From NCBI RefSeq assembly GCF_037975245.1, contig NC_092576.1, positions 31,102,611 to 31,166,610 on the forward strand: a DNA stretch of 64,000 nt, written 5' to 3'. A program made the translations under genes and the position numbers. This DNA is from Apostichopus japonicus (lineage: Eukaryota; Echinodermata; Holothuroidea; Aspidochirotida; Stichopodidae). The notes under the pieces are model-generated. The model ran no database searches. It was given only the letters and a program-made list of their open reading frames with translations, and was not told the origin of the DNA. Of this stretch, positions 1 to 64,000 are shown piece by piece; the stretch's first letter is position 1; the number at the start of each line of letters is the position of its first letter.

Positions 1-140
1 ACCGTGAGGGGATGAGAGGGAAACGCCTCTCTTGGGGGAGGGGAACGGGAAACACGAACAGGAACCACAAATCCGGCACAAAATACAATAAGAAAAACTT
101 CTTAGGAAAAGCACTCTAGTAAAACAGCTGGTAAACCGCA
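1..140 (-). mobile_element. Element A0: 5' end of a family A U2-specific non-LTR retrotransposon (partial, cut by window edge)
   Basis: These bases match the 5' end of full-length element A1 (12131-12270) with no difference that I can see. They hold only 5' untranslated sequence; ORF1 would begin about 60 bp beyond the left edge. The element joins U2 at nt 30/31, exactly as in A1 and A2, so a full-length copy probably lies to the left. It shares the A1 version of a small 5' UTR variant (agaaaaact at 91-99), whereas A2 reads agaaacact. Confidence 0.9.
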
Positions 141-170
141 ATGATCTTAGCCAAAAGGCCGAGAAGCGAT
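141..170 (-). pseudogene. U2 snRNA 5' fragment (nt 1-30) next to element A0
   Basis: The first 30 nt of U2, ending at its +1 base at 170. The remainder of this gene lies beyond element A0 outside the window. The promoter-proximal spacer to the right is intact, so transcription from here would run into element A0. Confidence 0.92.
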
Positions 171-210
171 AACGATAACTAATGACAATTCCCAGCGTTA
201 GGCTGTCTTA

Positions 211-231
211 CAACTTACCTTCGTTCTGAAA
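211..231 (-). promoter_or_regulatory. Position of the U2 proximal sequence element (candidate only)
   Basis: This segment is at -41 to -61 from the U2 start at 170, where snRNA genes of many animals carry the PSE bound by SNAPc. PSE sequences differ widely between phyla, so the call rests on position, not on a consensus match. The same segment precedes every U2 in the array, including those that drive an element-interrupted gene. No TATA-like sequence is present near -25, as expected for an RNA polymerase II snRNA gene. Confidence 0.3.
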
Positions 232-456
232 CTGACAGATATGGGAAGCCGATGACTGCTCTGATGTCTAAATATCACATCACCTCATATGTACCCTCGT
301 TACGCCATTCTATATAACTTGAAGGTGTCTACAAACTTCGTTGTCCGCATTATCACTGTTCCGCCCGGGTCCAGTGTTAGGCCTGAAAAATGGAAAAGGT
401 CTATCTTAACCGCATGTTTTGACTGTGCCGAGAAATCCTTGGCCGGGAAACACTAT

Positions 457-494
457 GTGACGTCACAGAAAGAGAATTTTTCCTGTGACGTCAC
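457..494. promoter_or_regulatory. Paired CRE-type palindromes, possible U2 distal enhancer
   Basis: Two perfect copies of the 10-bp palindrome GTGACGTCAC lie at 457-466 and 485-494, 28 bp apart, about 287-324 bp upstream of the U2 start at 170. TGACGTCA is the classical full site for CREB/ATF bZIP factors. The distance suits an snRNA distal sequence element, although the best known ones use octamer and SPH/ZNF143 sites. The pair is repeated in every spacer. Function is inferred from motif and position. Confidence 0.5.
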
Positions 495-575
495 CGGAAA
501 GTATTTCCGATGGGTTGTATGAATGGAAATTCCAATTCGCTTAATCCGCGAGGGAAGATCAACAGGTAGGTAAGG

Positions 576-588
576 TATCTCTTTTAAC
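576..588 (-). terminator. Possible snRNA 3' box (GTTAAAAGAGATA)
   Basis: On the minus strand this reads GTTAAAAGAGATA and resembles the vertebrate 3' box (GTTT followed by AAA, purine, NNAGA) that directs Integrator cleavage of snRNA precursors. It starts 41 nt beyond the predicted U2 3' end at 629, farther than the usual 9-19 nt, so the match is tentative. It recurs in every unit. Confidence 0.3.
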
Positions 589-615
589 TTTTTTTATTTT
601 TTATTATTGATGATA

Positions 616-627
616 TCCCCGAAGGGA
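616..627 (-). other. UUCG hairpin just past the U2 3' end
   Basis: On the U2 strand this reads UCCC-UUCG-GGGA, a 4-bp stem with a stable UUCG tetraloop, 1 nt beyond the predicted mature 3' end. It could lie in the short 3' extension of the U2 precursor, or mature U2 could extend through it in this species. Present in every unit. Confidence 0.5.
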
Positions 628-628
628 G

Positions 629-815
629 TGGGCCGAATCCCGGAGGTAGTGCAAAACCGGGCCAACCCGTGACCAGGACGGAGCAAGCTCCTATTCCATA
701 GTCCATGTGCAAAAATCAGTTTAATATACAAGCGACTCGATGAGTCGCGTTTCAGATATTAAGCTGAAAAGAACAGATACTACACATGATCTTAGCCAAA
801 AGGCCGAGAAGCGAT
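629..815 (-). ncRNA. U2: U2 snRNA gene, copy 1 (187 nt)
   Basis: U2 snRNA pairs with the intron branch site in the spliceosome. From the +1 base at 815 the gene has the conserved 5' stem-loop I, the GTAGTA branch-site recognition sequence (nt 33-38), stem IIa, a perfect 7-bp stem IIb (nt 68-84), the Sm site GATTTTTG (nt 99-106), the stem III core GGAGCTTGCTCC and stem-loop IV. The 3' half resembles my recollection of insect U2. The 3' end at 629 is set by the usual GGCCCA ending and could be off by a few nt. Relative to the common animal sequence, stem IIa carries a compensated pair change (nt 48 and 65) and loop IV reads UUUUGCACUA instead of UAUUGCAGUA. All other intact copies looked the same to me unless noted. 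Confidence 0.98.
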
Positions 816-1273
816 AACGATAACTAATGACAATTCCCAGCGTTAGGCTGTCTTACAACTTACCTTCGTTCTGAAACTGACAGATATGGGAAGCCGATGA
901 CTGCTCTGATGTCTAAATATCACATCACCTCATATGTACCCTCGTTACGCCATTCTATATAACTTGAAGGTGTCTACAAACTTCGTTGTCCGCATTATCA
1001 CTGTTCCGCCCGGGTCCAGTGTTAGGCCTGAAAAATGGAAAAGGTCTATCTTAACCGCATGTTTTGACTGTGCCGAGAAATCCTTGGCCGGGAAACACTA
1101 TGTGACGTCACAGAAAGAGAATTTTTCCTGTGACGTCACCGGAAAGTATTTCCGATGGGTTGTATGAATGGAAATTCCAATTCGCTTAATCCGCGAGGGA
1201 AGATCAACAGGTAGGTAAGGTATCTCTTTTAACTTTTTTTATTTTTTATTATTGATGATATCCCCGAAGGGAG

Positions 1274-1460
1274 TGGGCCGAATCCCGGAGGTAGTGCAAA
1301 ACCGGGCCAACCCGTGACCAGGACGGAGCAAGCTCCTATTCCATAGTCCATGTGCAAAAATCAGTTTAATATACAAGCGACTCGATGAGTCGCGTTTCAG
1401 ATATTAAGCTGAAAAGAACAGATACTACACATGATCTTAGCCAAAAGGCCGAGAAGCGAT
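1274..1460 (-). ncRNA. U2: U2 snRNA gene, copy 2
   Basis: Intact, run 1; no difference from copy 1 seen. Confidence 0.97.
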
Positions 1461-1918
1461 AACGATAACTAATGACAATTCCCAGCGTTAGGCTGTCTTA
1501 CAACTTACCTTCGTTCTGAAACTGACAGATATGGGAAGCCGATGACTGCTCTGATGTCTAAATATCACATCACCTCATATGTACCCTCGTTACGCCATTC
1601 TATATAACTTGAAGGTGTCTACAAACTTCGTTGTCCGCATTATCACTGTTCCGCCCGGGTCCAGTGTTAGGCCTGAAAAATGGAAAAGGTCTATCTTAAC
1701 CGCATGTTTTGACTGTGCCGAGAAATCCTTGGCCGGGAAACACTATGTGACGTCACAGAAAGAGAATTTTTCCTGTGACGTCACCGGAAAGTATTTCCGA
1801 TGGGTTGTATGAATGGAAATTCCAATTCGCTTAATCCGCGAGGGAAGATCAACAGGTAGGTAAGGTATCTCTTTTAACTTTTTTTATTTTTTATTATTGA
1901 TGATATCCCCGAAGGGAG

Positions 1919-2105
1919 TGGGCCGAATCCCGGAGGTAGTGCAAAACCGGGCCAACCCGTGACCAGGACGGAGCAAGCTCCTATTCCATAGTCCATGTGC
2001 AAAAATCAGTTTAATATACAAGCGACTCGATGAGTCGCGTTTCAGATATTAAGCTGAAAAGAACAGATACTACACATGATCTTAGCCAAAAGGCCGAGAA
2101 GCGAT
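1919..2105 (-). ncRNA. U2: U2 snRNA gene, copy 3
   Basis: Intact, run 1; same sequence as copy 1. Confidence 0.97.
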
Positions 2106-2563
2106 AACGATAACTAATGACAATTCCCAGCGTTAGGCTGTCTTACAACTTACCTTCGTTCTGAAACTGACAGATATGGGAAGCCGATGACTGCTCTGAT
2201 GTCTAAATATCACATCACCTCATATGTACCCTCGTTACGCCATTCTATATAACTTGAAGGTGTCTACAAACTTCGTTGTCCGCATTATCACTGTTCCGCC
2301 CGGGTCCAGTGTTAGGCCTGAAAAATGGAAAAGGTCTATCTTAACCGCATGTTTTGACTGTGCCGAGAAATCCTTGGCCGGGAAACACTATGTGACGTCA
2401 CAGAAAGAGAATTTTTCCTGTGACGTCACCGGAAAGTATTTCCGATGGGTTGTATGAATGGAAATTCCAATTCGCTTAATCCGCGAGGGAAGATCAACAG
2501 GTAGGTAAGGTATCTCTTTTAACTTTTTTTATTTTTTATTATTGATGATATCCCCGAAGGGAG

Positions 2564-2750
2564 TGGGCCGAATCCCGGAGGTAGTGCAAAACCGGGCCAA
2601 CCCGTGACCAGGACGGAGCAAGCTCCTATTCCATAGTCCATGTGCAAAAATCAGTTTAATATACAAGCGACTCGATGAGTCGCGTTTCAGATATTAAGCT
2701 GAAAAGAACAGATACTACACATGATCTTAGCCAAAAGGCCGAGAAGCGAT
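2564..2750 (-). ncRNA. U2: U2 snRNA gene, copy 4
   Basis: Intact, run 1. The T-to-C marker of unit 5 lies in the next spacer to the right, in this gene's own upstream region. Confidence 0.97.
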
Positions 2751-3208
2751 AACGATAACTAATGACAATTCCCAGCGTTAGGCTGTCTTACAACTTACCT
2801 TCGTTCTGAAACTGACAGATATGGGAAGCCGATGACTGCTCTGATGTCTAAATATCACATCACCTCATATGTACCCTCGTTACGCCATTCTATATAACTT
2901 GAAGGTGTCTACAAACTTCGTTGTCCGCATTATCACTGTTCCGCCCGGGTCCAGTGTTAGGCCTGAAAAATGGAAAAGGTCTATCTTAACCGCATGTTTT
3001 GACTGTGCCGAGAAATCCTTGGCCGGGAAACACTATGTGACGTCACAGAAAGAGAATTCTTCCTGTGACGTCACCGGAAAGTATTTCCGATGGGTTGTAT
3101 GAATGGAAATTCCAATTCGCTTAATCCGCGAGGGAAGATCAACAGGTAGGTAAGGTATCTCTTTTAACTTTTTTTATTTTTTATTATTGATGATATCCCC
3201 GAAGGGAG

Positions 3209-3395
3209 TGGGCCGAATCCCGGAGGTAGTGCAAAACCGGGCCAACCCGTGACCAGGACGGAGCAAGCTCCTATTCCATAGTCCATGTGCAAAAATCAGT
3301 TTAATATACAAGCGACTCGATGAGTCGCGTTTCAGATATTAAGCTGAAAAGAACAGATACTACACATGATCTTAGCCAAAAGGCCGAGAAGCGAT
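3209..3395 (-). ncRNA. U2: U2 snRNA gene, copy 5
   Basis: Intact, run 1. The spacer on its 3' side carries the T-to-C marker near 3059. Confidence 0.97.
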
Positions 3396-3853
3396 AACGA
3401 TAACTAATGACAATTCCCAGCGTTAGGCTGTCTTACAACTTACCTTCGTTCTGAAACTGACAGATATGGGAAGCCGATGACTGCTCTGATGTCTAAATAT
3501 CACATCACCTCATATGTACCCTCGTTACGCCATTCTATATAACTTGAAGGTGTCTACAAACTTCGTTGTCCGCATTATCACTGTTCCGCCCGGGTCCAGT
3601 GTTAGGCCTGAAAAATGGAAAAGGTCTATCTTAACCGCATGTTTTGACTGTGCCGAGAAATCCTTGGCCGGGAAACACTATGTGACGTCACAGAAAGAGA
3701 ATTTTTCCTGTGACGTCACCGGAAAGTATTTCCGATGGGTTGTATGAATGGAAATTCCAATTCGCTTAATCCGCGAGGGAAGATCAACAGGTAGGTAAGG
3801 TATCTCTTTTAACTTTTTTTATTTTTTATTATTGATGATATCCCCGAAGGGAG

Positions 3854-4040
3854 TGGGCCGAATCCCGGAGGTAGTGCAAAACCGGGCCAACCCGTGACCA
3901 GGACGGAGCAAGCTCCTATTCCATAGTCCATGTGCAAAAATCAGTTTAATATACAAGCGACTCGATGAGTCGCGTTTCAGATATTAAGCTGAAAAGAACA
4001 GATACTACACATGATCTTAGCCAAAAGGCCGAGAAGCGAT
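3854..4040 (-). ncRNA. U2: U2 snRNA gene, copy 6
   Basis: Intact, run 1; same sequence as copy 1. Confidence 0.97.
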
Positions 4041-4498
4041 AACGATAACTAATGACAATTCCCAGCGTTAGGCTGTCTTACAACTTACCTTCGTTCTGAA
4101 ACTGACAGATATGGGAAGCCGATGACTGCTCTGATGTCTAAATATCACATCACCTCATATGTACCCTCGTTACGCCATTCTATATAACTTGAAGGTGTCT
4201 ACAAACTTCGTTGTCCGCATTATCACTGTTCCGCCCGGGTCCAGTGTTAGGCCTGAAAAATGGAAAAGGTCTATCTTAACCGCATGTTTTGACTGTGCCG
4301 AGAAATCCTTGGCCGGGAAACACTATGTGACGTCACAGAAAGAGAATTTTTCCTGTGACGTCACCGGAAAGTATTTCCGATGGGTTGTATGAATGGAAAT
4401 TCCAATTCGCTTAATCCGCGAGGGAAGATCAACAGGTAGGTAAGGTATCTCTTTTAACTTTTTTTATTTTTTATTATTGATGATATCCCCGAAGGGAG

Positions 4499-4685
4499 TG
4501 GGCCGAATCCCGGAGGTAGTGCAAAACCGGGCCAACCCGTGACCAGGACGGAGCAAGCTCCTATTCCATAGTCCATGTGCAAAAATCAGTTTAATATACA
4601 AGCGACTCGATGAGTCGCGTTTCAGATATTAAGCTGAAAAGAACAGATACTACACATGATCTTAGCCAAAAGGCCGAGAAGCGAT
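4499..4685 (-). ncRNA. U2: U2 snRNA gene, copy 7
   Basis: Intact, run 1; same sequence as copy 1. Confidence 0.97.
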
Positions 4686-5143
4686 AACGATAACTAATGA
4701 CAATTCCCAGCGTTAGGCTGTCTTACAACTTACCTTCGTTCTGAAACTGACAGATATGGGAAGCCGATGACTGCTCTGATGTCTAAATATCACATCACCT
4801 CATATGTACCCTCGTTACGCCATTCTATATAACTTGAAGGTGTCTACAAACTTCGTTGTCCGCATTATCACTGTTCCGCCCGGGTCCAGTGTTAGGCCTG
4901 AAAAATGGAAAAGGTCTATCTTAACCGCATGTTTTGACTGTGCCGAGAAATCCTTGGCCGGGAAACACTATGTGACGTCACAGAAAGAGAATTTTTCCTG
5001 TGACGTCACCGGAAAGTATTTCCGATGGGTTGTATGAATGGAAATTCCAATTCGCTTAATCCGCGAGGGAAGATCAACAGGTAGGTAAGGTATCTCTTTT
5101 AACTTTTTTTATTTTTTATTATTGATGATATCCCCGAAGGGAG

Positions 5144-5330
5144 TGGGCCGAATCCCGGAGGTAGTGCAAAACCGGGCCAACCCGTGACCAGGACGGAGCA
5201 AGCTCCTATTCCATAGTCCATGTGCAAAAATCAGTTTAATATACAAGCGACTCGATGAGTCGCGTTTCAGATATTAAGCTGAAAAGAACAGATACTACAC
5301 ATGATCTTAGCCAAAAGGCCGAGAAGCGAT
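5144..5330 (-). ncRNA. U2: U2 snRNA gene, copy 8
   Basis: Intact, run 1; its upstream spacer carries the second T-to-C marker (near 5639). Confidence 0.97.
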
Positions 5331-5788
5331 AACGATAACTAATGACAATTCCCAGCGTTAGGCTGTCTTACAACTTACCTTCGTTCTGAAACTGACAGAT
5401 ATGGGAAGCCGATGACTGCTCTGATGTCTAAATATCACATCACCTCATATGTACCCTCGTTACGCCATTCTATATAACTTGAAGGTGTCTACAAACTTCG
5501 TTGTCCGCATTATCACTGTTCCGCCCGGGTCCAGTGTTAGGCCTGAAAAATGGAAAAGGTCTATCTTAACCGCATGTTTTGACTGTGCCGAGAAATCCTT
5601 GGCCGGGAAACACTATGTGACGTCACAGAAAGAGAATTCTTCCTGTGACGTCACCGGAAAGTATTTCCGATGGGTTGTATGAATGGAAATTCCAATTCGC
5701 TTAATCCGCGAGGGAAGATCAACAGGTAGGTAAGGTATCTCTTTTAACTTTTTTTATTTTTTATTATTGATGATATCCCCGAAGGGAG

Positions 5789-5975
5789 TGGGCCGAATCC
5801 CGGAGGTAGTGCAAAACCGGGCCAACCCGTGACCAGGACGGAGCAAGCTCCTATTCCATAGTCCATGTGCAAAAATCAGTTTAATATACAAGCGACTCGA
5901 TGAGTCGCGTTTCAGATATTAAGCTGAAAAGAACAGATACTACACATGATCTTAGCCAAAAGGCCGAGAAGCGAT
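5789..5975 (-). ncRNA. U2: U2 snRNA gene, copy 9
   Basis: Intact, run 1; the spacer on its 3' side carries the T-to-C marker. Confidence 0.97.
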
Positions 5976-6433
5976 AACGATAACTAATGACAATTCCCAG
6001 CGTTAGGCTGTCTTACAACTTACCTTCGTTCTGAAACTGACAGATATGGGAAGCCGATGACTGCTCTGATGTCTAAATATCACATCACCTCATATGTACC
6101 CTCGTTACGCCATTCTATATAACTTGAAGGTGTCTACAAACTTCGTTGTCCGCATTATCACTGTTCCGCCCGGGTCCAGTGTTAGGCCTGAAAAATGGAA
6201 AAGGTCTATCTTAACCGCATGTTTTGACTGTGCCGAGAAATCCTTGGCCGGGAAACACTATGTGACGTCACAGAAAGAGAATTTTTCCTGTGACGTCACC
6301 GGAAAGTATTTCCGATGGGTTGTATGAATGGAAATTCCAATTCGCTTAATCCGCGAGGGAAGATCAACAGGTAGGTAAGGTATCTCTTTTAACTTTTTTT
6401 ATTTTTTATTATTGATGATATCCCCGAAGGGAG

Positions 6434-6620
6434 TGGGCCGAATCCCGGAGGTAGTGCAAAACCGGGCCAACCCGTGACCAGGACGGAGCAAGCTCCTATT
6501 CCATAGTCCATGTGCAAAAATCAGTTTAATATACAAGCGACTCGATGAGTCGCGTTTCAGATATTAAGCTGAAAAGAACAGATACTACACATGATCTTAG
6601 CCAAAAGGCCGAGAAGCGAT
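6434..6620 (-). ncRNA. U2: U2 snRNA gene, copy 10
   Basis: Intact, last complete gene of run 1 before element A1. Confidence 0.97.
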
Positions 6621-7078
6621 AACGATAACTAATGACAATTCCCAGCGTTAGGCTGTCTTACAACTTACCTTCGTTCTGAAACTGACAGATATGGGAAGCC
6701 GATGACTGCTCTGATGTCTAAATATCACATCACCTCATATGTACCCTCGTTACGCCATTCTATATAACTTGAAGGTGTCTACAAACTTCGTTGTCCGCAT
6801 TATCACTGTTCCGCCCGGGTCCAGTGTTAGGCCTGAAAAATGGAAAAGGTCTATCTTAACCGCATGTTTTGACTGTGCCGAGAAATCCTTGGCCGGGAAA
6901 CACTATGTGACGTCACAGAAAGAGAATTTTTCCTGTGACGTCACCGGAAAGTATTTCCGATGGGTTGTATGAATGGAAATTCCAATTCGCTTAATCCGCG
7001 AGGGAAGATCAACAGGTAGGTAAGGTATCTCTTTTAACTTTTTTTATTTTTTATTATTGATGATATCCCCGAAGGGAG

Positions 7079-7228
7079 TGGGCCGAATCCCGGAGGTAGT
7101 GCAAAACCGGGCCAACCCGTGACCAGGACGGAGCAAGCTCCTATTCCATAGTCCATGTGCAAAAATCAGTTTAATATACAAGCGACTCGATGAGTCGCGT
7201 TTCAGATATTAAGCTGAAAAGAACAGAT
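7079..7228 (-). pseudogene. U2 snRNA 3' fragment (nt 38-187) interrupted by A1
   Basis: Everything from nt 38 (the last A of GTAGTA) to the 3' end is present. The 5' part is at 12271-12300, on the other side of element A1. Nt 31-37 are missing, so no functional U2 can be made from this locus. Confidence 0.95.
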
Positions 7229-7421
7229 TTCTTTTAATGTGGACATAAAACGCCACTTTTGAACAGTTTTTACAAAACAATCTTTTATCTTCTGCAACTT
7301 AGTAAACAAAAACCCTTGAAAACTACTTGTCGATACAGAACAGAACAGAAAACCATGTGAGAATTTTTGTCAGGTAACAAAACTCTCAATCTTAACTACC
7401 TTGAAAAAAAACCTCTCTATT

Positions 7422-10400
7422 CTACGGTGGGCGCCCATCAAGTACCAAACGTAGGTTGATGTCAGGCCACAGCCTTTGGTATTTCGTCAAGGAGAGACGT
7501 TGTCTCTCTACTTTAACCCGCTGTCTAATGTCCGTTTTGATTTGTAAAATAATCGTTTGTTCATTGAACTGTATTTTCTCGTACACCTTTGCATTCCTCC
7601 CCAGCCAAATGTACCGCTTAGCTGTAGAGGTGACTAGCCATATAAAGTTTTCATTAACCACAGAACACTGTGGGCCGCTACTTCCATACAAAATATACCA
7701 GACACTGGGGTGCCATTGGCGTACATGTAGACGATCCGATACTGAGTCCACCCAATCCCAGATCAAGTCATTCGACCTGCAAAACCAGAAGGCATGCCTG
7801 ATCGACTCCATCTCATTGCACCTTGGACACTCGCCATTGCCCAAACCCCAACTGTAGCGTTTAAAGTTTGTAACAATGGCCGAGTGGACAATACGCCAAG
7901 AGAGGTCCTTCAACCTGTTGTCCAAGATCTGGTGGTGGACTCCTTTCCACACGGCCGGCCATAAATGCAGAGATGACCCAAGAGGACCATCACGCGACAT
8001 GATTCGTGGAGTGGAGGCTACTCTCAACGTATCAGCAAACCTTTTCGTTGGCACCTTGTTCGCTAAAACGAGCGACTTGGATACCTCAGTCAAGTCACGC
8101 AAGGGTTTAACATAAAAATCTGGCGGGTCACATGAATGGGGAAAACAATTACTCCACTTGCCTGGAAAGAACTTCCGAAGACCTATGCCTATCCAATATT
8201 CCATCCAAGGATGAAAGGGCAAACGTAGGTCCAATTCGAAGGAGAGCAGGGGTTGAAGGGCCATTGCCCTCACAGTACTACCTATATCTGTCAACTCCAG
8301 CCCTCCTTCTTCGTGACTGTTATGTAGATGGCCCCGCGCCACCAGTTCCGTGCCACCCTTCCATATAAACTTAAAAATAATCTCATTTATCCTGCGTCGG
8401 ATCCGATCCGGTAAAGGATAAACAGGTGCCATATACCAGAATATTGGCGCCACAAGTACGTTCACTGCTTTGACTCTACCAATGATTGAAACATTCCTTT
8501 GTTTTGCCTTCTCTAGAGAGTTTTCGGCCTTTTGGACTTTTTCTTTCCAGCTCAAAATGTCTGATCGACCTGGACCAAAATAAACGCCATTAATTTTGAT
8601 CGACTCACAAGCCCACACAATGTCCAAAGGAATGTTACAATTTCTCCATTTGCCCAACTTAAGACCTTTCGTCTTAGCCATGTTAAGTTTGCTTCCCGTG
8701 GCCAATTCAAACTTCTTGAAACATTTGAAGAAACTCTTGATCGAGCCAAAGTCAGTGAAAAAAGCAGTAATGTCGTCCGCGTACTGCATTATCTTGACAC
8801 TTCTGCGCTTTCCTCCAGGTGGGCGGATTCCCCTGATGGTATCAATGTTGTCTATGCGCCTAGCCAACGATTCCGCAAAAATGATATACAGTAACGGGGA
8901 AAGCGCACAACCCTGTCGGACACCTTGCTTAACTGGGAATGATTTCGTAGTAAAACCATTAATAAAAAGTACACTAGAAATATCAAAATACAAAATACGA
9001 GCCCATCGGACGAAGTTAGGGCCAAACCCGAACTTCTCCAAAACACTAAACAAGTACTGGTGGTCCACCCTGTCAAAGGCTTTCTCCAGGTCAAGTGACA
9101 CTATGGCCCCACCCATGTCCCTGGACGATATAAAAGCTACTATATCCCTGAGCATCAGGAGGTTATGATGTATGCTCCTGCCCTTGACTGCGCACGTCTG
9201 GTGGTCGTTAATTATGTCAGGCAACGCTTTCGACATACGCATGCTCATTGCCTTGGACAGTATCTTGTAATCCGTATTTAACAGGGAAATAGGCCTTTTG
9301 TTTGCGGGTTTCCTACGATCTCCTTTCTTATGAAGGAGCGTTACAACTGCAATTCTCTGGGAAGGGCATAACGAACCCCGCACCCAAGATTCGTTATACA
9401 GTTCCAATAGGTCAGCACCGATGAAATCCCAGCACTCCAAATAAAACTCCCTTGGTAACCCGTCGCTGCCAGGCGATTTGTTTGGGGCCATCGCCTTGAC
9501 CGCAGCGAAATAATCCTTCGAGGTGATAGGCTCCTCCAGCCCTGCTGAAATCGGGGTTGGTACCGTTGTTTCCAATGATGCCAAAAAATCCCCTTGTAAC
9601 TCTATGTCGACGTCGTTTTTAGAGAAAAGGTCCCTATAAAAGTCCACATAGACGTCCCTGATTCGCTGTGGGTCTGATGTAATACCCCCCTCTGGCGTCT
9701 CCACAGCATCAATATGGCGATCCTCCGCATTCTTTCTTTCTTCAGCGAACATCTTCTTTGACGGTCGCTCCTGCTGATCTAAGAAAGACATGCGGCAACG
9801 GATCCTCGCACCCTCCGATTTCTTGTCCAGCAAGGCCTTCAATTTGACCACGACTTCCGCGTCCGACGGGTTGCCTTGGAGCTTCTTACACAGTGCTGTA
9901 AACTCATCGTTATGCTCTCTATTCTTGCGTTTCGAGTGTTCGATGGCCAAATCTTTAACATTAGATTTCACCATCTCCCACCAATCAGCGGTTGAATTGA
10001 AACCCTCTTTCAACGTCCGCCAGCCCAAGTAACGCCCTCTTAACTCTTCTTTGAAAATACGGTCCTGTAACAGCTGGATGTTCAACTTCCATCGACCTGG
10101 GCCAACTTTCGGTGGACCCGAAGGTCTCAATTCAAGGCGCACACCACAGTGATCGGATAAAACGCAAGGTACAATCTCGCACAGGTTAGCAGAGACCCCA
10201 ATCGGTGTATAAAACCTGTCGAGACGCGACGCCTGACCCGTCGTTTCCCGCCGCCAAGTAAACTCTCTGCGAGAAGGGTGGATATTCCTCCAAACGTCTT
10301 CCAGCCGGTAAGTATTACAAAGTAAGTTTAATTCAGCAATATCCACACGAGAAGGGGTGTGAACAGTAGTCTGCAGCTTGTCCTGTGCCAAATCCGGGAC

Positions 10401-10835
10401 ACAATTAAAGTCTCCGCATAACACTACTGGTAACCTGCCAGAAATATACGGGTACAAATTTTCAAAAAAGGACTTCCGCCGTGATGCCTCATTCGGGGCG
10501 TAAATATTGCAGAGCCGGAAACCATGCTCCGGACCGATCACATCACAAGCCACAACCCTACCGCGTGAATCAAAAGAAACCCGTCCAGTCTCTCCGAGAA
10601 TACCAGCCCGAAGCAAGATAGCAACCCCGCAACTAGAATGGCTTCCCAGAGAGAACAAGACCGAGCCCTTCCAAGCGCGCCTTAACATTCTGATGTCTTC
10701 TATCCCAAAATGGGTTTCTTGCAGACAAACTACATCTAGGTGTTTCTGCAGTCTGATCCACTGCAAGAGGCGATCCCTTTTAAGGGGATTCCTCAACCCA
10801 TTAACATTGAGTGTCAGAATGGAAAGACACGCCAT
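7422..10835 (-). CDS. ORF2 of element A1: APE endonuclease / reverse transcriptase
   Basis: 1137 residues from the ATG at 10835. An upstream TTG at 10847 in the same frame is unlikely to be used. The product nicks the U2 gene and copies the element RNA onto the nicked end (target-primed reverse transcription) in the nucleus. Residues 1-240 are an APE-type endonuclease: LTLNVNGLR (7-15, metal-binding N10), QETHF with E40, NIYAPN (110-115), GDFN (141-144), SRLDR (203-207) and SDH (227-229). The reverse transcriptase covers roughly 450-760, with SLDLEKAFD (catalytic D582), the QGVRQGCALSP block and YADD (685-688, catalytic D687/D688). Near the C terminus is a CX2CX7HX4C motif (CPRCNEMESIRHAFWFC). 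No RNase H domain is evident. The start lies 8 nt after the ORF1 stop in a different frame, so it may depend on reinitiation. Function is confidently assigned by motif; activity is inferred. Confidence 0.95.
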   Translation of the reverse strand: MACLSILTLNVNGLRNPLKRDRLLQWIRLQKHLDVVCLQETHFGIEDIRMLRRAWKGSVLFSLGSHSSCGVAILLRAGILGETGRVSFDSRGRVVACDVIGPEHGFRLCNIYAPNEASRRKSFFENLYPYISGRLPVVLCGDFNCVPDLAQDKLQTTVHTPSRVDIAELNLLCNTYRLEDVWRNIHPSRREFTWRRETTGQASRLDRFYTPIGVSANLCEIVPCVLSDHCGVRLELRPSGPPKVGPGRWKLNIQLLQDRIFKEELRGRYLGWRTLKEGFNSTADWWEMVKSNVKDLAIEHSKRKNREHNDEFTALCKKLQGNPSDAEVVVKLKALLDKKSEGARIRCRMSFLDQQERPSKKMFAEERKNAEDRHIDAVETPEGGITSDPQRIRDVYVDFYRDLFSKNDVDIELQGDFLASLETTVPTPISAGLEEPITSKDYFAAVKAMAPNKSPGSDGLPREFYLECWDFIGADLLELYNESWVRGSLCPSQRIAVVTLLHKKGDRRKPANKRPISLLNTDYKILSKAMSMRMSKALPDIINDHQTCAVKGRSIHHNLLMLRDIVAFISSRDMGGAIVSLDLEKAFDRVDHQYLFSVLEKFGFGPNFVRWARILYFDISSVLFINGFTTKSFPVKQGVRQGCALSPLLYIIFAESLARRIDNIDTIRGIRPPGGKRRSVKIMQYADDITAFFTDFGSIKSFFKCFKKFELATGSKLNMAKTKGLKLGKWRNCNIPLDIVWACESIKINGVYFGPGRSDILSWKEKVQKAENSLEKAKQRNVSIIGRVKAVNVLVAPIFWYMAPVYPLPDRIRRRINEIIFKFIWKGGTELVARGHLHNSHEEGGLELTDIGSTVRAMALQPLLSFELDLRLPFHPWMEYWIGIGLRKFFPGKWSNCFPHSCDPPDFYVKPLRDLTEVSKSLVLANKVPTKRFADTLRVASTPRIMSRDGPLGSSLHLWPAVWKGVHHQILDNRLKDLSWRIVHSAIVTNFKRYSWGLGNGECPRCNEMESIRHAFWFCRSNDLIWDWVDSVSDRLHVRQWHPSVWYILYGSSGPQCSVVNENFIWLVTSTAKRYIWLGRNAKVYEKIQFNEQTIILQIKTDIRQRVKVERQRLSLTKYQRLWPDINLRLVLDGRPP

Positions 10836-10843
10836 TAAAGCTG

Positions 10844-12073
10844 TCAAGCTTTTCGCAACTTCCGTCCGCTCTTGTCGGACGGCATCAAGTCGCTGTCAGA
10901 CGAGTCGCTGCAGTCTGCGTCTGACACCGCAAGGTCTCTCTTAAGGGAAACGGGAGGTACCGCCTCGTCACCCTCGTCCATTTCGGACCCGGAACCGTCC
11001 GATACGTGGGGGTTTGGGACCTTGGACTTTCCACCATTTTCATTTGAAGCCTTGTCCTTCTTTTCGCTTCCTTCCGCCACTGTCTTTCTTTCCTTTACAC
11101 CCTTCTTTCCCTTCCCTTCTTTCACTCCCTTTTCCTTTCCTGCCTCTTTTCTCCCGTCTTCTTTCACCTCCATGGCCGCATCACCCTCGTCCCTAGCACA
11201 GGTTCGTGTGTGAACATTGGAGGGCCCAGGGTCTTCCTCCACGACCTCGCTCTCAACCACATCCGTGGCTACTTCCTTTCCCCCTTGTGAAACAGTGGCA
11301 ACGGCAGGCTCCACAGATCCGGGTGGAGCTGTGGGTGCTGCAGGGGTGACTACCGTCGGAGCCTCTTCCTCCGAATCCGATCCTTGGGACTCTCTATCCC
11401 ATGCCGCCGTTGTATGTGCCTTCCTTGCAAAGGACATCGGGCACGCACGAAACGGATGGCCCAATTCCAAGCAAATCGAGCACCGTATGCCTTCCTTGCA
11501 GTCCTTGGACTGGTGACCCAGCCCCAAACACAAAAAACATTTCAAGTTGGGACACTCTTTTATACGGTGGTCCCGGCCCCCACATCGCAGGCAGGTGAAC
11601 GGCTGCCCAGGATAGCGAACGGATATGTTCCGAGCGCCAATCCGAAGAGACGAGGGGATATCCTTTTCGAGTACAACCTTGTATTGTCTGTTCCCGTTAA
11701 AAATACTCGGATATTCCGGGTATACACACCACCGGGAGGCGACCACCTTCCCATACATCCCCAAGGCAAACTTCACGATGTTGTCGTTCAACTCGTGCTC
11801 TACGTTGAGTACAGTAACAACGACATAGTCGTTACTGTACGGCTCCACCACTACACTGGGCAACCTCCTCAAAACCTTTACGAACGCTCGCTTCAATGCT
11901 ACCGTCTTGAACGTAACATCCATTGACTTGTTGGGCAGGACCTGCACTGCATCTAAAACAGACGCAACAGTAGCTCCAACACTTTCCAATATCTCGAAAA
12001 CCTGCCTCGGAGTACAAACACCGTCTGCACACCGAAGCAACACACTACAGTTGCGCCTGACCGATGAAGCCAT
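10844..12073 (-). CDS. ORF1 of element A1: CCHC zinc-knuckle nucleic-acid-binding protein
   Basis: 409 residues; the ATG at 12073 is the first possible start because an in-frame TAG lies two codons upstream. The protein presumably coats element RNA into a ribonucleoprotein. Residues 1-155 resemble the N-terminal region of ORF1 proteins of fish and invertebrate Tx1-like elements, possibly an RRM-like fold. Three CX2CX4HX4C knuckles follow at 161-174, 179-192 and 198-211. From about 220 the chain is low-complexity and charged: first acidic and proline/valine-rich, then lysine/glutamate/glycine-rich, then an acidic serine/aspartate tail. Family B ORF1 is clearly homologous over the first 210 residues, but A has no C2H2 fingers. 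Confidence 0.92.
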   Translation of the reverse strand: MASSVRRNCSVLLRCADGVCTPRQVFEILESVGATVASVLDAVQVLPNKSMDVTFKTVALKRAFVKVLRRLPSVVVEPYSNDYVVVTVLNVEHELNDNIVKFALGMYGKVVASRWCVYPEYPSIFNGNRQYKVVLEKDIPSSLRIGARNISVRYPGQPFTCLRCGGRDHRIKECPNLKCFLCLGLGHQSKDCKEGIRCSICLELGHPFRACPMSFARKAHTTAAWDRESQGSDSEEEAPTVVTPAAPTAPPGSVEPAVATVSQGGKEVATDVVESEVVEEDPGPSNVHTRTCARDEGDAAMEVKEDGRKEAGKEKGVKEGKGKKGVKERKTVAEGSEKKDKASNENGGKSKVPNPHVSDGSGSEMDEGDEAVPPVSLKRDLAVSDADCSDSSDSDLMPSDKSGRKLRKA

Positions 12074-12270
12074 CGCCTAGGCAAACGGAACCAGGGAACA
12101 GGGAAAAACTCACGGAATGCTAACACGCAAACCGTGAGGGGATGAGAGGGAAACGCCTCTCTTGGGGGAGGGGAACGGGAAACACGAACAGGAACCACAA
12201 ATCCGGCACAAAATACAATAAGAAAAACTTCTTAGGAAAAGCACTCTAGTAAAACAGCTGGTAAACCGCA

Positions 12271-12300
12271 ATGATCTTAGCCAAAAGGCCGAGAAGCGAT
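12271..12300 (-). pseudogene. U2 snRNA 5' fragment (nt 1-30) interrupted by A1
   Basis: The 5' stem-loop of the U2 gene whose 3' part is 7079-7228. Its promoter spacer is intact, so RNA started here would carry 30 nt of U2 and then the A1 5' UTR. Confidence 0.95.
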
Positions 12301-12758
12301 AACGATAACTAATGACAATTCCCAGCGTTAGGCTGTCTTACAACTTACCTTCGTTCTGAAACTGACAGATATGGGAAGCCGATGACTGCTCTGATGTCTA
12401 AATATCACATCACCTCATATGTACCCTCGTTACGCCATTCTATATAACTTGAAGGTGTCTACAAACTTCGTTGTCCGCATTATCACTGTTCCGCCCGGGT
12501 CCAGTGTTAGGCCTGAAAAATGGAAAAGGTCTATCTTAACCGCATGTTTTGACTGTGCCGAGAAATCCTTGGCCGGGAAACACTATGTGACGTCACAGAA
12601 AGAGAATTTTTCCTGTGACGTCACCGGAAAGTATTTCCGATGGGTTGTATGAATGGAAATTCCAATTCGCTTAATCCGCGAGGGAAGATCAACAGGTAGG
12701 TAAGGTATCTCTTTTAACTTTTTTTATTTTTTATTATTGATGATATCCCCGAAGGGAG

Positions 12759-12945
12759 TGGGCCGAATCCCGGAGGTAGTGCAAAACCGGGCCAACCCGT
12801 GACCAGGACGGAGCAAGCTCCTATTCCATAGTCCATGTGCAAAAATCAGTTTAATATACAAGCGACTCGATGAGTCGCGTTTCAGATATTAAGCTGAAAA
12901 GAACAGATACTACACATGATCTTAGCCAAAAGGCCGAGAAGCGAT
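12759..12945 (-). ncRNA. U2: U2 snRNA gene, copy 11
   Basis: Intact, first complete gene of run 2. Confidence 0.97.
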
Positions 12946-13403
12946 AACGATAACTAATGACAATTCCCAGCGTTAGGCTGTCTTACAACTTACCTTCGTT
13001 CTGAAACTGACAGATATGGGAAGCCGATGACTGCTCTGATGTCTAAATATCACATCACCTCATATGTACCCTCGTTACGCCATTCTATATAACTTGAAGG
13101 TGTCTACAAACTTCGTTGTCCGCATTATCACTGTTCCGCCCGGGTCCAGTGTTAGGCCTGAAAAATGGAAAAGGTCTATCTTAACCGCATGTTTTGACTG
13201 TGCCGAGAAATCCTTGGCCGGGAAACACTATGTGACGTCACAGAAAGAGAATTTTTCCTGTGACGTCACCGGAAAGTATTTCCGATGGGTTGTATGAATG
13301 GAAATTCCAATTCGCTTAATCCGCGAGGGAAGATCAACAGGTAGGTAAGGTATCTCTTTTAACTTTTTTTATTTTTTATTATTGATGATATCCCCGAAGG
13401 GAG

Positions 13404-13590
13404 TGGGCCGAATCCCGGAGGTAGTGCAAAACCGGGCCAACCCGTGACCAGGACGGAGCAAGCTCCTATTCCATAGTCCATGTGCAAAAATCAGTTTAAT
13501 ATACAAGCGACTCGATGAGTCGCGTTTCAGATATTAAGCTGAAAAGAACAGATACTACACATGATCTTAGCCAAAAGGCCGAGAAGCGAT
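13404..13590 (-). ncRNA. U2: U2 snRNA gene, copy 12
   Basis: Intact, run 2. Confidence 0.97.
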
Positions 13591-14048
13591 AACGATAACT
13601 AATGACAATTCCCAGCGTTAGGCTGTCTTACAACTTACCTTCGTTCTGAAACTGACAGATATGGGAAGCCGATGACTGCTCTGATGTCTAAATATCACAT
13701 CACCTCATATGTACCCTCGTTACGCCATTCTATATAACTTGAAGGTGTCTACAAACTTCGTTGTCCGCATTATCACTGTTCCGCCCGGGTCCAGTGTTAG
13801 GCCTGAAAAATGGAAAAGGTCTATCTTAACCGCATGTTTTGACTGTGCCGAGAAATCCTTGGCCGGGAAACACTATGTGACGTCACAGAAAGAGAATTTT
13901 TCCTGTGACGTCACCGGAAAGTATTTCCGATGGGTTGTATGAATGGAAATTCCAATTCGCTTAATCCGCGAGGGAAGATCAACAGGTAGGTAAGGTATCT
14001 CTTTTAACTTTTTTTATTTTTTATTATTGATGATATCCCCGAAGGGAG

Positions 14049-14235
14049 TGGGCCGAATCCCGGAGGTAGTGCAAAACCGGGCCAACCCGTGACCAGGACG
14101 GAGCAAGCTCCTATTCCATAGTCCATGTGCAAAAATCAGTTTAATATACAAGCGACTCGATGAGTCGCGTTTCAGATATTAAGCTGAAAAGAACAGATAC
14201 TACACATGATCTTAGCCAAAAGGCCGAGAAGCGAT
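14049..14235 (-). ncRNA. U2: U2 snRNA gene, copy 13
   Basis: Intact, run 2. Confidence 0.97.
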
Positions 14236-14693
14236 AACGATAACTAATGACAATTCCCAGCGTTAGGCTGTCTTACAACTTACCTTCGTTCTGAAACTGA
14301 CAGATATGGGAAGCCGATGACTGCTCTGATGTCTAAATATCACATCACCTCATATGTACCCTCGTTACGCCATTCTATATAACTTGAAGGTGTCTACAAA
14401 CTTCGTTGTCCGCATTATCACTGTTCCGCCCGGGTCCAGTGTTAGGCCTGAAAAATGGAAAAGGTCTATCTTAACCGCATGTTTTGACTGTGCCGAGAAA
14501 TCCTTGGCCGGGAAACACTATGTGACGTCACAGAAAGAGAATTTTTCCTGTGACGTCACCGGAAAGTATTTCCGATGGGTTGTATGAATGGAAATTCCAA
14601 TTCGCTTAATCCGCGAGGGAAGATCAACAGGTAGGTAAGGTATCTCTTTTAACTTTTTTTATTTTTTATTATTGATGATATCCCCGAAGGGAG

Positions 14694-14880
14694 TGGGCCG
14701 AATCCCGGAGGTAGTGCAAAACCGGGCCAACCCGTGACCAGGACGGAGCAAGCTCCTATTCCATAGTCCATGTGCAAAAATCAGTTTAATATACAAGCGA
14801 CTCGATGAGTCGCGTTTCAGATATTAAGCTGAAAAGAACAGATACTACACATGATCTTAGCCAAAAGGCCGAGAAGCGAT
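14694..14880 (-). ncRNA. U2: U2 snRNA gene, copy 14
   Basis: Intact, run 2; its upstream spacer carries the T-to-C marker. Confidence 0.97.
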
Positions 14881-15338
14881 AACGATAACTAATGACAATT
14901 CCCAGCGTTAGGCTGTCTTACAACTTACCTTCGTTCTGAAACTGACAGATATGGGAAGCCGATGACTGCTCTGATGTCTAAATATCACATCACCTCATAT
15001 GTACCCTCGTTACGCCATTCTATATAACTTGAAGGTGTCTACAAACTTCGTTGTCCGCATTATCACTGTTCCGCCCGGGTCCAGTGTTAGGCCTGAAAAA
15101 TGGAAAAGGTCTATCTTAACCGCATGTTTTGACTGTGCCGAGAAATCCTTGGCCGGGAAACACTATGTGACGTCACAGAAAGAGAATTCTTCCTGTGACG
15201 TCACCGGAAAGTATTTCCGATGGGTTGTATGAATGGAAATTCCAATTCGCTTAATCCGCGAGGGAAGATCAACAGGTAGGTAAGGTATCTCTTTTAACTT
15301 TTTTTATTTTTTATTATTGATGATATCCCCGAAGGGAG

Positions 15339-15488
15339 TGGGCCGAATCCCGGAGGTAGTGCAAAACCGGGCCAACCCGTGACCAGGACGGAGCAAGCTC
15401 CTATTCCATAGTCCATGTGCAAAAATCAGTTTAATATACAAGCGACTCGATGAGTCGCGTTTCAGATATTAAGCTGAAAAGAACAGAT
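15339..15488 (-). pseudogene. U2 snRNA 3' fragment (nt 38-187) interrupted by A2
   Basis: 3' part of a U2 gene split by A2; the 5' part is 20533-20562 and nt 31-37 are missing, as at A1. Confidence 0.95.
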
Positions 15489-15683
15489 TTCTTTTAATGT
15501 GGACATAAAACGCCACTTTTGAACAGTTTTTACAAAACAATCTTTTATCTTCTGCAACTTAGTAAACAAAAACCCTTCAAAACTACTTGTCGATACAGAA
15601 CAGAACAGAAAACCATGTGAGAATTTTTGTCAGGTAACAAAACTCTCAGTCTTAACTACCTTGAAAAAAAAAACCTCTCTATT

Positions 15684-18600
15684 CTACGGTGGGCGCCCAT
15701 CAAGTACCAGACGTAGGTTGATGTCAGGCCACAGCCTTTGGTATTTCGTCAAGGAGAGACGTTGTCTCTCTACTTTAACCCGCTGTCTAATGTCCGTTTT
15801 GATTTGTAAAATAATCGTTTGTTCATTGAACTGTATTTTCTCGTACACCTTTGCATTCCTCCCCAGCCAAATGTACCGCTTAGCTGTAGAGGTGACTAGC
15901 CATATAAAGTTTTCATTAACCACAGAACACTGTGGGCCGCTACTTCCATACAAAATATACCAGACACTGGGGTGCCATTGGCGTACATGTAGACGATCCG
16001 ATACTGAGTCCACCCAATCCCAGATCAAGTCATTCGACCTGCAAAACCAGAAGGCATGCCTGATCGACTCCATCTCATTGCACCTTGGACACTCGCCATT
16101 GCCCAAACCCCAACTGTAGCGTTTAAAGTTTGTAACAATGGCCGAGTGGACAATACGCCAAGAGAGGTCCTTCAACCTGTTGTCCAAGATCTGGTGGTGG
16201 ACTCCTTTCCACACGGCCGGCCATAAATGCAGAGATGACCCAAGAGGACCATCACGCGACATGATTCGTGGAGTGGAGGCTACTCTCAACGTATCAGCGA
16301 ACCTTTTCGTTGGCACCTTGTTCGCTAAAACGAGCGACTTGGATACCTCAGTCAAGTCACGCAGGGGTTTAACATAAAAATCTGGCGGGTCACATGAATG
16401 GGGAAAACAATTACTCCACTTGCCTGGAAAGAACTTCCGAAGACCTATGCCTATCCAATATTCCATCCAAGGATGAAAGGGCAAACGTAAGTCCAATTCG
16501 AAGGAGAGCAGGGGTTGAAGGGCCATTGCCCTCACAGTACTACTTATATCTGTCAACTCCAGCCCTCCTTCTTCGTGACTGTTATGTAGATGGCCCCGCG
16601 CCACCAGTTCCGTGCCACCCTTCCATATAAACTTAAAAATAATCTCATTTATCCTGCGTCGGATCCGATCCGGTAAAGGATAAACAGGTGCCATATACCA
16701 GAATATTGGCGCCACAAGTACGTTCACTGCTTTGACTCTACCAATGATTGAAACATTCCTTTGTTTTGCCTTCTCTAGAGAGTTTTCGGCCTTTTGGACT
16801 TTTTCTTTCCAGCTCAAAATGTCTGATCGACCTGGACCAAAATAAACGCCATTAATTTTGATCGACTCACAAGCCCACACAATGTCCAAAGGAATGTTAC
16901 AATTTCTCCATTTGCCCAACTTAAGACCTTTCGTCTTAGCCATGTTAAGTTTGCTTCCCGTGGCCAACTCAAACTTCTTGAAACATTTGAAGAAACTCTT
17001 GATAGAGCCAAAGTCAGTGAAAAAAGCAGTAATGTCGTCCGCGTACTGCATTATCTTGACACTTCTGCGCTTTCCTCCAGGTGGGCGGATTCCCCTGATG
17101 GTATCAATGCTGTCTATGCGCCTAGCCAACGATTCCGCAAAAATGATATACAGTAACGGGGAAAGCGCACAACCCTGTCGGACACCTTGCTTAACTGGGA
17201 ATGATTTCGTAGTAAAACCATTAATAAAAAGTACACTAGAAATATCAAAATACAAAATACGAGCCCATCGGACGAAGTTAGGGCCAAACCCGAACTTCTC
17301 CAAAACACTAAACAAGTACTGGTGGTCCACCCTGTCAAAGGCTTTCTCCAGGTCAAGTGACACTATGGCCCCACCCATGTCCCTGGACGATATAAAAGCT
17401 ACTATATCCCTGAGCATCAGGAGGTTATGATGTATGCTCCTGCCCTTGACTGCGCACGTCTGGTGGTCGTTAATTATGTCAGGCAACGCTTTCGACATAC
17501 GCATGCTCATTGCCTTGGACAGTATCTTGTAATCCGTATTTAACAGGGAAATAGGCCTTTTGTTTGCGGGTTTCCTACGATCTCCTTTCTTATGAAGGAG
17601 CGTTACAACTGCAACTCTCTGGGAAGGGCATAACGAACCCCGCACCCAAGATTCGTTATACAGTTCCAATAGGTCAGCACCGATGAAATCCCAGCACTCC
17701 AAATAAAACTCCCTTGGTAACCCGTCGCTGCCAGGCGATTTGTTTGGGGCCATCGCCTTGACCGCAGCGAAATAATCCTTCGAGGTGATAGGCTCCTCCA
17801 GCCCTGCTGAAATCGGGGTTGGTACCGTTGTTTCCAATGATGCCAAAAAATCCCCTTGTAACTCTATGTCGACGTCGTTTTTAGAGAAAAGGTCCCTATA
17901 AAAGTCCACATAGACGTCCCTGATTCGCTGTGGGTCTGATGTAAAGCCCCCCTCTGGCGTCTCCACAGCATCAATATGGCGATCCTCCGCATTCTTTCTT
18001 TCTTCAGCGAACATCTTCTTTGACGGTCGCTCCTGCTGATCTAAGAAAGACATGCGGCAACGGATCCTTGCACCCTCCGATTTCTTGTCCAGCAAGGCCT
18101 TCAATTTGACCACGACTTCCGCGTCCGACGGGTTGCCTTGGAGCTTCTTACACAGTGCTGTAAACTCATCGTTATGCTCTCTATTCTTGCGTTTCGAGTG
18201 TTCGATGGCCAAATCTTTAACATTAGATTTCACCATCTCCCACCAATCAGCGGTTGAATTGAAACCCTCTTTCAACGTCCGCCAGCCCAAGTAACGCCCT
18301 CTTAACTCTTCTTTGAAAATACGGTCCTGTAACAGCTGGATGTTCAACTTCCATCGACCTGGGCCAACTTTCGGTGGACCCGAAGGTCTCAATTCAAGGC
18401 GCACACCACAGTGATCGGATAAAACGCAAGGTACAATCTCGCACAGGTTAGCAGAGACCCCAATCGGTGTATAAAACCTGTCGAGACGCGACGCCTGACC
18501 CGTCGTTTCCCGCCTCCAAGTAAACTCTCTGCGAGAAGGGTGGATATTCCTCCAAACGTCTTCCAGCCGGTAAGTAATACAAAGTAAGTTTAATTCAGCA

Positions 18601-19097
18601 ATATCCACACGAGAAGGGGTGTGAAGAGTAGTCTGCAGCTTGTCCTGTGCCAAATCCGGGACACAATTAAAGTCTCCGCATAACACTACTGGTAACCTGC
18701 CAGAAATATACGGGTACAAATTTTCAAAAAAGGACTTCCGCCGTGATGCCTCATTCGGGGCGTAAATATTGCAGAGCCGGAAACCATGCTCCGGACCGAT
18801 CACATCACAAGCCACAACCCTACCGCGTGAATCAAAAGAAACCCGTCCAGTCTCTCCGAGAATACCAGCCCGAAGCAAGATAGCAACCCCGCAACTAGAA
18901 TGGCTTCCCAGAGAGAACAAGACCGAGCCCTTCCAAGCGCGCCTTAACATTCTGATGTCTTCTATCCCAAAATGGGTTTCTTGCAGACAAACTACATCTA
19001 GGTGTTTCTGCAGTCTGATCCACTGCAAGAGGCGATCCCTTTTAAGGGGATTCCTCAACCCATTAACATTGAGTGTCAGAATGGAAAGACACGCCAT
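15684..19097 (-). CDS. ORF2 of element A2: APE endonuclease / reverse transcriptase
   Basis: 1137 residues from the ATG at 19097. It has the same domains and catalytic residues as the A1 copy. Substitutions against A1 include V-to-L and N-to-I in the second half of the endonuclease domain (TTLHTPSR, LLCITY), I-to-F before the RT (EGGFTSD), I-to-V in SQRVAVV, N-to-S near DSIDTIRG and G-to-S in LTDISS. None touches a catalytic motif, so the enzyme is predicted to be intact. Confidence 0.95.
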   Translation of the reverse strand: MACLSILTLNVNGLRNPLKRDRLLQWIRLQKHLDVVCLQETHFGIEDIRMLRRAWKGSVLFSLGSHSSCGVAILLRAGILGETGRVSFDSRGRVVACDVIGPEHGFRLCNIYAPNEASRRKSFFENLYPYISGRLPVVLCGDFNCVPDLAQDKLQTTLHTPSRVDIAELNLLCITYRLEDVWRNIHPSRREFTWRRETTGQASRLDRFYTPIGVSANLCEIVPCVLSDHCGVRLELRPSGPPKVGPGRWKLNIQLLQDRIFKEELRGRYLGWRTLKEGFNSTADWWEMVKSNVKDLAIEHSKRKNREHNDEFTALCKKLQGNPSDAEVVVKLKALLDKKSEGARIRCRMSFLDQQERPSKKMFAEERKNAEDRHIDAVETPEGGFTSDPQRIRDVYVDFYRDLFSKNDVDIELQGDFLASLETTVPTPISAGLEEPITSKDYFAAVKAMAPNKSPGSDGLPREFYLECWDFIGADLLELYNESWVRGSLCPSQRVAVVTLLHKKGDRRKPANKRPISLLNTDYKILSKAMSMRMSKALPDIINDHQTCAVKGRSIHHNLLMLRDIVAFISSRDMGGAIVSLDLEKAFDRVDHQYLFSVLEKFGFGPNFVRWARILYFDISSVLFINGFTTKSFPVKQGVRQGCALSPLLYIIFAESLARRIDSIDTIRGIRPPGGKRRSVKIMQYADDITAFFTDFGSIKSFFKCFKKFELATGSKLNMAKTKGLKLGKWRNCNIPLDIVWACESIKINGVYFGPGRSDILSWKEKVQKAENSLEKAKQRNVSIIGRVKAVNVLVAPIFWYMAPVYPLPDRIRRRINEIIFKFIWKGGTELVARGHLHNSHEEGGLELTDISSTVRAMALQPLLSFELDLRLPFHPWMEYWIGIGLRKFFPGKWSNCFPHSCDPPDFYVKPLRDLTEVSKSLVLANKVPTKRFADTLRVASTPRIMSRDGPLGSSLHLWPAVWKGVHHQILDNRLKDLSWRIVHSAIVTNFKRYSWGLGNGECPRCNEMESIRHAFWFCRSNDLIWDWVDSVSDRLHVRQWHPSVWYILYGSSGPQCSVVNENFIWLVTSTAKRYIWLGRNAKVYEKIQFNEQTIILQIKTDIRQRVKVERQRLSLTKYQRLWPDINLRLVLDGRPP

Positions 19098-19105
19098 TAA
19101 AGCTG

Positions 19106-20335
19106 TCAAGCTTTTCGCAACTTCCGTCCGCTCTTGTCGGACGGCATCAAATCGCTGTCAGACGAGTCGCTGCAGTCTGCGTCTGACACCGCAAGGTCTC
19201 TCTTAAGGGAAACGGGAGGTACCGCCTCGTCACCCTCGTCCATTTCGGACCCGGAACCGTCCGATACGTGGGGGTTTGGGACCTTGGACTTTCCACCATT
19301 TTCATTTGAAGCCTTGTCCTTCTTTTCGCTTCCTTCCGCCACTGTCTTTCTTTCCTTTACACCCTTCTTTCCCTTCCCTTCTTTCACTCCCTTTTCCTTT
19401 CCTGCCTCTTTTCTCCCGTCTTCTTTCACCTCCATGGCCGCATCACCCTCGTCCCTAGCACAGGGTCGTGTGTGAACATTGGAGGGCCCAGGGTCTTCCT
19501 CCACGACCTCGCTCTCAACCACATCCGTGGCTACTTCCTTTCCCCCTTGTGAAACAGTGGCAACGGCAGGCTCCACAGATCCGGGTGGAGCTGTGGGTGC
19601 TGCAGGGGTGACTACCGTCGGAGCCTCTTCCTCCGAATCCGATCCTTGGGACTCTCTATCCCATGCCGCCGTTGTATGTGCCTTCCTTGCAAAGGACATC
19701 GGGCACGCACGAAACGGATGGCCCAATTCCAAGCAAATCGAGCACCGTATGCCTTCCTTGCAGTCCTTGGACTGGTGACCCAGCCCCAAACACAAAAAAC
19801 ATTTCAAGTTGGGACACTCTTTTATACGGTGGTCCCGGCCCCCACATCGCAGGCAGGTGAACGGCTGCCCAGGATAGCGAACGGATATGTTCCGAGCGCC
19901 AATCCGAAGAGACGAGGGGATATCCTTTTCGAGTACAACCTTGTATTGTCTGTTCCCGTTAAAAATACTCGGATATTCCGGGTATACACACCACCGGGAG
20001 GCGACCACCTTCCCATACATCCCCAAGGCAAACTTCACGATGTTGTCGTTCAACTCGTGCTCTACGTTGAGTACAGTAACAACGACATAGTCGTTACTGT
20101 ACGGCTCCACCACTACACTGGGCAACCTCCTCAAAACCTTTACGAACGCTCGCTTCAATGCTACCGTCTTGAACGTAACATCCATTGACTTGTTGGGCAG
20201 GACCTGCACTGCATCTAAAACAGACGCAACAGTAGCTCCAACACTTTCCAATATCTCGAAAACCTGCCTCGGAGTACAAACACCGTCTGCACACCGAAGC
20301 AACACACTACAGTTGCGCCTGACCGATGAAGCCAT
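19106..20335 (-). CDS. ORF1 of element A2: CCHC zinc-knuckle protein
   Basis: 409 residues, with three CCHC knuckles at 161-211. The one difference from A1 that I see is T-to-P in the acidic middle part (THTRPCARDE). The stop at 19106 is followed after 8 nt by the ORF2 ATG. Confidence 0.92.
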   Translation of the reverse strand: MASSVRRNCSVLLRCADGVCTPRQVFEILESVGATVASVLDAVQVLPNKSMDVTFKTVALKRAFVKVLRRLPSVVVEPYSNDYVVVTVLNVEHELNDNIVKFALGMYGKVVASRWCVYPEYPSIFNGNRQYKVVLEKDIPSSLRIGARNISVRYPGQPFTCLRCGGRDHRIKECPNLKCFLCLGLGHQSKDCKEGIRCSICLELGHPFRACPMSFARKAHTTAAWDRESQGSDSEEEAPTVVTPAAPTAPPGSVEPAVATVSQGGKEVATDVVESEVVEEDPGPSNVHTRPCARDEGDAAMEVKEDGRKEAGKEKGVKEGKGKKGVKERKTVAEGSEKKDKASNENGGKSKVPNPHVSDGSGSEMDEGDEAVPPVSLKRDLAVSDADCSDSSDSDLMPSDKSGRKLRKA

Positions 20336-20532
20336 CGCCTAGGCAAACGGAACCAGGGAACAGGGAAAAACTCACGGAATGCTAACACGCAAACCGTGAG
20401 GGGATGAGAGGGAAACGCCTCTCTTGGGGGAGGGGAACGGGAAACACGAACAGGAACCACAAATCCGGCACAAAATACAATAAGAAACACTTCTTAGGAA
20501 AAGCACTCTAGTAAAACAGCTGGTAAACCGCA

Positions 20533-20562
20533 ATGATCTTAGCCAAAAGGCCGAGAAGCGAT
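20533..20562 (-). pseudogene. U2 snRNA 5' fragment (nt 1-30) interrupted by A2
   Basis: 5' part of the U2 gene split by A2, partner of 15339-15488, with an intact upstream promoter region. Confidence 0.95.
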
Positions 20563-21020
20563 AACGATAACTAATGACAATTCCCAGCGTTAGGCTGTCT
20601 TACAACTTACCTTCGTTCTGAAACTGACAGATATGGGAAGCCGATGACTGCTCTGATGTCTAAATATCACATCACCTCATATGTACCCTCGTTACGCCAT
20701 TCTATATAACTTGAAGGTGTCTACAAACTTCGTTGTCCGCATTATCACTGTTCCGCCCGGGTCCAGTGTTAGGCCTGAAAAATGGAAAAGGTCTATCTTA
20801 ACCGCATGTTTTGACTGTGCCGAGAAATCCTTGGCCGGGAAACACTATGTGACGTCACAGAAAGAGAATTTTTCCTGTGACGTCACCGGAAAGTATTTCC
20901 GATGGGTTGTATGAATGGAAATTCCAATTCGCTTAATCCGCGAGGGAAGATCAACAGGTAGGTAAGGTATCTCTTTTAACTTTTTTTATTTTTTATTATT
21001 GATGATATCCCCGAAGGGAG

Positions 21021-21207
21021 TGGGCCGAATCCCGGAGGTAGTGCAAAACCGGGCCAACCCGTGACCAGGACGGAGCAAGCTCCTATTCCATAGTCCATGT
21101 GCAAAAATCAGTTTAATATACAAGCGACTCGATGAGTCGCGTTTCAGATATTAAGCTGAAAAGAACAGATACTACACATGATCTTAGCCAAAAGGCCGAG
21201 AAGCGAT
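21021..21207 (-). ncRNA. U2: U2 snRNA gene, copy 15
   Basis: Intact, run 3. Confidence 0.97.
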
Positions 21208-21665
21208 AACGATAACTAATGACAATTCCCAGCGTTAGGCTGTCTTACAACTTACCTTCGTTCTGAAACTGACAGATATGGGAAGCCGATGACTGCTCTG
21301 ATGTCTAAATATCACATCACCTCATATGTACCCTCGTTACGCCATTCTATATAACTTGAAGGTGTCTACAAACTTCGTTGTCCGCATTATCACTGTTCCG
21401 CCCGGGTCCAGTGTTAGGCCTGAAAAATGGAAAAGGTCTATCTTAACCGCATGTTTTGACTGTGCCGAGAAATCCTTGGCCGGGAAACACTATGTGACGT
21501 CACAGAAAGAGAATTTTTCCTGTGACGTCACCGGAAAGTATTTCCGATGGGTTGTATGAATGGAAATTCCAATTCGCTTAATCCGCGAGGGAAGATCAAC
21601 AGGTAGGTAAGGTATCTCTTTTAACTTTTTTTATTTTTTATTATTGATGATATCCCCGAAGGGAG

Positions 21666-21852
21666 TGGGCCGAATCCCGGAGGTAGTGCAAAACCGGGCC
21701 AACCCGTGACCAGGACGGAGCAAGCTCCTATTCCATAGTCCATGTGCAAAAATCAGTTTAATATACAAGCGACTCGATGAGTCGCGTTTCAGATATTAAG
21801 CTGAAAAGAACAGATACTACACATGATCTTAGCCAAAAGGCCGAGAAGCGAT
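21666..21852 (-). ncRNA. U2: U2 snRNA gene, copy 16
   Basis: Intact, run 3. Confidence 0.97.
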
Positions 21853-22310
21853 AACGATAACTAATGACAATTCCCAGCGTTAGGCTGTCTTACAACTTAC
21901 CTTCGTTCTGAAACTGACAGATATGGGAAGCCGATGACTGCTCTGATGTCTAAATATCACATCACCTCATATGTACCCTCGTTACGCCATTCTATATAAC
22001 TTGAAGGTGTCTACAAACTTCGTTGTCCGCATTATCACTGTTCCGCCCGGGTCCAGTGTTAGGCCTGAAAAATGGAAAAGGTCTATCTTAACCGCATGTT
22101 TTGACTGTGCCGAGAAATCCTTGGCCGGGAAACACTATGTGACGTCACAGAAAGAGAATTTTTCCTGTGACGTCACCGGAAAGTATTTCCGATGGGTTGT
22201 ATGAATGGAAATTCCAATTCGCTTAATCCGCGAGGGAAGATCAACAGGTAGGTAAGGTATCTCTTTTAACTTTTTTTATTTTTTATTATTGATGATATCC
22301 CCGAAGGGAG

Positions 22311-22497
22311 TGGGCCGAATCCCGGAGGTAGTGCAAAACCGGGCCAACCCGTGACCAGGACGGAGCAAGCTCCTATTCCATAGTCCATGTGCAAAAATCA
22401 GTTTAATATACAAGCGACTCGATGAGTCGCGTTTCAGATATTAAGCTGAAAAGAACAGATACTACACATGATCTTAGCCAAAAGGCCGAGAAGCGAT
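22311..22497 (-). ncRNA. U2: U2 snRNA gene, copy 17
   Basis: Intact, run 3. Confidence 0.97.
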
Positions 22498-22955
22498 AAC
22501 GATAACTAATGACAATTCCCAGCGTTAGGCTGTCTTACAACTTACCTTCGTTCTGAAACTGACAGATATGGGAAGCCGATGACTGCTCTGATGTCTAAAT
22601 ATCACATCACCTCATATGTACCCTCGTTACGCCATTCTATATAACTTGAAGGTGTCTACAAACTTCGTTGTCCGCATTATCACTGTTCCGCCCGGGTCCA
22701 GTGTTAGGCCTGAAAAATGGAAAAGGTCTATCTTAACCGCATGTTTTGACTGTGCCGAGAAATCCTTGGCCGGGAAACACTATGTGACGTCACAGAAAGA
22801 GAATTTTTCCTGTGACGTCACCGGAAAGTATTTCCGATGGGTTGTATGAATGGAAATTCCAATTCGCTTAATCCGCGAGGGAAGATCAACAGGTAGGTAA
22901 GGTATCTCTTTTAACTTTTTTTATTTTTTATTATTGATTATATCCCCGAAGGGAG

Positions 22956-23108
22956 TGGGCCGAATCCCGGAGGTAGTGCAAAACCGGGCCAACCCGTGAC
23001 CAGGACGGAGCAAGCTCCTATTCCATAGTCCATGTGCAAAAATCAGTTTAATATACAAGCGACTCGATGAGTCGCGTTTCAGATATTAAGCTGAAAAGAA
23101 CAGATACT
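22956..23108 (-). pseudogene. U2 snRNA 3' fragment (nt 35-187) interrupted by B1
   Basis: Starts at nt 35, inside GTAGTA. The last 16 bases (23093-23108, nt 50-35) are the left copy of the B1 target duplication. Confidence 0.95.
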
Positions 23109-23320
23109 TTTCTTTCAAGTTTATTCAATGTCAATGCAATTTACAAAGGTATATTTATCACAAAATCATTTACGTATAACGCAAAGTCATTATAGAGTAT
23201 TTATGTTAAAATTAAACGTCCGTCATGTAACAACAAGTGACAAGTGATACTGAATACAGAATATAACATATGATATATTGTATACCCCCACACTGACAAT
23301 CCCAGAGGACTTAACTCAGA

Positions 23321-26300
23321 CTACGGTAATGAAACTACTGGCTGGTTATTTACGACGCTCACGAAGGAACTGCCCTTGACCCAGACCTTGTTAAACTTCA
23401 CCTCGGGGAGACGTATAAAATCTGCCCTCACTCTTTCGTTTACGTCGCTTTTGATCATGTTGATGACGTCATCATCACTCAACCTACGATTTTCAAAGGT
23501 CAACAAACATCTACTCCTCCACATAAAATACTTTGTAACGGTAAATATGAACCAAGCCCTGTCGAAGGCTGCTGTGTCTCCGCTGGGGCTCGGTGTACCG
23601 TACAGAAATATTTCCTTCCTGAGCGTCGCATTGTTACCGAAAAGCAGCTGGAATGACCTAAAGGTCCAATGTAAAATACCGATTGTGCTAGAACATTCCC
23701 AGAAAACATGATCTATTGTTTCTTTCTTTCTACAATTAGTGTGCGGACAGAGCCCGTTTCCTATCCCCCACAGCTGTAACTTAGCCCGGGTAAAGAGAAC
23801 CTTATGTACAAGCCGCCATGCAAACACAGTTAATTTGTTCTCTAATACGGGGTTGAATGCCCTCTTCCAAATATCTTTCCACGGTCTGTCGGGATCATGG
23901 TTTTCTACGGACGGCCTAACTACTTCGTGGCGAAGGTGACGCACGATATCTTTCAGCTGTTTAACTTCATCCACAAAAGCACGGTTTCTGTGAAAGATTG
24001 CCTTAATGTGGTGACAAGCCGTGTTTAAAGTAACAGTCCCTGAATCTGAGTTGGGTTTCGAATTAGACCAGAGGATGGGAAAACAAGCCCGGAGAGGCTT
24101 AGCTATGAGGTACCTGACGAACATTAGGTGGGGCAAAGAGAAATCCCCTGACAATACGGGCAGAATAGGCTTTACTAGTAGGGCAGAAGCCTTCTCCCCT
24201 ACACGGTCCAACCCTAACCCTCCCTCCGTTTTACTGAGGGTAACAACTTTTCTCGACACCAATTCTGTTTTACCGGACCACAAGAATGTGAATGCAGCCC
24301 CTTGTATTTTACGGATTAATTGGTCCGACATGGGAAAAACTGGGGCGACAAAGAAAAACAAGGGATAAATTACCACGTTTAAAACTAAGACTTTACCGAT
24401 AAGAGACAATTGCCTGCTCTTCCACGCGTTTAAACAATTCTTTGCCGTTTCTAGTTTCTGTGACCAGTTGCTAGTCACTGCATTGACTGTGCCGAACACT
24501 ACACCTGTTATTTTAATCTCCGTGTCCTTCCAGTCTATGTTGCCTGGTAGTTTCCTCCCTACAAAACCCCCCAGCTTTAAACCGGCTGTTTTGTTCATGT
24601 TAATGGTCGCACCGGTAGCTTTGTGAAAAAGTTCAAAAGCGTGAAAGAACTGACGAATGTCACTTCCGTTGGTTCCGATACACGTGGTATCGTCCGCGTA
24701 CTGTAACAATTTAACAACTTTCCCACCCGCCCCGGGAATGGTGAATCCCCGAATATTCTTAGAAAGGTTGATGAACCTGGCTAGCGGCTCAATGAATAAC
24801 ACATACAGCGAGGGTGACAAGGGACACCCTTGTCTTACACCCCTCTTGATCCTTACGTCATCGGAAAGATGACCGTTAATTAAAATACGGCTAGTAATGC
24901 CGTTGTACAAAATACGAATCCACTTCCGGAAGTTTTCTCCCAGCTTAAACTTCAACAATATTCTGTGAAGGAAGTCCCAATTAACTTTATCAAAGGCTTT
25001 CTCTTGATCTATGGAGATAAGCGCACAGGGAGTCTGACTGTCTTTCACGTAGTCGATGATGTCACGACAAAGCAATAAATTATGATGAATAGACCGGCCC
25101 GGCACAGAACATGTTTGGCTCTCACTCGCTAATAGCGGCATACAACGTGTCAATCTGTTTTGAATAATCTTTGACAAGATCTTATAATCAACACTCAGGA
25201 GACTTATTGGTCTACGGTTGGCCGGGTCGTGGGGGTCACCTTTCTTCGGCAGAAGAACGATAATAGCCGTTTTCTGTGTCAGAGAGAGAGAGCCTTTACT
25301 GAAAATTTCGTGGAATACCGAGAGTAGATCTGTGCCGAGGAGGTCAAAGAACTGTGCGTAAAACTCGCACGGCAAACCATCAATCCCAGGTGTCTTATTG
25401 AATGCCATTAACGATAATGCTTGTTTAAGTTCAGAGAGTTCAATCGGTCTCTCCAGTGCGTCGATTGAATCATCGTCTAACACAGAACCAATACAATCTA
25501 ATAGTTGATCTTGCACGCCGGTAGCGGCGTCAAATTCTACGTTGTAAAGTGATGAATAAAACTCGTGATAGGCTTTGATAATTTCTTTCTGATCACGGGT
25601 CACGTGACCCTGTGTAGTACGGACAGAGCAAATCGACTTGCCTTCAGCGCGATGCCTTTCTTCTTTGAAGAAGAAAGACGAGGGGCTTTCCCCGGCTTCT
25701 AAATGTTTCACCCTAGAACGGATGAGAGCGCCCTGATGTTCGTTCTTTAAAAGAGATTCTAACTCAGTTTTGTCGGCGTTAATACAACTATTCTGCAGGG
25801 TTGAAATTCGGTCGCGCCTTTCGTTAGCCAGGCGAACCCCGTGCTTGATGATAAGTCGCTTTGCTCTGTCTTTGAAATCCTCCCACCAATCAATAATAGA
25901 ATCATACCCCGGTTTAAGGGTAGACCAAAGATGAAAATATTGAACGAAATCAGATTTGAATTCAGAATCGTTCAGAACAGAAACATTACATTTCCATACA
26001 CCTTTACCCTTACGTTGGGCATTAACAATATCAAAACGAATAGAGACCAAGTTATGGTCGGACAAAGAAAATGACACATTCGAAACATTTTTAATTGAAA
26101 TAATATTACGGGGGTAATAAATTCGGTCAATGCGGGAACTCTGTTCCTTCCCCGGGTGGCCCCAAGTGTGCCCAGGGGACTGAGGGTAAATATCTCGCCA
26201 GGCATCGCCAAGATTCCGAGAAGCGGTAAAAGCTTTCAATTCCTGCCAACCCACGTGGCAGGAGGAATTTGTAGATACACCCGATCTATCGACATTCTTC

Positions 26301-26773
26301 TCAATGGAGTTAAAGTCACCAGCGAGTAGTACTGATTGATTACCACGTGTCATATTATACAAATTATTGAAAAATGAGACTCGCTTCCTGGGGCTGTTCG
26401 GTGCATAAATATTACAAAACCTGACGCACGTGGAGTCGGGGAAACTGACCAGGGCTGAAATGTATCGCCCTTCTAAATCCTTACGGATCTGATCTATCTT
26501 ACCTTTGAAGGAGGTGGAGAAGGCTATGCCGACTCCACCGGACTGCGGGGAGGGGGAAGGGGAAAAAACAAAGTTCCCGTTCCACTCTTTGTTAAAATGA
26601 AAACAATCTTCCTCATTACGAAAATGAGTTTCTTGGAGAAACACGATATCATAGTTAAACAATTTTAAATATTGAGCCACTTGACGGCATTTCACTTTGT
26701 CACGCAGACCGTTGACATTTAATGTGCAAAGAATAAACATTGAGATAATAAAAGGGGCATTAACAGGTTTCAT
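23321..26773 (-). CDS. ORF2 of element B1: APE endonuclease / reverse transcriptase
   Basis: 1150 residues from the ATG at 26773, which lies inside ORF1 (14-nt overlap, different frame). A later ATG at 26740 begins right before the endonuclease core and is an alternative start. The endonuclease motifs are TLNVNGLR (N19), QETHF, NIYAPN, GDFNS, SRIDR and SDHN. The reverse transcriptase has SIDQEKAFD (D589), RGVRQGCPLSP and YADD (692-695). The C-terminal motif is CX4CX7HX4C (beginning CPHTNCRKKE). Its role is nicking of U2 between nt 34 and 35 and priming of cDNA there. The protein follows the family A ORF2 domain order with moderate sequence similarity. Confidence 0.95.
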   Translation of the reverse strand: MKPVNAPFIISMFILCTLNVNGLRDKVKCRQVAQYLKLFNYDIVFLQETHFRNEEDCFHFNKEWNGNFVFSPSPSPQSGGVGIAFSTSFKGKIDQIRKDLEGRYISALVSFPDSTCVRFCNIYAPNSPRKRVSFFNNLYNMTRGNQSVLLAGDFNSIEKNVDRSGVSTNSSCHVGWQELKAFTASRNLGDAWRDIYPQSPGHTWGHPGKEQSSRIDRIYYPRNIISIKNVSNVSFSLSDHNLVSIRFDIVNAQRKGKGVWKCNVSVLNDSEFKSDFVQYFHLWSTLKPGYDSIIDWWEDFKDRAKRLIIKHGVRLANERRDRISTLQNSCINADKTELESLLKNEHQGALIRSRVKHLEAGESPSSFFFKEERHRAEGKSICSVRTTQGHVTRDQKEIIKAYHEFYSSLYNVEFDAATGVQDQLLDCIGSVLDDDSIDALERPIELSELKQALSLMAFNKTPGIDGLPCEFYAQFFDLLGTDLLSVFHEIFSKGSLSLTQKTAIIVLLPKKGDPHDPANRRPISLLSVDYKILSKIIQNRLTRCMPLLASESQTCSVPGRSIHHNLLLCRDIIDYVKDSQTPCALISIDQEKAFDKVNWDFLHRILLKFKLGENFRKWIRILYNGITSRILINGHLSDDVRIKRGVRQGCPLSPSLYVLFIEPLARFINLSKNIRGFTIPGAGGKVVKLLQYADDTTCIGTNGSDIRQFFHAFELFHKATGATINMNKTAGLKLGGFVGRKLPGNIDWKDTEIKITGVVFGTVNAVTSNWSQKLETAKNCLNAWKSRQLSLIGKVLVLNVVIYPLFFFVAPVFPMSDQLIRKIQGAAFTFLWSGKTELVSRKVVTLSKTEGGLGLDRVGEKASALLVKPILPVLSGDFSLPHLMFVRYLIAKPLRACFPILWSNSKPNSDSGTVTLNTACHHIKAIFHRNRAFVDEVKQLKDIVRHLRHEVVRPSVENHDPDRPWKDIWKRAFNPVLENKLTVFAWRLVHKVLFTRAKLQLWGIGNGLCPHTNCRKKETIDHVFWECSSTIGILHWTFRSFQLLFGNNATLRKEIFLYGTPSPSGDTAAFDRAWFIFTVTKYFMWRSRCLLTFENRRLSDDDVINMIKSDVNERVRADFIRLPEVKFNKVWVKGSSFVSVVNNQPVVSLP

Positions 26774-28250
26774 CAATAAAATAAAGGTCGAAAAACTCTG
26801 TGTTGTGACTCAGGACATAATTGGGGTGCCTGTTGGCTAAGTGGTTAGCCCATTCCTGATGATCATTGCACCGTACAGTGCAACCACGTACGGGGCAATC
26901 AATACGTTCAAGGGAAGTAACCTGGTGGTCTCTTACTTGGTGAATATTATGCAAATCCGAAGAATTAAATTCTTCGGAGCACCCGTCCCTCCCACACGTG
27001 ATCCAGTTCCCGGTCTCGGTGAAGATTTTTGACCTGAGAACAATCTCCCGTGCCGAGTCTACTACCCCTTCCCGCTTAGCGGGTCTACTCTGAGAGCGCG
27101 ACCGTTGTGAAGATCGGCCTCTTTTCAGACTATTACGGTCCCGCTGCCTTCCCGCCCCCTCCCCATCTACTTCCCCCATTCCCGTAAACATACCCTCGGA
27201 TGGGTCAGAATCTAATCGCTGACCCATTTCTCCAACGCTCTCGCTCCAGTCTCCTTGACTCCATTCCATCTGTGTTTCTTCTGGATTCACAGTTTCGCCT
27301 TCGGCCTTGCTCGCGGATCTGGCGTTGCCCGCCCTCTCCTGCCCCACCCCTTCGTCCGACTGCTCGGACAACACTTCGTCTGCCTCAGTACTCGTCTGTG
27401 GTACGTCTCCTTTCCCTTCGCTTAAATCATCCTTATCCGCTGTCTCAGGGAGTTTGGGGGCGTCGACCTCGGCCCCTTCCCCCTTTTCACTCCCCGTGCC
27501 TTCCTCTGCAGTCGTAGGTGGTACGTCTTCCCCTTCTTTCTCGTCGTTACCCTGGACCCTGGCTCCTCCGCTGACCCACTCCGATGTGGGGTTGATCAGT
27601 CGGTTCGCGAAAGAGACGGGGCACTTCCGGTAGCCGTGACCCTCTTTGCCGCACGTCGTGCACACCACCTTCTCCACACACTGGCTCGCTACGTGCCCCA
27701 GCTTGAAGCACTTAAAACACTTCACTTGATTGCAAGCGGCTGCCAAGTGGCCTGTCCCGTCACATTTCAGGCAGGTGATCGGCTGACCCCTATACCTGAC
27801 CCAACACTGCCTGCCCGCTAGTTTGAGAGAAGACGGCACGTCTTTCTCAAGGACAACTTTGTATTGACGTATTCCGTTGAAGACGCCAGACTGATCCTTA
27901 TAAGTTAAGAATGTTCCGCCAACAACTTTGCCGTACCTCCCTAGCACAAAACGAACAACGTTGTCGTCCAGTTCATACGGTACGTGAAGAACGGTAATAA
28001 TTTTCACGTTCTCCACGTAATTGTTTGTCACTACTTCAGGTTCCTCACTTAAGATTTTCACATATTTATTTTTAATGTCTGCCGATTTAAAGGAGACATC
28101 ATACAAACGCCCAGGCAGAGACTGAACTGCCACTAAATCTTTGGTCTCAATTCCATTTTTCTTTAAAAGTTGAAAAACATCACTAACTGTGACATCCTTC
28201 TGAAACTTCAGGGATAAAGTCAAAACTCGTTGAAGCGAGTTTCTTTCCAT
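26760..28250 (-). CDS. ORF1 of element B1: CCHC-knuckle protein with two C-terminal C2H2 zinc fingers
   Basis: 496 residues from the ATG at 28250. Residues 1-155 match the N-terminal domain of family A ORF1. Three CX2CX4HX4C knuckles are at 160-173, 178-191 and 197-210. A long acidic, low-complexity linker (about 215-370) leads to an arginine/serine-rich patch (about 377-393) that may act as a nuclear localisation signal. Two CX4CX12HX4H fingers follow: C419, C424, H437, H442 and C452, C457, H470, H475. These C2H2 fingers are absent from family A and could bind DNA or RNA of the U2 target; that role is inference. The stop codon overlaps the start region of ORF2. Confidence 0.92.
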   Translation of the reverse strand: MERNSLQRVLTLSLKFQKDVTVSDVFQLLKKNGIETKDLVAVQSLPGRLYDVSFKSADIKNKYVKILSEEPEVVTNNYVENVKIITVLHVPYELDDNVVRFVLGRYGKVVGGTFLTYKDQSGVFNGIRQYKVVLEKDVPSSLKLAGRQCWVRYRGQPITCLKCDGTGHLAAACNQVKCFKCFKLGHVASQCVEKVVCTTCGKEGHGYRKCPVSFANRLINPTSEWVSGGARVQGNDEKEGEDVPPTTAEEGTGSEKGEGAEVDAPKLPETADKDDLSEGKGDVPQTSTEADEVLSEQSDEGVGQERAGNARSASKAEGETVNPEETQMEWSQGDWSESVGEMGQRLDSDPSEGMFTGMGEVDGEGAGRQRDRNSLKRGRSSQRSRSQSRPAKREGVVDSAREIVLRSKIFTETGNWITCGRDGCSEEFNSSDLHNIHQVRDHQVTSLERIDCPVRGCTVRCNDHQEWANHLANRHPNYVLSHNTEFFDLYFIDETC

Positions 28251-28406
28251 GTTAAAGTACCCGAGCCCGAAGGCTGGGTATTTCCGAATTACTCAAAAAC
28301 CAAAACAAAATTATAGTCACCACGGATTCCGCAGGCACAGCCCACGCGCTCACTGAAACGTAGTACAAATCACGAGAGAGCTGTAAAACACGTCCGCTCA
28401 CACCGA

Positions 28407-28456
28407 GAAAAGAACAGATACTACACATGATCTTAGCCAAAAGGCCGAGAAGCGAT
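28407..28456 (-). pseudogene. U2 snRNA 5' fragment (nt 1-50) interrupted by B1
   Basis: Holds the complete branch-site recognition sequence but ends in the middle of stem IIa. Bases 28407-28422 are the right copy of the 16-bp target duplication. Confidence 0.95.
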
Positions 28457-28914
28457 AACGATAACTAATGACAATTCCCAGCGTTAGGCTGTCTTACAAC
28501 TTACCTTCGTTCTGAAACTGACAGATATGGGAAGCCGATGACTGCTCTGATGTCTAAATATCACATCACCTCATATGTACCCTCGTTACGCCATTCTATA
28601 TAACTTGAAGGTGTCTACAAACTTCGTTGTCCGCATTATCACTGTTCCGCCCGGGTCCAGTGTTAGGCCTGAAAAATGGAAAAGGTCTATCTTAACCGCA
28701 TGTTTTGACTGTGCCGAGAAATCCTTGGCCGGGAAACACTATGTGACGTCACAGAAAGAGAATTTTTCCTGTGACGTCACCGGAAAGTATTTCCGATGGG
28801 TTGTATGAATGGAAATTCCAATTCGCTTAATCCGCGAGGGAAGATCAACAGGTAGGTAAGGTATCTCTTTTAACTTTTTTTATTTTTTATTATTGATTAT
28901 ATCCCCGAAGGGAG

Positions 28915-29101
28915 TGGGCCGAATCCCGGAGGTAGTGCAAAACCGGGCCAACCCGTGACCAGGACGGAGCAAGCTCCTATTCCATAGTCCATGTGCAAAA
29001 ATCAGTTTAATATACAAGCGACTCGATGAGTCGCGTTTCAGATATTAAGCTGAAAAGAACAGATACTACACATGATCTTAGCCAAAAGGCCGAGAAGCGA
29101 T
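28915..29101 (-). ncRNA. U2: U2 snRNA gene, copy 18
   Basis: Intact, the only complete gene of run 4; its 3' flank has the G-to-T variant. Confidence 0.97.
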
Positions 29102-29559
29102 AACGATAACTAATGACAATTCCCAGCGTTAGGCTGTCTTACAACTTACCTTCGTTCTGAAACTGACAGATATGGGAAGCCGATGACTGCTCTGATGTCT
29201 AAATATCACATCACCTCATATGTACCCTCGTTACGCCATTCTATATAACTTGAAGGTGTCTACAAACTTCGTTGTCCGCATTATCACTGTTCCGCCCGGG
29301 TCCAGTGTTAGGCCTGAAAAATGGAAAAGGTCTATCTTAACCGCATGTTTTGACTGTGCCGAGAAATCCTTGGCCGGGAAACACTATGTGACGTCACAGA
29401 AAGAGAATTTTTCCTGTGACGTCACCGGAAAGTATTTCCGATGGGTTGTATGAATGGAAATTCCAATTCGCTTAATCCGCGAGGGAAGATCAACAGGTAG
29501 GTAAGGTATCTCTTTTAACTTTTTTTATTTTTTATTATTGATGATATCCCCGAAGGGAG

Positions 29560-29712
29560 TGGGCCGAATCCCGGAGGTAGTGCAAAACCGGGCCAACCCG
29601 TGACCAGGACGGAGCAAGCTCCTATTCCATAGTCCATGTGCAAAAATCAGTTTAATATACAAGCGACTCGATGAGTCGCGTTTCAGATATTAAGCTGAAA
29701 AGAACAGATACT
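29560..29712 (-). pseudogene. U2 snRNA 3' fragment (nt 35-187) interrupted by C1
   Basis: Split at nt 34/35 as for family B. The last 11 bases (29702-29712) are the left copy of the C1 target duplication. Confidence 0.93.
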
Positions 29713-29854
29713 TTTTAAGAAAAAGTCACCCAGGAAAGAACCTGGGCACGAAAACCAAACTACCAAACGACTGATCCGCTCTCAGCCCCAGTCCCCTTGC
29801 ATCGGGACTGTGACTGTGTGATCATCGTCAGGTGTGTATCACCATTCCCTAAGG
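29713..29854 (-). mobile_element. Element C1: short (142 bp) U2-targeted insertion, third family
   Basis: A non-coding insertion flanked by an 11-bp duplication of U2 nt 35-45 (AGTATCTGTTC). Read on the U2 strand it ends in TTCTTAAAA, and near its 3' end it can fold a hairpin with stem CCCAGG/CCTGGG. It shares the 3' junction of family B but has no sequence in common with the B or A 3' UTR. It is either the 3' end of a 5'-truncated element of an unseen third family or a SINE-like parasite of one. Its 5' end (CCTTAGGGAA) differs slightly from C2. Confidence 0.85.
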
Positions 29855-29899
29855 GAACAGATACTACACATGATCTTAGCCAAAAGGCCGAGAAGCGAT
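29855..29899 (-). pseudogene. U2 snRNA 5' fragment (nt 1-45) interrupted by C1
   Basis: 5' part of the U2 gene split by C1; 29855-29865 is the right copy of the 11-bp duplication. Confidence 0.93.
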
Positions 29900-30357
29900 A
29901 ACGATAACTAATGACAATTCCCAGCGTTAGGCTGTCTTACAACTTACCTTCGTTCTGAAACTGACAGATATGGGAAGCCGATGACTGCTCTGATGTCTAA
30001 ATATCACATCACCTCATATGTACCCTCGTTACGCCATTCTATATAACTTGAAGGTGTCTACAAACTTCGTTGTCCGCATTATCACTGTTCCGCCCGGGTC
30101 CAGTGTTAGGCCTGAAAAATGGAAAAGGTCTATCTTAACCGCATGTTTTGACTGTGCCGAGAAATCCTTGGCCGGGAAACACTATGTGACGTCACAGAAA
30201 GAGAATTTTTCCTGTGACGTCACCGGAAAGTATTTCCGATGGGTTGTATGAATGGAAATTCCAATTCGCTTAATCCGCGAGGGAAGATCAACAGGTAGGT
30301 AAGGTATCTCTTTTAACTTTTTTTATTTTTTATTATTGATGATATCCCCGAAGGGAG

Positions 30358-30544
30358 TGGGCCGAATCCCGGAGGTAGTGCAAAACCGGGCCAACCCGTG
30401 ACCAGGACGGAGCAAGCTCCTATTCCATAGTCCATGTGCAAAAATCAGTTTAATATACAAGCGACTCGATGAGTCGCGTTTCAGATATTAAGCTGAAAAG
30501 AACAGATACTACACATGATCTTAGCCAAAAGGCCGAGAAGCGAT
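30358..30544 (-). ncRNA. U2: U2 snRNA gene, copy 19
   Basis: Intact; the only complete gene between C1 and C2. Confidence 0.97.
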
Positions 30545-31002
30545 AACGATAACTAATGACAATTCCCAGCGTTAGGCTGTCTTACAACTTACCTTCGTTC
30601 TGAAACTGACAGATATGGGAAGCCGATGACTGCTCTGATGTCTAAATATCACATCACCTCATATGTACCCTCGTTACGCCATTCTATATAACTTGAAGGT
30701 GTCTACAAACTTCGTTGTCCGCATTATCACTGTTCCGCCCGGGTCCAGTGTTAGGCCTGAAAAATGGAAAAGGTCTATCTTAACCGCATGTTTTGACTGT
30801 GCCGAGAAATCCTTGGCCGGGAAACACTATGTGACGTCACAGAAAGAGAATTTTTCCTGTGACGTCACCGGAAAGTATTTCCGATGGGTTGTATGAATGG
30901 AAATTCCAATTCGCTTAATCCGCGAGGGAAGATCAACAGGTAGGTAAGGTATCTCTTTTAACTTTTTTTATTTTTTATTATTGATGATATCCCCGAAGGG
31001 AG

Positions 31003-31155
31003 TGGGCCGAATCCCGGAGGTAGTGCAAAACCGGGCCAACCCGTGACCAGGACGGAGCAAGCTCCTATTCCATAGTCCATGTGCAAAAATCAGTTTAATA
31101 TACAAGCGACTCGATGAGTCGCGTTTCAGATATTAAGCTGAAAAGAACAGATACT
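31003..31155 (-). pseudogene. U2 snRNA 3' fragment (nt 35-187) interrupted by C2
   Basis: Split at nt 34/35; 31145-31155 is the left copy of the C2 target duplication. Confidence 0.93.
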
Positions 31156-31297
31156 TTTTAAGAAAAAGTCACCCAGGAAAGAACCTGGGCACGAAAACCA
31201 AACTACCAAACGACTGATCCGCTCTCAGCCCCAGTCCCCTTGCATCGGGACTGTGACTGTGTGATCATCGTCAGGTGTGTATCACCATTCCCGAGGG
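31156..31297 (-). mobile_element. Element C2: short (142 bp) U2-targeted insertion
   Basis: Same length and same 11-bp target duplication as C1. The body is identical to C1 as far as I can see except at the extreme 5' end, where this copy reads CCCTCGGGAA on the U2 strand against CCTTAGGGAA in C1. Confidence 0.85.
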
Positions 31298-31342
31298 GAA
31301 CAGATACTACACATGATCTTAGCCAAAAGGCCGAGAAGCGAT
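31298..31342 (-). pseudogene. U2 snRNA 5' fragment (nt 1-45) interrupted by C2
   Basis: 5' part of the U2 gene split by C2; 31298-31308 is the right copy of the duplication. Confidence 0.93.
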
Positions 31343-31800
31343 AACGATAACTAATGACAATTCCCAGCGTTAGGCTGTCTTACAACTTACCTTCGTTCTG
31401 AAACTGACAGATATGGGAAGCCGATGACTGCTCTGATGTCTAAATATCACATCACCTCATATGTACCCTCGTTACGCCATTCTATATAACTTGAAGGTGT
31501 CTACAAACTTCGTTGTCCGCATTATCACTGTTCCGCCCGGGTCCAGTGTTAGGCCTGAAAAATGGAAAAGGTCTATCTTAACCGCATGTTTTGACTGTGC
31601 CGAGAAATCCTTGGCCGGGAAACACTATGTGACGTCACAGAAAGAGAATTTTTCCTGTGACGTCACCGGAAAGTATTTCCGATGGGTTGTATGAATGGAA
31701 ATTCCAATTCGCTTAATCCGCGAGGGAAGATCAACAGGTAGGTAAGGTATCTCTTTTAACTTTTTTTATTTTTTATTATTGATGATATCCCCGAAGGGAG

Positions 31801-31953
31801 TGGGCCGAATCCCGGAGGTAGTGCAAAACCGGGCCAACCCGTGACCAGGACGGAGCAAGCTCCTATTCCATAGTCCATGTGCAAAAATCAGTTTAATATA
31901 CAAGCGACTCGATGAGTCGCGTTTCAGATATTAAGCTGAAAAGAACAGATACT
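31801..31953 (-). pseudogene. U2 snRNA 3' fragment (nt 35-187) interrupted by C3
   Basis: Split at nt 34/35; 31935-31953 is the left copy of the 18-19 bp duplication. Confidence 0.93.
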
Positions 31954-32072
31954 TTTTAAGAAAAAGTCACCCAGGAAAGAACCTGGGCACGAAAACCAAA
32001 CTACCAAACGACTGATCCGCTCTCAGCCCCAGTCCCCTTGCATCGGGACTGTGACTGTGTGATCATCGTCAG
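31954..32072 (-). mobile_element. Element C3: short (119 bp) U2-targeted insertion, more strongly 5'-truncated
   Basis: Shares the 3' 119 bp of C1 and C2 but stops about 23 bp earlier at its 5' end. The target duplication is longer (AGTATCTGTTCTTTTCAGC, nt 35-53, with one base of possible microhomology). A different 5' end and a different duplication length show that it arose by a separate insertion. Confidence 0.85.
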
Positions 32073-32125
32073 GCTGAAAAGAACAGATACTACACATGAT
32101 CTTAGCCAAAAGGCCGAGAAGCGAT
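32073..32125 (-). pseudogene. U2 snRNA 5' fragment (nt 1-53) interrupted by C3
   Basis: 5' part of the U2 gene split by C3; 32073-32091 is the right copy of the duplication. Confidence 0.93.
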
Positions 32126-32583
32126 AACGATAACTAATGACAATTCCCAGCGTTAGGCTGTCTTACAACTTACCTTCGTTCTGAAACTGACAGATATGGG
32201 AAGCCGATGACTGCTCTGATGTCTAAATATCACATCACCTCATATGTACCCTCGTTACGCCATTCTATATAACTTGAAGGTGTCTACAAACTTCGTTGTC
32301 CGCATTATCACTGTTCCGCCCGGGTCCAGTGTTAGGCCTGAAAAATGGAAAAGGTCTATCTTAACCGCATGTTTTGACTGTGCCGAGAAATCCTTGGCCG
32401 GGAAACACTATGTGACGTCACAGAAAGAGAATTTTTCCTGTGACGTCACCGGAAAGTATTTCCGATGGGTTGTATGAATGGAAATTCCAATTCGCTTAAT
32501 CCGCGAGGGAAGATCAACAGGTAGGTAAGGTATCTCTTTTAACTTTTTTTATTTTTTATTATTGATGATATCCCCGAAGGGAG

Positions 32584-32770
32584 TGGGCCGAATCCCGGAG
32601 GTAGTGCAAAACCGGGCCAACCCGTGACCAGGACGGAGCAAGCTCCTATTCCATAGTCCATGTGCAAAAATCAGTTTAATATACAAGCGACTCGATGAGT
32701 CGCGTTTCAGATATTAAGCTGAAAAGAACAGATACTACACATGATCTTAGCCAAAAGGCCGAGAAGCGAT
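32584..32770 (-). ncRNA. U2: U2 snRNA gene, copy 20
   Basis: Intact, run 7. Confidence 0.97.
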
Positions 32771-33228
32771 AACGATAACTAATGACAATTCCCAGCGTTA
32801 GGCTGTCTTACAACTTACCTTCGTTCTGAAACTGACAGATATGGGAAGCCGATGACTGCTCTGATGTCTAAATATCACATCACCTCATATGTACCCTCGT
32901 TACGCCATTCTATATAACTTGAAGGTGTCTACAAACTTCGTTGTCCGCATTATCACTGTTCCGCCCGGGTCCAGTGTTAGGCCTGAAAAATGGAAAAGGT
33001 CTATCTTAACCGCATGTTTTGACTGTGCCGAGAAATCCTTGGCCGGGAAACACTATGTGACGTCACAGAAAGAGAATTTTTCCTGTGACGTCACCGGAAA
33101 GTATTTCCGATGGGTTGTATGAATGGAAATTCCAATTCGCTTAATCCGCGAGGGAAGATCAACAGGTAGGTAAGGTATCTCTTTTAACTTTTTTTATTTT
33201 TTATTATTGATGATATCCCCGAAGGGAG

Positions 33229-33415
33229 TGGGCCGAATCCCGGAGGTAGTGCAAAACCGGGCCAACCCGTGACCAGGACGGAGCAAGCTCCTATTCCATA
33301 GTCCATGTGCAAAAATCAGTTTAATATACAAGCGACTCGATGAGTCGCGTTTCAGATATTAAGCTGAAAAGAACAGATACTACACATGATCTTAGCCAAA
33401 AGGCCGAGAAGCGAT
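33229..33415 (-). ncRNA. U2: U2 snRNA gene, copy 21
   Basis: Intact, run 7. Confidence 0.97.
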
Positions 33416-33873
33416 AACGATAACTAATGACAATTCCCAGCGTTAGGCTGTCTTACAACTTACCTTCGTTCTGAAACTGACAGATATGGGAAGCCGATGA
33501 CTGCTCTGATGTCTAAATATCACATCACCTCATATGTACCCTCGTTACGCCATTCTATATAACTTGAAGGTGTCTACAAACTTCGTTGTCCGCATTATCA
33601 CTGTTCCGCCCGGGTCCAGTGTTAGGCCTGAAAAATGGAAAAGGTCTATCTTAACCGCATGTTTTGACTGTGCCGAGAAATCCTTGGCCGGGAAACACTA
33701 TGTGACGTCACAGAAAGAGAATTTTTCCTGTGACGTCACCGGAAAGTATTTCCGATGGGTTGTATGAATGGAAATTCCAATTCGCTTAATCCGCGAGGGA
33801 AGATCAACAGGTAGGTAAGGTATCTCTTTTAACTTTTTTTATTTTTTATTATTGATGATATCCCCGAAGGGAG

Positions 33874-34060
33874 TGGGCCGAATCCCGGAGGTAGTGCAAA
33901 ACCGGGCCAACCCGTGACCAGGACGGAGCAAGCTCCTATTCCATAGTCCATGTGCAAAAATCAGTTTAATATACAAGCGACTCGATGAGTCGCGTTTCAG
34001 ATATTAAGCTGAAAAGAACAGATACTACACATGATCTTAGCCAAAAGGCCGAGAAGCGAT
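33874..34060 (-). ncRNA. U2: U2 snRNA gene, copy 22
   Basis: Intact, run 7. Confidence 0.97.
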
Positions 34061-34518
34061 AACGATAACTAATGACAATTCCCAGCGTTAGGCTGTCTTA
34101 CAACTTACCTTCGTTCTGAAACTGACAGATATGGGAAGCCGATGACTGCTCTGATGTCTAAATATCACATCACCTCATATGTACCCTCGTTACGCCATTC
34201 TATATAACTTGAAGGTGTCTACAAACTTCGTTGTCCGCATTATCACTGTTCCGCCCGGGTCCAGTGTTAGGCCTGAAAAATGGAAAAGGTCTATCTTAAC
34301 CGCATGTTTTGACTGTGCCGAGAAATCCTTGGCCGGGAAACACTATGTGACGTCACAGAAAGAGAATTTTTCCTGTGACGTCACCGGAAAGTATTTCCGA
34401 TGGGTTGTATGAATGGAAATTCCAATTCGCTTAATCCGCGAGGGAAGATCAACAGGTAGGTAAGGTATCTCTTTTAACTTTTTTTATTTTTTATTATTGA
34501 TGATATCCCCGAAGGGAG

Positions 34519-34705
34519 TGGGCCGAATCCCGGAGGTAGTGCAAAACCGGGCCAACCCGTGACCAGGACGGAGCAAGCTCCTATTCCATAGTCCATGTGC
34601 AAAAATCAGTTTAATATACAAGCGACTCGATGAGTCGCGTTTCAGATATTAAGCTGAAAAGAACAGATACTACACATGATCTTAGCCAAAAGGCCGAGAA
34701 GCGAT
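34519..34705 (-). ncRNA. U2: U2 snRNA gene, copy 23
   Basis: Intact, run 7; its upstream spacer has the private A-to-C change at 34921. Confidence 0.97.
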
Positions 34706-35163
34706 AACGATAACTAATGACAATTCCCAGCGTTAGGCTGTCTTACAACTTACCTTCGTTCTGAAACTGACAGATATGGGAAGCCGATGACTGCTCTGAT
34801 GTCTAAATATCACATCACCTCATATGTACCCTCGTTACGCCATTCTATATAACTTGAAGGTGTCTACAAACTTCGTTGTCCGCATTATCACTGTTCCGCC
34901 CGGGTCCAGTGTTAGGCCTGCAAAATGGAAAAGGTCTATCTTAACCGCATGTTTTGACTGTGCCGAGAAATCCTTGGCCGGGAAACACTATGTGACGTCA
35001 CAGAAAGAGAATTTTTCCTGTGACGTCACCGGAAAGTATTTCCGATGGGTTGTATGAATGGAAATTCCAATTCGCTTAATCCGCGAGGGAAGATCAACAG
35101 GTAGGTAAGGTATCTCTTTTAACTTTTTTTATTTTTTATTATTGATGATATCCCCGAAGGGAG

Positions 35164-35350
35164 TGGGCCGAATCCCGGAGGTAGTGCAAAACCGGGCCAA
35201 CCCGTGACCAGGACGGAGCAAGCTCCTATTCCATAGTCCATGTGCAAAAATCAGTTTAATATACAAGCGACTCGATGAGTCGCGTTTCAGATATTAAGCT
35301 GAAAAGAACAGATACTACACATGATCTTAGCCAAAAGGCCGAGAAGCGAT
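35164..35350 (-). ncRNA. U2: U2 snRNA gene, copy 24
   Basis: Intact, run 7. Confidence 0.97.
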
Positions 35351-35808
35351 AACGATAACTAATGACAATTCCCAGCGTTAGGCTGTCTTACAACTTACCT
35401 TCGTTCTGAAACTGACAGATATGGGAAGCCGATGACTGCTCTGATGTCTAAATATCACATCACCTCATATGTACCCTCGTTACGCCATTCTATATAACTT
35501 GAAGGTGTCTACAAACTTCGTTGTCCGCATTATCACTGTTCCGCCCGGGTCCAGTGTTAGGCCTGAAAAATGGAAAAGGTCTATCTTAACCGCATGTTTT
35601 GACTGTGCCGAGAAATCCTTGGCCGGGAAACACTATGTGACGTCACAGAAAGAGAATTTTTCCTGTGACGTCACCGGAAAGTATTTCCGATGGGTTGTAT
35701 GAATGGAAATTCCAATTCGCTTAATCCGCGAGGGAAGATCAACAGGTAGGTAAGGTATCTCTTTTAACTTTTTTTATTTTTTATTATTGATGATATCCCC
35801 GAAGGGAG

Positions 35809-35995
35809 TGGGCCGAATCCCGGAGGTAGTGCAAAACCGGGCCAACCCGTGACCAGGACGGAGCAAGCTCCTATTCCATAGTCCATGTGCAAAAATCAGT
35901 TTAATATACAAGCGACTCGATGAGTCGCGTTTCAGATATTAAGCTGAAAAGAACAGATACTACACATGATCTTAGCCAAAAGGCCGAGAAGCGAT
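35809..35995 (-). ncRNA. U2: U2 snRNA gene, copy 25
   Basis: Intact, run 7. Confidence 0.97.
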
Positions 35996-36453
35996 AACGA
36001 TAACTAATGACAATTCCCAGCGTTAGGCTGTCTTACAACTTACCTTCGTTCTGAAACTGACAGATATGGGAAGCCGATGACTGCTCTGATGTCTAAATAT
36101 CACATCACCTCATATGTACCCTCGTTACGCCATTCTATATAACTTGAAGGTGTCTACAAACTTCGTTGTCCGCATTATCACTGTTCCGCCCGGGTCCAGT
36201 GTTAGGCCTGAAAAATGGAAAAGGTCTATCTTAACCGCATGTTTTGACTGTGCCGAGAAATCCTTGGCCGGGAAACACTATGTGACGTCACAGAAAGAGA
36301 ATTTTTCCTGTGACGTCACCGGAAAGTATTTCCGATGGGTTGTATGAATGGAAATTCCAATTCGCTTAATCCGCGAGGGAAGATCAACAGGTAGGTAAGG
36401 TATCTCTTTTAACTTTTTTTATTTTTTATTATTGATGATATCCCCGAAGGGAG

Positions 36454-36640
36454 TGGGCCGAATCCCGGAGGTAGTGCAAAACCGGGCCAACCCGTGACCA
36501 GGACGGAGCAAGCTCCTATTCCATAGTCCATGTGCAAAAATCAGTTTAATATACAAGCGACTCGATGAGTCGCGTTTCAGATATTAAGCTGAAAAGAACA
36601 GATACTACACATGATCTTAGCCAAAAGGCCGAGAAGCGAT
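36454..36640 (-). ncRNA. U2: U2 snRNA gene, copy 26
   Basis: Intact, run 7. Confidence 0.97.
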
Positions 36641-37098
36641 AACGATAACTAATGACAATTCCCAGCGTTAGGCTGTCTTACAACTTACCTTCGTTCTGAA
36701 ACTGACAGATATGGGAAGCCGATGACTGCTCTGATGTCTAAATATCACATCACCTCATATGTACCCTCGTTACGCCATTCTATATAACTTGAAGGTGTCT
36801 ACAAACTTCGTTGTCCGCATTATCACTGTTCCGCCCGGGTCCAGTGTTAGGCCTGAAAAATGGAAAAGGTCTATCTTAACCGCATGTTTTGACTGTGCCG
36901 AGAAATCCTTGGCCGGGAAACACTATGTGACGTCACAGAAAGAGAATTTTTCCTGTGACGTCACCGGAAAGTATTTCCGATGGGTTGTATGAATGGAAAT
37001 TCCAATTCGCTTAATCCGCGAGGGAAGATCAACAGGTAGGTAAGGTATCTCTTTTAACTTTTTTTATTTTTTATTATTGATGATATCCCCGAAGGGAG

Positions 37099-37285
37099 TG
37101 GGCCGAATCCCGGAGGTAGTGCAAAACCGGGCCAACCCGTGATCAGGACGGAGCAAGCTCCTATTCCATAGTCCATGTGCAAAAATCAGTTTAATATACA
37201 AGCGACTCGATGAGTCGCGTTTCAGATATTAAGCTGAAAAGAACAGATACTACACATGATCTTAGCCAAAAGGCCGAGAAGCGAT
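37099..37285 (-). ncRNA. U2: U2 snRNA gene, copy 27 (sequence variant)
   Basis: Full length, but nt 143 is A where the other copies have G (CCTGATCACGG against CCTGGTCACGG; plus-strand position 37143). The change is near the junction of stem-loops III and IV. It is the only base difference I noticed within an uninterrupted U2 gene in this window. Confidence 0.96.
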
Positions 37286-37743
37286 AACGATAACTAATGA
37301 CAATTCCCAGCGTTAGGCTGTCTTACAACTTACCTTCGTTCTGAAACTGACAGATATGGGAAGCCGATGACTGCTCTGATGTCTAAATATCACATCACCT
37401 CATATGTACCCTCGTTACGCCATTCTATATAACTTGAAGGTGTCTACAAACTTCGTTGTCCGCATTATCACTGTTCCGCCCGGGTCCAGTGTTAGGCCTG
37501 AAAAATGGAAAAGGTCTATCTTAACCGCATGTTTTGACTGTGCCGAGAAATCCTTGGCCGGGAAACACTATGTGACGTCACAGAAAGAGAATTTTTCCTG
37601 TGACGTCACCGGAAAGTATTTCCGATGGGTTGTATGAATGGAAATTCCAATTCGCTTAATCCGCGAGGGAAGATCAACAGGTAGGTAAGGTATCTCTTTT
37701 AACTTTTTTTATTTTTTATTATTGATGATATCCCCGAAGGGAG

Positions 37744-37893
37744 TGGGCCGAATCCCGGAGGTAGTGCAAAACCGGGCCAACCCGTGACCAGGACGGAGCA
37801 AGCTCCTATTCCATAGTCCATGTGCAAAAATCAGTTTAATATACAAGCGACTCGATGAGTCGCGTTTCAGATATTAAGCTGAAAAGAACAGAT
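37744..37893 (-). pseudogene. U2 snRNA 3' fragment (nt 38-187) interrupted by A3
   Basis: Split at nt 37/38 as at A1 and A2; 37886-37893 is the left copy of the A3 target duplication. Confidence 0.95.
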
Positions 37894-38088
37894 TTCTTTT
37901 AATGTGGACATAAAACGCCACTTTTGAACAGTTTTTACAAAACAATCTTTTATCTTCTGCAACTTAGTAAACAAAAACCCTTCAAAACTACTTGTCGATA
38001 CAGAACAGAACAGAAAACCATGTGAGAATTTTTGTCAGGTAACAAAACTCTCAGTCTTAACTACCTTGAAAAAAAAAACCTCTCTATT

Positions 38089-41000
38089 CTACGGTGGGCG
38101 CCCATCAAGTACCAGACGTAGGTTGATGTCAGGCCACAGCCTTTGGTATTTCGTCAAGGAGAGACGTTGTCTCTCTACTTTAACCCGCTGTCTAATGTCC
38201 GTTTTGATTTGTAAAATAATCGTTTGTTCATTGAACTGTATTTTCTCGTACACCTTTGCATTCCTCCCCAGCCAAATGTACCGCTTAGCTGTAGAGGTGA
38301 CTAGCCATATAAAGTTTTCATTAACCACAGAACACTGTGGGCCGCTACTTCCATACAAAATATACCAGACACTGGGGTGCCATTGGCGTACATGTAGACG
38401 ATCCGATACTGAGTCCACCCAATCCCAGATCAAGTCATTCGACCTGCAAAACCAGAAGGCATGCCTGATCGACTCCATCTCATTGCACCTTGGACACTCG
38501 CCATTGCCCAAACCCCAACTGTAGCGTTTAAAGTTTGTAACAATGGCCGAGTGGACAATACGCCAAGAGAGGTCCTTCAACCTGTTGTCCAAGATCTGGT
38601 GGTGGACTCCTTTCCACACGGCCGGCCATAAATGCAGAGATGACCCAAGAGGACCATCACGCGACATGATTCGTGGAGTGGAGGCTACTCTCAACGTATC
38701 AGCGAACCTTTTCGTTGGCACCTTGTTCGCTAAAACGAGCGACTTGGATACCTCAGTCAAGTCACGCAGGGGTTTAACATAAAAATCTGGCGGGTCACAT
38801 GAATGGGGAAAACAATTACTCCACTTGCCTGGAAAGAACTTCCGAAGACCTATGCCTATCCAATATTCCATCCAAGGATGAAAGGGCAAACGTAAGTCCA
38901 ATTCGAAGGAGAGCAGGGGTTGAAGGGCCATTGCCCTCACAGTACTACTTATATCTGTCAACTCCAGCCCTCCTTCTTCGTGACTGTTATGTAGATGGCC
39001 CCGCGCCACCAGTTCCGTGCCACCCTTCCATATAAACTTAAAAATAATCTCATTTATCCTGCATCGGATCCGATCCGGTAAAGGATAAACAGGTGCCATA
39101 TACCAGAATATTGGCGCCACAAGTACGTTCACTGCTTTGACTCTACCAATGATTGAAACATTCCTTTGTTTTGCCTTCTCTAGAGAGTTTTCGGCCTTTT
39201 GGACTTTTTCTTTCCAGCTCAAAATGTCTGATCGACCTGGACCAAAATAAACGCCATTAATTTTGATCGACTCACAAGCCCACACAATGTCCAAAGGAAT
39301 GTTACAATTTCTCCATTTGCCCAACTTAAGACCTTTCGTCTTAGCCATGTTAAGTTTGCTTCCCGTGGCCAACTCAAACTTCTTGAAACATTTGAAGAAA
39401 CTCTTGATAGAGCCAAAGTCAGTGAAAAAAGCAGTAATGTCGTCCGCGTACTGCATTATCTTGACACTTCTGCGCTTTCCTCCAGGTGGGCGGATTCCCC
39501 TGATGGTATCAATGCTGTCTATGCGCCTAGCCAACGATTCCGCAAAAATGATATACAGTAACGGGGAAAGCGCACAACCCTGTCGGACACCTTGCTTAAC
39601 TGGGAATGATTTCGTAGTAAAACCATTAATAAAAAGTACACTAGAAATATCAAAATACAAAATACGAGCCCATCGGACGAAGTTAGGGCCAAACCCGAAC
39701 TTCTCCAAAACACTAAACAAGTACTGGTGGTCCACCCTGTCAAAGGCTTTCTCCAGGTCAAGTGACACTATGGCCCCACCCATGTCCCTGGACGATATAA
39801 AAGCTACTATATCCCTGAGCATCAGGAGGTTATGATGTATGCTCCTGCCCTTGACTGCGCACGTCTGGTGGTCGTTAATTATGTCAGGCAACGCTTTCGA
39901 CATACGCATGCTCATTGCCTTGGACAGTATCTTGTAATCCGTATTTAACAGGGAAATAGGCCTTTTGTTTGCGGGTTTCCTACGATCTCCTTTCTTATGA
40001 AGGAGCGTTACAACTGCAACTCTCTGGGAAGGGCATAACGAACCCCGCACCCAAGATTCGTTATACAGTTCCAATAGGTCAGCACCGATGAAATCCCAGC
40101 ACTCCAAATAAAACTCCCTTGGTAACCCGTCGCTGCCAGGCGATTTGTTTGGGGCCATCGCCTTGACCGCAGCGAAATAATCCTTCGAGGTGATAGGCTC
40201 CTCCAGCCCTGCTGAAATCGGGGTTGGTACCGTTGTTTCCAATGATGCCAAAAAATTCCCTTGTAACTCTATGTCGACGTCGTTTTTAGAGAAAAGGTCC
40301 CTATAAAAGTCCACATAGACGTCCCTGATTCGCTGTGGGTCTGATGTAAAGCCCCCCTCTGGCGTCTCCACAGCATCAATATGGCGATCCTCCGCATTCT
40401 TTCTTTCTTCAGCGAACATCTTCTTTGACGGTCGCTCCTGCTGATCTAAGAAAGACATGCGGCAACGGATCCTTGCACCCTCCGATTTCTTGTCCAGCAA
40501 GGCCTTCAATTTGACCACGACTTCCGCGTCCGACGGGTTGCCTTGGAGCTTCTTACACAGTGCTGTAAACTCATCGTTATGCTCTCTATTCTTGCGTTTC
40601 GAGTGTTCGATGGCCAAATCTTTAACATTAGATTTCACCATCTCCCACCAATCAGCGGTTGAATTGAAACCCTCTTTCAACGTCCGCCAGCCCAAGTAAC
40701 GCCCTCTTAACTCTTCTTTGAAAATACGGTCCTGTAACAGCTGGATGTTCAACTTCCATCGACCTGGGCCAACTTTCGGTGGACCCGAAGGTCTCAATTC
40801 AAGGCGCACACCACAGTGATCGGATAAAACGCAAGGTACAATCTCGCACAGGTTAGCAGAGACCCCAATCGGTGTATAAAACCTGTCGAGACGCGACGCC
40901 TGACCCGTCGTTTCCCGCCTCCAAGTAAACTCTCTGCGAGAAGGGTGGATATTCCTCCAAACGTCTTCCAGCCGGTAAGTAATACAAAGTAAGTTTAATT

Positions 41001-41502
41001 CAGCAATATCCACACGAGAAGGGGTGTGAAGAGTAGTCTGCAGCTTGTCCTGTGCCAAATCCGGGACACAATTAAAGTCTCCGCATAACACTACTGGTAA
41101 CCTGCCAGAAATATACGGGTACAAATTTTCAAAAAAGGACTTCCGCCGTGATGCCTCATTCGGGGCGTAAATATTGCAGAGCCGGAAACCATGCTCCGGA
41201 CCGATCACATCACAAGCCACAACCCTACCGCGTGAATCAAAAGAAACCCGTCCAGTCTCTCCGAGAATACCAGCCCGAAGCAAGATAGCAACCCCGCAAC
41301 TAGAATGGCTTCCCAGAGAGAACAAGACCGAGCCCTTCCAAGCGCGCCTTAACATTCTGATGTCTTCTATCCCAAAATGGGTTTCTTGCAGACAAACTAC
41401 ATCTAGGTGTTTCTGCAGTCTGATCCACTGCAAGAGGCGATCCCTTTTAAGGGGATTCCTCAACCCATTAACATTGAGTGTCAGAATGGAAAGACACGCC
41501 AT
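38089..41502 (-). CDS. ORF2 of element A3: APE endonuclease / reverse transcriptase
   Basis: 1137 residues from the ATG at 41502, nearly identical to A2. Private differences are D-to-N before the RT (LQGNFLASL) and R-to-C after it (DRIRCRINE). Catalytic motifs are unchanged, so the enzyme could still be active although its ORF1 partner is broken. Confidence 0.94.
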   Translation of the reverse strand: MACLSILTLNVNGLRNPLKRDRLLQWIRLQKHLDVVCLQETHFGIEDIRMLRRAWKGSVLFSLGSHSSCGVAILLRAGILGETGRVSFDSRGRVVACDVIGPEHGFRLCNIYAPNEASRRKSFFENLYPYISGRLPVVLCGDFNCVPDLAQDKLQTTLHTPSRVDIAELNLLCITYRLEDVWRNIHPSRREFTWRRETTGQASRLDRFYTPIGVSANLCEIVPCVLSDHCGVRLELRPSGPPKVGPGRWKLNIQLLQDRIFKEELRGRYLGWRTLKEGFNSTADWWEMVKSNVKDLAIEHSKRKNREHNDEFTALCKKLQGNPSDAEVVVKLKALLDKKSEGARIRCRMSFLDQQERPSKKMFAEERKNAEDRHIDAVETPEGGFTSDPQRIRDVYVDFYRDLFSKNDVDIELQGNFLASLETTVPTPISAGLEEPITSKDYFAAVKAMAPNKSPGSDGLPREFYLECWDFIGADLLELYNESWVRGSLCPSQRVAVVTLLHKKGDRRKPANKRPISLLNTDYKILSKAMSMRMSKALPDIINDHQTCAVKGRSIHHNLLMLRDIVAFISSRDMGGAIVSLDLEKAFDRVDHQYLFSVLEKFGFGPNFVRWARILYFDISSVLFINGFTTKSFPVKQGVRQGCALSPLLYIIFAESLARRIDSIDTIRGIRPPGGKRRSVKIMQYADDITAFFTDFGSIKSFFKCFKKFELATGSKLNMAKTKGLKLGKWRNCNIPLDIVWACESIKINGVYFGPGRSDILSWKEKVQKAENSLEKAKQRNVSIIGRVKAVNVLVAPIFWYMAPVYPLPDRIRCRINEIIFKFIWKGGTELVARGHLHNSHEEGGLELTDISSTVRAMALQPLLSFELDLRLPFHPWMEYWIGIGLRKFFPGKWSNCFPHSCDPPDFYVKPLRDLTEVSKSLVLANKVPTKRFADTLRVASTPRIMSRDGPLGSSLHLWPAVWKGVHHQILDNRLKDLSWRIVHSAIVTNFKRYSWGLGNGECPRCNEMESIRHAFWFCRSNDLIWDWVDSVSDRLHVRQWHPSVWYILYGSSGPQCSVVNENFIWLVTSTAKRYIWLGRNAKVYEKIQFNEQTIILQIKTDIRQRVKVERQRLSLTKYQRLWPDINLRLVLDGRPP

Positions 41503-41510
41503 TAAAGCTG

Positions 41511-42741
41511 TCAAGCTTTTCGCAACTTCCGTCCGCTCTTGTCGGACGGCATCAAATCGCTGTCAGACGAGTCGCTGCAGTCTGCGTCTGACACCGCAAG
41601 GTCTCTCTTAAGGGAAACGGGAGGTACCGCCTCGTCACCCTCGTCCATTTCGGACCCGGAACCGTCCGATACGTGGGGGTTTGGGACCTTGGACTTTCCA
41701 CCATTTTCATTTGAAGCCTTGTCCTTCTTTTCGCTTCCTTCCGCCACTGTCTTTCTTTCCTTTACACCCTTCTTTCCCTTCCCTTCTTTCACTCCCTTTT
41801 CCTTTCCTGCCTCTTTTCTCCCGTCTTCTTTCACCTCCATGGCCGCATCACCCTCGTCCCTAGCACAGGGTCGTGTGTGAACATTGGAGGGCCCAGGGTC
41901 TTCCTCCACGACCTCGCTCTCAACCACATCCGTGGCTACTTCCTTTCCCCCTTGTGAAACAGTGGCAACGGCAGGCTCCACAGATCCGGGTGGAGCTGTG
42001 GGTGCTGCAGGGGTGACTACCGTCGGAGCCTCTTCCTCCGAATCCGATCCTTGGGACTCTCTATCCCATGCCGCCGTTGTATGTGCCTTCCTTGCAAAGG
42101 ACATCGGGCACGCACGAAACGGATGGCCCAATTCCAAGCAAATCGAGCACCGTATGCCTTCCTTGCAGTCCTTGGACTGGTGACCCAGCCCCAAACACAA
42201 AAAAACATTTCAAGTTGGGACACTCTTTTATACGGTGGTCCCGGCCCCCACATCGCAGGCAGGTGAACGGCTGCCCAGGATAGCGAACGGATATGTTCCG
42301 AGCGCCAATCCGAAGAGACGAGGGGATATCCTTTTCGAGTACAACCTTGTATTGTCTGTTCCCGTTAAAAATACTCGGATATTCCGGGTATACACACCAC
42401 CGGGAGGCGACCACCTTCCCATACATCCCCAAGGCAAACTTCACGATGTTGTCGTTCAACTCGTGCTCTACGTTGAGTACAGTAACAACGACATAGTCGT
42501 TACTGTACGGCTCCACCACTACACTGGGCAACCTCCTCAAAACCTTTACGAACGCTCGCTTCAATGCTACCGTCTTGAACGTAACATCCATTGACTTGTT
42601 GGGCAGGACCTGCACTGCATCTAAAACAGACGCAACAGTAGCTCCAACACTTTCCAATATCTCGAAAACCTGCCTCGGAGTACAAACACCGTCTGCACAC
42701 CGAAGCAACACACTACAGTTGCGCCTGACCGATGAAGCCAT
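41511..42741 (-). pseudogene. ORF1 of element A3, frameshifted in the second zinc knuckle
   Basis: One extra base in an A-run (7 instead of 6 A on the plus strand, near 42198-42204) shifts the frame after residue 180, between the two cysteines of knuckle 2. The reading frame from the ATG at 42741 ends after 226 residues at 42061; the rest of the protein (second part of knuckle 2, knuckle 3 and the charged tail) is open in another frame down to 41511. A homopolymer sequencing error is possible. Confidence 0.88.
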
Positions 42742-42770
42742 CGCCTAGGCAAACGGAACCAGGGAACAGG

Positions 42771-42815
42771 GAACAGATACTACACATGATCTTAGCCAAA
42801 AGGCCGAGAAGCGAT
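42771..42815 (-). pseudogene. U2 snRNA 5' fragment (nt 1-45) interrupted by A3
   Basis: Unlike the A1 and A2 counterparts it keeps nt 31-37; 42771-42778 is the right copy of the duplication. Confidence 0.94.
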
Positions 42816-43273
42816 AACGATAACTAATGACAATTCCCAGCGTTAGGCTGTCTTACAACTTACCTTCGTTCTGAAACTGACAGATATGGGAAGCCGATGA
42901 CTGCTCTGATGTCTAAATATCACATCACCTCATATGTACCCTCGTTACGCCATTCTATATAACTTGAAGGTGTCTACAAACTTCGTTGTCCGCATTATCA
43001 CTGTTCCGCCCGGGTCCAGTGTTAGGCCTGAAAAATGGAAAAGGTCTATCTTAACCGCATGTTTTGACTGTGCCGAGAAATCCTTGGCCGGGAAACACTA
43101 TGTGACGTCACAGAAAGAGAATTTTTCCTGTGACGTCACCGGAAAGTATTTCCGATGGGTTGTATGAATGGAAATTCCAATTCGCTTAATCCGCGAGGGA
43201 AGATCAACAGGTAGGTAAGGTATCTCTTTTAACTTTTTTTATTTTTTATTATTGATGATATCCCCGAAGGGAG

Positions 43274-43426
43274 TGGGCCGAATCCCGGAGGTAGTGCAAA
43301 ACCGGGCCAACCCGTGACCAGGACGGAGCAAGCTCCTATTCCATAGTCCATGTGCAAAAATCAGTTTAATATACAAGCGACTCGATGAGTCGCGTTTCAG
43401 ATATTAAGCTGAAAAGAACAGATACT
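43274..43426 (-). pseudogene. U2 snRNA 3' fragment (nt 35-187) interrupted by B2
   Basis: Split at nt 34/35; 43411-43426 is the left copy of the 16-bp duplication. Confidence 0.95.
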
Positions 43427-43638
43427 TTTCTTTCAAGTTTATTCAATGTCAATGCAATTTACAAAGGTATATTTATCACAAAATCATTTACGTATAACGC
43501 AAAGTCATTATAGAGTATTTATGTTAAAATTAAACGTCCGTCATGTAACAACAAGTGACAAGTGATACTGAATACAGAATATAACATATGATATATTGTA
43601 TACCCCCACACTGACAATCCCAGAGGACTTAACTCAGA

Positions 43639-46600
43639 CTACGGTAATGAAACTACTGGCTGGTTATTTACGACGCTCACGAAGGAACTGCCCTTGACCC
43701 AGACCTTGTTAAACTTCACCTCGGGGAGACGTATAAAATCTGCCCTCACTCTTTCGTTTACGTCGCTTTTGATCATGTTGATGACGTCATCATCACTCAA
43801 CCTACGATTTTCAAAGGTCAACAAACATCTACTCCTCCACATAAAATACTTTGTAACGGTAAATATGAACCAAGCCCTGTCGAAGGCTGCTGTGTCTCCG
43901 CTGGGGCTCGGTGTACCGTACAGAAATATTTCCTTCCTGAGCGTCGCATTGTTACCGAAAAGCAGCTGGAATGACCTAAAGGTCCAATGTAAAATACCGA
44001 TTGTGCTAGAACATTCCCAGAAAACATGATCTATTGTTTCTTTCTTTCTACAATTAGTGTGCGGACAGAGCCCGTTTCCTATCCCCCACAGCTGTAACTT
44101 AGCCCGGGTAAAGAGAACCTTATGTACAAGCCGCCATGCAAACACAGTTAATTTGTTCTCTAATACGGGGTTGAATGCCCTCTTCCAAATATCTTTCCAC
44201 GGTCTGTCGGGATCATGGTTTTCTACGGACGGCCTAACTACTTCGTGGCGAAGGTGACGCACGATATCTTTCAGCTGTTTAACTTCATCCACAAAAGCAC
44301 GGTTTCTGTGAAAGATTGCCTTAATGTGGTGACAAGCCGTGTTTAAAGTAACAGTCCCTGAATCTGAGTTGGGTTTCGAATTAGACCAGAGGATGGGAAA
44401 ACAAGCCCGGAGAGGCTTAGCTATGAGGTACCTGACGAACATTAGGTGGGGCAAAGAGAAATCCCCTGACAATACGGGCAGAATAGGCTTTACTAGTAGG
44501 GCAGAAGCCTTCTCCCCTACACGGTCCAACCCTAACCCTCCCTCCGTTTTACTGAGGGTAACAACTTTTCTCGACACCAATTCTGTTTTACCGGACCACA
44601 AGAATGTGAATGCAGCCCCTTGTATTTTACGGATTAATTGGTCCGACATGGGAAAAACTGGGGCGACAAAGAAAAACAAGGGATAAATTACCACGTTTAA
44701 AACTAAGACTTTACCGATAAGAGACAATTGCCTGCTCTTCCACGCGTTTAAACAATTCTTTGCCGTTTCTAGTTTCTGTGACCAGTTGCTAGTCACTGCA
44801 TTGACTGTGCCGAACACTACACCTGTTATTTTAATCTCCGTGTCCTTCCAGTCTATGTTGCCTGGTAGTTTCCTCCCTACAAAACCCCCCAGCTTTAAAC
44901 CGGCTGTTTTGTTCATGTTAATGGTCGCACCGGTAGCTTTGTGAAAAAGTTCAAAAGCGTGAAAGAACTGACGAATGTCACTTCCGTTGGTTCCGATACA
45001 CGTGGTATCGTCCGCGTACTGTAACAATTTAACAACTTTCCCACCCGCCCCGGGAATGGTGAATCCCCGAATATTCTTAGAAAGGTTGATGAACCTGGCT
45101 AGCGGCTCAATGAATAACACATACAGCGAGGGTGACAAGGGACACCCTTGTCTTACACCCCTCTTGATCCTTACGTCATCGGAAAGATGACCGTTAATTA
45201 AAATACGGCTAGTAATGCCGTTGTACAAAATACGAATCCACTTCCGGAAGTTTTCTCCCAGCTTAAACTTCAACAATATTCTGTGAAGGAAGTCCCAATT
45301 AACTTTATCAAAGGCTTTCTCTTGATCTATGGAGATAAGCGCACAGGGAGTCTGACTGTCTTTCACGTAGTCGATGATGTCACGACAAAGCAATAAATTA
45401 TGATGAATAGACCGGCCCGGCACAGAACATGTTTGGCTCTCACTCGCTAATAGCGGCATACAACGTGTCAATCTGTTTTGAATAATCTTTGACAAGATCT
45501 TATAATCAACACTCAGGAGACTTATTGGTCTACGGTTGGCCGGGTCGTGGGGGTCACCTTTCTTCGGCAGAAGAACGATAATAGCCGTTTTCTGTGTCAG
45601 AGAGAGAGAGCCTTTACTGAAAATTTCGTGGAATACCGAGAGTAGATCTGTGCCGAGGAGGTCAAAGAACTGTGCGTAAAACTCGCACGGCAAACCATCA
45701 ATCCCAGGTGTCTTATTGAATGCCATTAACGATAATGCTTGTTTAAGTTCAGAGAGTTCAATCGGTCTCTCCAGTGCGTCGATTGAATCATCGTCTAACA
45801 CAGAACCAATACAATCTAATAGTTGATCTTGCACGCCGGTAGCGGCGTCAAATTCTACGTTGTAAAGTGATGAATAAAACTCGTGATAGGCTTTGATAAT
45901 TTCTTTCTGATCACGGGTCACGTGACCCTGTGTAGTACGGACAGAGCAAATCGACTTGCCTTCAGCGCGATGCCTTTCTTCTTTGAAGAAGAAAGACGAG
46001 GGGCTTTCCCCGGCTTCTAAATGTTTCACCCTAGAACGGATGAGAGCGCCCTGATGTTCGTTCTTTAAAAGAGATTCTAACTCAGTTTTGTCGGCGTTAA
46101 TACAACTATTCTGCAGGGTTGAAATTCGGTCGCGCCTTTCGTTAGCCAGGCGAACCCCGTGCTTGATGATAAGTCGCTTTGCTCTGTCTTTGAAATCCTC
46201 CCACCAATCAATAATAGAATCATACCCCGGTTTAAGGGTAGACCAAAGATGAAAATATTGAACGAAATCAGATTTGAATTCAGAATCGTTCAGAACAGAA
46301 ACATTACATTTCCATACACCTTTACCCTTACGTTGGGCATTAACAATATCAAAACGAATAGAGACCAAGTTATGGTCGGACAAAGAAAATGACACATTCG
46401 AAACATTTTTAATTGAAATAATATTACGGGGGTAATAAATTCGGTCAATGCGGGAACTCTGTTCCTTCCCCGGGTGGCCCCAAGTGTGCCCAGGGGACTG
46501 AGGGTAAATATCTCGCCAGGCATCGCCAAGATTCCGAGAAGCGGTAAAAGCTTTCAATTCCTGCCAACCCACGTGGCAGGAGGAATTTGTAGATACACCC

Positions 46601-47091
46601 GATCTATCGACATTCTTCTCAATGGAGTTAAAGTCACCAGCGAGTAGTACTGATTGATTACCACGTGTCATATTATACAAATTATTGAAAAATGAGACTC
46701 GCTTCCTGGGGCTGTTCGGTGCATAAATATTACAAAACCTGACGCACGTGGAGTCGGGGAAACTGACCAGGGCTGAAATGTATCGCCCTTCTAAATCCTT
46801 ACGGATCTGATCTATCTTACCTTTGAAGGAGGTGGAGAAGGCTATGCCGACTCCACCGGACTGCGGGGAGGGGGAAGGGGAAAAAACAAAGTTCCCGTTC
46901 CACTCTTTGTTAAAATGAAAACAATCTTCCTCATTACGAAAATGAGTTTCTTGGAGAAACACGATATCATAGTTAAACAATTTTAAATATTGAGCCACTT
47001 GACGGCATTTCACTTTGTCACGCAGACCGTTGACATTTAATGTGCAAAGAATAAACATTGAGATAATAAAAGGGGCATTAACAGGTTTCAT
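43639..47091 (-). CDS. ORF2 of element B2: APE endonuclease / reverse transcriptase
   Basis: 1150 residues from the ATG at 47091; I see no amino acid difference from B1 ORF2. All catalytic motifs are present. Confidence 0.94.
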   Translation of the reverse strand: MKPVNAPFIISMFILCTLNVNGLRDKVKCRQVAQYLKLFNYDIVFLQETHFRNEEDCFHFNKEWNGNFVFSPSPSPQSGGVGIAFSTSFKGKIDQIRKDLEGRYISALVSFPDSTCVRFCNIYAPNSPRKRVSFFNNLYNMTRGNQSVLLAGDFNSIEKNVDRSGVSTNSSCHVGWQELKAFTASRNLGDAWRDIYPQSPGHTWGHPGKEQSSRIDRIYYPRNIISIKNVSNVSFSLSDHNLVSIRFDIVNAQRKGKGVWKCNVSVLNDSEFKSDFVQYFHLWSTLKPGYDSIIDWWEDFKDRAKRLIIKHGVRLANERRDRISTLQNSCINADKTELESLLKNEHQGALIRSRVKHLEAGESPSSFFFKEERHRAEGKSICSVRTTQGHVTRDQKEIIKAYHEFYSSLYNVEFDAATGVQDQLLDCIGSVLDDDSIDALERPIELSELKQALSLMAFNKTPGIDGLPCEFYAQFFDLLGTDLLSVFHEIFSKGSLSLTQKTAIIVLLPKKGDPHDPANRRPISLLSVDYKILSKIIQNRLTRCMPLLASESQTCSVPGRSIHHNLLLCRDIIDYVKDSQTPCALISIDQEKAFDKVNWDFLHRILLKFKLGENFRKWIRILYNGITSRILINGHLSDDVRIKRGVRQGCPLSPSLYVLFIEPLARFINLSKNIRGFTIPGAGGKVVKLLQYADDTTCIGTNGSDIRQFFHAFELFHKATGATINMNKTAGLKLGGFVGRKLPGNIDWKDTEIKITGVVFGTVNAVTSNWSQKLETAKNCLNAWKSRQLSLIGKVLVLNVVIYPLFFFVAPVFPMSDQLIRKIQGAAFTFLWSGKTELVSRKVVTLSKTEGGLGLDRVGEKASALLVKPILPVLSGDFSLPHLMFVRYLIAKPLRACFPILWSNSKPNSDSGTVTLNTACHHIKAIFHRNRAFVDEVKQLKDIVRHLRHEVVRPSVENHDPDRPWKDIWKRAFNPVLENKLTVFAWRLVHKVLFTRAKLQLWGIGNGLCPHTNCRKKETIDHVFWECSSTIGILHWTFRSFQLLFGNNATLRKEIFLYGTPSPSGDTAAFDRAWFIFTVTKYFMWRSRCLLTFENRRLSDDDVINMIKSDVNERVRADFIRLPEVKFNKVWVKGSSFVSVVNNQPVVSLP

Positions 47092-48568
47092 CAATAAAAT
47101 AAAGGTCGAAAAACTCTGTGTTGTGACTCAGGACATAATTGGGGTGCCTGTTGGCTAAGTGGTTAGCCCATTCCTGATGATCATTGCACCGTACAGTGCA
47201 ACCACGTACGGGGCAATCAATACGTTCAAGGGAAGTAACCTGGTGGTCTCTTACTTGGTGAATATTATGCAAATCCGAAGAATTAAATTCTTCGGAGCAC
47301 CCGTCCCTCCCACACGTGATCCAGTTCCCGGTCTCGGTGAAGATTTTTGACCTGAGAACAATCTCCCGTGCCGAGTCTACTACCCCTTCCCGCTTAGCGG
47401 GTCTACTCTGAGAGCGCGACCGTTGTGAAGATCGGCCTCTTTTCAGACTATTACGGTCCCGCTGCCTTCCCGCCCCCTCCCCATCTACTTCCCCCATTCC
47501 CGTAAACATACCCTCGGATGGGTCAGAATCTAATCGCTGACCCATTTCTCCAACGCTCTCGCTCCAGTCTCCTTGACTCCATTCCATCTGTGTTTCTTCT
47601 GGATTCACAGTTTCGCCTTCGGCCTTGCTCGCGGATCTGGCGTTGCCCGCCCTCTCCTGCCCCACCCCTTCGTCCGACTGCTCGGACAACACTTCGTCTG
47701 CCTCAGTACTCGTCTGTGGTACGTCTCCTTTCCCTTCGCTTAAATCATCCTTATCCGCTGTCTCAGGGAGTTTGGGGGCGTCGACCTCGGCCCCTTCCCC
47801 CTTTTCACTCCCCGTGCCTTCCTCTGCAGTCGTAGGTGGTACGTCTTCCCCTTCTTTCTCGTCGTTACCCTGGACCCTGGCTCCTCCGCTGACCCACTCC
47901 GATGTGGGGTTGATCAGTCGGTTCGCGAAAGAGACGGGGCACTTCCGGTAGCCGTGACCCTCTTTGCCGCACGTCGTGCACACCACCTTCTCCACACACT
48001 GGCTCGCTACGTGGCCCAGCTTGAAGCACTTAAAACACTTCACTTGATTGCAAGCGGCTGCCAAGTGGCCTGTCCCGTCACATTTCAGGCAGGTGATCGG
48101 CTAACCCCTATACCTGACCCAACACTGCCTGCCCGCTAGTTTGAGAGAAGACGGCACGTCTTTCTCAAGGACAACTTTGTATTGACGTATTCCGTTGAAG
48201 ACGCCAGACTGATCCTTATAAGTTAAGAATGTTCCGCCAACAACTTTGCCGTACCTCCCTAGCACAAAACGAACAACGTTGTCGTCCAGTTCATACGGTA
48301 CGTGAAGAACGGTAATAATTTTCACGTTCTCCACGTAATTGTTTGTCACTACTTCAGGTTCCTCACTTAAGATTTTCACATATTTATTTTTAATGTCTGC
48401 CGATTTAAAGGAGACATCATACAAACGCCCAGGCAGAGACTGAACTGCCACTAAATCTTTGGTCTCAATTCCATTTTTCTTTAAAAGTTGAAAAACATCA
48501 CTAACTGTGACATCCTTCTGAAACTTCAGGGATAAAGTCAAAACTCGTTGAAGCGAGTTTCTTTCCAT
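47078..48568 (-). pseudogene. ORF1 of element B2, interrupted by an amber codon
   Basis: Codon 156 is TAG instead of CAG (plus-strand 48101-48103), just before the first zinc knuckle. The N-terminal product would have 155 residues and no zinc-binding domain. Downstream the frame is open to the normal end at 47078 with all knuckles and both C2H2 fingers. The rest matches B1 apart from a synonymous change in knuckle 2. Confidence 0.9.
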
Positions 48569-48724
48569 GTTAAAGTACCCGAGCCCGAAGGCTGGGTATT
48601 TCCGAATTACTCAAAAACCAAAACAAAATTATAGTCACCACGGATTCCGCAGGCACAGCCCACGCGCTCACTGAAACGTAGTACAAATCACGAGAGAGCT
48701 GTAAAACACGTCCGCTCACACCGA

Positions 48725-48774
48725 GAAAAGAACAGATACTACACATGATCTTAGCCAAAAGGCCGAGAAGCGAT
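48725..48774 (-). pseudogene. U2 snRNA 5' fragment (nt 1-50) interrupted by B2
   Basis: 5' part of the U2 gene split by B2; 48725-48740 is the right copy of the 16-bp duplication. Confidence 0.95.
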
Positions 48775-49232
48775 AACGATAACTAATGACAATTCCCAGC
48801 GTTAGGCTGTCTTACAACTTACCTTCGTTCTGAAACTGACAGATATGGGAAGCCGATGACTGCTCTGATGTCTAAATATCACATCACCTCATATGTACCC
48901 TCGTTACGCCATTCTATATAACTTGAAGGTGTCTACAAACTTCGTTGTCCGCATTATCACTGTTCCGCCCGGGTCCAGTGTTAGGCCTGAAAAATGGAAA
49001 AGGTCTATCTTAACCGCATGTTTTGACTGTGCCGAGAAATCCTTGGCCGGGAAACACTATGTGACGTCACAGAAAGAGAATTTTTCCTGTGACGTCACCG
49101 GAAAGTATTTCCGATGGGTTGTATGAATGGAAATTCCAATTCGCTTAATCCGCGAGGGAAGATCAACAGGTAGGTAAGGTATCTCTTTTAACTTTTTTTA
49201 TTTTTTATTATTGATGATATCCCCGAAGGGAG

Positions 49233-49419
49233 TGGGCCGAATCCCGGAGGTAGTGCAAAACCGGGCCAACCCGTGACCAGGACGGAGCAAGCTCCTATTC
49301 CATAGTCCATGTGCAAAAATCAGTTTAATATACAAGCGACTCGATGAGTCGCGTTTCAGATATTAAGCTGAAAAGAACAGATACTACACATGATCTTAGC
49401 CAAAAGGCCGAGAAGCGAT
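49233..49419 (-). ncRNA. U2: U2 snRNA gene, copy 28
   Basis: Intact, run 9. Confidence 0.97.
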
Positions 49420-49877
49420 AACGATAACTAATGACAATTCCCAGCGTTAGGCTGTCTTACAACTTACCTTCGTTCTGAAACTGACAGATATGGGAAGCCG
49501 ATGACTGCTCTGATGTCTAAATATCACATCACCTCATATGTACCCTCGTTACGCCATTCTATATAACTTGAAGGTGTCTACAAACTTCGTTGTCCGCATT
49601 ATCACTGTTCCGCCCGGGTCCAGTGTTAGGCCTGAAAAATGGAAAAGGTCTATCTTAACCGCATGTTTTGACTGTGCCGAGAAATCCTTGGCCGGGAAAC
49701 ACTATGTGACGTCACAGAAAGAGAATTTTTCCTGTGACGTCACCGGAAAGTATTTCCGATGGGTTGTATGAATGGAAATTCCAATTCGCTTAATCCGCGA
49801 GGGAAGATCAACAGGTAGGTAAGGTATCTCTTTTAACTTTTTTTATTTTTTATTATTGATGATATCCCCGAAGGGAG

Positions 49878-50064
49878 TGGGCCGAATCCCGGAGGTAGTG
49901 CAAAACCGGGCCAACCCGTGACCAGGACGGAGCAAGCTCCTATTCCATAGTCCATGTGCAAAAATCAGTTTAATATACAAGCGACTCGATGAGTCGCGTT
50001 TCAGATATTAAGCTGAAAAGAACAGATACTACACATGATCTTAGCCAAAAGGCCGAGAAGCGAT
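49878..50064 (-). ncRNA. U2: U2 snRNA gene, copy 29
   Basis: Intact, run 9. Confidence 0.97.
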
Positions 50065-50522
50065 AACGATAACTAATGACAATTCCCAGCGTTAGGCTGT
50101 CTTACAACTTACCTTCGTTCTGAAACTGACAGATATGGGAAGCCGATGACTGCTCTGATGTCTAAATATCACATCACCTCATATGTACCCTCGTTACGCC
50201 ATTCTATATAACTTGAAGGTGTCTACAAACTTCGTTGTCCGCATTATCACTGTTCCGCCCGGGTCCAGTGTTAGGCCTGAAAAATGGAAAAGGTCTATCT
50301 TAACCGCATGTTTTGACTGTGCCGAGAAATCCTTGGCCGGGAAACACTATGTGACGTCACAGAAAGAGAATTTTTCCTGTGACGTCACCGGAAAGTATTT
50401 CCGATGGGTTGTATGAATGGAAATTCCAATTCGCTTAATCCGCGAGGGAAGATCAACAGGTAGGTAAGGTATCTCTTTTAACTTTTTTTATTTTTTATTA
50501 TTGATGATATCCCCGAAGGGAG

Positions 50523-50709
50523 TGGGCCGAATCCCGGAGGTAGTGCAAAACCGGGCCAACCCGTGACCAGGACGGAGCAAGCTCCTATTCCATAGTCCAT
50601 GTGCAAAAATCAGTTTAATATACAAGCGACTCGATGAGTCGCGTTTCAGATATTAAGCTGAAAAGAACAGATACTACACATGATCTTAGCCAAAAGGCCG
50701 AGAAGCGAT
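50523..50709 (-). ncRNA. U2: U2 snRNA gene, copy 30
   Basis: Intact, run 9. Confidence 0.97.
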
Positions 50710-51167
50710 AACGATAACTAATGACAATTCCCAGCGTTAGGCTGTCTTACAACTTACCTTCGTTCTGAAACTGACAGATATGGGAAGCCGATGACTGCTC
50801 TGATGTCTAAATATCACATCACCTCATATGTACCCTCGTTACGCCATTCTATATAACTTGAAGGTGTCTACAAACTTCGTTGTCCGCATTATCACTGTTC
50901 CGCCCGGGTCCAGTGTTAGGCCTGAAAAATGGAAAAGGTCTATCTTAACCGCATGTTTTGACTGTGCCGAGAAATCCTTGGCCGGGAAACACTATGTGAC
51001 GTCACAGAAAGAGAATTTTTCCTGTGACGTCACCGGAAAGTATTTCCGATGGGTTGTATGAATGGAAATTCCAATTCGCTTAATCCGCGAGGGAAGATCA
51101 ACAGGTAGGTAAGGTATCTCTTTTAACTTTTTTTATTTTTTATTATTGATGATATCCCCGAAGGGAG

Positions 51168-51354
51168 TGGGCCGAATCCCGGAGGTAGTGCAAAACCGGG
51201 CCAACCCGTGACCAGGACGGAGCAAGCTCCTATTCCATAGTCCATGTGCAAAAATCAGTTTAATATACAAGCGACTCGATGAGTCGCGTTTCAGATATTA
51301 AGCTGAAAAGAACAGATACTACACATGATCTTAGCCAAAAGGCCGAGAAGCGAT
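51168..51354 (-). ncRNA. U2: U2 snRNA gene, copy 31
   Basis: Intact, run 9. Confidence 0.97.
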
Positions 51355-51812
51355 AACGATAACTAATGACAATTCCCAGCGTTAGGCTGTCTTACAACTT
51401 ACCTTCGTTCTGAAACTGACAGATATGGGAAGCCGATGACTGCTCTGATGTCTAAATATCACATCACCTCATATGTACCCTCGTTACGCCATTCTATATA
51501 ACTTGAAGGTGTCTACAAACTTCGTTGTCCGCATTATCACTGTTCCGCCCGGGTCCAGTGTTAGGCCTGAAAAATGGAAAAGGTCTATCTTAACCGCATG
51601 TTTTGACTGTGCCGAGAAATCCTTGGCCGGGAAACACTATGTGACGTCACAGAAAGAGAATTTTTCCTGTGACGTCACCGGAAAGTATTTCCGATGGGTT
51701 GTATGAATGGAAATTCCAATTCGCTTAATCCGCGAGGGAAGATCAACAGGTAGGTAAGGTATCTCTTTTAACTTTTTTTATTTTTTATTATTGATGATAT
51801 CCCCGAAGGGAG

Positions 51813-51999
51813 TGGGCCGAATCCCGGAGGTAGTGCAAAACCGGGCCAACCCGTGACCAGGACGGAGCAAGCTCCTATTCCATAGTCCATGTGCAAAAAT
51901 CAGTTTAATATACAAGCGACTCGATGAGTCGCGTTTCAGATATTAAGCTGAAAAGAACAGATACTACACATGATCTTAGCCAAAAGGCCGAGAAGCGAT
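51813..51999 (-). ncRNA. U2: U2 snRNA gene, copy 32
   Basis: Intact, run 9. Confidence 0.97.
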
Positions 52000-52457
52000 A
52001 ACGATAACTAATGACAATTCCCAGCGTTAGGCTGTCTTACAACTTACCTTCGTTCTGAAACTGACAGATATGGGAAGCCGATGACTGCTCTGATGTCTAA
52101 ATATCACATCACCTCATATGTACCCTCGTTACGCCATTCTATATAACTTGAAGGTGTCTACAAACTTCGTTGTCCGCATTATCACTGTTCCGCCCGGGTC
52201 CAGTGTTAGGCCTGAAAAATGGAAAAGGTCTATCTTAACCGCATGTTTTGACTGTGCCGAGAAATCCTTGGCCGGGAAACACTATGTGACGTCACAGAAA
52301 GAGAATTTTTCCTGTGACGTCACCGGAAAGTATTTCCGATGGGTTGTATGAATGGAAATTCCAATTCGCTTAATCCGCGAGGGAAGATCAACAGGTAGGT
52401 AAGGTATCTCTTTTAACTTTTTTTATTTTTTATTATTGATGATATCCCCGAAGGGAG

Positions 52458-52644
52458 TGGGCCGAATCCCGGAGGTAGTGCAAAACCGGGCCAACCCGTG
52501 ACCAGGACGGAGCAAGCTCCTATTCCATAGTCCATGTGCAAAAATCAGTTTAATATACAAGCGACTCGATGAGTCGCGTTTCAGATATTAAGCTGAAAAG
52601 AACAGATACTACACATGATCTTAGCCAAAAGGCCGAGAAGCGAT
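52458..52644 (-). ncRNA. U2: U2 snRNA gene, copy 33
   Basis: Intact, run 9. Confidence 0.97.
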
Positions 52645-53102
52645 AACGATAACTAATGACAATTCCCAGCGTTAGGCTGTCTTACAACTTACCTTCGTTC
52701 TGAAACTGACAGATATGGGAAGCCGATGACTGCTCTGATGTCTAAATATCACATCACCTCATATGTACCCTCGTTACGCCATTCTATATAACTTGAAGGT
52801 GTCTACAAACTTCGTTGTCCGCATTATCACTGTTCCGCCCGGGTCCAGTGTTAGGCCTGAAAAATGGAAAAGGTCTATCTTAACCGCATGTTTTGACTGT
52901 GCCGAGAAATCCTTGGCCGGGAAACACTATGTGACGTCACAGAAAGAGAATTTTTCCTGTGACGTCACCGGAAAGTATTTCCGATGGGTTGTATGAATGG
53001 AAATTCCAATTCGCTTAATCCGCGAGGGAAGATCAACAGGTAGGTAAGGTATCTCTTTTAACTTTTTTTATTTTTTATTATTGATGATATCCTCGAAGGG
53101 AG

Positions 53103-53289
53103 TGGGCCGAATCCCGGAGGTAGTGCAAAACCGGGCCAACCCGTGACCAGGACGGAGCAAGCTCCTATTCCATAGTCCATGTGCAAAAATCAGTTTAATA
53201 TACAAGCGACTCGATGAGTCGCGTTTCAGATATTAAGCTGAAAAGAACAGATACTACACATGATCTTAGCCAAAAGGCCGAGAAGCGAT
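53103..53289 (-). ncRNA. U2: U2 snRNA gene, copy 34
   Basis: Intact, run 9; the UUCG hairpin just past its 3' end has one base change (near 53093). Confidence 0.97.
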
Positions 53290-53747
53290 AACGATAACTA
53301 ATGACAATTCCCAGCGTTAGGCTGTCTTACAACTTACCTTCGTTCTGAAACTGACAGATATGGGAAGCCGATGACTGCTCTGATGTCTAAATATCACATC
53401 ACCTCATATGTACCCTCGTTACGCCATTCTATATAACTTGAAGGTGTCTACAAACTTCGTTGTCCGCATTATCACTGTTCCGCCCGGGTCCAGTGTTAGG
53501 CCTGAAAAATGGAAAAGGTCTATCTTAACCGCATGTTTTGACTGTGCCGAGAAATCCTTGGCCGGGAAACACTATGTGACGTCACAGAAAGAGAATTTTT
53601 CCTGTGACGTCACCGGAAAGTATTTCCGATGGGTTGTATGAATGGAAATTCCAATTCGCTTAATCCGCGAGGGAAGATCAACAGGTAGGTAAGGTATCTC
53701 TTTTAACTTTTTTTATTTTTTATTATTGATGATATCCCCGAAGGGAG

Positions 53748-53934
53748 TGGGCCGAATCCCGGAGGTAGTGCAAAACCGGGCCAACCCGTGACCAGGACGG
53801 AGCAAGCTCCTATTCCATAGTCCATGTGCAAAAATCAGTTTAATATACAAGCGACTCGATGAGTCGCGTTTCAGATATTAAGCTGAAAAGAACAGATACT
53901 ACACATGATCTTAGCCAAAAGGCCGAGAAGCGAT
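53748..53934 (-). ncRNA. U2: U2 snRNA gene, copy 35
   Basis: Intact, run 9. Confidence 0.97.
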
Positions 53935-54392
53935 AACGATAACTAATGACAATTCCCAGCGTTAGGCTGTCTTACAACTTACCTTCGTTCTGAAACTGAC
54001 AGATATGGGAAGCCGATGACTGCTCTGATGTCTAAATATCACATCACCTCATATGTACCCTCGTTACGCCATTCTATATAACTTGAAGGTGTCTACAAAC
54101 TTCGTTGTCCGCATTATCACTGTTCCGCCCGGGTCCAGTGTTAGGCCTGAAAAATGGAAAAGGTCTATCTTAACCGCATGTTTTGACTGTGCCGAGAAAT
54201 CCTTGGCCGGGAAACACTATGTGACGTCACAGAAAGAGAATTTTTCCTGTGACGTCACCGGAAAGTATTTCCGATGGGTTGTATGAATGGAAATTCCAAT
54301 TCGCTTAATCCGCGAGGGAAGATCAACAGGTAGGTAAGGTATCTCTTTTAACTTTTTTTATTTTTTATTATTGATGATATCCCCGAAGGGAG

Positions 54393-54579
54393 TGGGCCGA
54401 ATCCCGGAGGTAGTGCAAAACCGGGCCAACCCGTGACCAGGACGGAGCAAGCTCCTATTCCATAGTCCATGTGCAAAAATCAGTTTAATATACAAGCGAC
54501 TCGATGAGTCGCGTTTCAGATATTAAGCTGAAAAGAACAGATACTACACATGATCTTAGCCAAAAGGCCGAGAAGCGAT
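54393..54579 (-). ncRNA. U2: U2 snRNA gene, copy 36
   Basis: Intact, run 9. Confidence 0.97.
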
Positions 54580-55037
54580 AACGATAACTAATGACAATTC
54601 CCAGCGTTAGGCTGTCTTACAACTTACCTTCGTTCTGAAACTGACAGATATGGGAAGCCGATGACTGCTCTGATGTCTAAATATCACATCACCTCATATG
54701 TACCCTCGTTACGCCATTCTATATAACTTGAAGGTGTCTACAAACTTCGTTGTCCGCATTATCACTGTTCCGCCCGGGTCCAGTGTTAGGCCTGAAAAAT
54801 GGAAAAGGTCTATCTTAACCGCATGTTTTGACTGTGCCGAGAAATCCTTGGCCGGGAAACACTATGTGACGTCACAGAAAGAGAATTTTTCCTGTGACGT
54901 CACCGGAAAGTATTTCCGATGGGTTGTATGAATGGAAATTCCAATTCGCTTAATCCGCGAGGGAAGATCAACAGGTAGGTAAGGTATCTCTTTTAACTTT
55001 TTTTATTTTTTATTATTGATGATATCCCCGAAGGGAG

Positions 55038-55224
55038 TGGGCCGAATCCCGGAGGTAGTGCAAAACCGGGCCAACCCGTGACCAGGACGGAGCAAGCTCC
55101 TATTCCATAGTCCATGTGCAAAAATCAGTTTAATATACAAGCGACTCGATGAGTCGCGTTTCAGATATTAAGCTGAAAAGAACAGATACTACACATGATC
55201 TTAGCCAAAAGGCCGAGAAGCGAT
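55038..55224 (-). ncRNA. U2: U2 snRNA gene, copy 37
   Basis: Intact, run 9. Confidence 0.97.
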
Positions 55225-55682
55225 AACGATAACTAATGACAATTCCCAGCGTTAGGCTGTCTTACAACTTACCTTCGTTCTGAAACTGACAGATATGGGA
55301 AGCCGATGACTGCTCTGATGTCTAAATATCACATCACCTCATATGTACCCTCGTTACGCCATTCTATATAACTTGAAGGTGTCTACAAACTTCGTTGTCC
55401 GCATTATCACTGTTCCGCCCGGGTCCAGTGTTAGGCCTGAAAAATGGAAAAGGTCTATCTTAACCGCATGTTTTGACTGTGCCGAGAAATCCTTGGCCGG
55501 GAAACACTATGTGACGTCACAGAAAGAGAATTTTTCCTGTGACGTCACCGGAAAGTATTTCCGATGGGTTGTATGAATGGAAATTCCAATTCGCTTAATC
55601 CGCGAGGGAAGATCAACAGGTAGGTAAGGTATCTCTTTTAACTTTTTTTATTTTTTATTATTGATGATATCCCCGAAGGGAG

Positions 55683-55869
55683 TGGGCCGAATCCCGGAGG
55701 TAGTGCAAAACCGGGCCAACCCGTGACCAGGACGGAGCAAGCTCCTATTCCATAGTCCATGTGCAAAAATCAGTTTAATATACAAGCGACTCGATGAGTC
55801 GCGTTTCAGATATTAAGCTGAAAAGAACAGATACTACACATGATCTTAGCCAAAAGGCCGAGAAGCGAT
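55683..55869 (-). ncRNA. U2: U2 snRNA gene, copy 38
   Basis: Intact, run 9. Confidence 0.97.
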
Positions 55870-56327
55870 AACGATAACTAATGACAATTCCCAGCGTTAG
55901 GCTGTCTTACAACTTACCTTCGTTCTGAAACTGACAGATATGGGAAGCCGATGACTGCTCTGATGTCTAAATATCACATCACCTCATATGTACCCTCGTT
56001 ACGCCATTCTATATAACTTGAAGGTGTCTACAAACTTCGTTGTCCGCATTATCACTGTTCCGCCCGGGTCCAGTGTTAGGCCTGAAAAATGGAAAAGGTC
56101 TATCTTAACCGCATGTTTTGACTGTGCCGAGAAATCCTTGGCCGGGAAACACTATGTGACGTCACAGAAAGAGAATTTTTCCTGTGACGTCACCGGAAAG
56201 TATTTCCGATGGGTTGTATGAATGGAAATTCCAATTCGCTTAATCCGCGAGGGAAGATCAACAGGTAGGTAAGGTATCTCTTTTAACTTTTTTTATTTTT
56301 TATTATTGATGATATCCCCGAAGGGAG

Positions 56328-56514
56328 TGGGCCGAATCCCGGAGGTAGTGCAAAACCGGGCCAACCCGTGACCAGGACGGAGCAAGCTCCTATTCCATAG
56401 TCCATGTGCAAAAATCAGTTTAATATACAAGCGACTCGATGAGTCGCGTTTCAGATATTAAGCTGAAAAGAACAGATACTACACATGATCTTAGCCAAAA
56501 GGCCGAGAAGCGAT
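56328..56514 (-). ncRNA. U2: U2 snRNA gene, copy 39
   Basis: Intact, run 9. Confidence 0.97.
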
Positions 56515-56972
56515 AACGATAACTAATGACAATTCCCAGCGTTAGGCTGTCTTACAACTTACCTTCGTTCTGAAACTGACAGATATGGGAAGCCGATGAC
56601 TGCTCTGATGTCTAAATATCACATCACCTCATATGTACCCTCGTTACGCCATTCTATATAACTTGAAGGTGTCTACAAACTTCGTTGTCCGCATTATCAC
56701 TGTTCCGCCCGGGTCCAGTGTTAGGCCTGAAAAATGGAAAAGGTCTATCTTAACCGCATGTTTTGACTGTGCCGAGAAATCCTTGGCCGGGAAACACTAT
56801 GTGACGTCACAGAAAGAGAATTTTTCCTGTGACGTCACCGGAAAGTATTTCCGATGGGTTGTATGAATGGAAATTCCAATTCGCTTAATCCGCGAGGGAA
56901 GATCAACAGGTAGGTAAGGTATCTCTTTTAACTTTTTTTATTTTTTATTATTGATGATATCCCCGAAGGGAG

Positions 56973-57159
56973 TGGGCCGAATCCCGGAGGTAGTGCAAAA
57001 CCGGGCCAACCCGTGACCAGGACGGAGCAAGCTCCTATTCCATAGTCCATGTGCAAAAATCAGTTTAATATACAAGCGACTCGATGAGTCGCGTTTCAGA
57101 TATTAAGCTGAAAAGAACAGATACTACACATGATCTTAGCCAAAAGGCCGAGAAGCGAT
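56973..57159 (-). ncRNA. U2: U2 snRNA gene, copy 40
   Basis: Intact, run 9. Confidence 0.97.
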
Positions 57160-57617
57160 AACGATAACTAATGACAATTCCCAGCGTTAGGCTGTCTTAC
57201 AACTTACCTTCGTTCTGAAACTGACAGATATGGGAAGCCGATGACTGCTCTGATGTCTAAATATCACATCACCTCATATGTACCCTCGTTACGCCATTCT
57301 ATATAACTTGAAGGTGTCTACAAACTTCGTTGTCCGCATTATCACTGTTCCGCCCGGGTCCAGTGTTAGGCCTGAAAAATGGAAAAGGTCTATCTTAACC
57401 GCATGTTTTGACTGTGCCGAGAAATCCTTGGCCGGGAAACACTATGTGACGTCACAGAAAGAGAATTTTTCCTGTGACGTCACCGGAAAGTATTTCCGAT
57501 GGGTTGTATGAATGGAAATTCCAATTCGCTTAATCCGCGAGGGAAGATCAACAGGTAGGTAAGGTATCTCTTTTAACTTTTTTTATTTTTTATTATTGAT
57601 GATATCCCCGAAGGGAG

Positions 57618-57804
57618 TGGGCCGAATCCCGGAGGTAGTGCAAAACCGGGCCAACCCGTGACCAGGACGGAGCAAGCTCCTATTCCATAGTCCATGTGCA
57701 AAAATCAGTTTAATATACAAGCGACTCGATGAGTCGCGTTTCAGATATTAAGCTGAAAAGAACAGATACTACACATGATCTTAGCCAAAAGGCCGAGAAG
57801 CGAT
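57618..57804 (-). ncRNA. U2: U2 snRNA gene, copy 41
   Basis: Intact, run 9. Confidence 0.97.
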
Positions 57805-58262
57805 AACGATAACTAATGACAATTCCCAGCGTTAGGCTGTCTTACAACTTACCTTCGTTCTGAAACTGACAGATATGGGAAGCCGATGACTGCTCTGATG
57901 TCTAAATATCACATCACCTCATATGTACCCTCGTTACGCCATTCTATATAACTTGAAGGTGTCTACAAACTTCGTTGTCCGCATTATCACTGTTCCGCCC
58001 GGGTCCAGTGTTAGGCCTGAAAAATGGAAAAGGTCTATCTTAACCGCATGTTTTGACTGTGCCGAGAAATCCTTGGCCGGGAAACACTATGTGACGTCAC
58101 AGAAAGAGAATTTTTCCTGTGACGTCACCGGAAAGTATTTCCGATGGGTTGTATGAATGGAAATTCCAATTCGCTTAATCCGCGAGGGAAGATCAACAGG
58201 TAGGTAAGGTATCTCTTTTAACTTTTTTTATTTTTTATTATTGATGATATCCCCGAAGGGAG

Positions 58263-58449
58263 TGGGCCGAATCCCGGAGGTAGTGCAAAACCGGGCCAAC
58301 CCGTGACCAGGACGGAGCAAGCTCCTATTCCATAGTCCATGTGCAAAAATCAGTTTAATATACAAGCGACTCGATGAGTCGCGTTTCAGATATTAAGCTG
58401 AAAAGAACAGATACTACACATGATCTTAGCCAAAAGGCCGAGAAGCGAT
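58263..58449 (-). ncRNA. U2: U2 snRNA gene, copy 42
   Basis: Intact, run 9. Confidence 0.97.
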
Positions 58450-58907
58450 AACGATAACTAATGACAATTCCCAGCGTTAGGCTGTCTTACAACTTACCTT
58501 CGTTCTGAAACTGACAGATATGGGAAGCCGATGACTGCTCTGATGTCTAAATATCACATCACCTCATATGTACCCTCGTTACGCCATTCTATATAACTTG
58601 AAGGTGTCTACAAACTTCGTTGTCCGCATTATCACTGTTCCGCCCGGGTCCAGTGTTAGGCCTGAAAAATGGAAAAGGTCTATCTTAACCGCATGTTTTG
58701 ACTGTGCCGAGAAATCCTTGGCCGGGAAACACTATGTGACGTCACAGAAAGAGAATTTTTCCTGTGACGTCACCGGAAAGTATTTCCGATGGGTTGTATG
58801 AATGGAAATTCCAATTCGCTTAATCCGCGAGGGAAGATCAACAGGTAGGTAAGGTATCTCTTTTAACTTTTTTTATTTTTTATTATTGATGATATCCCCG
58901 AAGGGAG

Positions 58908-59094
58908 TGGGCCGAATCCCGGAGGTAGTGCAAAACCGGGCCAACCCGTGACCAGGACGGAGCAAGCTCCTATTCCATAGTCCATGTGCAAAAATCAGTT
59001 TAATATACAAGCGACTCGATGAGTCGCGTTTCAGATATTAAGCTGAAAAGAACAGATACTACACATGATCTTAGCCAAAAGGCCGAGAAGCGAT
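58908..59094 (-). ncRNA. U2: U2 snRNA gene, copy 43
   Basis: Intact, run 9. Confidence 0.97.
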
Positions 59095-59552
59095 AACGAT
59101 AACTAATGACAATTCCCAGCGTTAGGCTGTCTTACAACTTACCTTCGTTCTGAAACTGACAGATATGGGAAGCCGATGACTGCTCTGATGTCTAAATATC
59201 ACATCACCTCATATGTACCCTCGTTACGCCATTCTATATAACTTGAAGGTGTCTACAAACTTCGTTGTCCGCATTATCACTGTTCCGCCCGGGTCCAGTG
59301 TTAGGCCTGAAAAATGGAAAAGGTCTATCTTAACCGCATGTTTTGACTGTGCCGAGAAATCCTTGGCCGGGAAACACTATGTGACGTCACAGAAAGAGAA
59401 TTTTTCCTGTGACGTCACCGGAAAGTATTTCCGATGGGTTGTATGAATGGAAATTCCAATTCGCTTAATCCGCGAGGGAAGATCAACAGGTAGGTAAGGT
59501 ATCTCTTTTAACTTTTTTTATTTTTTATTATTGATGATATCCCCGAAGGGAG

Positions 59553-59739
59553 TGGGCCGAATCCCGGAGGTAGTGCAAAACCGGGCCAACCCGTGACCAG
59601 GACGGAGCAAGCTCCTATTCCATAGTCCATGTGCAAAAATCAGTTTAATATACAAGCGACTCGATGAGTCGCGTTTCAGATATTAAGCTGAAAAGAACAG
59701 ATACTACACATGATCTTAGCCAAAAGGCCGAGAAGCGAT
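59553..59739 (-). ncRNA. U2: U2 snRNA gene, copy 44
   Basis: Intact, last complete U2 gene in the window. Confidence 0.97.
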
Positions 59740-60197
59740 AACGATAACTAATGACAATTCCCAGCGTTAGGCTGTCTTACAACTTACCTTCGTTCTGAAA
59801 CTGACAGATATGGGAAGCCGATGACTGCTCTGATGTCTAAATATCACATCACCTCATATGTACCCTCGTTACGCCATTCTATATAACTTGAAGGTGTCTA
59901 CAAACTTCGTTGTCCGCATTATCACTGTTCCGCCCGGGTCCAGTGTTAGGCCTGAAAAATGGAAAAGGTCTATCTTAACCGCATGTTTTGACTGTGCCGA
60001 GAAATCCTTGGCCGGGAAACACTATGTGACGTCACAGAAAGAGAATTTTTCCTGTGACGTCACCGGAAAGTATTTCCGATGGGTTGTATGAATGGAAATT
60101 CCAATTCGCTTAATCCGCGAGGGAAGATCAACAGGTAGGTAAGGTATCTCTTTTAACTTTTTTTATTTTTTATTATTGATGATATCCCCGAAGGGAG

Positions 60198-60350
60198 TGG
60201 GCCGAATCCCGGAGGTAGTGCAAAACCGGGCCAACCCGTGACCAGGACGGAGCAAGCTCCTATTCCATAGTCCATGTGCAAAAATCAGTTTAATATACAA
60301 GCGACTCGATGAGTCGCGTTTCAGATATTAAGCTGAAAAGAACAGATACT
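60198..60350 (-). pseudogene. U2 snRNA 3' fragment (nt 35-187) interrupted by B3
   Basis: Split at nt 34/35; the 5' part lies beyond the right edge on the far side of B3. Confidence 0.95.
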
Positions 60351-63300
60351 TTTCTTTCAAGTTTATTCAATGTCAATGCAATTTACAAAGGTATATTTAT
60401 CACAAAATCATTTACGTATAACGCAAAGTCATTATAGAGTATTTATGTTAAAATTAAACGTCCGTCATGTAACAACAAGTGACAAGTGATACTGAATACA
60501 GAATATAACATATGATATATTGTATACCCCCACACTGACAATCCCAGAGGACTTAACTCAGACTACGGTAATGAAACTACTGGCTGGTTATTTACGACGC
60601 TCACGAAGGAACTGCCCTTGACCCAGACCTTGTTAAACTTCACCTCGGGGAGACGTATAAAATCTGCCCTCACTCTTTCGTTTACGTCGCTTTTGATCAT
60701 GTTGATGACGTCATCATCACTCAACCTACGATTTTCAAAGGTCAACAAACATCTACTCCTCCACATAAAATACTTTGTAACGGTAAATATGAACCAAGCC
60801 CTGTCGAAGGCTGCTGTGTCTCCGCTGGGGCTCGGTGTACCGTACAGAAATATTTCCTTCCTGAGCGTCGCATTGTTACCGAAAAGCAGCTGGAATGACC
60901 TAAAGGTCCAATGTAAAATACCGATTGTGCTAGAACATTCCCAGAAAACATGATCTATTGTTTCTTTCTTTCTACAATTAGTGTGCGGACAGAGCCCGTT
61001 TCCTATCCCCCACAGCTGTAACTTAGCCCGGGTAAAGAGAACCTTATGTACAAGCCGCCATGCAAACACAGTTAATTTGTTCTCTAATACGGGGTTGAAT
61101 GCCCTCTTCCAAATATCTTTCCACGGTCTGTCGGGATCATGGTTTTCTACGGACGGCCTAACTACTTCGTGGCGAAGGTGACGCACGATATCTTTCAGCT
61201 GTTTAACTTCATCCACAAAAGCACGGTTTCTGTGAAAGATTGCCTTAATGTGGTGACAAGCCGTGTTTAAAGTAACAGTCCCTGAATCTGAGTTGGGTTT
61301 CGAATTAGACCAGAGGATGGGAAAACAAGCCCGGAGAGGCTTAGCTATGAGGTACCTGACGAACATTAGGTGGGGCAAAGAGAAATCCCCTGACAATACG
61401 GGCAGAATAGGCTTTACTAGTAGGGCAGAAGCCTTCTCCCCTACACGGTCCAACCCTAACCCTCCCTCCGTTTTACTGAGGGTAACAACTTTTCTCGACA
61501 CCAATTCTGTTTTACCGGACCACAAGAATGTGAATGCAGCCCCTTGTATTTTACGGATTAATTGGTCCGACATGGGAAAAACTGGGGCGACAAAGAAAAA
61601 CAAGGGATAAATTACCACGTTTAAAACTAAGACTTTACCGATAAGAGACAATTGCCTGCTCTTCCACGCGTTTAAACAATTCTTTGCCGTTTCTAGTTTC
61701 TGTGACCAGTTGCTAGTCACTGCATTGACTGTGCCGAACACTACACCTGTTATTTTAATCTCCGTGTCCTTCCAGTCTATGTTGCCTGGTAGTTTCCTCC
61801 CTACAAAACCCCCCAGCTTTAAACCGGCTGTTTTGTTCATGTTAATGGTCGCACCGGTAGCTTTGTGAAAAAGTTCAAAAGCGTGAAAGAACTGACGAAT
61901 GTCACTTCCGTTGGTTCCGATACACGTGGTATCGTCCGCGTACTGTAACAATTTAACAACTTTCCCACCCGCCCCGGGAATGGTGAATCCCCGAATATTC
62001 TTAGAAAGGTTGATGAACCTGGCTAGCGGCTCAATGAATAACACATACAGCGAGGGTGACAAGGGACACCCTTGTCTTACACCCCTCTTGATCCTTACGT
62101 CATCGGAAAGATGACCGTTAATTAAAATACGGCTAGTAATGCCGTTGTACAAAATACGAATCCACTTCCGGAAGTTTTCTCCCAGCTTAAACTTCAACAA
62201 TATTCTGTGAAGGAAGTCCCAATTAACTTTATCAAAGGCTTTCTCTTGATCTATGGAGATAAGCGCACAGGGAGTCTGACTGTCTTTCACGTAGTCGATG
62301 ATGTCACGACAAAGCAATAAATTATGATGAATAGACCGGCCCGGCACAGAACATGTTTGGCTCTCACTCGCTAATAGCGGCATACAACGTGTCAATCTGT
62401 TTTGAATAATCTTTGACAAGATCTTATAATCAACACTCAGGAGACTTATTGGTCTACGGTTGGCCGGGTCGTGGGGGTCACCTTTCTTCGGCAGAAGAAC
62501 GATAATAGCCGTTTTCTGTGTCAGAGAGAGAGAGCCTTTACTGAAAATTTCGTGGAATACCGAGAGTAGATCTGTGCCGAGGAGGTCAAAGAACTGTGCG
62601 TAAAACTCGCACGGCAAACCATCAATCCCAGGTGTCTTATTGAATGCCATTAACGATAATGCTTGTTTAAGTTCAGAGAGTTCAATCGGTCTCTCCAGTG
62701 CGTCGATTGAATCATCGTCTAACACAGAACCAATACAATCTAATAGTTGATCTTGCACGCCGGTAGCGGCGTCAAATTCTACGTTGTAAAGTGATGAATA
62801 AAACTCGTGATAGGCTTTGATAATTTCTTTCTGATCACGGGTCACGTGGCCCTGTGTAGTACGGACAGAGCAAATCGACTTGCCTTCAGCGCGATGCCTT
62901 TCTTCTTTGAAGAAGAAAGACGAGGGGCTTTCCCCGGCTTCTAAATGTTTCACCCTAGAACGGATGAGAGCGCCCTGATGTTCGTTCTTTAAAAGAGATT
63001 CTAACTCAGTTTTGTCGGCGTTAATACAACTATTCTGCAGGGTTGAAATTCGGTCGCGCCTTTCGTTAGCCAGGCGAACCCCGTGCTTGATGATAAGTCG
63101 CTTTGCTCTGTCTTTGAAATCCTCCCACCAATCAATAATAGAATCATACCCCGGTTTAAGGGTAGACCAAAGATGAAAATATTGAACGAAATCAGATTTG
63201 AATTCAGAATCGTTCAGAACAGAAACATTACATTTCCATACACCTTTACCCTTACGTTGGGCATTAACAATATCAAAACGAATAGAGACCAAGTTATGGT

Positions 63301-64000
63301 CGGACAAAGAAAATGACACATTCGAAACATTTTTAATTGAAATAATATTACGGGGGTAATAAATTCGGTCAATGCGGGAACTCTGTTCCTTCCCCGGGTG
63401 GCCCCAAGTGTGCCCAGGGGACTGAGGGTAAATATCTCGCCAGGCATCGCCAAGATTCCGAGAAGCGGTAAAAGCTTTCAATTCCTGCCAACCCACGTGG
63501 CAGGAGGAATTTGTAGATACACCCGATCTATCGACATTCTTCTCAATGGAGTTAAAGTCACCAGCGAGTAGTACTGATTGATTACCACGTGTCATATTAT
63601 ACAAATTATTGAAAAATGAGACTCGCTTCCTGGGGCTGTTCGGTGCATAAATATTACAAAACCTGACGCACGTGGAGTCGGGGAAACTGACCAGGGCTGA
63701 AATGTATCGCCCTTCTAAATCCTTACGGATCTGATCTATCTTACCTTTGAAGGAGGTGGAGAAGGCTATGCCGACTCCACCGGACTGCGGGGAGGGGGAA
63801 GGGGAAAAAACAAAGTTCCCGTTCCACTCTTTGTTAAAATGAAAACAATCTTCCTCATTACGAAAATGAGTTTCTTGGAGAAACACGATATCATAGTTAA
63901 ACAATTTTAAATATTGAGCCACTTGACGGCATTTCACTTTGTCACGCAGACCGTTGACATTTAATGTGCAAAGAATAAACATTGAGATAATAAAAGGGGC
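60351..64000 (-). mobile_element. Element B3: family B retrotransposon, 3' part (cut by window edge)
   Basis: Holds the 212-bp 3' UTR and nearly all of ORF2. The edge falls at the position equivalent to 26758 in B1, just short of the ORF1 stop, so ORF1 and the 5' end are not visible. The 3' junction is the same as in B1 and B2. Confidence 0.94.
60563..64000 (-). CDS. ORF2 of element B3: APE endonuclease / reverse transcriptase (start outside window)
   Basis: 1145 codons plus stop are visible; by comparison with B1 only the first few codons are missing. Internally it starts no later than an ATG at 63982. One synonymous base difference from B1 was noticed (cacgtggccc near 62848). All endonuclease and RT motifs are present, including YADD. 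Confidence 0.94.
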   Translation of the reverse strand, partial: APFIISMFILCTLNVNGLRDKVKCRQVAQYLKLFNYDIVFLQETHFRNEEDCFHFNKEWNGNFVFSPSPSPQSGGVGIAFSTSFKGKIDQIRKDLEGRYISALVSFPDSTCVRFCNIYAPNSPRKRVSFFNNLYNMTRGNQSVLLAGDFNSIEKNVDRSGVSTNSSCHVGWQELKAFTASRNLGDAWRDIYPQSPGHTWGHPGKEQSSRIDRIYYPRNIISIKNVSNVSFSLSDHNLVSIRFDIVNAQRKGKGVWKCNVSVLNDSEFKSDFVQYFHLWSTLKPGYDSIIDWWEDFKDRAKRLIIKHGVRLANERRDRISTLQNSCINADKTELESLLKNEHQGALIRSRVKHLEAGESPSSFFFKEERHRAEGKSICSVRTTQGHVTRDQKEIIKAYHEFYSSLYNVEFDAATGVQDQLLDCIGSVLDDDSIDALERPIELSELKQALSLMAFNKTPGIDGLPCEFYAQFFDLLGTDLLSVFHEIFSKGSLSLTQKTAIIVLLPKKGDPHDPANRRPISLLSVDYKILSKIIQNRLTRCMPLLASESQTCSVPGRSIHHNLLLCRDIIDYVKDSQTPCALISIDQEKAFDKVNWDFLHRILLKFKLGENFRKWIRILYNGITSRILINGHLSDDVRIKRGVRQGCPLSPSLYVLFIEPLARFINLSKNIRGFTIPGAGGKVVKLLQYADDTTCIGTNGSDIRQFFHAFELFHKATGATINMNKTAGLKLGGFVGRKLPGNIDWKDTEIKITGVVFGTVNAVTSNWSQKLETAKNCLNAWKSRQLSLIGKVLVLNVVIYPLFFFVAPVFPMSDQLIRKIQGAAFTFLWSGKTELVSRKVVTLSKTEGGLGLDRVGEKASALLVKPILPVLSGDFSLPHLMFVRYLIAKPLRACFPILWSNSKPNSDSGTVTLNTACHHIKAIFHRNRAFVDEVKQLKDIVRHLRHEVVRPSVENHDPDRPWKDIWKRAFNPVLENKLTVFAWRLVHKVLFTRAKLQLWGIGNGLCPHTNCRKKETIDHVFWECSSTIGILHWTFRSFQLLFGNNATLRKEIFLYGTPSPSGDTAAFDRAWFIFTVTKYFMWRSRCLLTFENRRLSDDDVINMIKSDVNERVRADFIRLPEVKFNKVWVKGSSFVSVVNNQPVVSLP

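Follow-up and report, generated by a model that had tools for sequence, protein, structure and literature searches.

Why are so many U2 snRNA genes of the sea cucumber Apostichopus japonicus split by retroelements at nearly the same point, and is their array a mere target or does it give something back? We argue that it probably does both. The array is a landing site for LINEs, and it is also likely to be the source locus of a short element, the SINE family C, by way of a chimeric RNA made from the U2 promoter. The window is a stretch of 64,000 nt (Table 1), and 220 kb of the array were read.

Insertions in the U2 genes

The U2 genes lie on the minus strand in tandem units of 645 nt, and the U2 promoter is presumed to be in the spacer of this unit. 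A preliminary description had ten of 54 genes split, by four family A, three family B and three family C insertions, all oriented as U2. This is confirmed: 44 genes are intact (43 identical, one with a single mismatch) and 10 are split, by A1 to A4, B1 to B3 and C1 to C3, with A1 and B3 cut by the window edge.

Table 1. Features of the window, numbered from its first nucleotide
Feature	Position	Strand	Description
U2 unit	816..1460	-	Reference repeat unit, 645 nt, gene and spacer
A1	1..140	-	5' end of family A LINE; rest on contig C16 below the window
A2	7229..12270	-	Family A LINE; both ORFs open; junctions as in A3
A3	15489..20532	-	Family A LINE, 5044 nt
B1	23109..28406	-	Family B LINE; both ORFs open, 510 and 1162 aa (stop to stop)
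C1	29710..29854	-	SINE body: junction CCTTA, 137-nt body, AGT; after U2 nt 1-45
C2	31153..31297	-	SINE body: junction CCCTC, 137-nt body, AGT; after U2 nt 1-45
U2 nt 1-45	31298..31342	-	Ahead of C2; same sequence as head of full-length dispersed SINE copies
C3	31951..32072	-	5'-truncated SINE body and AGT in U2; U2 nt 1-53 upstream
A4	37894..42770	-	5'-truncated family A LINE
B2	43427..48724	-	Family B LINE, 5298 nt; ORF2 open, ORF1 interrupted
B3	60351..64000	-	Family B LINE in U2; 5' part outside the window

The LINE families of the array share one 3' junction with U2. After A the gene picks up again at nt 38. After B and C it does so at nt 35, but counting the common AGT as part of the element moves this point to 38 as well. 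The 5' junctions differ: they fall at U2 nt 30 in full-length A, 45 in A4, C1 and C2, 50 in B and 53 in C3. Thus A3 reads U2 1-30, A, then U2 from 38, with 7 nt of U2 lost, and A4 reads U2 1-45, A, then U2 from 38, with an 8-nt duplication, ATCTGTTC. B2 has U2 1-50, B, then U2 from 35. C follows U2 1-45 and is followed by U2 from 35, though its 5' junctions vary among copies. We propose that the array is a common landing site for several L1-group (Tx1-like) LINE families, which enter by target-primed reverse transcription at a single nick between U2 nt 37/38 (TGTAGT/ATCTG).

Domain searches place Exo_endo_phos and RVT_1 in the ORF2 proteins of A, B and two further families, D and E, and a PDB search gives the LINE-1 ORF2 protein as the best match for A and B. 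ORF1 carries zf-CCHC in A and B by domain search; that of D and E was judged by eye. On this sequence evidence A and B are APE-type L1-group (Tx1-like) LINEs. The preliminary description has two autonomous families, and this count is too low: at least three more related families (D, E and the degenerate H) lie in the array outside the window, joined at the same U2 point. An internal tree of array and dispersed LINEs, which holds no named Tx1 or Keno elements, splits A and the dispersed Y from B, D, E, Z and the dispersed X. In the array, A on the one hand and B/D/E on the other are thus separate LINE lineages that use a single site with almost nucleotide precision.

Several copies are open, as had been claimed. 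Within the window all 3 complete A copies have an open ORF2 and 2 of the 3 an open ORF1; in A3 both are open, with 410 and 1157 aa from stop to stop. ORF2 of B is open in 3/3, one of them edge-cut, with ORF1 interrupted in B2. Strict specificity of A and B is also supported by a genomic DNA search, the check that the preliminary description had named: all 8 matches to A and all 7 to B fall within this array or at its margin. It must be noted that A1 and A2, A3 and A6, and B1 and B4 have zero differences over about 5 kb (A6 and B4 are outside the window). Some copies are probably duplicated units for this reason, so copy number is not insertion number.

A dispersed SINE with a U2 head

Family C had been described as confined to U2, and this claim fails. 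A gapped pattern of U2 head and body has 243 genome matches, of which the array accounts for 3, against none for the reversed control. The exact C tail has 259, with 7 in the array. C is a dispersed SINE. This also makes it very improbable that the array is a single target contested by two site-specific autonomous LINE families and a third, short family confined to U2. That A and B have no matches away from the array and its edge, and that there is a single 3' joining point, speaks for that idea, but C is dispersed and the LINE families number more than two.

A sample of 58 copies was picked from 100 of the 259 exact-tail matches, not by head; it was built from 60 regions, the last at C9:11543503, with the L002 cluster and any place taken earlier passed over. 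U2 sequence forms the 5' head in 47 of the 58, and the head starts at U2 nt 1-7 in 36 of these 47. Identity to U2 stops at nt 45 in 29/45 copies and at 49 or 50 in 7/45. Positions 45 and 50 turn up again as points where A and B LINEs of the array join U2 on their 5' side. AGT follows TTAAAA in 55/58 copies. In the duplication counts, which leave out the multi-copy regions L062 and L078, a flanking duplication of at least 6 nt is present in 49/58, and none was found in 9. Of these duplications 36 are usable, with lengths of 9-21 nt and a median of 14. C thus has the target duplications and the varied 5' truncation expected of an element mobilised by a non-LTR element.

Of the 36 pre-integration sites, 30 have A at +1, 33 have T or C at +2 and 18 have C at +3. 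Not all are independent: one duplication is common to L053 and L054, and the pre-sites of L047, L049 and L084 are nearly identical. Where a site has letters in common with AGT, its register was fixed by rule, by shifting to three letters after TTAAAA. U2 reads ATC at the corresponding positions.

Two other origins for the body were considered. There is no convincing similarity that would make C a deletion derivative of A or B. As for known RNA families, the only match was a snoRNA on the other strand, with an E value of 1.5 that is far below the cut-off.

The array as a probable source of the SINE

We argue for the following route. A C body entering U2 at the nick would come to lie behind the first 45 nt of U2, or in some cases the first 49-50, and behind the spacer upstream of them, where the promoter is presumed to be. 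Transcription from that promoter would give a chimeric RNA made of the U2 5' end, the C body and AGT. A LINE enzyme could then copy this RNA into off-target sites, mostly starting A(T/C), to leave dispersed copies with no promoter, or it could copy it back into U2 genes, where the promoter would be regained. Parts of this route can be seen directly. C sits in U2 genes, and the dispersed headed copies start at or near U2 nt 1, mostly have duplications and end in AGT. The rare junction of C2 occurs at four places, C2 itself and three dispersed copies, and that of C1 is one of the two commonest dispersed types. We infer that the direction is from the array outward. The donor of the head is another matter, since separate U2 genes on contig C15 match the array U2 over the 80 nt from TTCTCGG, so the head could equally derive from them.

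One can imagine instead that the head was fused once, long ago. C would then be an ordinary SINE with its own internal or flanking promoter, and the array copies would be insertions of a U2-headed RNA that annealed to U2 rather than sources. The 100 junctions listed fall into two length classes, 56 of 11 nt and 44 of 15-16 nt (the list contains 20 best-match regions, and one locus is in it twice, as L020 and L042), and they sit in a predicted hairpin loop. The variants could therefore be substitutions rather than fresh captures, and within a length class they could be mutations of one ancestral junction. The junctions of C3, C4 and C6 are found nowhere else, which counts against an array source and leaves C1 and C2 as the only copies with candidate daughters; C3, whose junction occurs once in the genome, was dropped as a source copy. 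CCCTTC, which is the most frequent junction among dispersed copies, is absent from the 220 kb of array read, and so are CTTTTA and CTTTTC, the types extended in U2.

However, plain mutation explains poorly why identical 137-nt bodies carry several junctions. C1, C2 and C4 all have the identical body, and in the sample, to which these figures are restricted, so do 4/11 copies with CCCTTC, 9/11 with CCCTTA, 3/5 with CTTTTA and 1/3 with CTTTTC. The older CCCTTTCGAG type has it in 0/7, and this does count against the array as source. Heads that run on to U2 49-50 agree with the sequence of the target, another point against a single old fusion. In C3 and C5 a truncated body is fused straight to U2, at nt 53 and 40 respectively, which shows that body and U2 can become joined in DNA. 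We consider a single fusion unlikely.

Another scenario makes the head anew at each insertion. New 5' heads of retrotransposed RNAs are usually explained by template switching or RNA fusion, and U2 RNA is abundant, which counts in favor of such an origin here. The reverse transcriptase would switch from C RNA to U2 snRNA, or the RNAs would be ligated, as is known of LINE-1 with U6 and other RNAs, and the array copies would be off-shoots that happened to land in U2. Heads of varied length are expected from this, yet U2 identity mostly stops at the one position given above. Each junction class shares one junction with identical bodies, and the head end coincides with the LINE insertion junctions in the array. 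Shared junctions and a uniform head end point to inherited chimeric templates. Chimeric LINE-1 insertions with snRNAs, U2 among them, are on record in PMC13174262; they too have snRNA sequence at the 5' end of the retrotransposed product and are put down there to RNA ligation or template switching, but the C junctions are common to many copies. It is improbable that the heads arose this way.

Going back to the array as source, a stricter version is that C homes obligately. The dispersed copies would be dead ends without a promoter, and C would survive only by re-entering U2, which rebuilds promoter and head. We put this forward tentatively, as it may well be wrong. If it is true, the gene that the helper LINE targets can supply a SINE with its head by capture in DNA, which would explain recurrent snRNA heads in general. 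A capture step is visible in DNA here, as SINE bodies in U2 genes at the LINE nick with matching chimeric copies elsewhere. If the array is indeed the source, target-specific LINEs provide their SINEs with a strong host promoter simply through the site they choose, and the U2 array is a testable model for SINE birth and renewal.

Known U2 elements and candidate helpers

SINEU, reportedly described by Kojima in 2015, are SINEs with snRNA-derived heads, for which recurrent head addition and a Tx1 helper are said to occur in crocodilians. They are short non-autonomous elements with a 5' head from U1 or U2, and C resembles them in this. C differs in that its head ends where LINEs join U2 and its bodies lie inside array U2 genes. 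U2-specific LINEs and snRNA-headed SINEs are already known; to our knowledge, copies of the body inside the head-donor genes are new.

Among the LINEs, Keno is a U2-specific non-LTR retrotransposon of the Tx1 clade, and by the description in PMC4640811 it is like A, B, D and E in its APE-type endonuclease, its U2 target and its entry in the conserved 5' part of U2. Its 3' flank is said there to equal that of Utopia, from U2 nt 39 in Phytophthora (PMC4640811); the array LINEs have their 3' junctions at U2 37/38 (or 34/35). A difference from Keno is that no fewer than five related families occupy a single array here. Utopia is also U2-specific. Its site is nearly the same, since downstream U2 starts at nt 39 in Phytophthora, where one U2 array holds several families, and a tandem insertion is reported in Nasonia (PMC4640811). 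However, its endonuclease is restriction-like, and the APE-type domain in ORF2 rules out A, B, D and E as Utopia.

A, B, D and E are all candidates for the putative LINE helper of C. Among the 3' ends of A, B, D, E, X and Y, none is clearly like that of C. The dispersed X and Y were rejected as helpers, their 3' ends being unlike C. A terminal hairpin common to B, D, E and C was also dropped, as it is weak in B and not predicted in D or E. What B, D and E have in common with C is a short ...ACTT...AAAGT end, and A and C have the nick and the 8-nt duplication in common.

Layout of the U2 array and its LINEs

The assembly searched has 671,581,487 bases and its contig C16 has 46.04 Mb, of which we read 156 kb past the window (220 kb in total). 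Within the window 44 U2 genes are intact, lying in 645-nt units (43 are identical), and 10 more are split. This bears out the earlier count of ten split genes among 54. The array lacks U2 matches over some 21 kb close to its left end. In the 220 kb, exact 3' junctions that end at U2 37/38 number 7 each for A and B, 3 for D, 4 for E, 1 for an E-like copy and 6 for the short family C.

Coordinates of the array and of individual loci
Feature	Contig	Position
Window	C16	31102611-31166610
U2 array	C16	roughly 30.96 to 31.170 Mb
LINE F, two copies, array left of window	C16	31041098-31051081
L002, chain of C copies	C2	21947400-21949133
L004, C copy by U4-like sequence	C18	9489618-9489959
L127-L130, U2 genes	C15	3.62, 6.37, 6.48, 6.53 Mb

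LINE family A is 5.04 kb long and family B 5.3 kb, each with two ORFs. ORF1 carries CCHC knuckles and ORF2 an APE endonuclease and RT; the best PDB match of both ORF2 proteins is the LINE-1 ORF2 protein. A genome-wide DNA search, using 800 nt from the 3' end of each family, gave 8 matches for A and 7 for B, all inside the array or at its edge, in line with the site specificity proposed in the preliminary description. The eighth A match belongs to a copy at the left array edge that is degenerate (about 92% similar) and showed no U2 flank. The two autonomous families of that description are present, but they are not the whole set: beyond the window the array also holds D, E, degenerate E-like copies (G) and another degenerate family, H, whose protein pieces are 38-64% to D; these lie next to U2 halves. 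Because B, D and E terminate in AAAGT, either 34/35 or 37/38 may be their nick; A, which has no terminal AGT, fixes the nick at 37/38, within one ambiguous A. Since A1 is identical to A2, A3 to A6 and B1 to B4, unit duplication probably adds to LINE copy number.

F is an unrelated LINE of 4671 nt with two long open ORFs. Its two identical copies are spaced by one unit, each lying in the spacer immediately upstream of the U2 start. They are likely a single insertion followed by unit duplication. Four U2 genes on contig C15 score above the Rfam cut-off and have a different upstream region. No insertion was seen in the 500-base stretches read there, and these genes may supply intact U2 RNA.

Family C across the genome

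The 142-nt C insert, with 40 of 2429 first-look candidates scored, has at least 60 matches on 15 contigs among the matches listed. Dispersed copies carry U2 sequence, the head, 5' of the body. A gapped head-body pattern matched the genome 243 times (125 forward, 118 reverse), three times in the array, and its reversed control had no genome match. With an exact pattern for the tail, which ignores the head, there were 259 matches, seven of them in the array. Such a distribution does not fit the earlier picture of C as one of three site-specific families.

We sampled 58 copies from the exact-tail matches. The head is present in 47, and 11 are truncated within the body at varied points; AGT immediately follows TTAAAA in 55. 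Target duplications reach 6 nt or more in 49 copies and were not found in nine; the 36 usable ones are 9-21 nt long (median 14). Among copies with a head, it starts at U2 nt 1-7 in 36 of 47, nt 1 being the limit of the yardstick. U2 identity runs unbroken to nt 45 in 29 of the 45 copies whose head starts by nt 30; it reaches 46 in 3, 49 in 5 and 50 in 2, and stops short of 45 in the other 6.

Dispersed target sites have A at +1 (30/36) and T or C at +2 (33/36), which resembles the ATC of U2. AGT precedes the cut in just one of the 36, so AGT travels with the element. Because the insert ends in AGT, landing before ATC recreates AGTATC. Chains of two or three copies occur at loci L003, L011, L062 and L078, and L002 has nine. 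The nine lie head-to-tail with short ATCCTAT-like spacers between them, as if every insertion renewed its own target site. At L004 a C copy lies in or beside U4-like snRNA sequence (Rfam U4 46.7 bits, cut-off 46). This copy also passes as Rfam U2 (47.7 bits, cut-off 46), so automatic counts of U2 genes can be inflated by copies of this kind.

Origin of the U2 head

Array copies C1 and C2 read U2 spacer, U2 1-45, body, AGT, rest of U2, matching the dispersed layout of head and body. Array copies C3, C5 and C7 are truncated bodies joined directly to U2 at other points, which shows that C RNA inserts into U2 at this nick. We argue that C bodies in U2 genes would be transcribed from the U2 promoter, that array copies would be the sources of dispersed ones, and that C RNA would re-enter U2 genes. 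A helper LINE would be expected to cut U2 at 37/38 or close by. A and B are both candidates: A shares the 8-nt duplication 38-45 with array copies C1 and C2, and junction 50 is common to B and the CTTTTC type of C.

The main rival is that the head comes from template switching to U2 RNA. The fixed end of the head and the junctions common to several copies tell against this. Among 100 junctions listed of the 243, CCCTTC occurs 21 times, CCCTTA 20, the longer CCCTTTCGAG 18 and CTTTTA 7; CTTTTC and CTTTCA occur 3 times each, and the remaining types occur less often, or as often in other spellings. A single 137-nt body, that of array copies C1, C2 and C4, recurs unchanged in the sample behind different junctions: CCCTTC (4/11), CCCTTA (9/11), CTTTTA (3/5) and CTTTTC (1/3), with 0/7 for CCCTTTCGAG. 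These counts include one CCCTTC and one CTTTTC copy from L062 and one CCCTTA copy from L078.

Array copy C1 has the CCCTTA type. One rare type is also shared: the junction of array copy C2 occurs at four places; besides that copy these are three dispersed ones, on contigs C2 and C17. The third dispersed copy (L131) has its own target duplication; none is evident at L001. Against array sources, the junctions of array copies C3, C4 and C6 occur solely in the array, and the commonest dispersed junction, CCCTTC, was not found in the 220 kb read. Since the variants fall within the loop of a predicted hairpin, some of them may be substitutions.

PMC4640811 describes Keno as a U2-specific Tx1 LINE and, for Utopia, U2 arrays with several families. 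A literature search (U2 snRNA with SINE and Tx1, SINEU with Tx1, sea cucumber SINEs with snRNA, U2-derived SINEs, echinoderm Tx1 with snRNA), with most subscription papers outside its scope, showed nothing on the C element among the papers listed. SINEs with snRNA heads were reportedly described by Kojima in 2015. U2-specific Tx1 LINEs, multi-family U2 arrays and snRNA-headed SINEs are known already.

Dispersed relatives of the LINEs

An ORF2 protein tree places A with dispersed family Y at 99/100 support. B, D and E and the dispersed X and Z stand apart, with mostly unresolved branching among them. U2 use is thus not a single local radiation.

X is a dispersed Tx1-like family (L107-L110, L112-L114, L120-L122), about 50% to E, with a poly-A tail. 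Four of eight copies examined with ARAGORN lie within tRNA gene clusters (Gly, Ser, Leu, Glu), so X may target tRNA genes. Y, also Tx1-like and about 40% to A, is found at L115-L119 and other places on contigs C17, C11, C16 and C7. It makes up 33 of 40 among the matches listed, and 32 of the 33 have no stop inside the match.
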